Part shown: piece by piece, positions 1-22,610 of the stretch
How positions within the stretch are numbered: the stretch's first letter is position 1
Layout: the number at the start of each line of letters is the position of its first letter
Virus record (IMG/VR): IMGVR_UViG_3300042507_005434
Coordinates: 1 to 22,610 of that record
DNA from: a virus
Length of the DNA: 22,610 nt
Reading direction: 5' to 3' (one strand)
Program-made: the position numbers and the translations under genes
The notes under the pieces: generated by a model
Told to the model about the DNA's origin: nothing
Database searches by the model: none
The model's input: the letters and a program-made list of their open reading frames with translations, nothing else

Positions 1-303
1 GGTGTAGATTTTGGCGTCCGACGTTTTAAGCTGCACGTCGTAGTAGCGGGTGCCAGCGGTGGCGTTGTCCGTCGTGAGCAAATCGAAGTGCGACTCGCCT
101 TCTTCGGCGTCGTCGTGCGCGGTGACTTCTTTGCGGATGACGGCGGCGGAATCGGCATCCGTGAGCGCGTTTTTGACTGTGAGAAAAAGCGTCGCGCCGG
201 TCAGATCGAAAGCGGTGCCGTCGGATTGCGTCACCCTCACGTCAAGCCGGCCCGAGTCGCCGCGCGTCCACGTGAGGTCCGGTTGTGTGGCGGTGGTCGT
301 CAT
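1..303 (-). CDS. Tail/baseplate protein, N-terminal part (runs off the left edge)
   Basis: The frame stays open from an ATG at 301-303 to base 1, giving 101 residues and no stop, so the gene continues outside the window. The ATG overlaps the stop of the upstream gene as ATGA. The protein starts MTTTATQPDLTWTRGDSG and contains FDLTGATLFLTVKN, then a beta-rich stretch ending GTRYYDVQLKTSDAKIYT. This pattern (a short charged start, 'DLTGA', a predicted beta sandwich, then 'YYDVQL') resembles the N-terminal domain of BppU-type baseplate proteins, which anchors receptor-binding parts to the tail tip. Its place at the distal end of the tail module agrees with that role. The family assignment is by eye only. 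That the frame is coding is well supported by composition and by the ATGA coupling. Confidence 0.75.
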   Translation of the reverse strand, partial: MTTTATQPDLTWTRGDSGRLDVRVTQSDGTAFDLTGATLFLTVKNALTDADSAAVIRKEVTAHDDAEEGESHFDLLTTDNATAGTRYYDVQLKTSDAKIYT

Positions 304-905
304 TGCGGCATGAGGTCGGCGCGGAGGAACGAACCGGCTTTGATGGTGTTGGTGTTGGTGGCGGTCACGCTGCGAAATGTCAGGGAAACGCTGCCTGCAT
401 TCGTGCCACCGAGTACGTAAAACACTTGGAGCAGCGAGCGAGTGGTGCCCGTCGTTCCGCCGGCGATCTCGTTTGTCAGAGGATTAGTCGATCCAAAGCC
501 GAGCGTGCCTGTAATGTTCCATTGGCCCACGATTGTTGCGTTTGTGCTGACAAATTGAAAATAAGATGAGCCATCAAACACCGGATTAGCCGTCACCACA
601 TACCGCGCGTTCGGTGCGGTGTCGAAAGTGAGGTCGGTGATCGTCGTCGCGTTGGTCTGGTTGGTGATGGAAAGGTCGTTGGTCATGACCTTGAAAATCG
701 TTTGCGCGGTGGAGCCGAGGCCGAGGTTGGTCCGCACGGTGGCGACGGCGTTGGTGGCGACGGTAAAGGCGTTGGTGAAGGTGAGCGCGTTCGTTCCGGA
801 ATAAACGACGTGGCCGTTCGTCGTGTTGTAACCGAGCGTTTTTACCGTCTGCGCCGAAGCTGTGCAGACGAAGGCAAAGAGCAGGAGGGCGGAGAGGTGT
901 TTCAT
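300..905 (-). CDS. Thr/Asn-rich tail-tip protein with a signal peptide
   Basis: This is a 201-residue protein. I start it at the ATG at 903-905, two bases after the stop of the upstream gene; the longer frame above it overlaps that gene and has no merit. Residues 1-18 (MKHLSALLLFAFVCTASA) form a clear Sec signal peptide with a Lys, a hydrophobic core and an Ala-x-Ala-type cleavage site before QT. The mature part is rich in Thr, Asn and Ser, with motifs such as YNTTNG, GTNALTFTN and RTNLGLG, and looks all-beta. Such N/T-rich proteins are common in Verrucomicrobiota and their phages (recollection, not searched). It lies between two tail-fibre-like genes, so I infer a tail tip or adhesion component. 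A signal peptide on a virion gene is odd; it may instead be an exported protein. No enzymatic motif was seen. Confidence 0.82.
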   Translation of the reverse strand: MKHLSALLLFAFVCTASAQTVKTLGYNTTNGHVVYSGTNALTFTNAFTVATNAVATVRTNLGLGSTAQTIFKVMTNDLSITNQTNATTITDLTFDTAPNARYVVTANPVFDGSSYFQFVSTNATIVGQWNITGTLGFGSTNPLTNEIAGGTTGTTRSLLQVFYVLGGTNAGSVSLTFRSVTATNTNTIKAGSFLRADLMPQ

Positions 906-907
906 GG

Positions 908-1999
908 TTATTGTTTGGCAGCGGTGATGATGCCGTCGTTGTCGATAGAAATGGCCCACGTGGAGTTGTCGGCAGATTTGAGTAGAAATGACGTGATGCC
1001 GGTGGGAACCGGCGTCGGGCTGCTCGAGGTCAAGATGTCGTTCGCCAGCGTGCAGGCGGTTTGGTACGTCTGCCGGATGGTGCCGTCGGACACTTCGATT
1101 TCGAGGCGGGCGGACGTTGTGCCCGCAGCGAGGAGGGCGGCAATTTCGCTGGTGGCAAAGCTGACGTTGGCTTGCAGTCCGACCGGCCCGAGCAGGTTGG
1201 ACCCGACCACGGTCACGTTGGCGTAATCCCGATTGGCGCTGCCGTTGGCGTAGGTGATGACGTATTCCGACCCGGCGGAGCCGGTGACGATGATTTGCGG
1301 GACGCCACTGACGACCAATCCCAGGGCGGCAATCGCGGCTTGGACGTCGCTCGGGGACGCATTGTAAGCGAGTTGGCCGGTCGTCAGGGCAGGCACTTCG
1401 ACCGTTCCGCCGCCCGAGGTTACGGCGGCGGTCAAGGCGGTGGTGCTGGTGGCGGTGGCGGCTAGAGAAAATGTGTCCTTGCTGTTGCGAATGACGTAAT
1501 AGCTGGAGCCGTTGGCCACAGCGGAGTTGGTGAGGCTAAATGAGGTAAGTCCGACCGATTGCCCGGCGTACAGGCCGTGATCGGCGGCGGTGAACAGGTT
1601 GGCGGCAACCGAGGAAACGGTCACGTTGCGGGCGGGGAATTGCAGCGCCCACGACCCGCTGACGGGCTTGGGCGACAGGGTGACCCGCTGCTGCTCGTTC
1701 GAGCCGCTGCCACCCGTCACAAGCGAAGTGATGGTCGCCGTTACTGCGGACGTAATGGCCGACCAAGTGACTTGCAGGGCGGCGGGTGTGGTCGTTCCGA
1801 CGGCGAACTTTACGGCGTTTGCCGAGTAATCGACGTATTCGTAGGGTTCGGTAAAAGAGCCCGTAGGTTTGAGGAAAAAAAGCGCGATGCTTTCTACGTC
1901 CTCGTCAAAAAAAAGGCTGTCGCTGGCCGGAAGGGTGCTGTCCGGCGATGCGACGAATTGGCGGCGTTGGGTATCGAGATAAAACCTGCGGGCTTCCAC
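908..1999 (-). CDS. Beta-rich tail fibre or tail-tip protein
   Basis: This 363-residue protein starts at GTG (1997-1999). An in-frame stop lies six codons upstream and no ATG is available, so GTG is the only sensible start. There is no Shine-Dalgarno, but a TTGACAC element sits 19 bases upstream. The N-terminus (MEARRFYLDTQRRQFV) is followed by an acidic segment and then a long Ser/Thr/Ala/Val-rich beta-structured region. Around residues 140-205 is a repeat-like unit of the kind 'AADHGLYAGQSVGL ... YYVIRNSKDTFSLA', which is frequent in phage fibre and adhesin proteins. The C-terminus (WAISIDNDGIITAAKQ) looks like a short terminal beta domain. Role inferred from composition and from its position downstream of the tape measure. 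Exact family unknown to me. Confidence 0.8.
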   Translation of the reverse strand: MEARRFYLDTQRRQFVASPDSTLPASDSLFFDEDVESIALFFLKPTGSFTEPYEYVDYSANAVKFAVGTTTPAALQVTWSAITSAVTATITSLVTGGSGSNEQQRVTLSPKPVSGSWALQFPARNVTVSSVAANLFTAADHGLYAGQSVGLTSFSLTNSAVANGSSYYVIRNSKDTFSLAATATSTTALTAAVTSGGGTVEVPALTTGQLAYNASPSDVQAAIAALGLVVSGVPQIIVTGSAGSEYVITYANGSANRDYANVTVVGSNLLGPVGLQANVSFATSEIAALLAAGTTSARLEIEVSDGTIRQTYQTACTLANDILTSSSPTPVPTGITSFLLKSADNSTWAISIDNDGIITAAKQ

Positions 2000-2022
2000 G
2001 CCAGCGGCGGCGTGTCAAAATC

Positions 2023-2250
2023 TCAGGCTTGATCGGCGCGGTCACAGCAGCCGGAGAGGCGCTGACGGTTGGCCGGGTGGGCTCGTTCGGCTCCGGCATC
2101 AAACGCCGCCTTGGCCTCGGGCGTGTTCTCGCCGCGGGCTAGGCAATCGCGGCAATTTCCCAGCCAAGGCCGTCCGCCATACCAGCCGAGCGCACAGGTG
2201 AATTGGCCGCGGTCGCGGGTGCGAGATTGGTGCGGGCAGGTCATGGGCAT
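2023..2250 (-). CDS. Small Cys-rich protein, possible zinc-binding
   Basis: This is a 75-residue protein starting at ATG 2248-2250, which overlaps the end of the upstream gene by 10 bases. Cysteines fall at residues 5, 19, 33 and 36 (the last two as CRDC), with a further CC pair near residue 68. With His7 and a GWYGGRPWLG segment this gives a compact C-x13-C-x13-C-x2-C arrangement that could bind one zinc ion. I do not know a named family. Small Cys-rich proteins of this kind occur between tail-tip genes in some phages. Two overlapping alternative frames exist here, but they are Arg/Pro-rich shadows. The reading frame is chosen on its balanced composition and its tight coupling to the gene before it. 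Confidence 0.6.
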   Translation of the reverse strand: MPMTCPHQSRTRDRGQFTCALGWYGGRPWLGNCRDCLARGENTPEAKAAFDAGAERAHPANRQRLSGCCDRADQA

Positions 2251-2864
2251 GCAATGGCGTTGATTTCAAGGTCGAAATAGTAAAAACCATTGAAGCCGCC
2301 TGCTGGGGAGCTGCGGGGGGCTGTTTCATAAGCGACCTCGAAATACTGTTTCGTCAACTCAAAAATGCCTATGTCTCCAAAGAATGCATAGGGAGCCATC
2401 AATAAATTCCAATCTTGGTCTGCGCTTGCCCACACGCACAGTTCGCTGCGGATAAGCACAACTGATCCGGGACCGTTTTGTTCTCGGTCGTCGCTCCAGG
2501 TTACTTCGTAGCAGTCAAAAAATTGATCTTCGACCAAAGCGTTATCTGGTGCCAGACCATCGCCACGAAGCAAGCAATTCCCGACAATTCTGGTGGTGCT
2601 CGTGCTGGAGTCGCTCAAGGTCCACTGGCCGTCTATGACAGACAGTGTTACCGTGCCGCTGGCAAAAGTGCTCCCGCTTTTGGACGCGCTGCCTTGAAAG
2701 CGTCCGGGCCAGTTGATGGTCACTGCATCCGGTAAATATGTCGCGGTGTAGTTGATCCCCAACTGATTAGCTGGGTACAAGCAGCATTCTGGTTCACAGC
2801 ACGCGCACGACACCTTGCCGTTGTTCATTACGACCTTGCCGTTTTGCAATTTGACCGAGGGCAT
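2241..2864 (-). CDS. Tail-tip protein with an N-terminal Cys cluster
   Basis: This 207-residue protein begins three bases after the upstream stop. The N-terminus MPSVKLQNGKVVMNNGKV is followed at once by a cysteine cluster (CACCEPECC, about residues 20-28). The rest reads like a beta-sandwich: alternating hydrophobic residues, many Ser/Thr/Gly, Trp and Tyr, and a closing FYYFDLEINAIACP. The Cys cluster could form disulphides or bind metal. I do not recognise a family. The DNA is visibly more AT-rich than the neighbouring head genes, which may mark it as a recently exchanged host-range gene. Placement downstream of the tape measure and next to the fibre gene suggests a tail-tip or fibre role (inference). 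Confidence 0.72.
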   Translation of the reverse strand: MPSVKLQNGKVVMNNGKVSCACCEPECCLYPANQLGINYTATYLPDAVTINWPGRFQGSASKSGSTFASGTVTLSVIDGQWTLSDSSTSTTRIVGNCLLRGDGLAPDNALVEDQFFDCYEVTWSDDREQNGPGSVVLIRSELCVWASADQDWNLLMAPYAFFGDIGIFELTKQYFEVAYETAPRSSPAGGFNGFYYFDLEINAIACP

Positions 2865-2867
2865 GAT

Positions 2868-3155
2868 TTAGCAATTCTCGGTGGCGATCCATTGGATTGC
2901 GCCGTTGATCGAGCCGAGAACATAGGTTCCGCTGGTCGGCGGCTCGGGGATGCGCGCGAGTTCATCCAAGGATTTTTTGAGTTCGACCGTCCAGCCGTCG
3001 GCGCTTTGCGTCACTTTGATGTCCGGGTCGCCGTCTTGCGGGATGGGCGAGCAGGCTTGGAAGTTGTGGTCGAGCTTCCCGGCGCTGATTTTGAACGGCT
3101 CGCTTTTCGGGTTAGTGCCACCTAAAAGCTGGGAAAATTTGTGCAGCACGCTCAT
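2868..3155 (-). CDS. Hypothetical tail-module protein
   Basis: This is a 95-residue protein. Its ATG at 3153-3155 overlaps the upstream stop by one base (TAATG), a typical translational-coupling junction. The sequence (MSVLHKFSQLLGGTNP ... DIKVTQSADGWTVELKKSLDELARIPEPP ... GAIQWIATENC) shows a central alternating beta segment and a C-terminal part that reads like a short trimerisation or collar domain. It resembles short phage proteins in which a text such as 'NGAIQWIATE' closes the chain. No signal peptide or membrane segment. Function unknown; position suggests a tail-tip component. Confidence 0.7.
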   Translation of the reverse strand: MSVLHKFSQLLGGTNPKSEPFKISAGKLDHNFQACSPIPQDGDPDIKVTQSADGWTVELKKSLDELARIPEPPTSGTYVLGSINGAIQWIATENC

Positions 3156-3805
3156 TAGTCAATCGGCTCAAGGATTTGCGTGGTGGTGAGGGTGGAGCGA
3201 ATCACGCGCCCGATTTCCTGCTGGGACAGCTCCGTGATGAAGGCGGTTTTTGACCTTTCGAGAACATTCAAGATTTTCACTTCTTGGCCCTCGACATAGC
3301 GAACAAGGCCAAGGCGGCTATTAAAGCGCTCGATGGGCTCGACGGGACTGCCGTCGCGGGGGCTGACCAATTCGTTGCTAATTTTGGTCCATGTAATTGA
3401 GCGATACGGCGCAAAGTAGTCGGTGCGATACGGTCGCTGGGCGACGACGGCCAAGGCGGCCAAAGTTGATTCTGGCACGGCGCTGGTGAAGGACCGGGCT
3501 TCTTTGCCGTCAAAGACGACGTAGCGCGGCGGATTCGTGGCACCGACCAGTTCCACGTCGCAAAAGAGCAAGCCGCCGCGCTTGTTGACCGTGCGACTGA
3601 GAATAAAAAGCCGGTCGTCTTGCAGCGGGGGCAAACCTTTGAATTTGTCAGTGACCGGCGCATCGATGGCGAGACCGGCCAAGAGCGATTCGCTGGGCAA
3701 AAAGTAATTGGCGGTGACGGTTACCAGACCGTCGTTTGCCACATTCACATTGGCGCTGACGATTCGGCGAACGTCGCCGGTTGGTTTGACGATGGTGGCG
3801 GGCAT
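3155..3805 (-). CDS. Hypothetical protein immediately downstream of the tape measure
   Basis: This 216-residue protein has its ATG at 3803-3805, three bases after the tape measure stop, with no Shine-Dalgarno. Sequence features include an N-terminal beta-rich half (VSANVNVANDGLVTVTANYF) and a middle with PPRYVVFDGKEARSF. A C-terminal half follows with LVRYVEGQEVKILNVLERS and a final basic/Thr-rich end. The first gene after a tape measure in long-tailed siphophages is usually the distal tail protein or an equivalent hub component. That is the most likely role here, but I see no residue pattern that proves it. No transmembrane segments or enzymatic motifs. Confidence 0.72.
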   Translation of the reverse strand: MPATIVKPTGDVRRIVSANVNVANDGLVTVTANYFLPSESLLAGLAIDAPVTDKFKGLPPLQDDRLFILSRTVNKRGGLLFCDVELVGATNPPRYVVFDGKEARSFTSAVPESTLAALAVVAQRPYRTDYFAPYRSITWTKISNELVSPRDGSPVEPIERFNSRLGLVRYVEGQEVKILNVLERSKTAFITELSQQEIGRVIRSTLTTTQILEPID

Positions 3806-3808
3806 AAG

Positions 3809-5734
3809 CTAGGTGGTCATGGCGGTCTGCGGCAGGCGGTCTTGAAACTCCCGCATGAAGGTGTCTTTGAGCCAGTTGTAAATTTGCGTGGCTGAATCTT
3901 CGGGCTTTGCGCCGGGGTTGCCTGCCTTGGCTTGTTCTTCTTCCTGTTTGCGCTGCGCTTCGGGTTTGGCGGCATCTTGACCCATGCGCTCGAGGGCTTT
4001 GGCGGCTTCTTCTTGTCGGCGTTTCTCCGCGCGTGCCATCATGTTGGCGGCGCTGCCGTGGAGGCCCATCGCGTCCAACTGTGAAGCGCGGTTTTCCGCA
4101 CGGCTCAACCTGTCGTTGATTTGCCCGATACTACGCATCGCCGCAGGGTCAAAATTTCTGGCTAGGCTGGACAGTTGTTGGAACGGCGTTTGGGCCGCTC
4201 CGCCGCCACCACCGCCACGACTGCTGCCACCACCACCGCCACGACTGCTGCCGCCGCCAGAGGCAATCGGCGGAAGGCTGGCTGGATTCATGCCAAAAAT
4301 TCCGGGAGGCGGGGCAGGATTAAGAGAAAACGGCTGTTGTTGCCCCATGCTGCTCGCCATGGGATTAAATGGGTTGCTCTTGGCTAGCGCGGCGGCGATT
4401 TTCTCAGACTCGACGCGCGCGGTGATAAAGTCTTGGGCTATGGTGGCCGATCCTTTTTCTTGGGCCGTCAAAATGTGCCGAGCTGCGTCGGCGGCAGATT
4501 GCTCCACGCCAAGCCAATCTTTGGATAGTATCTCTGTGGAATTTAGCGCACTATCAAAAGCCTTTTGGATCTGTTCGCCACCGTTTGTGAAGATTTTGTA
4601 GTTTTCAGCGCTTATGTTTTGCAGGGTCTTTTGAACATCCTGCAATGATGCCAATGCCGCGCGGAAAGGATCGCCAATGATTCCCGGCAAGGTGCTAAGA
4701 GGACGCAGAAATACATATTCCACACCGTAGGCCAAAGCCTTGTTGAAGCTGTTCACGGCTTCGAGCAATAGCGCTTTGATTCGTGTGCCTAGACCGACAG
4801 CATAATCTTCGGCGGAAACGGTCTTGGTAAATGCTTGCGCGGCAAAGATGGCGGCATTGATCAACGCATTGCCTGCCTCTTTTGCTCCGGTGAGCAAAGT
4901 GTAGCCAATGGCTTTTGAAGTTTCCAACGGCGCGGCAAAAGCATTGCGGAGCTGCTCGCCAAGGTCCGCCCCGATTCCTGCCGCGTCGATCTTGGCAAGG
5001 GCCGAGGCAAAGTTGTCCGCGCCCGCCGCTCCCGATATTAAGCCCGCGACAAAATGATTAACCTTATCTCCCAGCGCCGCAATATCGTCATCCATATCGG
5101 CCATTGCTGCCGCGCTTTTATCAAGCAGTCCAGGCAGTGAACCTAAGTATCCTTGCGCCTTGTCGAGTTCACCGCTAAAATTCGAAAAAAGCGGGATTAA
5201 GGTGCTTCCGCTGCGTCCAAAAATATCCATCGCTGCCGCAGTGCGCTCAGCTGGAGTCGGCAGAGCCATGATGCTTTTGGCGAGCAAGCGCATTTGCTCT
5301 GTTGGTGTAAGATTGCCAAGTTGAGCGTAAGACAATCCCAGTTTGTTCAGTGTTTCAACTTGGGTTTTCCCCCCTTCATTGGCTTCAACTATAAACCTGC
5401 TAAGTCGGGCAATCGCTGGACCGACTGCATCAGCCGACGATCCCGCCAGCACAAAAGCCTTTTCTAGCAAAAGCAATTCACCAGCACTTGCACCGGTTGT
5501 CTTGGACAAGTCGTCCAACCGTCCCGCCATGTTTAGAGCATCACGAAAGCCCGAGATGGCTTGATTTACACCAACAAAAGCCGCTCCAATTCCCGCGATT
5601 TTTGTCGCAATGCTGCCAAAGCTCGAAGAGATCGCACCGCTGGCGGACGCGGCGACAGATTGCAGGTGCTTGGCTCCGCTGTCGAAGCCAGCGGTATTGA
5701 TGCCTGCGTTGAATTTAATTGCTTCTCCGGCCAT
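3809..5734 (-). CDS. Tail tape measure protein
   Basis: At 641 residues this is the longest protein in the window. Evidence is the tape-measure composition and order. The Ala/Gly/Ser-rich N-terminus (MAGEAIKFNAGINTAGFDSG) is followed by long amphipathic helices. Several hydrophobic stretches follow, such as IATKIAGIGAAFVGVN (about residues 43-58) and FVAGLISGAAGA (about 230-240). The motif AERTAAAMDIFGRSGSTLIPLF (about residues 166-187) is typical of phage tape measures. A Gly/Ser/Arg linker at about residues 492-514 precedes a charged coiled-coil region (ARAEKRRQEEAAKALERM). The protein sets tail length and is ejected with the DNA. Start: ATG at 5732-5734, with a TTGACACC element 22 bases upstream and no Shine-Dalgarno. 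The previous gene stops 18 bases upstream. Confidence 0.93.
   Translation of the reverse strand: MAGEAIKFNAGINTAGFDSGAKHLQSVAASASGAISSSFGSIATKIAGIGAAFVGVNQAISGFRDALNMAGRLDDLSKTTGASAGELLLLEKAFVLAGSSADAVGPAIARLSRFIVEANEGGKTQVETLNKLGLSYAQLGNLTPTEQMRLLAKSIMALPTPAERTAAAMDIFGRSGSTLIPLFSNFSGELDKAQGYLGSLPGLLDKSAAAMADMDDDIAALGDKVNHFVAGLISGAAGADNFASALAKIDAAGIGADLGEQLRNAFAAPLETSKAIGYTLLTGAKEAGNALINAAIFAAQAFTKTVSAEDYAVGLGTRIKALLLEAVNSFNKALAYGVEYVFLRPLSTLPGIIGDPFRAALASLQDVQKTLQNISAENYKIFTNGGEQIQKAFDSALNSTEILSKDWLGVEQSAADAARHILTAQEKGSATIAQDFITARVESEKIAAALAKSNPFNPMASSMGQQQPFSLNPAPPPGIFGMNPASLPPIASGGGSSRGGGGGSSRGGGGGGAAQTPFQQLSSLARNFDPAAMRSIGQINDRLSRAENRASQLDAMGLHGSAANMMARAEKRRQEEAAKALERMGQDAAKPEAQRKQEEEQAKAGNPGAKPEDSATQIYNWLKDTFMREFQDRLPQTAMTT
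4206..4252 (-). repeat. Two copies of a 24-bp tandem repeat coding a Gly/Ser/Arg linker
   Basis: Two copies with a 24-base period (first at 4206, second at 4230) lie inside the tape measure gene and code for alternating GGGG and SSRG units. It is a low-complexity, slippage-prone linker between the membrane-active middle and the charged C-terminal helix of the protein. Confidence 0.7.
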
Positions 5735-5752
5735 TTGATTCGCGGGGGGGTG

Positions 5753-6511
5753 TCAAGAAACCGAGCCAAGGCCCGGATAGCGGGTCATGGTGCTTTTAAT
5801 TTGTTTCGACGCGGCGAGCTTGACGCTTTTGCTGAAGAAGTTAGCGCGGGCGTTAAGGGCTTTGCGAAAAGCGGTGCCCGCTTGGGCCCATCGGTTTAGG
5901 TGTGTGAGGTTGTTGACGAAGCCGACTTCGTAGGAGGAGCCGCTGCCCTTGCTCATGACTTGGATCAAATCGCGCATTTCGCCTTTTTTGTGGTGCGCGG
6001 CTTTTTTGAGATAGCCGGGAGCCTTGACGGGAATGTTGAGTGCTTCGCCGATCTTGACGAACATCGAGGCGGCAAGCCCGCGCGCTTGCTTTTTGCGATC
6101 CAGCGACTTGGTCCTCTGCTCCTGCATCTGCCGCCACAGCCACGCGGGATAGGCTTTGGGCTCGTTGCTCGCGCTGAAATAATAGACCAGCTTGCCGTTC
6201 TTGGCCTTGGCGCGACGCTCGGCGGCTCGTTGCTTTAGTCGGGAGATTTGTCCTGGCGTGTATTGTTTGCCCGTTCGGCTTTCTGGGCCAGAGTAAGCAA
6301 AGTCGTATTTGGCACCAGGGCGTTTGCGGTGGTTGGTCTCGATGGTTTTGACCGTGGCTTTTTTGGTCGTTCGCACCGCGCTGGTCAGCATCGCTCCCAG
6401 CTCGTGCTTCATCACGGTCTCAAAATCCTTGCCGCTAATCTTCCGCAAATCGGTGAGCGCCGCATGGAATCGGCGGGCAGCTTTTTCGTCGGGGGAGATT
6501 TTGACCTGCAC
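5753..6511 (-). CDS. Basic hypothetical protein between the tail chaperones and the tape measure
   Basis: This 252-residue protein starts at GTG (6509-6511), one base after the stop of the chaperone extension, with a CTGACACC element 19 bases upstream. It is strongly basic: TTKKATVKTIETNHRKRPG, SRLKQRAAERRAKAKNG and KKAAHHKKGEMRD are all Lys/Arg-rich. The N-terminal part (FETVMKHELGAMLTSAVRTTKK) has a weak resemblance to gp10-type tail-completion proteins, but I would not assign it. A protein of this size between the G/GT pair and the tape measure is unusual, since in lambda the tape measure follows directly. It could bind the tape measure, DNA or RNA. Function unknown. Confidence 0.8.
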   Translation of the reverse strand: MQVKISPDEKAARRFHAALTDLRKISGKDFETVMKHELGAMLTSAVRTTKKATVKTIETNHRKRPGAKYDFAYSGPESRTGKQYTPGQISRLKQRAAERRAKAKNGKLVYYFSASNEPKAYPAWLWRQMQEQRTKSLDRKKQARGLAASMFVKIGEALNIPVKAPGYLKKAAHHKKGEMRDLIQVMSKGSGSSYEVGFVNNLTHLNRWAQAGTAFRKALNARANFFSKSVKLAASKQIKSTMTRYPGLGSVS

Positions 6512-6512
6512 G

Positions 6513-7135
6513 CTAGACGGCAGGTGTCAGCGCGTCGGCGAGCAGTTGGTCGATGTCGCGGACGGTGGAGGTTCCGCTATCCATCCAGCGCGGGGAGCGA
6601 CCGGCGGCGAGTTCGTCGAGCACGATGAGCTGGTTGAGCATGGCCAACGGCACACGCCACAGGGCGTCCTCGAGGGTTAGGCCGTATTTTGTGACCCGCG
6701 CCGCGATGGCTAACTGCCACGACGGACGGGCCTTTAGGCTTTTGGGGAGTCGTCCATCGTCGGCGCGGCGTTGCCGCTGGCGGTGATGGAGGCGGCAACC
6801 ATCTCGACTTGACGCGTGATCCACGGCAGGAACGCGAACATGTCGCCGGGCGGGCGGGTGTCCATAAACTCGAAGATGTCGGCTGTGAGGTCGTCGATGG
6901 TGGCGATGCGGCGGCGAATATCGGCAATCGTGCGACTGTGCAAATAGACGAACGAATAGACGTTGAAGGCGTAGTCGCCGGACTGCTCGCCGGTGACGAA
7001 GCTGTTTTTAAGTCGTGAAAGCAAAGACCAAGTTGCCGACGTGATGGGCCGGAGCTCCAGGTCGTTCACTTGTTCGTTGCCTGCAAAGGTCGCCTGCTCG
7101 AGCAGGCCCGCGCGTTTTTCGGGGTCGATGTCCAT
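6513..7135 (-). CDS. Tail assembly chaperone frameshift product (gpGT type)
   Basis: Ribosomes that slip -1 at the heptamer at 6740-6746 leave the 133-aa gpG-like frame after Lys132. They add 75 residues, SLKARPSWQLAIAARVTKYG... to ...LLADALTPAV, for a 207-aa fusion. The extension frame has no plausible start codon of its own after the upstream stop, which argues against a separate gene. The added domain contains LTLEDALWRVPLAMLNQL, a short helical pattern like the T part of siphophage chaperones. That part binds the tail tube protein while the G part binds the tape measure. Position upstream of the tape measure fits. The fusion is inferred from sequence; its efficiency is unknown. Confidence 0.82.
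6734..7135 (-). CDS. Tail assembly chaperone, zero-frame product (gpG type)
   Basis: This is a 133-residue protein from ATG 7133-7135 to a TAA at 6734-6736. It is mostly helical and acidic (MDIDPEKRAGLLEQATFAGN ... TIDDLTADIFEFMDTRPPGD) and ends MDDSPKA. The stop lies just one codon after the slippery CCA AAA pair. In lambda and many long-tailed phages the gene two to three places before the tape measure encodes gpG, the abundant chaperone that coats the tape measure, with a minor frameshifted gpGT. The arrangement here matches. Upstream is a TTGACAAT element at 22 bases and no Shine-Dalgarno; further upstream is a hairpin that may be a terminator. Confidence 0.85.
   Translation of the reverse strand: MDIDPEKRAGLLEQATFAGNEQVNDLELRPITSATWSLLSRLKNSFVTGEQSGDYAFNVYSFVYLHSRTIADIRRRIATIDDLTADIFEFMDTRPPGDMFAFLPWITRQVEMVAASITASGNAAPTMDDSPKA
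6740..6746 (-). other. -1 ribosomal frameshift slippery heptamer
   Basis: On the minus strand the sequence is C CCA AAA in the zero frame, a perfect X XXY YYZ heptamer, followed by GCC and the zero-frame stop TAA. After a -1 slip, Pro and Lys codons become CCC and AAA, so both tRNAs can re-pair. The -1 frame is open from here to the TAG at 6513-6515. I did not find an obvious strong downstream stem by eye. Confidence 0.82.
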
Positions 7136-7163
7136 ATCGACCGCGGGGAATTGTCAACAAAGA

Positions 7164-7191
7164 GGAAGGGCGGAGCCGAAGCCCCGCCCTT
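7164..7191 (-). terminator. Possible rho-independent terminator with a TTCG loop
   Basis: On the minus strand, GGGCGGGGC pairs with GCTCCGCCC (one mismatch) around a TTCG tetraloop (stem 7168-7189), followed by TTCCTCTTTG. The stem is strong but the T-tract is interrupted, so termination may be partial. It lies in the 93-base gap between the 133-aa gene that ends at 7229 and the chaperone gene. The rest of the gap (7192-7228) is A/C-rich and shows nothing further. Confidence 0.6.
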
Positions 7192-7228
7192 TGTCATAAG
7201 CAACAACACAGGAACTAACCAAACAAAA

Positions 7229-7630
7229 TCACATGACGAGTTGCGCGACGTCCCTTTTGGTTTTGGCGTCGAGCTTTTCGTCGGCCAGCATCACGCCGCC
7301 GTTGGGCAGGTTCACCATGACGAGGCGGCGGGTTCGTTTGAAAATGACGTCCAATAGCAGCTCGCGGTTGAAAAGTGACGCGCGCGCGCCGGGCAGGTCG
7401 GGAAGTTGGTCGCGGAGGGCTTCGCACGCCTCTTGACTTTCGAGGATGGCGGCAACGATCTGGCCGGTGGAGAGTCCGCCTGCGCCGTCGGGGCTGAACC
7501 AGTAGTGCACAACCTCGCGCCCTTTCTGGACAACGCGCGAAATCGGGTCCTGTTGGCGAAGTGGGACGCCCACCGTGCAAAGGGTGGCGGCGACTTTTGT
7601 GTCCGTCGTGGCGTAGTAAGCGACCTGCAT
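7229..7630 (-). CDS. Hypothetical protein between tail tube and chaperones
   Basis: This 133-residue protein starts at ATG 7628-7630, 33 bases after the tail tube stop. The N-terminus MQVAYYATTDTKVAATLCTV is followed by PLRQQDPISRVVQKG, a central helical part (QIVAAILESQEACEALRDQLPDLPG) and a basic C-terminal part (LDVIFKRTRRLVMVNLPNGG ... KTKRDVAQLVM). No catalytic motif, signal peptide or membrane segment. It does not look like a known tail tube or chaperone to me. Composition is normal for a real gene. It is followed by a hairpin, so the transcript may be attenuated after it. A small tail-assembly factor is a reasonable guess, nothing more. Confidence 0.75.
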   Translation of the reverse strand: MQVAYYATTDTKVAATLCTVGVPLRQQDPISRVVQKGREVVHYWFSPDGAGGLSTGQIVAAILESQEACEALRDQLPDLPGARASLFNRELLLDVIFKRTRRLVMVNLPNGGVMLADEKLDAKTKRDVAQLVM

Positions 7631-7663
7631 CTCTGAATCTCTGGTTGAGGGCGTTGGGGCCGC

Positions 7664-8011
7664 TTAGAAGCCGTGGTTGGAAGCGCCGATCGTCACCGAT
7701 TGGAAATCATTGGGCGCGCGGTTCACGGCCACGCTGTCCACGTAGAACGTGCCGGTGACGCCACCGAGGCTCGCTGTGGCGTTGGCCAGGGTGATCGAGG
7801 CGCCGATGGTGGGCAGAGCGGCTTTGATGTATCCGCTCATGGAGGCGACGGACTTTTTGCCGTGATAGGCAACGGCGACATGATCGCCGTCCTCGTCCAC
7901 AACGACGGTTTTGTCGCTGTCAGAGGTTTGCGAGAAAGAGGTGAAGACCGCGACGGTTTCGGAGGAACCGCCGAAAGTGATTGAAGTAAGTCCGATAATG
8001 GTTGCACTCAT
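7664..8011 (-). CDS. Major tail tube protein (probable)
   Basis: This is a 115-residue protein. I start it at the ATG 8009-8011 (MSATIIGLTSITFGG); an upstream in-frame TTG would add only MTTHQWQ and lies inside a TTGACAAC element. It is beta-rich: HVAVAYHGKKSVASMSGYIK, then a Gly/Ala-rich middle, then GTFYVDSVAVNRAPNDFQSVTIGA. The '(F)YVDSV... NDF ... VTI' ending resembles small tail tube proteins of long-tailed phages. Position after the connector genes and before the chaperone/tape-measure set is exactly where the tube gene sits. It is shorter than lambda gpV (246 aa), which carries an extra Ig domain. Assigned by context and pattern. Confidence 0.72.
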   Translation of the reverse strand: MSATIIGLTSITFGGSSETVAVFTSFSQTSDSDKTVVVDEDGDHVAVAYHGKKSVASMSGYIKAALPTIGASITLANATASLGGVTGTFYVDSVAVNRAPNDFQSVTIGASNHGF

Positions 8012-8035
8012 TTGCCATTGGTGCGTTGTCAACTT

Positions 8036-8251
8036 TTAGCGGACGCGATAGATGCCGGTACGCTGGCCGGACTTCTGCTCGTAGCCTTCGAAAACGGCGT
8101 TTTTGATGCTGGCGGCGACGGCTTCGTCGGCCAAACATGCCGGCCAATCGGTCAGGCGGATAAGGCCGTCAGGGCGCTGGGGTGGGATAGGCTTCGTTGC
8201 ACCAGACTCGAAGGGGGATGCTGCGGCGGAAGCTGCGGGTTTCGTTTTCAT
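8036..8251 (-). CDS. Short hypothetical protein overlapping the upstream gene
   Basis: This is a 71-residue frame starting at ATG 8249-8251 inside the end of the previous gene (83-base overlap) and ending 24 bases before the tail tube start. The C-terminal two thirds (PDGLIRLTDWPACLADEAVAASIKNAVFEGYEQKSGQRTGIYRVR) look protein-like. The first 20 residues are Ala/Pro/Lys-rich and could be out of frame with the true start. Without this gene, 8036-8168 would be an empty 150-base gap in an otherwise tightly packed operon, which favours it being real. A later non-ATG start (CTG or TTG) inside the gap is possible. Function unknown. Confidence 0.55.
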   Translation of the reverse strand: MKTKPAASAAASPFESGATKPIPPQRPDGLIRLTDWPACLADEAVAASIKNAVFEGYEQKSGQRTGIYRVR

Positions 8252-8663
8252 AAATCACAGGCTCAAACTCGACACCCCAAACTTTCACAAGGTCAGTGGC
8301 GTTGAGGTTGGCGAGAAAGTTAGCCCCGGTGACGACGTTCCAGAGGTCGTGCCAAAGCGCCTTGAAGCCGGAGGCTCCTTCGTCGTCGTCGGCGCTATCG
8401 GGCAAGCGGCGCTCGTGGCGTTCTTCGTCGGGCGTTTCGTCGGCGGCGGTCGTGAGGGTGATGGTGACGCGCGCGTTCCACGTTTTCATGCCGAGCACGA
8501 GCTCATCGAGCTTCTCGGCACGAATGGCGATCATCGGCAAGCTGTCCTCGTCGGACTCGTCGGCAGAGGTGATCCGGCAGGCGGCAAAGTTGGCGTCTGC
8601 GGTCAGGACCGTATCAACGGCTCGCTCCAAGGATTCCTCAAGGCTGTATTCGGGCGCGCTCAT
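8169..8663 (-). CDS. Probable tail terminator or connector protein (gpU position)
   Basis: This 164-residue acidic protein starts ATG 8661-8663 in an ATGA overlap with the gene before. The N-terminus EYSLEESLERAVDTVLTADANF is helical. Then come beta strands: LPMIAIRAEKLDELVLGMKTWNARVTITLTTAADETP, and a C-terminus VWGVEFEPVIYENETRSFRRSIPLRVWC. The pattern of a helix, a three-strand sheet with 'WNARVTITL', and a final strand 'RSIPLRVWC' resembles the tail-terminator/minor tail protein U-like fold. This gene sits between the FII-like connector and the tail tube, the usual place of that gene. By eye only. Confidence 0.68.
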   Translation of the reverse strand: MSAPEYSLEESLERAVDTVLTADANFAACRITSADESDEDSLPMIAIRAEKLDELVLGMKTWNARVTITLTTAADETPDEERHERRLPDSADDDEGASGFKALWHDLWNVVTGANFLANLNATDLVKVWGVEFEPVIYENETRSFRRSIPLRVWCNEAYPTPAP

Positions 8664-8965
8664 TTTGTGTCGGGGCTTTGCAGGGTGAGATCAATGGTGG
8701 CGGTGTCGGTGTCGATTTGCGTGATGCGGTAGCGGCGGCCTTGAAACTTGACGATGCCGCCAAGGCGGAAGGCCGGGGCCCCGTCTTTGAGCACGGTGGC
8801 GGTGAGTCCCCTTGCCGCCTCGAAGCCGCCTTCGCCCAAGGCGTTGCCATACGTTTCCTCGCCCACCACGGCCAAATAGCAGCGCTCACGATATTCGATT
8901 TGGTCGCGGATGGTGCCGACGGCTTCGGCGCTGGCGGCGGTGTAGGCCTGGGCAAACTGGCTCAT
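8660..8965 (-). CDS. Head-tail joining protein (gpFII-like, probable)
   Basis: This 101-residue protein starts at ATG 8963-8965, overlapping the glycosyltransferase stop as ATGA. The C-terminal half ends with a beta-strand set, GGIVKFQGRRYRITQIDTDTATIDLTLQSPDTK. The text 'F.GRRYRI..I..D.ATIDLTL' is typical of small head-completion/stopper proteins of the FII group, which plug the portal-adaptor ring and receive the tail. A CTGACACC element is present 19 bases upstream of the start. It is separated from the capsid gene by the methyltransferase/glycosyltransferase cassette, a sign that the cassette was inserted into an older head-connector order. Confidence 0.7.
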   Translation of the reverse strand: MSQFAQAYTAASAEAVGTIRDQIEYRERCYLAVVGEETYGNALGEGGFEAARGLTATVLKDGAPAFRLGGIVKFQGRRYRITQIDTDTATIDLTLQSPDTK

Positions 8966-10746
8966 GCGCTGGGGGTGGTGTCAGCTTTCGGCACGAGGTC
9001 GGGATTGCGGCGGCGGAAGATGGCCTCACCGACTTGAAAGGCGTCCTCGGAGTTTTCGGCGGCATAGGTGGCGTCGGTCGGCACGGCGGGATTCCAAAAC
9101 GGATGCTCGTGCTTGAAGACCAAATCGGACGGGACGAGAAAACCGCTGCGTTTGGCGCGCATGGAAAACTCGGTGTCGGAAAACACTCCGGCATATTCGG
9201 GAGCGAGGATGTTTTGCTCGCCATAGCCGAGATGCGGAAACGTCGGGCGGGTGACGCAGAACGTGACCATCAAGTCGTCGTTGCGGTAGCCGTCTTTGAT
9301 TTGCAGAATTGCTGGTTGGTTGGCGTCTACATGCGCGCGCAAAGCGTCCTCAATCGCCACGTCCCAATGAAGCGGCGGGAATACGTCGTCTTGCGCGGTG
9401 ATGATGATTTGCCCGGTGGCGGCGTTGGTTGCGGCGTTGTAATTTTGGACGGCGGTTCCGCCAATGCGGTCGAGGTTGCCAGCGGGTGAAACGGCATGAC
9501 GGAAGCGGGAGAGGATGCCTGCGGATTCTTCGTCGTCCGCGCTAAAGCCGAAGATGTATTCGATGCGCTCCGGGTTGGCGGCGGCATCGAGCCAGCGTTT
9601 GCGGGTGAGCGCGGCCTGTTGCGCGCGGCCACGGGTGGGATGGCACACGCTGATGCTGTATTTGTGGCCCTTGAGCCGCGCGCGCTCAATATCATCAGCC
9701 TTGTCGGGTTGGCCGGACATGCGGAGCCATTGCGTCCAAAGTGCTTCACCGGCCCAGCCGTAGAGGCCGTCGCGGTGTGTCCACGGCTTGTCCACCGGGC
9801 GCGGCAAGGCCATCATTGCGCGGATGTAGGCTTCGGCGGTCACAAGGTCGCCAAGATCAAGGTGCATCGCGCCAAGCAGGGCCAAGGCCTCGCGGCGGTT
9901 GGGTTGCGTGCGGTACGCACTGTGCAGCGCCGTGAGCATGGCCTTGTATTCGGCGCTGTCCGTTTCGAGAATCGGCGGGCGGGCCAGTTCGCAGATGTTT
10001 AGGCAAAGCTCGTAACGCTCGGTGGCTTTGAGGTTCGGGTGTGCCAAGGCTTGCTTGGCGAGATCCATAGCCTCGGCTTTGCGTCCGTGGCCCATGTATT
10101 CGCCGTGGAGATGGTAAAGCTCGCTGACGGTGCGCTCGGCTTCGGGGATGCTTTCGAGGATGGTCAAATTGCGGTTGCTGCCTTGCTTGGGCTCGTCGTC
10201 GGGCAGGTGCACGACGGTGGGTTCGTCACAGCGGGCGATGTTGGTCCCGGCGTCCATCTGGAAATTCTCATGGATGCGATTGACCCATCGGCCCTTGTCG
10301 CGGCGGACGAGGCGTTCGCGGAGGTTGTGGGCGATGCCGCGACCGGCCACGTTGTGATACAGGGCAAAGGCGTCGAATTTGTCGCCGTGTTTTTCAAGCA
10401 GCTCGTGCAGGGCGCTGGCGAAATTCGGGCCGGGTGTGTCGTCGCTATCCACCCACAGCGCCCAAGGCTTCGAGGCGAGGTCGAAGGACTTTTGCCGCGC
10501 GGCTCCAAAGTCGTCTACATGCGGCCATTGATTGCCGGGGGCGTTGGCATAAACGCCGTAGATCGCGCCGTGCTTTTGGCACACTTCGGCAACCTTGAGG
10601 TTTTTCGCGTCGGCTCCACAGGCATGAACCACGACCATTTCGCCAACGGCGGGGCCGAATTGAGTGAGGCAACGGTCAAGCCGTTTGGGTTCGTTGCCGA
10701 CGATGACACAAAGCGCGATCTGCTCGCGTGGGCTGGTTTTCTCCAT
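8962..10746 (-). CDS. Tandem glycosyltransferase with central TPR-like helices
   Basis: This is a 594-residue protein. Residues 8-105 have the GT2/GT-A start (IALCVIVGNEPKRLDRCL) and the acidic nucleotide-sugar motif WVDSDD at 98-103. Residues about 195-355 are helical repeats resembling TPRs (HLDLGDLVTAEAYIRAMMALP). From about 361 a second GT-A-like unit begins (HKYSISVCHPTRGRAQQAAL). It has IITAQDDVFPP (acidic pair 453-454) and a late SDLVFKHEHPFW histidine motif. Two donors or two steps, or one catalytic and one binding domain, are possible. The likely target is a virion protein, since no hydroxymethyl-nucleotide gene is seen. Start: ATG 10744-10746; a TTGACAAC element lies 23 bases upstream, and the methyltransferase stop TGA is inside that element. 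Confidence 0.85.
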   Translation of the reverse strand: MEKTSPREQIALCVIVGNEPKRLDRCLTQFGPAVGEMVVVHACGADAKNLKVAEVCQKHGAIYGVYANAPGNQWPHVDDFGAARQKSFDLASKPWALWVDSDDTPGPNFASALHELLEKHGDKFDAFALYHNVAGRGIAHNLRERLVRRDKGRWVNRIHENFQMDAGTNIARCDEPTVVHLPDDEPKQGSNRNLTILESIPEAERTVSELYHLHGEYMGHGRKAEAMDLAKQALAHPNLKATERYELCLNICELARPPILETDSAEYKAMLTALHSAYRTQPNRREALALLGAMHLDLGDLVTAEAYIRAMMALPRPVDKPWTHRDGLYGWAGEALWTQWLRMSGQPDKADDIERARLKGHKYSISVCHPTRGRAQQAALTRKRWLDAAANPERIEYIFGFSADDEESAGILSRFRHAVSPAGNLDRIGGTAVQNYNAATNAATGQIIITAQDDVFPPLHWDVAIEDALRAHVDANQPAILQIKDGYRNDDLMVTFCVTRPTFPHLGYGEQNILAPEYAGVFSDTEFSMRAKRSGFLVPSDLVFKHEHPFWNPAVPTDATYAAENSEDAFQVGEAIFRRRNPDLVPKADTTPSA

Positions 10747-10765
10747 CTCGCGGGGAGATGGGTTG

Positions 10766-12007
10766 TCAACAAACGGCGGCTATCCTCGCCTTGGCGATCT
10801 CGACGTATTCGGCCTCACGCTCGATGCCGATAAAGTTGAAGCCCTCCAGTGTCGCCGCCTTGCCCGTGCTGCCGCTGCCCATAAAGGGATCAAGCACGAT
10901 GCCGCCCGGTGGGGTGATGAGGCGGCAAAGGTAGCGCATTAGGGCAGTGGGCTTGACGGTGGGGTGGTGGTTGCGGGCAAGTTTAACGCCGCGCGTATGT
11001 TGAGCGCCGCCGTCCGCCCTCACCGTGCGGTCTGGCGCCTGAATCCCCTCGCATCCCTCATCACGATCCTTTTTGCTTGCCTTGGCGCAGTAGAAGAAGC
11101 GGGCGGCGGAGCCGGAGTCTCGGTATTGCTGCGTCTCAGCGTTGCCCCATGTGCCGCTGTAAACGCCACCAGAGTCTGTGCCGGTGTTACCTCCGTTTCT
11201 TGCGTTCGCCGCAGGAAACAACCCCACCACATCGTCGCTGCCGTCGTGGATTAGGTTTGCCGGCCAGCGACCTTGCTGTCTGACTTGTTTTATACGCGTG
11301 CCGCGGTCAATCCATCCGCCGCCATAAACGCTGGTTGATCCATCTGACGACTTGCATGGGGCTTCATTAAAGCGTTCGCCGTTTTCGTTTGGCGGCACCT
11401 TGCACCCATCCACATTCAGCGCACCCGTGCCGTGCTCTAGCACGTTGGCCGCCACGGTGCCGGACAGCGGCTTGCGGGCGACGGTGATGGGTTCCAGCGC
11501 GGGCTTCAGGGCGGTGCCCCAGCCTTGCCATTGCTTTGCGGCGTGGGTGGCGGGGGCGGTGATGATCGTCGTTGACGGACCGCCGAGGCTTTCGCCATAT
11601 CCTGTTTCGCCCGTGCCGTTGTTTGGGCGACGGCTTGCGTATGCGTTGACCCCCACCACCTCCCTTTTCACCCCAGCCGCCTTATCCATCGCCTTGCTAA
11701 CGTCGTGCGACTTCGGAAACCCTGATCCATACACCCACGCAATCATGTCCCGAATTTCAAAGCCTGCGTCCTCAATCCGCACGGCCATCCGGTGTTGCGT
11801 GCGCGTACCCGCAAACGCCAGCAAATGCCCGCCCGGCTTGAGCACCCGCAAACACTCGCGCCATATCTCCTCGCTTGGCACATCGTAGTCCCAACGCTTG
11901 CCCATGAAGCTCAGGCCGTAGGGCGGGTCGGTGACGATGGAATCCACGCCGGCGTCGGGCATGGTGCGGAGAATTTCCAAACAGTCGCCGTGGTAAATCT
12001 CTTGCAT
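10766..12007 (-). CDS. Orphan DNA methyltransferase (N6-adenine/N4-cytosine type)
   Basis: This is a 413-residue protein. Motif IV DPPY is at residues 27-30 (TDPPYGLSFMGKRWD). Motif I DPFMGSGSTG comes late, at 373-382. This beta-type order, with motif IV before motif I, is that of a class of amino-methyltransferases; a closing FNFIGIEREAEYVEIAKARI completes the SAM-binding fold. The large middle (about residues 95-345) is a variable target-recognition region with several Gly-rich loops. It has no restriction endonuclease partner nearby. It probably protects phage DNA from host restriction or marks it for packaging or replication. It starts at ATG 12005-12007, 24 bases after a terminator, with a TTGACACT element 22 bases upstream. 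Confidence 0.92.
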   Translation of the reverse strand: MQEIYHGDCLEILRTMPDAGVDSIVTDPPYGLSFMGKRWDYDVPSEEIWRECLRVLKPGGHLLAFAGTRTQHRMAVRIEDAGFEIRDMIAWVYGSGFPKSHDVSKAMDKAAGVKREVVGVNAYASRRPNNGTGETGYGESLGGPSTTIITAPATHAAKQWQGWGTALKPALEPITVARKPLSGTVAANVLEHGTGALNVDGCKVPPNENGERFNEAPCKSSDGSTSVYGGGWIDRGTRIKQVRQQGRWPANLIHDGSDDVVGLFPAANARNGGNTGTDSGGVYSGTWGNAETQQYRDSGSAARFFYCAKASKKDRDEGCEGIQAPDRTVRADGGAQHTRGVKLARNHHPTVKPTALMRYLCRLITPPGGIVLDPFMGSGSTGKAATLEGFNFIGIEREAEYVEIAKARIAAVC

Positions 12008-12030
12008 CTCGCGGCTTGCCGAGTGTCAAC

Positions 12031-12060
12031 AAAACGAAAACCCCCGGCGGTTGCCGGGGG
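12031..12060 (-). terminator. Rho-independent terminator after the major capsid gene
   Basis: On the minus strand, CCCCCGGC pairs perfectly with GCCGGGGG around an AACC loop (12041-12060). TTTTCGTTTT follows at 12031-12040. It lies 33 bases after the capsid stop. It should end most capsid transcripts and lower expression of the methyltransferase and genes beyond. Confidence 0.88.
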
Positions 12061-12092
12061 CTTCGTGTTGCGGTTGGGGAGATGGAGACGAA

Positions 12093-12989
12093 CTACGCTC
12101 CGAGAGCCAATTTCGCTGCGCCAGTGATCGCGCGGCTTGCGCCGAACACACACTCGAACGAGACGAAATGCTTGCCGCTCGAGGGGTTGTAGTGGCGACG
12201 ATAGCCGAGGGCGAGGCCGCTGGCGGGATCGTTGACCACAGTGGCGGCCAAGTATTCGCTGGGCGCTTGGGGTTCCAAGGCGCGGACGGCGATGGCGGCG
12301 GCGCTGGGGTGAACGGCCAAAGCGGAGAGGCTGATGCCGTTGGCGGGCAAGATCATCGACTCATAGACGTTCATGCCGAGGACGCGGGGCGCGCGGCCCT
12401 CGCTGATGGCGTCGCGGCTGCCAAAGGCGCTGGCATCCAACAGGCCGGACTGCGACAGCAGGCTGTCGTAGAGCGCGGTATTCAGGATGAGAGCGCGGTC
12501 GGTGAGCGGGGCTTTCTCATCGCTCAACGCTTTGCGAAGGGCGCGGGCGTTGGTGATGGTGAAGGCCGAGAGGTTGGTGAGCGAGGCGCTGAACTGCGCG
12601 GCGCTGCCAGCCGTGGTGACGAAAAGGTTGTAGAACGAAGTTAGCACGCTCTGAGCCAAGGCGCGGCCTTGCTGCGTGGCAAACTTGGTGATCTCGGCGA
12701 CCGAGGATTTGGAATACTCGGTGTCGGACAGTGAAACCGTCACAATGCGGTGGGTGTCCACGTTGATTGTGACTTTGTTCATCGTGCCGCCGTCGACTTC
12801 GTAGGAGTTGTCGAAGGTGGTCGCGGTGAGGTTGGCGATGAGCGGAACTTCGACGGACGCGCCACGACGGACGACTTCGTTGGAATACGAAGTCGTGAAG
12901 ATCGAGAGCGGTTCGAGGTCTGCGGTGAAGGACTCAAGCGCGGCTTGCGCGATGAGTTTGTCGTTGAGGGCGGCGTTGATGGTGGCCAT
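12093..12989 (-). CDS. Major capsid protein (HK97 fold, probable)
   Basis: This 298-residue protein follows the protease/scaffold gene by 21 bases. It begins MATINAALNDKLIAQAALESF and shows the usual coat features. There is an N-arm and E-loop region with RGASVEVPLIANLTATTFDNSYEVDGG. A central helix-rich P domain (ATQQGRALAQSVLTSFYNLF) follows. The A-domain end is LFVTTAG ... RALILNTALYDSLLSQSG ... RVLGMNVYESMILP and a C-terminal GLALGYRRHYNPSSGKHFVSFECVFGA. The 'ALILNTALYDSLLSQ ... LGMNVYES' text is typical of P22/HK97-like coats. No propeptide is obvious, in keeping with a separate scaffold domain. No Shine-Dalgarno is seen; the gene may rely on re-initiation or on its A-rich leader. Confidence 0.9.
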   Translation of the reverse strand: MATINAALNDKLIAQAALESFTADLEPLSIFTTSYSNEVVRRGASVEVPLIANLTATTFDNSYEVDGGTMNKVTINVDTHRIVTVSLSDTEYSKSSVAEITKFATQQGRALAQSVLTSFYNLFVTTAGSAAQFSASLTNLSAFTITNARALRKALSDEKAPLTDRALILNTALYDSLLSQSGLLDASAFGSRDAISEGRAPRVLGMNVYESMILPANGISLSALAVHPSAAAIAVRALEPQAPSEYLAATVVNDPASGLALGYRRHYNPSSGKHFVSFECVFGASRAITGAAKLALGA

Positions 12990-13010
12990 AGAGTTTTTGT
13001 GGGTTGGGGG

Positions 13011-13385
13011 TTAAGAGTAAAAAGTTTTGAGGATGGCGGCTTTGTTGGCGCGGTAGAACTCGGTGGCCTCCGGGCCTTCGAGCGCGGCGAACTTTTGCGC
13101 GGCAGTCAGCTCGGGCTCGAGCGTTGCGGCAGCGACCGGCTCCAAGCCAACACTGGCGACGATGGCGGCGGCCTGTTGCCCGGCGCTCATTTGCTCGCTG
13201 CGAAGGACGTTGATTTCGTTGTCCTTGTTGGCGTTTTCGGCGGTGAGGCGCTCGACTTCGGCCTTGAGGGTTTCGATTTCCTTGGCCGTGTCTTCGGCGG
13301 CTTGCGCGGCGATGGACTCGGCTTCGACTTTGGCGGAAAGTTCGGCCTGGAGGGCGTCAACTTTCGCTTGGAGTTCGGCGTTCAT
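13011..13385 (-). CDS. Nested capsid scaffold (Nu3-like), in-frame internal start
   Basis: ATG at 13383-13385 (Met237 of the protease) has a purine-rich GGAAG six bases upstream and a TTGACACC element 23 bases upstream. It would give a 124-aa protein starting MNAELQAKVDALQAEL, almost entirely coiled coil plus the C-terminal coat-binding tail. This reproduces the lambda C/Nu3 layout, in which a separate scaffold is made from the 3' part of the protease gene. The start is inferred from sequence and analogy. Confidence 0.65.
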   Translation of the reverse strand: MNAELQAKVDALQAELSAKVEAESIAAQAAEDTAKEIETLKAEVERLTAENANKDNEINVLRSEQMSAGQQAAAIVASVGLEPVAAATLEPELTAAQKFAALEGPEATEFYRANKAAILKTFYS

Positions 13386-14093
13386 ATTATCTTCCGCGGA
13401 GGTGTCAACCGCGCCGTCGGTGACGGGCGCGTCGGTGACGCTGATGACTTCCTCGGCTTGAGCTTGGGGAGCGGTGGCTTGCATAGTGTTTTGAAAATTG
13501 GCGAAGCGGGCGCGGGCCTGCTCGGGGGTGATGGACGCGGCGGCGGCAAGCGGTTCGTCAATCTCATCGACAAAGCCGAGGCGGAGGGCTTCACCGGCGT
13601 CGAGCCACGTTTCGTCGTCCATCATTTTTTCAATAGACGCGCGGGGCTGGCCGCTTTTGCGGACGTAAGCGTTGACCAGCGTGGCTTTGAGTTTGTCGAG
13701 CACGTCGGCTTCTTTGCGGAGGTCGTTGGCGTCGCCCATGGTCATGCTCCAAGGGTTGTGAATCATGATGAGGGCGTTTTCGGCCATGCGGGTTTCTTCG
13801 CCGGCCATGGCAATGACGCTGGCCATGCTCGCCGCAAGTCCATCGACGTGAACGGTTAAGCCGCCCTTGTGACGCTTGAGGGCGTTGTAGATGGCCGCGC
13901 CTTCGGTGACGCTGCCGCCAACGGAGTTGATGCGAAGGTCGATGTGCTGGCCTTTGAGTTTTTTGATGTCGGCGGCAAATTGCTTAGCGGTGACTCCGCC
14001 GAACCCGATCTCATCGTAGATCGAAACCTCCACGCTTTCGGGGGCTTCACGGTCATCGGTCGATTGAATTGCATACCAGCGGGCGGAGTTCAT
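13011..14093 (-). CDS. ClpP-type prohead protease fused to a C-terminal scaffold
   Basis: This is a 360-residue protein; I start at ATG 14091-14093, which overlaps the portal stop as ATGA. The longer upstream frame lies inside the portal gene and is discarded. Residues 52-65 (DLRINSVGGSVTEG) form the ClpP oxyanion strand. The catalytic residues by analogy with ClpP are Ser89 (GLAASMAS), His112 (MIHNPW) and an Asp near 159-160 (MMDDETWLDAGEALRLGFVD). Residues about 237-310 form a long heptad coiled coil (LQAKVDALQAELSAKVEAE), the scaffold. The C-terminus ends ATEFYRANKAAILKTFYS, which may bind the coat protein. The role is to cleave scaffold and portal/coat parts during head maturation, as with lambda gpC. 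Confidence 0.93.
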   Translation of the reverse strand: MNSARWYAIQSTDDREAPESVEVSIYDEIGFGGVTAKQFAADIKKLKGQHIDLRINSVGGSVTEGAAIYNALKRHKGGLTVHVDGLAASMASVIAMAGEETRMAENALIMIHNPWSMTMGDANDLRKEADVLDKLKATLVNAYVRKSGQPRASIEKMMDDETWLDAGEALRLGFVDEIDEPLAAAASITPEQARARFANFQNTMQATAPQAQAEEVISVTDAPVTDGAVDTSAEDNMNAELQAKVDALQAELSAKVEAESIAAQAAEDTAKEIETLKAEVERLTAENANKDNEINVLRSEQMSAGQQAAAIVASVGLEPVAAATLEPELTAAQKFAALEGPEATEFYRANKAAILKTFYS

Positions 14094-15580
14094 TGGCTTT
14101 GCGGCGGTGTCAAAGTCTCGGCGGGTGTCGCCGGTGCGGGGTTCGGGTTGAAAGTGGCGATGCTGTCGGCGCTGATGCCGAACTCGGCGGAAAGGTCGGC
14201 AAGGTATTTCGCCTCGGCGGCGCGTTGGCGAAGGGCGTCTTTCCACTCAAGGCCGCGCTCGGAATAGTCCTCGCTGTAAGTGCGAAGCCCGGCGCGGACG
14301 TCGTTCAAATTGGCTTGCGCCTCGCGTCCGTAGTCCACGGAAGCAGCGGCTGGGCGTTGCCATTCGACGCGCCACCAGTTGTCGTTCTGCGGGATGAGGC
14401 CGCTTTGCATACCGAGCGTGATGACGTGTGCCCAAACGCGGGAACAGAGGCGGTCAATGAGCAGGGCTTGGCGTTGCTCAAAGGTGCGCTGGGCACGGAC
14501 GAGAACGGCACGGAGCGCGGCTCCACCGGCGTCAGCCGGACGCGCGGCGAACTCCCACGGAATGCCGATGTTCAAGCAGACTTCGCGGAGCAGCATGTCA
14601 CAAAATTCGCGGAAGTTTTGCGACGGGCGGTTGCTGTTCCACGCCACAAGGTCTTCGCCCATGCCGAGGCGGGGGATGGCTCCACCGGCGTTGCCGAGGG
14701 ATTCGACGGTCACTTCGGAGTTGTCTTGGGTGTTGACGCTGGCGGTGGATTCGCCAAAGAAGTCCGCGCCTTGCGGGTTGCTGGATTTGATGGCGAGGGC
14801 AACGTAAGAGGAAATCTTGATTGCCATTTTCTCAAAGCTGATGGCGTCGGACACGTCGCGGAGGTGGTTGATGGACGGCGCGAGCGGGGTGACATAGCGG
14901 AGCTCGTCGCCTTGGCTGGCCTCGCCGACGTGGATGAGCTGTTGCGCGGGAATGTCCTCGAAACGCTGGGAGGGGTCGATGCCGTCGCCGATCAAGTGAC
15001 GGTAGAAAATCGGGCGCATCTGCGGGTTGACCACCACGCCGTCAATGGTGTTTGGACCACCCTCGCGCGCGTTCGGGTTGCTCGGCTCGTAGATCGAGCT
15101 GCGGGCGTCGCCGATGCGGTGGGCAAGGATGAGTTGCAGGGCGGGATAGCCGGTGGATTGCGCAGTGGTGCGGAAGAACACCTCGCCGTCGCGGTCGATG
15201 GCGACCGAGGCGATGCGCTGCATTTCGCGCCAAGTGTAGCGGCCTTGGATGTCGGCGACGCGGGACCATTGCTCAAAGAACGCTTCGGCGGCGGCGTCCC
15301 ATGCTTCATCGCCGGAGCGGGCCTGCGGGCGGATGCCGGAGCCGGTGACGTAACGGGCCTTTTCATTCACAAGGCCGCGCACAAAGGGCATGTTGTTATA
15401 GACCCAGCGCGAAAGTTTCATAAGGCGTTCGCGGTCGGCTCCGCTGACGTCGATGTGCGAATCAACCGCCGTGGCGTTATAGGGAAACCGGCGCTGGATG
15501 GATGGACGCGCGGCGTCGTAGCTTTGCGCCTTGGGGCTGAAGGCTTTGGTGACTAATTTCCAGCGGTCGGCAAGTTTCAT
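14090..15580 (-). CDS. Portal protein (lambda gpB family)
   Basis: This 496-residue protein starts at ATG 15578-15580, overlapping the upstream stop as ATGA. Diagnostic text for the lambda B-type portals: an N-terminal YDAARPSIQRR, then RLMKLSRWVYNNMPFVRGLVNEKARYVTGSGIRPQ (about residues 52-86). RDGEVFFRT and HVGEASQGDELRYVTPLAPSINHLRDVSD lie in the middle. The stem/wing region has the signature QNFREFCDMLLREVCLNIGIPWEF (about residues 320-345) followed by RAQRTFEQRQALLIDRLCSRVW. The twelve-subunit portal ring sits at one vertex, takes the terminase, and passes DNA to the tail. Length is near the family norm (lambda B is 533). The C-terminus is Pro/Thr-rich (PNPAPATPAETLTPPQSQ). Assigned with high confidence. 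Confidence 0.96.
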   Translation of the reverse strand: MKLADRWKLVTKAFSPKAQSYDAARPSIQRRFPYNATAVDSHIDVSGADRERLMKLSRWVYNNMPFVRGLVNEKARYVTGSGIRPQARSGDEAWDAAAEAFFEQWSRVADIQGRYTWREMQRIASVAIDRDGEVFFRTTAQSTGYPALQLILAHRIGDARSSIYEPSNPNAREGGPNTIDGVVVNPQMRPIFYRHLIGDGIDPSQRFEDIPAQQLIHVGEASQGDELRYVTPLAPSINHLRDVSDAISFEKMAIKISSYVALAIKSSNPQGADFFGESTASVNTQDNSEVTVESLGNAGGAIPRLGMGEDLVAWNSNRPSQNFREFCDMLLREVCLNIGIPWEFAARPADAGGAALRAVLVRAQRTFEQRQALLIDRLCSRVWAHVITLGMQSGLIPQNDNWWRVEWQRPAAASVDYGREAQANLNDVRAGLRTYSEDYSERGLEWKDALRQRAAEAKYLADLSAEFGISADSIATFNPNPAPATPAETLTPPQSQ

Positions 15581-15897
15581 ACGAGGGGGTAATTGAACGC
15601 GACCACGGAGGTCTTGCTGGTCTTGCGTGTCAGCCAGAGCTCAAGATCGGCGGACGAAAGGTCTTTGATTTGCTTCCACGCATAGAACGCCAACTCGGCA
15701 ACGGTGCCTGCGGTCTGGTCGGGGGGGAGGCTGTACGAATAGGACTTGCCGCCCATGCTGGCGCTGACCAAGACGCGCCCGCCTTCCTTTGCTACGGTGA
15801 AGTTATTGGCGGCGATCTGCTCGAGCGCGGCAACGGTCTTTGTCGCGTCTTTGCTGTTGGCGACCCAAACGGAGAAAACAAAGCTGCGCGGCGTCAT
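15577..15897 (-). CDS. Small protein in the gpW (head-completion) position
   Basis: This is a 106-residue protein between terminase and portal. In lambda this slot holds gpW, a 68-aa head-tail connector. This protein, however, does not look like gpW: it starts MTPRSFVFSVWVANSKDATKTV, has a small beta-rich middle (SMGGKSYSYSLPP), and ends with helices VAELAFYAWKQIKDLSSADLELWLTRKTS. It may be a distinct connector or packaging factor that took the gpW place. Start ATG 15895-15897 has a TTGACACC element 22 bases upstream, where TGA is also the terminase stop codon. No Shine-Dalgarno. Family not recognised. Confidence 0.78.
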   Translation of the reverse strand: MTPRSFVFSVWVANSKDATKTVAALEQIAANNFTVAKEGGRVLVSASMGGKSYSYSLPPDQTAGTVAELAFYAWKQIKDLSSADLELWLTRKTSKTSVVAFNYPLV

Positions 15898-15915
15898 TGT
15901 GAACGCGCGGCGGTG

Positions 15916-17691
15916 TCAAACTTCGGCGGCGTCTTCGATCTTGGGCTTGATGATGTTTCCGTATTCGGCCAAGGCCAGAATCATCAGCTCGCAATCGAGC
16001 ATGTGGTTGGGACGGCGACCGATTTGTTTCCAGATGTAGTTCTCGCGGCCTGTGAGCGGGCTGCGCTTCACTACTTTGCGGTGCGCGTCGAGGTGCGCTT
16101 TGTATTCCTCGGAGGCATCAGCGGCCACGGTCCACGCCGGACCCTTGCCGCCGCGTAGCCACTCCAGCACGTCTTGCGCGGCGGGCGACGAGAAGAGCAT
16201 GAGGAAGTAGCCGCGGCGATAGGGCTTGAGGACGCTAATGGCCTTGCGAAGCATTTTGCCAAATTTCACGCCGTAACCTTCCGCGCGGTCTTCGCCTTTG
16301 GCCGGGATGTAGCGGTTGCGGATGCAGACATCGAGCACTTCGTCGGTGCGGAAGCCGGAGTCCACCACGACCAGTCGCGCCATCGTGCCGCCGATGTTGC
16401 GGGGTGTGTCCAAGCCAAGCTCCTGCACTTTGAACTCGAGATCCGCCCAGGTGGTCAACTGGCCTTCGTCGATGAGTTTGCTGGAGCCGTCTTTGGCGAA
16501 GGCTCGGCAGACGAAATAAAAGCAGGACTGCTGCACGTCCACCGCCATGATGCGCGCGGTGTCGTCTTCGATAGGTTCGCGGAGTTTGTATTCGCCAACG
16601 GTAAGCGGGCGGGTTTCGTCGGTCATGGCGTCTTCCCACGGCTCGGCCAAGATGCTGTTGACGAAATCTTGCAGGCCCATGAGGGATTGTTTGTCTTGGA
16701 GGAATTTGACGGCGAGGGCGCCAAAGCTACGGCGGACGGAGTAGAGCGCGGACAGGTGGTAGCTGCGATGGCCGGGCAAGGCGTTGGCGTTTTCGGCCCG
16801 CCACTCGCCGCCGCGTAGCATCTTGGTTTTGAGCGCGTCCGTGATGTGGCCGTTGCAATGCGGACACTCGAGGCGGGCGGTTTCGCGGACGCGCTTCAAG
16901 TCCCATTGGTTCTGGTCGATGCGGGCGCCGTCGTCCCATTTCATCATGGGCCACGAAAGGAGTGTCATCTCGCTGCAATGGGGACACGGCAACCAGAATC
17001 GGCGTTGGTCGCCTTCGAGCCATGCTTTCCATATTGAGCCCTCCTGCGTAGTCGGCGTGCTGGTCATGACGATCAAGTGCATCGGGAATGACGCGACACG
17101 CTGGACGGCAAGCTGCACGGCGGCGGCTTCTTGCTTGGTCTTGGTTTTGTATTTGTCCACCTCGTCAAGACACAGGAGCGAGATGGAGCGTCCGGCCAAG
17201 TTCCCGGGGCTGTTGCTGCCGATGAACCACAGGTGCATGCGGGCGAAGGCTTGGTCGAGGTTTTTAAATTTGTCTTTGTTGCGTGGGAGCTGGGCGCGCA
17301 AAACTTCGTTGTCGTCGATCATGACTTGCCAGCGAGACTCGCTGAATGATTGCGCGTTTGTTTGCGTATCGAGCACCCACAGCGCGGGGGCCGGCGCGCG
17401 GACGAGGCGGTAGGCCATACCGACTTGAATGGCCGTGCTTTTGGCCACCTGTGCGCCGCAAAGCAAAGCCATCGAGCGGATGCCGCTGGCCGGATGGAAG
17501 GCATCGAGCCATTCCCTCATGTAAGGGTAACTGCGAACACGAAACGGCCCCGGCGATGAGGTGAAGCGGCTGCTGAAGGTGATGTTAGACTCAGCCCATT
17601 CAGTGACGCTTTGCCGAGGATGAGGCACCCATTGGCTACGCCACATGGCCAAGGCTTTTTCGCGGCTGTCAGGAATCCACTCGCAGCGCAT
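15916..17691 (-). CDS. Terminase large subunit (GpA family)
   Basis: This is a 591-residue packaging motor. The ATPase half has a P-loop variant CGAQVAKST at 78-86 (Lys84), the Walker B strand LLCLDE at 172-177 and coupling motif TSTP at 210-213. A zinc-binding insertion with CPHC at 236-239 and 276-279 follows, typical of the GpA group. The RNase H-like nuclease half has acidic residues at 385 (MAVDVQQ), 444 (VVVDSG) and 566 (HMLDCELM), all of which look intact. It cuts concatemeric DNA and drives it into the prohead through the portal. Start ATG 17689-17691 overlaps the small subunit gene by 23 bases. Length matches the family (lambda gpA 641). Confidence 0.96.
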   Translation of the reverse strand: MRCEWIPDSREKALAMWRSQWVPHPRQSVTEWAESNITFSSRFTSSPGPFRVRSYPYMREWLDAFHPASGIRSMALLCGAQVAKSTAIQVGMAYRLVRAPAPALWVLDTQTNAQSFSESRWQVMIDDNEVLRAQLPRNKDKFKNLDQAFARMHLWFIGSNSPGNLAGRSISLLCLDEVDKYKTKTKQEAAAVQLAVQRVASFPMHLIVMTSTPTTQEGSIWKAWLEGDQRRFWLPCPHCSEMTLLSWPMMKWDDGARIDQNQWDLKRVRETARLECPHCNGHITDALKTKMLRGGEWRAENANALPGHRSYHLSALYSVRRSFGALAVKFLQDKQSLMGLQDFVNSILAEPWEDAMTDETRPLTVGEYKLREPIEDDTARIMAVDVQQSCFYFVCRAFAKDGSSKLIDEGQLTTWADLEFKVQELGLDTPRNIGGTMARLVVVDSGFRTDEVLDVCIRNRYIPAKGEDRAEGYGVKFGKMLRKAISVLKPYRRGYFLMLFSSPAAQDVLEWLRGGKGPAWTVAADASEEYKAHLDAHRKVVKRSPLTGRENYIWKQIGRRPNHMLDCELMILALAEYGNIIKPKIEDAAEV

Positions 17692-18256
17692 GGCCGGTAT
17701 TACTCAAGGTTGAAAAGACTTGTTCGAGGTAGTCGGCGACGGCATCGCGGGCCAGCTCAGGGTCATGCGGGTTGGCCGCTTGGGCGATAGCTCCAGGCAT
17801 GGCTTCCAATAGCGCGCGGAGCTTGCCGACTTCCTCGGCGATCACGGATTGCACCTGATCGCGGTGCATGAGGTTCTGCGCTTCCTGCTCGGAGCGAACT
17901 AGATCGCGCTTCCTTGTCTCGTGAGCTTCCTCTGCATCTTTGACCGTTCGGCTGGCCGCGCTGCGCTCTTGGATTGTCGAGGCGTTCTCAAAGTCTTTGA
18001 CGGCGATCCGACGCAACCGATCTGTCACGGCCAATTCGTCGGGCAACTCTGGCAAGGCCGACAGCCCCACCGGCTCTACTTTTAAGGTTTGACCGGGGGC
18101 TGCCTTGCTTCGCCGGGCGCTCTGGTTTATCCGCCGCCACTCCATCGCGGCCTCGACGCTGGTCAAGGGCATCCCACGCTTTACGGCTTTGGCAACTGCT
18201 GGCTGGCTGATGCCTAGCGCCTTGGCAATCTGGCCTTGCGATAACCCTTGGGACAT
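17669..18256 (-). CDS. Terminase small subunit (DNA-recognition, probable)
   Basis: This is a 195-residue protein. Residues 5-30 form a helix-turn-helix (SQGQIAKALGISQPAVAKAVKRG), followed by a short basic linker and a long helical region (residues about 85-150: TIQERSAASRTVKDAEEAHETRKRDL). The C-terminus (DAVADYLEQVFSTLSNTGHALRVDS) may contact the large subunit. Nu1-type small subunits share this plan. Start ATG 18254-18256 is read with AAAGG about nine bases upstream, which lies inside the 10-bp inverted repeat at 18262-18282, so translation could be controlled by that structure or by a bound protein. An alternative TTG start in another frame is a shadow. Confidence 0.86.
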   Translation of the reverse strand: MSQGLSQGQIAKALGISQPAVAKAVKRGMPLTSVEAAMEWRRINQSARRSKAAPGQTLKVEPVGLSALPELPDELAVTDRLRRIAVKDFENASTIQERSAASRTVKDAEEAHETRKRDLVRSEQEAQNLMHRDQVQSVIAEEVGKLRALLEAMPGAIAQAANPHDPELARDAVADYLEQVFSTLSNTGHALRVDS

Positions 18257-18261
18257 AACCC

Positions 18262-18282
18262 ATAACCTTTGTCAAAGGTTAT
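18262..18282 (-). promoter_or_regulatory. Perfect inverted repeat upstream of the terminase genes (operator-like)
   Basis: ATAACCTTTG and CAAAGGTTAT flank a single central base, giving 21 bases of perfect dyad six bases before the TerS start. The AAAGG at its 3' end (minus strand) is the likely ribosome binding site, and the TTGACA junction element is the middle of the dyad. Two further GGTTAT copies follow toward and inside the gene. Possible roles: repressor operator, terminase small subunit binding, or a translational hairpin. The rest of the gap (18283-18364) holds a G/C block that might belong to a cos site; nothing else is clear. Confidence 0.65.
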
Positions 18283-18364
18283 AGGCTCGCAGGTATTCTT
18301 CGAAATTGATCGGGCACTTGCGTCTTAGGTCAGCGGGACCCCGAAACCTTGGGGGGGCAGGAAC

Positions 18365-19099
18365 TTACAACAGCGCAATCTGGTGCTGGCCAACCAGCCG
18401 CGCCCCGATGCTTCTGTTTTCATGTCTCCACAAAGGTTCAAGATTGGTAAAGTGCGTTGCCCTCACCATCTGCTGATGATCGGTCAGATCCCACTCAGCC
18501 AACGGGATTTTGTGGTGTATTTCCCATTCCCCGTGATTGTCCCATCGCATACCACGCTTAAACTGTTTCTCAATCCATCCGCGCGCTTCTTGGAAAGTGC
18601 ATCCAAGGTATTCGTTGGTCTTCCTGCTTTTCTTTGATTTGGTCTTGCGCGCAATCCTTGAGATCACGTTTCGCATAATCTGCCGCAGCTTAAACTCTGG
18701 CGTGTCTTTGTATTCGTAATATCTTTTACGCGCATAGTCTGCGCGCTTGCGTTTGTTCTCTTCGTGATTTCCGTAATACAAAGCCAAGGCAATAGATTTT
18801 TTGATTTCTGGATCTTTCGACCAGCAGGACATTGTTTCCCTTTGCGCCCAATCGCCTTGATCCAAATCAAACGCCCACGCCTGCCACTCCTCGACAGATT
18901 GCGGATACCTCTTGCCCCACGCATCTGGCCGCGCATTGCCAGCCCTAACAGCCGCGCGCCTATTGGCCTGTGCTCGGCTTTCAACTGGTATGCCCAGCCT
19001 GCGCTTGACCTTGTTGGGCCACGTCTTTTTAGTGCCCAGCATAAACGCCGAATGCGCGGCTGGTAGTTTGATCGCCACATGGCAATGGAAGCAGGGCAT
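18365..19099 (-). CDS. HNH endonuclease next to terminase
   Basis: This is a 244-residue protein from ATG 19097-19099, chosen because GAGG lies five bases upstream. A GTG at 19172-19174 would add 25 residues; it has the TTGACACC element 19 bases upstream and remains possible. N-terminal MPCFHCH is followed by Lys/Arg-rich helices (KRKRADYARKRYYEYK). The C-terminus is an HNH core: EYLGCTFQEARGWIEKQF, then RGMRWDNHGEWEIHHKIPLAEWD (the metal-site His pair) and HFTNLEPLWRHENRS. HNH proteins beside terminase genes are needed for cos cleavage in several long-tailed phages; homing activity is an alternative. The DNA is more AT-rich than its neighbours, suggesting separate origin. Confidence 0.88.
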   Translation of the reverse strand: MPCFHCHVAIKLPAAHSAFMLGTKKTWPNKVKRRLGIPVESRAQANRRAAVRAGNARPDAWGKRYPQSVEEWQAWAFDLDQGDWAQRETMSCWSKDPEIKKSIALALYYGNHEENKRKRADYARKRYYEYKDTPEFKLRQIMRNVISRIARKTKSKKSRKTNEYLGCTFQEARGWIEKQFKRGMRWDNHGEWEIHHKIPLAEWDLTDHQQMVRATHFTNLEPLWRHENRSIGARLVGQHQIALL

Positions 19100-19144
19100 G
19101 ATCGCCTCGTATCTGCTTCGGGTTGGCTTAAAAAGGCGCGTCGA

Positions 19145-19193
19145 TTGACACGCCGAGACACTCGGTGTTTGCACACCAGAGGTGCGGTGTCAA
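19145..19193. promoter_or_regulatory. Nested inverted repeats with two opposed TTGACAC copies
   Basis: TTGACAC (19145-19151, plus strand) and GTGTCAA (19187-19193) form an outer inverted pair. GGTGT and ACACC (19164-19177) form an inner pair around TTGC. It lies between the DUF3102-like gene and the HNH gene. It could be an operator or a weak hairpin; no T-tract follows, so it is not a typical terminator. Confidence 0.5.
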
Positions 19194-19235
19194 CCTGCGG
19201 ACAAATGCAGGTGGCCCGCACCTCATTGCTTGTGC

Positions 19236-19727
19236 CTACCCTTCAATCTCCTCCACCAGTTGCACCACCGGCTTGGCTTTAGCCATGAAGTCCCGCTTCA
19301 CTTCCTCGCTCCAGTCAAGCGGGTCGATGTTCAGATGGAACGACAGGCTGAACGGCAGCGACGTCTTCCCGCCCTCGATCACCGGCTTCGGTGGTGTAGG
19401 CGGCGCAAAGTTCTGAAGCACCAACTGCTTCGCCGCTGATGGGTCTGTAAATAGAGAGCGGACTTCCTTGTGCTTCTTTGCGAGCTTGATGTTGTAGCGC
19501 GCTTGATTCGGGTCAATGCCCTCATTGGCCAGCGCATCGACGAACGTGTCGAACGCGTCGCCCAGCTCCATCTCCGCTTGAATGAGTAGCCTGCCCTGCT
19601 CGTGCATGGCCTCGGCTGCTTCTTTCATGCTGCCGATGGCTCCCGCCTTGGCTTCTTTAATCCGCTCGCTTAACGCGCGGAGTTGTTCTAGCGATACTGT
19701 CGTCAATTGTTTGCCGTTGATGTCCAT
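19236..19727 (-). CDS. DUF3102-like phage protein
   Basis: This is a 163-residue protein overlapping the upstream gene by 25 bases (ATG 19725-19727). The N-terminal two thirds are helical: LEQLRALSERIKEAKAGAIGSMKEAAEAMHEQGRLLIQAE, then LGDAFDTFVDALANEGIDPNQARYNIKLAKKHKEVRSLF. The pattern of a long helix ending in 'G.LL.....' followed by a helix-turn-helix-like segment with '....ARYNIKLAK' resembles DUF3102, a family common in phages near replication and regulatory genes and possibly DNA-binding. The C-terminal part is Pro-rich and then a small fold (SLPFSLSFHLNIDPLDWSEE). Function unknown. Family call by eye. Confidence 0.72.
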   Translation of the reverse strand: MDINGKQLTTVSLEQLRALSERIKEAKAGAIGSMKEAAEAMHEQGRLLIQAEMELGDAFDTFVDALANEGIDPNQARYNIKLAKKHKEVRSLFTDPSAAKQLVLQNFAPPTPPKPVIEGGKTSLPFSLSFHLNIDPLDWSEEVKRDFMAKAKPVVQLVEEIEG

Positions 19728-20290
19728 AGGTCTGATGTCTCTTTCTGTGTTGATGTTAGGTCTATTTTGGTTCGTGTCTGCCCGACGATCATCTGACGCA
19801 GGGCATAAACTTTTCTCGCCTCCAGGCTCTTCTGGCTTCTGGCGATGGTTGCAGGGTTGGCCGCTTTACGGATCTCGATCACCCGCTTGGATACCGCCGC
19901 GCGTGTCACATCGAACTGCTTGGCAATCGCCGTCTGAGTGCGGTCCTCGTCCTTGTCCTCCAGCTCAAACGCCGCCTGCCAGCACGCCACGAAATACTGA
20001 AGGTCAGGGCAAGCTGACGCCTCCCGCGCCTGTTGGAGAAAGCGCACAATGGCCTCCCGTTGCGCCAGCCGATGCGCGTCCTTGTCCGTCACCTTGAGCA
20101 CGCGAACCACCGCCGCCTTGCCGTGCGTCACAGCATCCGGGCAAACCTTCACGTCTGCCGCCCGGCACATTTCCAGCCATTCATCGGCCCAGATGTCCTC
20201 CGGCCTGTCCTCATGGGTTGGCCAATAAGACGCCTCTTTTCTATCCGCTGGATCTCCTCCGAGCATTTGCGCGCGTTTCGTGTCAATCAT
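19703..20290 (-). CDS. Helix-turn-helix protein
   Basis: This 195-residue protein is started at ATG 20288-20290, where GGAGG lies eight bases upstream and the ATG overlaps the upstream stop as ATGA. The open frame continues 62 codons further to a GTG at 20476, but that has no ribosome binding site and would overlap two other genes. The N-terminal half is acidic with WADEWLEMCRAADVKVCP. At about residues 118-141 there is a clear helix-turn-helix, QTAIAKQFDVTRAAVSKRVIEIRK. A basic tail follows (SQKSLEARKVYALRQMI). It could be a transcription regulator of the adjacent packaging genes; this is inferred from position and fold, no target is proven. Confidence 0.8.
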   Translation of the reverse strand: MIDTKRAQMLGGDPADRKEASYWPTHEDRPEDIWADEWLEMCRAADVKVCPDAVTHGKAAVVRVLKVTDKDAHRLAQREAIVRFLQQAREASACPDLQYFVACWQAAFELEDKDEDRTQTAIAKQFDVTRAAVSKRVIEIRKAANPATIARSQKSLEARKVYALRQMIVGQTRTKIDLTSTQKETSDLWTSTANN

Positions 20291-20460
20291 CTGTGGTTCC
20301 TCCGTCTGCTTGTTTTCTGCAAAAGCCTTCGCCGTTTCGCCTTGGATCGGTCGTGCTTTGGTTTGGTCCTCCGCTTGCGCGCAAATCGCGTCCCGATTGG
20401 TCGCACGGGGTCTTGCCCGTAATGCCCGGCGGTTGGAGGTAGCGGTTTCGGAATGCTCAT
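20287..20460 (-). CDS. 57-aa basic protein in the coupled early operon
   Basis: This is a short frame joined by ATGA overlaps at both ends: its ATG (20458-20460) shares bases with the stop of the 64-aa gene, and its TGA (20287-20289) with the next start. GGGAGG lies five bases before the ATG. The protein starts MSIPKPLPPTAGHYGQD and becomes strongly Arg/Lys-rich (RKRRTKPKHDRSKAKRRR). The basic end could bind nucleic acid or could be a by-product of the overlapping frame. No known family. Confidence 0.6.
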   Translation of the reverse strand: MSIPKPLPPTAGHYGQDPVRPIGTRFARKRRTKPKHDRSKAKRRRLLQKTSRRRNHR

Positions 20461-20651
20461 GCCGCCCTCCCGTCACTCAGCCGGATGGTGACGCCTTCCG
20501 GCAGCAGCTCCACCGCAGCCGCATCGAACAAAATCAGCCCGTCGGCGACCTCTTGGCCTACGGCCTCGACCAACCATTTAGGCGGATGGCCGTTGTTCAA
20601 TGGCTTTTGGCCACTTCGCAGTTCAGCCAGTCTCATTTTTCTTTTTTTCAT
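20457..20651 (-). CDS. 64-aa hypothetical protein
   Basis: This is a small protein: basic N-terminus (MKKRKMRLAELRSGQKP) followed by a helical and then beta-like acidic part (LVEAVGQEVADGLILFDAAAVELLPEGVTIRLSDG). ATG 20649-20651; an in-frame ATG five codons later (MRLAEL) is an alternative. The start region contains runs of A (positions 20634-20648). It follows the hairpin-rich gap and leads the coupled string 64 aa, 57 aa and helix-turn-helix protein. No motif allows a function call. Confidence 0.65.
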   Translation of the reverse strand: MKKRKMRLAELRSGQKPLNNGHPPKWLVEAVGQEVADGLILFDAAAVELLPEGVTIRLSDGRAA

Positions 20652-20683
20652 GGGTTTTGGGTCAGTTGTGCGATTGCCCCTTC

Positions 20684-20727
20684 AGACCTTGGGCGGACGG
20701 GACGTAAGGCACGTCCGTCCTTGGTCT
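20684..20727. repeat. Imperfect inverted repeat (hairpin 1) after the helicase gene
   Basis: GGACGGGACGT (20695-20705) pairs with ACGTCCGTCC (20711-20720) with one bulged G and a five-base loop; AGACC (20684-20688) and GGTCT (20723-20727) extend it outward. It could be a terminator-like or processing hairpin; no T-tract follows. Confidence 0.6.
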
Positions 20728-20737
20728 TTCGGGCGCT

Positions 20738-20774
20738 CGCATACACACACATTTTCCTTAAGGGTGTGTATGCG
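20738..20774. repeat. Perfect 11-bp inverted repeat (hairpin 2) after the helicase gene
   Basis: CGCATACACAC (20738-20748) and GTGTGTATGCG (20764-20774) are exact complements around a 15-base loop that holds the palindrome CCTTAAGG (20756-20763). With hairpin 1 it fills most of the 135-base gap 20652-20786, the only sizeable gap in the replication block. A regulatory or origin role is possible but not shown. Confidence 0.6.
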
Positions 20775-20786
20775 GGCAAAAGTGTC

Positions 20787-22019
20787 TCAAAATGGGTCAT
20801 TTGATCCTTTTCTATCGGCAGTCTTGAGCCGCCAAATTGGGCTTTGATTCGGGCCAGTTTCCACCGCCTCTACGCCTGCTTGTGAAAGCGCATCGGGCAT
20901 CCGCTCAATCGACGCGGCCCAAGCCCTGACCATGCCATCAGTCGGGAACTTGCCACCGGCCTTGATCGCCGCCGTGATGGCCGATTTTCGCGGCAGACTG
21001 CCTCCATTGGCGGCCAATGCCGCCCTCACCGCCTCGGCCCGCTCTGGAGCCTTGCTAATGGCCGCCTTGCCCGCCTGGCGTAGCTTGCTGGCATCAAGCT
21101 CATCTCGCGGGTTCAGCACCGGCGCAGCCCACTCAAAGACCGTCGCCGGAATCGGCGCGAACTCCCGCAGGCTCGCCTCCAAGACAAAACAATTCTCCTC
21201 CTCGTGCGGAGTGAACGTCACGATGGCGTCAGGATCCCGTGCCATGACTCCACTCCCTGAAATTCTGTCCATTGGATCCTTGCCGCTTTGGTTCCCCTTG
21301 GAAAAGTGCGCGGCAAACGCAATCGCGGCCCCGCACTCATCGGCAAACTGCTCAAGCTCTAGCATCAGCCCCGCCATGTCGCCCGCCGCGTTCTCGTCCC
21401 GACCGCCGTAAGTCTTATAGATCGGGTCGAGCACGATCAGCCGCAAGCCGCCCGGCACCTCAGCCAGCCTCTTGCGCGCCGCCGACAGCATGATCGTCAG
21501 GTCGTAGCACTTGCCCCGCAGATTCCACGTTAAGAACCGCTCATGCACCTCGGGTGCGAGCTTTTCATCTTCCGCGATCCCGCGAAACGTAGCGATCCAC
21601 TCCGCGCGTTTGCCCGCCGTCGATCCATCGAGCTCCAGGTTCACATACAGCACCGCCCCCTGCTCACACTTAAACTTTCCCAGCCAATACCCCCCTGACG
21701 CCACTGCCAGCGCCAGATCGAGCAGCGTCCACGTTTTGCCCATCTTGGACGAACCGCCGATGACCAGCTTGCGCCGTTGCCGCAGAATGGCACCATCCTC
21801 GCCGCCCTCTGGCCCGCAGATAAGCAGCCCGGGGGTCTGCGCCTTCAGCGCGAAAAGCTCATTGCCTTTAAGCCACGGCGGCAACGCATCCGACTCCGGC
21901 GGATCGTCCGCCACGGCCAATTTGTGAACATTCGTCGGCTCGCCCGCCGCATCCATGTGTTCGGTTTCTTTTAGGGCTGCCGCCCCGACTGCTTGTGCAA
22001 TTTGTGATTTATGCGGCAT
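20787..22019 (-). CDS. RepA-like hexameric replicative helicase (AAA_25 type)
   Basis: This 410-residue protein has its ATG at 22017-22019, overlapping the primase stop by 11 bases. The P-loop GSSKMGKT is at 89-96 and Walker B RLIVLDP at 193-199. Then come the sensor region FAAHFSKGNQSGKDPMDRISGSGVMARDPDAIVTF (about 235-270), typical of RepA/AAA_25 helicases, with His238 as a likely sensor. The C-terminal part (ERAEAVRAALAANGG ... ITAAIKAG) may be a winged-helix DNA-binding add-on. It unwinds DNA at the replication fork, with the adjacent primase supplying primers. The downstream region ends in the hairpin-rich gap. Family assignment is confident; the exact loader is unknown. Confidence 0.9.
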   Translation of the reverse strand: MPHKSQIAQAVGAAALKETEHMDAAGEPTNVHKLAVADDPPESDALPPWLKGNELFALKAQTPGLLICGPEGGEDGAILRQRRKLVIGGSSKMGKTWTLLDLALAVASGGYWLGKFKCEQGAVLYVNLELDGSTAGKRAEWIATFRGIAEDEKLAPEVHERFLTWNLRGKCYDLTIMLSAARKRLAEVPGGLRLIVLDPIYKTYGGRDENAAGDMAGLMLELEQFADECGAAIAFAAHFSKGNQSGKDPMDRISGSGVMARDPDAIVTFTPHEEENCFVLEASLREFAPIPATVFEWAAPVLNPRDELDASKLRQAGKAAISKAPERAEAVRAALAANGGSLPRKSAITAAIKAGGKFPTDGMVRAWAASIERMPDALSQAGVEAVETGPNQSPIWRLKTADRKGSNDPF

Positions 22020-22610
22020 CGAAAAACTCCAGTCGTTGAATTGTTCCGTTCTCCCTTTGCCCGTTCGGCATCCGCACGAACTGGCTTTTCAGCCACGTCT
22101 TAGGGTCGCCCCCGAGACGCACCGCCTCTTCCATGAATTTCCTGTCACTCGCCTCATCGGTCGCCTGATACCAGCCATGCAGCGACTTCGAACCCGAAAA
22201 AACCACCATCCGCAACTTGCGAAACTCCGAGAGCCAGATATGCCGCGCCGCCTGCTCATCGAGCGTCGCCCCGTCATCGAACTCCACGACGATATTCTGG
22301 CGCGGCCCCGTGTTGTCCAAAGTATGTGCCGAAAGCTCGCCATCACTCTTCCGCTTCCCCTCCAGAGCCGACATGGCGCTCGGCACAACAAACTCCCAAA
22401 GGTGCAACTGTCCGCTAAACGTCGAAAGCGGCGCCGTCTCAAACTTCGAAACTCCCATACCCACGCACACCAGCGCCTCGCTGCCCCCCAGTAATTCGCC
22501 CAAAAACCACTCAGGCGTGGCCTTCTCCATGTTTGCAGCATCCAGCGCCGAAGCCTCCCGCAGCCGCTCCAGCGACCATTCCCTCCGCTTGGAGAGCCGA
22601 CGGCACTCCG
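22009..22610 (-). CDS. Primase/prim-pol, C-terminal part (runs off the right edge)
   Basis: The frame is open to the edge; an apparent start at 22530 is internal, because codons continue upstream (ending CRRLSKRREWSLERLREAS) without a stop. The 199 visible residues hold the conserved core of phage and plasmid primases: VVEFDD (acidic metal site), LDEQAARHIWL, then VVFSGSKSLHGWYQ, a long helix, and SQFVRMPNGQRENGTIQRLEFF. The text '...E.D......EQ...... SG.KSLH.W....... R.P...R..G..Q.L.' is that of the archaeo-eukaryotic-type primase group. It makes primers for the neighbouring helicase. Stop TAA at 22009-22011. Confidence 0.85.
   Translation of the reverse strand, partial: ECRRLSKRREWSLERLREASALDAANMEKATPEWFLGELLGGSEALVCVGMGVSKFETAPLSTFSGQLHLWEFVVPSAMSALEGKRKSDGELSAHTLDNTGPRQNIVVEFDDGATLDEQAARHIWLSEFRKLRMVVFSGSKSLHGWYQATDEASDRKFMEEAVRLGGDPKTWLKSQFVRMPNGQRENGTIQRLEFFDAA

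Follow-up and report, generated by a model that had tools for sequence, protein, structure and literature searches.

A TTGACA element 19–23 bases ahead of late-gene starts in a Verrucomicrobiota virus group: candidate phage-specific promoters of leaderless mRNAs

Late transcription in phages can depend on activators or sigma-like factors that the phage itself encodes, such as the RinA/ArpU type of Gram-positive phages and gp55 of T4. Cluster A mycobacteriophages such as L5 and D29 carry many copies of asymmetric operators and stoperators with TTGACA in the sense of transcription, which act in silencing, and encode an HTH protein of ~185–200 aa. In D29, the L5 relative used here for the stoperator comparison, CTTGACA(G/T)CCACC runs in the same sense as transcription, and the gap to the following start ranges from 0 to 687 nt. 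The start site of T4 gene e is hidden in read-through RNA and exposed in late-promoter RNA, with a 5' hairpin arm between promoter element and gene (PMC3014915). In bacteria, leaderless promoters whose −10 element adjoins the open reading frame have been described in Deinococcus-Thermus (PMC12340547) and mycobacteria (PMC4633059). Gene expression in Verrucomicrobiota phages appears almost unstudied, and our literature search found no earlier description of the present motif in Verrucomicrobia or in phages.

In the window analysed here (the whole 22,610-nt stretch of virus record IMGVR_UViG_3300042507_005434), all 12 minus-strand copies of TTGACA sit 19–23 nt ahead of the ATG or GTG of an open frame, whereas only 0.078 of minus-strand positions have such a start of an ORF of at least 60 aa 19–24 nt downstream (P = 5e-14; rank 1 among all hexamers). 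TTGACAM occurs 13 times on both strands against 4.8 expected, 12 of these on the minus strand. The original prediction listed 13 hexamers, all of which were recovered with their coordinates, strand and distance of 19–23 bases; the element is confirmed and stronger than first claimed. One further site lies at 20281–20286 (Table 1). Other details were revised. The following C or A is not part of the motif, the base in relatives being A in 23%, C in 43%, G in 21% and T in 13%. The variant CTGACA holds for only two genes, being kept in nearly all of 21 relatives before the 101-aa gene and in 15 relatives before the 252-aa gene, while most other CTGACA copies are unrelated. The TGA of the hexamer is the stop codon of a preceding gene in only three cases (terminase large subunit, methyltransferase and 252-aa gene) rather than at least five.

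Table 1. Sites of the element and associated features in the window
Feature	Positions	Strand	Distance (nt)	Start codon and gene	Remarks
HTH protein gene	19703..20290	-			195 aa (187 aa from internal ATG 20266); candidate trans-acting factor
TTGACA	20281..20286	-	20	internal ATG 20266, HTH regulator gene	conserved in relatives; doubles as codons 2-3 (ATG ATT GAC A) of SD-led start at 20290
TTGACA	19188..19193	-	19	GTG 19174, HNH gene	same site in relative L009
TTGACA	18270..18275	-	19	ATG 18256, TerS	within inverted-repeat loop (ATAACC..GGTTAT)
TTGACA	15914..15919	-	22	ATG 15897, 106-aa gene	TGA = TerL stop
TTGACA	14108..14113	-	20	ATG 14093, ClpP protease
TTGACA	13403..13408	-	23	ATG 13385, nested scaffold	within protease frame
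Intrinsic terminator	12037..12064	-			12-bp stem + T run; strong; end 7 nt from TTGACA (downstream)
TTGACA	12024..12029	-	22	ATG 12007, methyltransferase	terminator immediately 5'
TTGACA	10764..10769	-	23	ATG 10746, glycosyltransferase	TGA = methyltransferase stop
CTGACA variant	8979..8984	-	19	ATG 8965, 101-aa gene
TTGACA	8027..8032	-	21	ATG 8011, tail tube
Intrinsic terminator	7166..7191	-			11-bp stem + T-rich tail; end 8 nt from TTGACA (downstream)
TTGACA	7152..7157	-	22	ATG 7135, gpG-position gene	start codon in inverted repeat GTCGATATGGACATCGAC
CTGACA variant	6525..6530	-	19	GTG 6511, 252-aa gene
TTGACA	5751..5756	-	22	ATG 5734, tape measure	TGA = 252-aa gene stop
TTGACA	2013..2018	-	19	GTG 1999, 363-aa fibre-like gene

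The same arrangement precedes nearly every independently started late gene of this Verrucomicrobiota virus group. Across 63 related viral contigs and the window, 94% of 358 gene-strand copies of TTGACA lie at start-codon distance, compared with 6% for control hexamers. Homologues of the 363-aa fibre-like gene in G004, G006, G007 and G010 are preceded by the element. Among 126 non-redundant sites the hexamer is the only conserved part, with flanks at ~0.5 bit or less. Loss of position or orientation in relatives, which the original prediction had named as counter-evidence, was not seen, since both are kept there despite diverged flanks. Divergent Verrucomicrobiota prophages carry the same signal. 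In host genomes, found with a 16S probe and a subsequent search of 388 Verrucomicrobiota genomes, none of 50 TTGACA copies in 317 kb lies at a start, which rules out a host-wide signal, and further phages from this phylum did not show the element. The signal therefore belongs to phage lineages, and the short, fixed spacing between element and start codon is confined to phage genes. A scan of the genome collection with a TerL profile found no relative.

Short elements at gene borders of mosaic phages could be recombination linkers, as the original prediction suggested, or RNA processing sites. The linker idea is unsupported, because the distance to the start is fixed even inside a gene (the nested scaffold site within the protease gene, where a linker is unexpected) and the site is the only conserved part; a linker would need no fixed distance, and cleavage at UUGACA would retain both arms of the hairpins described below. 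We give these two readings hardly any weight.

We consider it probable that TTGACA is the upstream element of phage-specific late promoters that are assisted by an HTH protein and yield leaderless mRNAs. The phage HTH protein (19703–20290 and its homologues) would recruit or redirect the host RNA polymerase, transcription would begin on the start codon or only a few bases from it, ~19–23 bp 3' of TTGACA, and the resulting leaderless mRNA, covering one to four genes per promoter, would need no Shine-Dalgarno sequence. Read-through RNA from upstream would be stopped by an intrinsic terminator just 5' of the element or would hide the start codon in a hairpin, and late proteins would thus be made solely from their own promoters.

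Purine-rich Shine-Dalgarno sequences 5–12 nt from the start precede 4–6% of motif genes against 9% in shuffled sequence, and on this account the original prediction, which offered an initiation signal in place of Shine-Dalgarno, was right to speak of initiation. Genes downstream within units mostly overlap, appear translationally coupled and have no motif. These observations, together with the strand-specific and fixed distance to the start codon, would also fit UUGACA in the mRNA recruiting ribosomes through a phage factor or an altered ribosome. Such a translation signal is rather unlikely, as host genes do not have it and several features around the element speak for transcription. Stems followed by a T run lie directly 5' of TTGACA in 14/75 cases in the family (2.1 in shuffles) and 9/97 in the prophages (2.8 in shuffles); a compact terminator scan of the entire window gave no enrichment (31 vs 30), only the position adjoining TTGACA being enriched. 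Between −18 and +18 the RNA exceeds shuffles in structure (z −1.11 and −1.05) and folds over the start codon, while RNA from 0 to +36 is less structured than shuffles (z +0.19 and +0.49); starts that lack the motif show no such structure (z +0.47). Further, a second conserved part, GG at +16/+17, keeps its register with the hexamer and not with the start codon, most clearly at distances of 22–23, and the associated protein has an HTH of the DNA-binding type. Structure and terminators together point to the initiation of transcription, with leaderless mRNA, more than to a signal for ribosome binding.

In folding, the start-codon hairpin is gone when the mRNA 5' end is placed at the start codon, which is indirectly in keeping with a 5' end at that position. 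A pyrimidine usually stands directly before the A or G of the start codon. At the TerS site, the stem sequence of the inverted repeat varies between relatives while complementarity is kept (judged by eye); this hairpin with TTGACA in the loop does not extend to other sites. The proposed arrangement resembles T4 gene e in the 5' hairpin arm, whereas T4 late mRNA has a leader and a ribosome binding site (PMC3014915). Here, the message would open directly with the start codon, and the arrangement would be used at many genes. Several points speak against the late-promoter reading. A −10 element is absent, the spacer is rich in GC, which is atypical of bacterial promoters, and the distance to the start varies over 5 nt. 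Some leadered translation must also occur, because two genes, that of the major capsid protein and the 133-aa gene (7229–7630), lack the motif and do not overlap the gene ahead of them.

TTGACA is the canonical −35 hexamer, and in the Verrucomicrobia phage P8625, which has homologous late genes (ClpP 54%, MCP, portal, tape measure, HNH), a few TTGACA copies stand 36 nt from the ATG, fitting leaderless sigma70-like promoters. Ordinary host sigma70 promoters are nevertheless very unlikely here, since the −10 would overlie the start codon and place the transcription start within the gene, whereas protein conservation begins at the first codon, and TATAAT-like elements at 16–18 spacing number 0 against 4.4 expected. 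Unlike the element described here at 19–23 nt, the P8625 copies are separated from the gene by a −10-like box or an inverted repeat. Known bacterial leaderless promoters (PMC12340547, PMC4633059) likewise adjoin the open reading frame but do so with a −10 element, which is absent here.

Looking for a dedicated DNA-binding protein, as the original prediction suggested, proved productive: the HTH gene tracks the element. HTH profile homologues occur in 10 of 11 motif-bearing phages selected by TerL and in 3 of 12 motif-less ones (Fisher P = 0.003). Searching by the HTH gene alone led to further motif-bearing phages; among the 13 regions so fetched, the motif reached P < 1e-3 in five and P < 0.035 in ten. 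This HTH gene was found in none of the genomes of two other phyla (0/294 and 0/151). The co-occurrence has exceptions: no regulator was found in the 20 kb of motif-bearing G268 used for the test or in the 6.8-kb fragment G192, and G262c, G109 and G317 have the HTH gene without a clear motif.

The travelling HTH protein, the integrase-like gene of relatives, the many carriers that are prophages, and an identical, asymmetric hexamer scattered along the genome in a single sense to transcription all recall L5-like stoperators, at which a prophage repressor blocks elongation or initiation in the lysogen. This likeness, drawn in the original prediction, is genuine for hexamer and orientation, and does not extend to spacing or core. 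Distances here are 19–24 nt against 0–687 nt in D29, and 6 bp are conserved instead of 13, with GGTGGMTGTCAAG or a cognate long core absent. The HTH protein matches the cluster A repressor (7r6r) over the HTH stretch only, without significance (E = 0.41). Roadblocks would require neither start-codon hairpins nor upstream terminators, and the sites here have an apparent start function rather than a silencing one. Stoperators therefore seem an improbable explanation.

A further point against the late-promoter reading is that the sigma-4/KorA-like HTH similarity of the protein is weak (Sigma70_r4, E = 0.025, below the cut-off; PHROG sigma, E = 0.002). It has no match to region 2, and thus not the significant matches to regions 2 and 4 that would make it a sigma70-family sigma factor. 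A predicted model (mean pLDDT 63) gave no significant match in a structure search, the 187-aa protein matched none of 50,697 phage records, and no T7-like or other RNA polymerase gene was noticed by eye in the listed early-region frames of two relatives. As with RinA/ArpU and T4 gp55, a small phage protein is encoded just 5' of the packaging genes, and a need for it in late transcription may be supposed; unlike there, a single short element lies ~20 bp from the start with no recognisable −10, and no homology is shown.

Tentatively, a widespread Verrucomicrobiota phage lineage might use its own minimal start code, in which a single TTGACA ~20 bp from the start, without a −10, and a small sigma-like HTH specificity factor would make leaderless promoters at most late-gene borders, with hairpins and terminators silencing other RNA. 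The late-gene code and its candidate protein are now concrete and testable, start codons and transcription units become annotatable in many uncultured phages, and the element marks a phage lineage for which leaderless mRNAs may be essential. Should the HTH protein indeed direct polymerase to one box close to the start codon, it would rank as unusually small among promoter-specificity factors.

The regulator gene itself carries the element. In the 16 family copies of this site seen, TTGACA forms codons 2–3 of an upstream ATG or GTG that is mostly SD-led, and an in-frame ATG follows 20 or 23 nt 3' of TTGACA. A mostly SD-led start combined with an own element and internal start suggests positive feedback. 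As one more point against the late-promoter reading, the HTH recognition helix differs in G103 and G219 although their motif remains TTGACA. The base at −1 is T in G103, G219 and G159 and G in several others, and may covary, in small numbers, with HTH type.

The window is a single IMG/VR phage record (22,610 bp). Its late genes lie on the minus strand, include a GpA-type terminase, a lambda-type portal, a ClpP-type protease, capsid and tail genes, and are similar to those of Verrucomicrobia phage P8625. On this strand TTGACA occurs 12 times, and all 12 copies are located 19–23 nt upstream of an ATG or GTG, counted as a start when it opens a frame of at least 60 codons. With a positional rate of 0.078 as the baseline, this spacing has P=5e-14 and ranks as the most extreme among all hexamers. 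Gene starts throughout are based on open frames. The original prediction had correctly placed TTGACA before starts but overlooked one site; its CTGACA variant is genuine at two genes, the TGA of the hexamer is the stop of the previous gene in three cases, not five, and the C or A it appended to the motif is without conservation.

When the gene strand was scanned in 63 viral contigs retrieved with the terminase (606 kb) plus the window, 94% of 358 TTGACA were located 18–24 nt before a start, compared with 6% each for the control hexamers ACAGTT and TGTCAA. The distance distribution in this set has sharp edges at 19 and 23–24. In general, sites in one gene family share descent, and counts, although reduced at 70–75% identity, are not fully independent. 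Conservation had been set beforehand as a check, and TTGACA is indeed kept at orthologous starts while spacer and flanks vary. In this family, the motif is absent from genes overlapping or abutting the preceding gene (e.g. terminase large subunit, portal, the 164-aa and 163-aa genes) and also from the capsid gene and a 133-aa gene, both of which stand free. The stem around the TerS site varies in sequence among relatives, yet its complementarity, judged by eye, is kept (CATAAGC..GCTTATAG, ATAACC..GGTTAT).

Four sequence-based results set a promoter apart from a ribosome signal and from a roadblock. Strong intrinsic terminators end right before the hexamer at 14 of 75 sites (2.1 in shuffles) and at 9 of 97 (2.8), and expression would therefore require a new transcription start beyond them. 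Among 97 prophage sites, GG at +16/+17 keeps the TTGACA register even in the few with the start codon at +22 or +23. RNA from −18 to +18 relative to the start codon folds into more structure than its shuffles do (z −1.11 in the family, −1.05 in prophages), whereas RNA beginning at the start codon folds into less (+0.19 and +0.49); the hairpins would thus form only with the spacer transcribed. Motif-less starts are unstructured (z +0.47). Finally, no Shine-Dalgarno (SD) sequence is present at motif-linked starts. The hairpins fit a leaderless late mRNA and a read-through RNA that would be silenced at its start codon, much as has been reported for T4 gene e (PMC3014915). Given the missing −10 box and the GC-rich spacer, an ordinary sigma70 promoter does not account for the element. 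What is said here of transcription, binding and leaderless translation we infer from sequence.

The proposed likeness to L5 stoperators holds for hexamer and sense, which the sites of D29, an L5-relative cluster A mycobacteriophage, have in common with the element. However, the D29 core is 13 bp, its spacing is scattered, and the HTH gene of the window has no detectable homology to the cluster A repressor; for these reasons we consider stoperators an unlikely identity for the sites and keep them as a rival to the promoter reading. P8625 differs in carrying TTGACA 36 nt before four ATGs, followed at three by an inverted repeat (GTATCC..GGATAC-like) or a −10-like TATTGG/TATCTG ~13–16 nt before the ATG. 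These look like leaderless sigma70-type late promoters, and P8625 may be an evolutionary neighbour.

Coordinates of sites and genes in the window and in other sequences
Sequence	Position (strand)	Feature
Window	20281-20286	TTGACA site overlooked earlier
Window	19703-20290 (-)	HTH gene
Window	18256-18290	TerS-site TTGACA in loop of inverted repeat; likewise in relatives, e.g. L011, L013, L016, L027
Window	13011-14093	scaffold start nested within protease frame
L003	5826	example of second nested TTGACA-ATG site in relatives, ~110-120 nt before scaffold one
Window	7229-7630	motif-less 133-aa gene
Window	6513-6824 / 6734-7135	overlapping frames 3' of tail tube, like gpG/gpGT frameshift pair
P8625 (L064)	5412, 10736, 15558, 22406	TTGACA 36 nt before ATG
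G006	34488-35222 (-)	opposite-strand gene, metallophosphoesterase-like (judged by eye), TTGACA 20-22 nt before start; also G004, G007, G010
L214 (prophage)	8800-8990	GTTTTGACAGC cluster
L218 (prophage)	11690-11850	GTTTTGACAGC cluster
L220/L221 (prophage, G262b)		GTTTTGACAGC cluster

Verrucomicrobiota genomes were reached via a 16S probe and searched with a terminase profile. Prophages with the element were found in G103, G361, G219, G162, G250, G262, G198, G192, G112, G341 and G268; those in G370, G245, G058, G060, G265, G147, G145 and G080, selected by the same profile, lack it, and in 317 kb of host stretches 0 of 50 TTGACA stand at starts. By these comparisons the element tracks phage lineages, and a phage-encoded partner is therefore expected. 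The HTH gene, whose product contains TAIAKQFDVTRAAVSKR, has profile homologues in 10 of 11 motif-bearing versus 3 of 12 motif-less phages, all terminase-selected (Fisher P=0.003); of those three, two are weak matches and one lies in a fragment. As a forward test, the HTH profile alone was run against 388 genomes, disregarding the terminase. The motif was found at P<1e-3 in G174 (twice), G165, G159 and G030, with weaker support in G019, G119, G294, G361 and G198, whereas G109, G317 and one G262 region gave no support; in several prophages few sites lie behind the per-region P values. Two other phyla, one including a Brocadiaceae bacterium (294 genomes) and one including a Fimbriimonadaceae bacterium (151 genomes), gave the profile no match at E<=1e-6.

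Because its resemblance to sigma region 4 or KorA is weak, we call the HTH protein a candidate regulator rather than a sigma factor. Family copies of its gene open with ATG or GTG, mostly preceded by an SD-like stretch, and the following codons include TTGACA; an in-frame ATG lies 20 or 23 nt downstream of the hexamer, a spacing kept even when this ATG shifts by one codon. Directly 5' of the prophage HTH genes, the GTTTTGACAGC clusters occur on both strands and represent a possible operator region.

Follow-up and report, generated by a model that had tools for sequence, protein, structure and literature searches.

Frameshifting that yields the paired tail proteins G and GT is widely conserved in long-tailed phages, with a G to GT ratio of 30:1 in phage lambda (PMC5009743). 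As outlined in passages of PMC5009743 that cite Levin 1993 and Xu 2004, 2013 and 2014, the lambda system comprises a small gene lying between the tail tube and tape measure genes, -1 tandem slippage near the 3' end of that gene, and a longer product whose T domain lacks a start of its own; the locus described here resembles lambda in all of these respects. In E. coli, the sequence C_CCA_AAG is described as highly prone to shifting (PMC5009743). A cluster of HK97-like tail assembly chaperones recognized by GeneTack also carries a conserved frameshift, which reached 6-7% in reporters (PMC3711429). The mechanism, a -1 slip in a tail-assembly gene, is thus well known in tailed phages, whereas the protein family of the present locus is absent from the libraries searched.

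The locus lies in an IMG/VR record, 22,610 bases long, that represents a virus and not a cellular genome; the whole of this stretch is referred to below as the window. Its structural genes follow one another on the minus strand in the order terminase, portal, ClpP-like protease, capsid, connectors, tail tube, a 133-aa gene, G, T (in the -1 frame), a 252-aa gene and tape measure (Table 1). The structural model of the probable tube protein has a pLDDT of only 62, and its best PDB fold matches are mainly to phage proteins of the tail tube, the tail tip and the neck, with baseplate proteins also represented; relatives point to an ATG at about 8011 as its start (115 aa). The 133-aa protein is 73-87% identical across all relatives, placing it among the best conserved tail genes, and gave no match in searches of Pfam and PHROG. 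A relation between the 252-aa protein and gp14 of Verrucomicrobia phage P8625 was tested and not supported. The original prediction set G and T in the classical G/GT place upstream of the tape measure. The tube fold is indeed encoded upstream and the tape measure downstream, but T does not adjoin the latter: the 252-aa gene (6511-5753) intervenes, so that, of the genes following T, the tape measure comes second and not first, and there is one extra gene on each side of the pair.

Table 1. Positions of the tail-module features in the window.
Feature	Position	Strand	Evidence
Probable tail tube protein	7664..8032	-	PDB fold matches to model
133-aa gene between tube and G	7229..7630	-	Highly conserved in relatives
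G, zero-frame gene, 133 aa, stop TAA 6736-6734	6734..7135	-	Homologues in 31 viral contigs
Slippery heptamer C CCA AAA, zero-frame phase	6740..6746	-	Invariant in all 32 sequences
Predicted stimulatory hairpin	6693..6732	-	Folding excess over codon nulls
T, -1 extension, 75 codons and stop TAG 6515-6513	6513..6740	-	Purifying selection in T frame
Next gene after T, 252 aa, GTG start 6511	5753..6511	-	Tail-module protein, also in relatives
Tape measure protein	3809..5734	-	PHROG tape-measure families E about 1e-12; phage tape measures by tblastn

Several other genes of the window and its relatives deserve mention. Between the capsid and connector genes lies a gene whose 594-aa product contains a glycosyltransferase family 2 domain (8962-10746, minus strand; Pfam E 7e-7). 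Of the 33 related tail-tube loci, 31 have this gene at 62-92% identity; the sequence upstream of the tube gene is shorter than 800 nt in the two loci without it (L068 and L073). It is apparently a core gene, and its product perhaps glycosylates virion proteins. Between the capsid and glycosyltransferase genes an N6/N4 DNA methylase is encoded (10766-12007, minus strand; Pfam E 7e-36), for which a homologue was not found in the related loci. Many relatives (L003, L009, L010, L012, L013, L015, L018, L021, L022, L026 and L050) carry an accessory insert of 600-930 nt between the 133-aa gene and G, mostly encoding fast-evolving proteins of 190-290 aa, many of which start with MATVRHLGLFPWC and end with EYWPYDPGDGLGPIYDSTTGAQLRPFP. 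At this position L016 has an opposite-strand ORF in place of the insert, apparently akin to an ORF at 18365-19174 (minus strand) of the window (tblastn match, same contig, L084). The latter resembles an HNH endonuclease by eye and has no Pfam match; its relatives in L064, L079, L084 and L092 lie on the opposite strand and are 36-39% identical to it.

The 3' end of G reads, in the zero frame, GAC GAC TCC CCA AAA GCC TAA. Reading of the minus strand codon by codon bears out the prediction that C CCA AAA stands in the zero-frame phase that a tandem -1 slip requires, and that a single codon, here GCC, separates it from the zero-frame stop TAA. The interval first assigned to the site, 6734-6746, does contain the heptamer, but the heptamer proper occupies 6746-6740 and the rest consists of GCC and TAA. 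The -1 frame is open for 75 codons, as proposed; translation after the slip runs SLKARPSWQ...LTPAV, a GT fusion would have 207 aa, and a single base separates the stop TAG (6515-6513) from the GTG at 6511 of the next gene. Five in-phase XXXYYYZ heptamers occur among the 27 genes of the window, and the one at 6746-6740 is the only one of them lying less than 100 codons from a stop.

The fused protein, its alignment and the T part alone, used as queries against viral contigs, yielded 28 relatives. The tail tube protein, a query independent of G and T, gave 33 loci, two of which lack the junction (L080 stops just past the tube gene and L090 about 1.2 kb past it). The remaining 31 all carry C CCA AAA and a -1 extension of 75-82 codons; three of them are contigs found through the tube protein that were new relative to the G/T searches. 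In every relative reaching the junction (31 of 31) exactly one sense codon separates the heptamer from the zero-frame stop of G, which itself varies among TAA, TAG and TGA. The comparison with homologous phages advised with the original prediction therefore finds the slippery site kept throughout, and relatives retaining both frames but lacking the heptamer, which were sought among these 31, did not appear.

Grouping of the first 29 sequences at 90% nucleotide identity resulted in 19 groups, across which the codon before CCA is TCC, GCC, GAC, GGC, AGC or CTC (encoding S, A, D, G or L). The wobble C of this codon is nevertheless present in 19 of 19 groups, against a background of 0.40 (about 3e-8 if independent), as are the proline codon CCA (background 0.23) and the lysine codon AAA (background 0.57); the product of such background fractions is a guide only, since the relatives share ancestry and are not statistically independent. 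With wobble C, CCA and AAA invariant, the heptamer is conserved beyond what the protein requires. In L050 the base after the heptamer is altered while the heptamer is intact. Conservation among the relatives excludes a chance origin of the heptamer. No isolate phage with GT was found by tblastn, and two scans of 84,980 cellular genomes returned no prophage relatives and hence no link to a host.

An alternative is that T is a separate gene with its own start, coupled to the stop of G, and that the heptamer is incidental. G and T do overlap, the T frame is open upstream of the slip in most genomes, and a GTG at 6824 exists mechanically in that frame of the window, opening an ORF from 6824 to 6513. 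The T frame of the window, however, contains no ATG, GTG or TTG between a point 60 nt upstream of the slip and one 87 nt downstream of it. The first start past the slip, a GTG at +87 nt, falls downstream of the best conserved stretch of T, so that its use would lose the conserved ARPxWQ..AAR..KYG motif. Stops interrupt the T frame 12-27 nt before the slip in six relatives (L016, L017, L023, L070, L092 and L093), which excludes a start just upstream in these genomes; downstream starts vary among the relatives and none is common to all. The window scan and the upstream stops together agree with the original view that T has no good start. An independently initiated T would also leave the invariant wobble C, CCA and AAA unexplained, and is very unlikely. 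That T is nonetheless translated and selected in the -1 frame follows from the distribution of its nucleotide differences, 1425 of which fall at third positions of its own frame against 804 and 480 at the other two, and from values of pN well below pS in close pairs (pN/pS of 0.14/0.47, 0.05/0.34 and 0.08/0.43). Judged from the aligned genomes, synthesis of T only as a fusion with G is the arrangement in keeping with all members.

An apparent frame break can also result from sequencing error, from decay to a pseudogene or from transcriptional slippage splitting one gene. The first two are already refuted by conservation, since 32 contigs break at the identical base and both parts of the gene are under purifying selection. 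As for transcriptional slippage, the A run comprises 4 bases (5 in L050), which is short for slippage of the polymerase. The probability left to this group of causes is negligible. Sequence comparison thus makes a programmed -1 ribosomal frameshift at C CCA AAA close to certain.

A predicted hairpin follows the heptamer at a spacing of 7 nt in the window and mostly 5-8 nt in the relatives, 5-8 nt being the usual distance for frameshift stimulators. The 54 nt after the heptamer fold more stably than synonymous recodings (mean z -2.0, below -1 in 18 of 19 groups), and a stricter null in which each genome's own codons are permuted gives a mean z of -2.0 as well, below -1 in 17 of 19 groups. A folding signal comparable to that at the junction was not found elsewhere along T. 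Two subgroups of relatives form different stems in the same place. Variable pairs are too few to prove the stem by covariation, a single wobble-wobble pair changing from C-G to U-A, and pair covariation overall gave counts no better than shuffled. A Shine-Dalgarno-like stimulator upstream is not conserved among the relatives and is absent in the window. It is the excess of folding at the junction that suggests a stimulatory role for the hairpin.

From these features we infer that slippage occurs, and at a rate that would leave it the lesser outcome. Most ribosomes would read G and terminate at the TAA at 6736-6734. In a minority, with tRNA-Pro on CCA in the P site and tRNA-Lys on AAA in the A site, both tRNAs would move back by one base to pair with CCC and AAA, aided by the hairpin 7 nt downstream, and the slipped ribosomes would read 75 more codons to give GT of 207 aa. 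The lambda model would assign to G, both free and within GT, the coating of the tape measure, and to the T part of GT the recruitment of the tail tube protein.

What kind of protein the frameshift produces is less directly indicated. Neither G nor T has a match in Pfam, PHROG or the PDB sequences (T was compared with Pfam as a single sequence). Low E-values between T and designed tandem-repeat proteins in the PDB were dismissed, as they involve an 18-residue stretch only. The model of G (pLDDT 81) shows a small, mostly helical protein in which a beta hairpin is followed by helices; it has no useful match among PDB folds, and its matches in BFVD are weak; of those that carry a name, several are tail assembly chaperones. 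Membership of the chaperones by homology is thus unproven. The place between the tube fold and the tape measure nevertheless makes a chaperone of the lambda G/GT type the best reading, and the BFVD matches, the tube fold, the tape measure and the pairs present in similar phages (below) together make it the most likely one. The original reading as a gpGT-type protein accordingly gains support from the position of the genes and from the retention of both frames and the heptamer in 31 relatives. Alternatively the frameshift may be real and its product a structural tail or neck protein. In favor of this are the lack of any sequence match or confident fold match to known chaperones and the unusual 252-aa gene that separates T from the tape measure; the location of G and T between tube and tape measure, the small helical G with its weak chaperone matches, and the recurrence of the arrangement in phages whose tape measures or portals are similar speak against it, and a structural role is improbable. 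A frameshift at this site combined with a G/GT-type chaperone role is, by comparison, highly probable.

For the annotation of this group of uncultivated phages, the consequence is a correction: the minor tail-assembly protein would be a fusion. Gene callers would break it in two or misplace its start, much as the original prediction warned.

In the literature, a search combining CCCAAAA, frameshift and phage returned one unrelated match and nothing on the site of this phage group. With the HK97-like cluster the locus shares a conserved frameshift of the tail-chaperone type, but a sequence relation was not detected. Counterparts occur in four named phages whose tape measures or portals are like those of the window (L060, L061, L062 and L063): in the gene that lies between those for tube and tape measure, the Synechococcus phages S-LBS1 and S-CBS3 have an in-phase A AAA AAC, Idiomarinaceae phage 1N2-2 has an in-phase A AAA AAG, and Caudoviricetes sp. 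ctUhy936 has an in-phase G GGA AAA. In each case the heptamer lies in the 3' part of G and the -1 extension has 83-114 codons, and the gene pairs are likely to be unannotated G/GT frameshifts. They differ from the window in their heptamers and in having G and T without detectable sequence similarity to those described here.

The nearest isolate by portal protein is Verrucomicrobia phage P8625 (NC_029047), in which gp18 (L055 7918-8535), directly before the tape measure, is a protein of 206 aa encoded in one continuous frame and containing no XXXYYYZ heptamer. Against the GT profile this protein ranks first of 331 ORFs, with E-values of only 0.06-0.09; hhalign aligns it over residues 8-72 with E 8e-4, and it has a colinear KYG..D.L..PL...QL stretch. 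These alignments are suggestive of homology to GT; such homology would mean that P8625 has lost the frameshift or has yet to gain it. A tentative and rather doubtful proposal is that the G/T family is a distinct lineage of tail assembly chaperones, absent from the searched libraries, with gp18 of the cultured phage P8625 as its distant, single-frame relative. Were the relation true, P8625 would be a natural case of the long form made without a fixed G:GT ratio, and the pair would help to test the need for that ratio in tail assembly; should it fail, the locus would be an ordinary, well-supported case of the classical mechanism.

The slippery heptamer of lambda is G GGA AAG. The window differs in its heptamer, C CCA AAA, in the strong hairpin predicted just downstream, in the extra genes of 133 aa (between tube and G) and 252 aa (between T and tape measure), and in encoding G and T proteins without detectable sequence similarity to those of lambda. 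C CCA AAA, a strongly conserved site followed by a predicted hairpin, joins the known G/GT sites.
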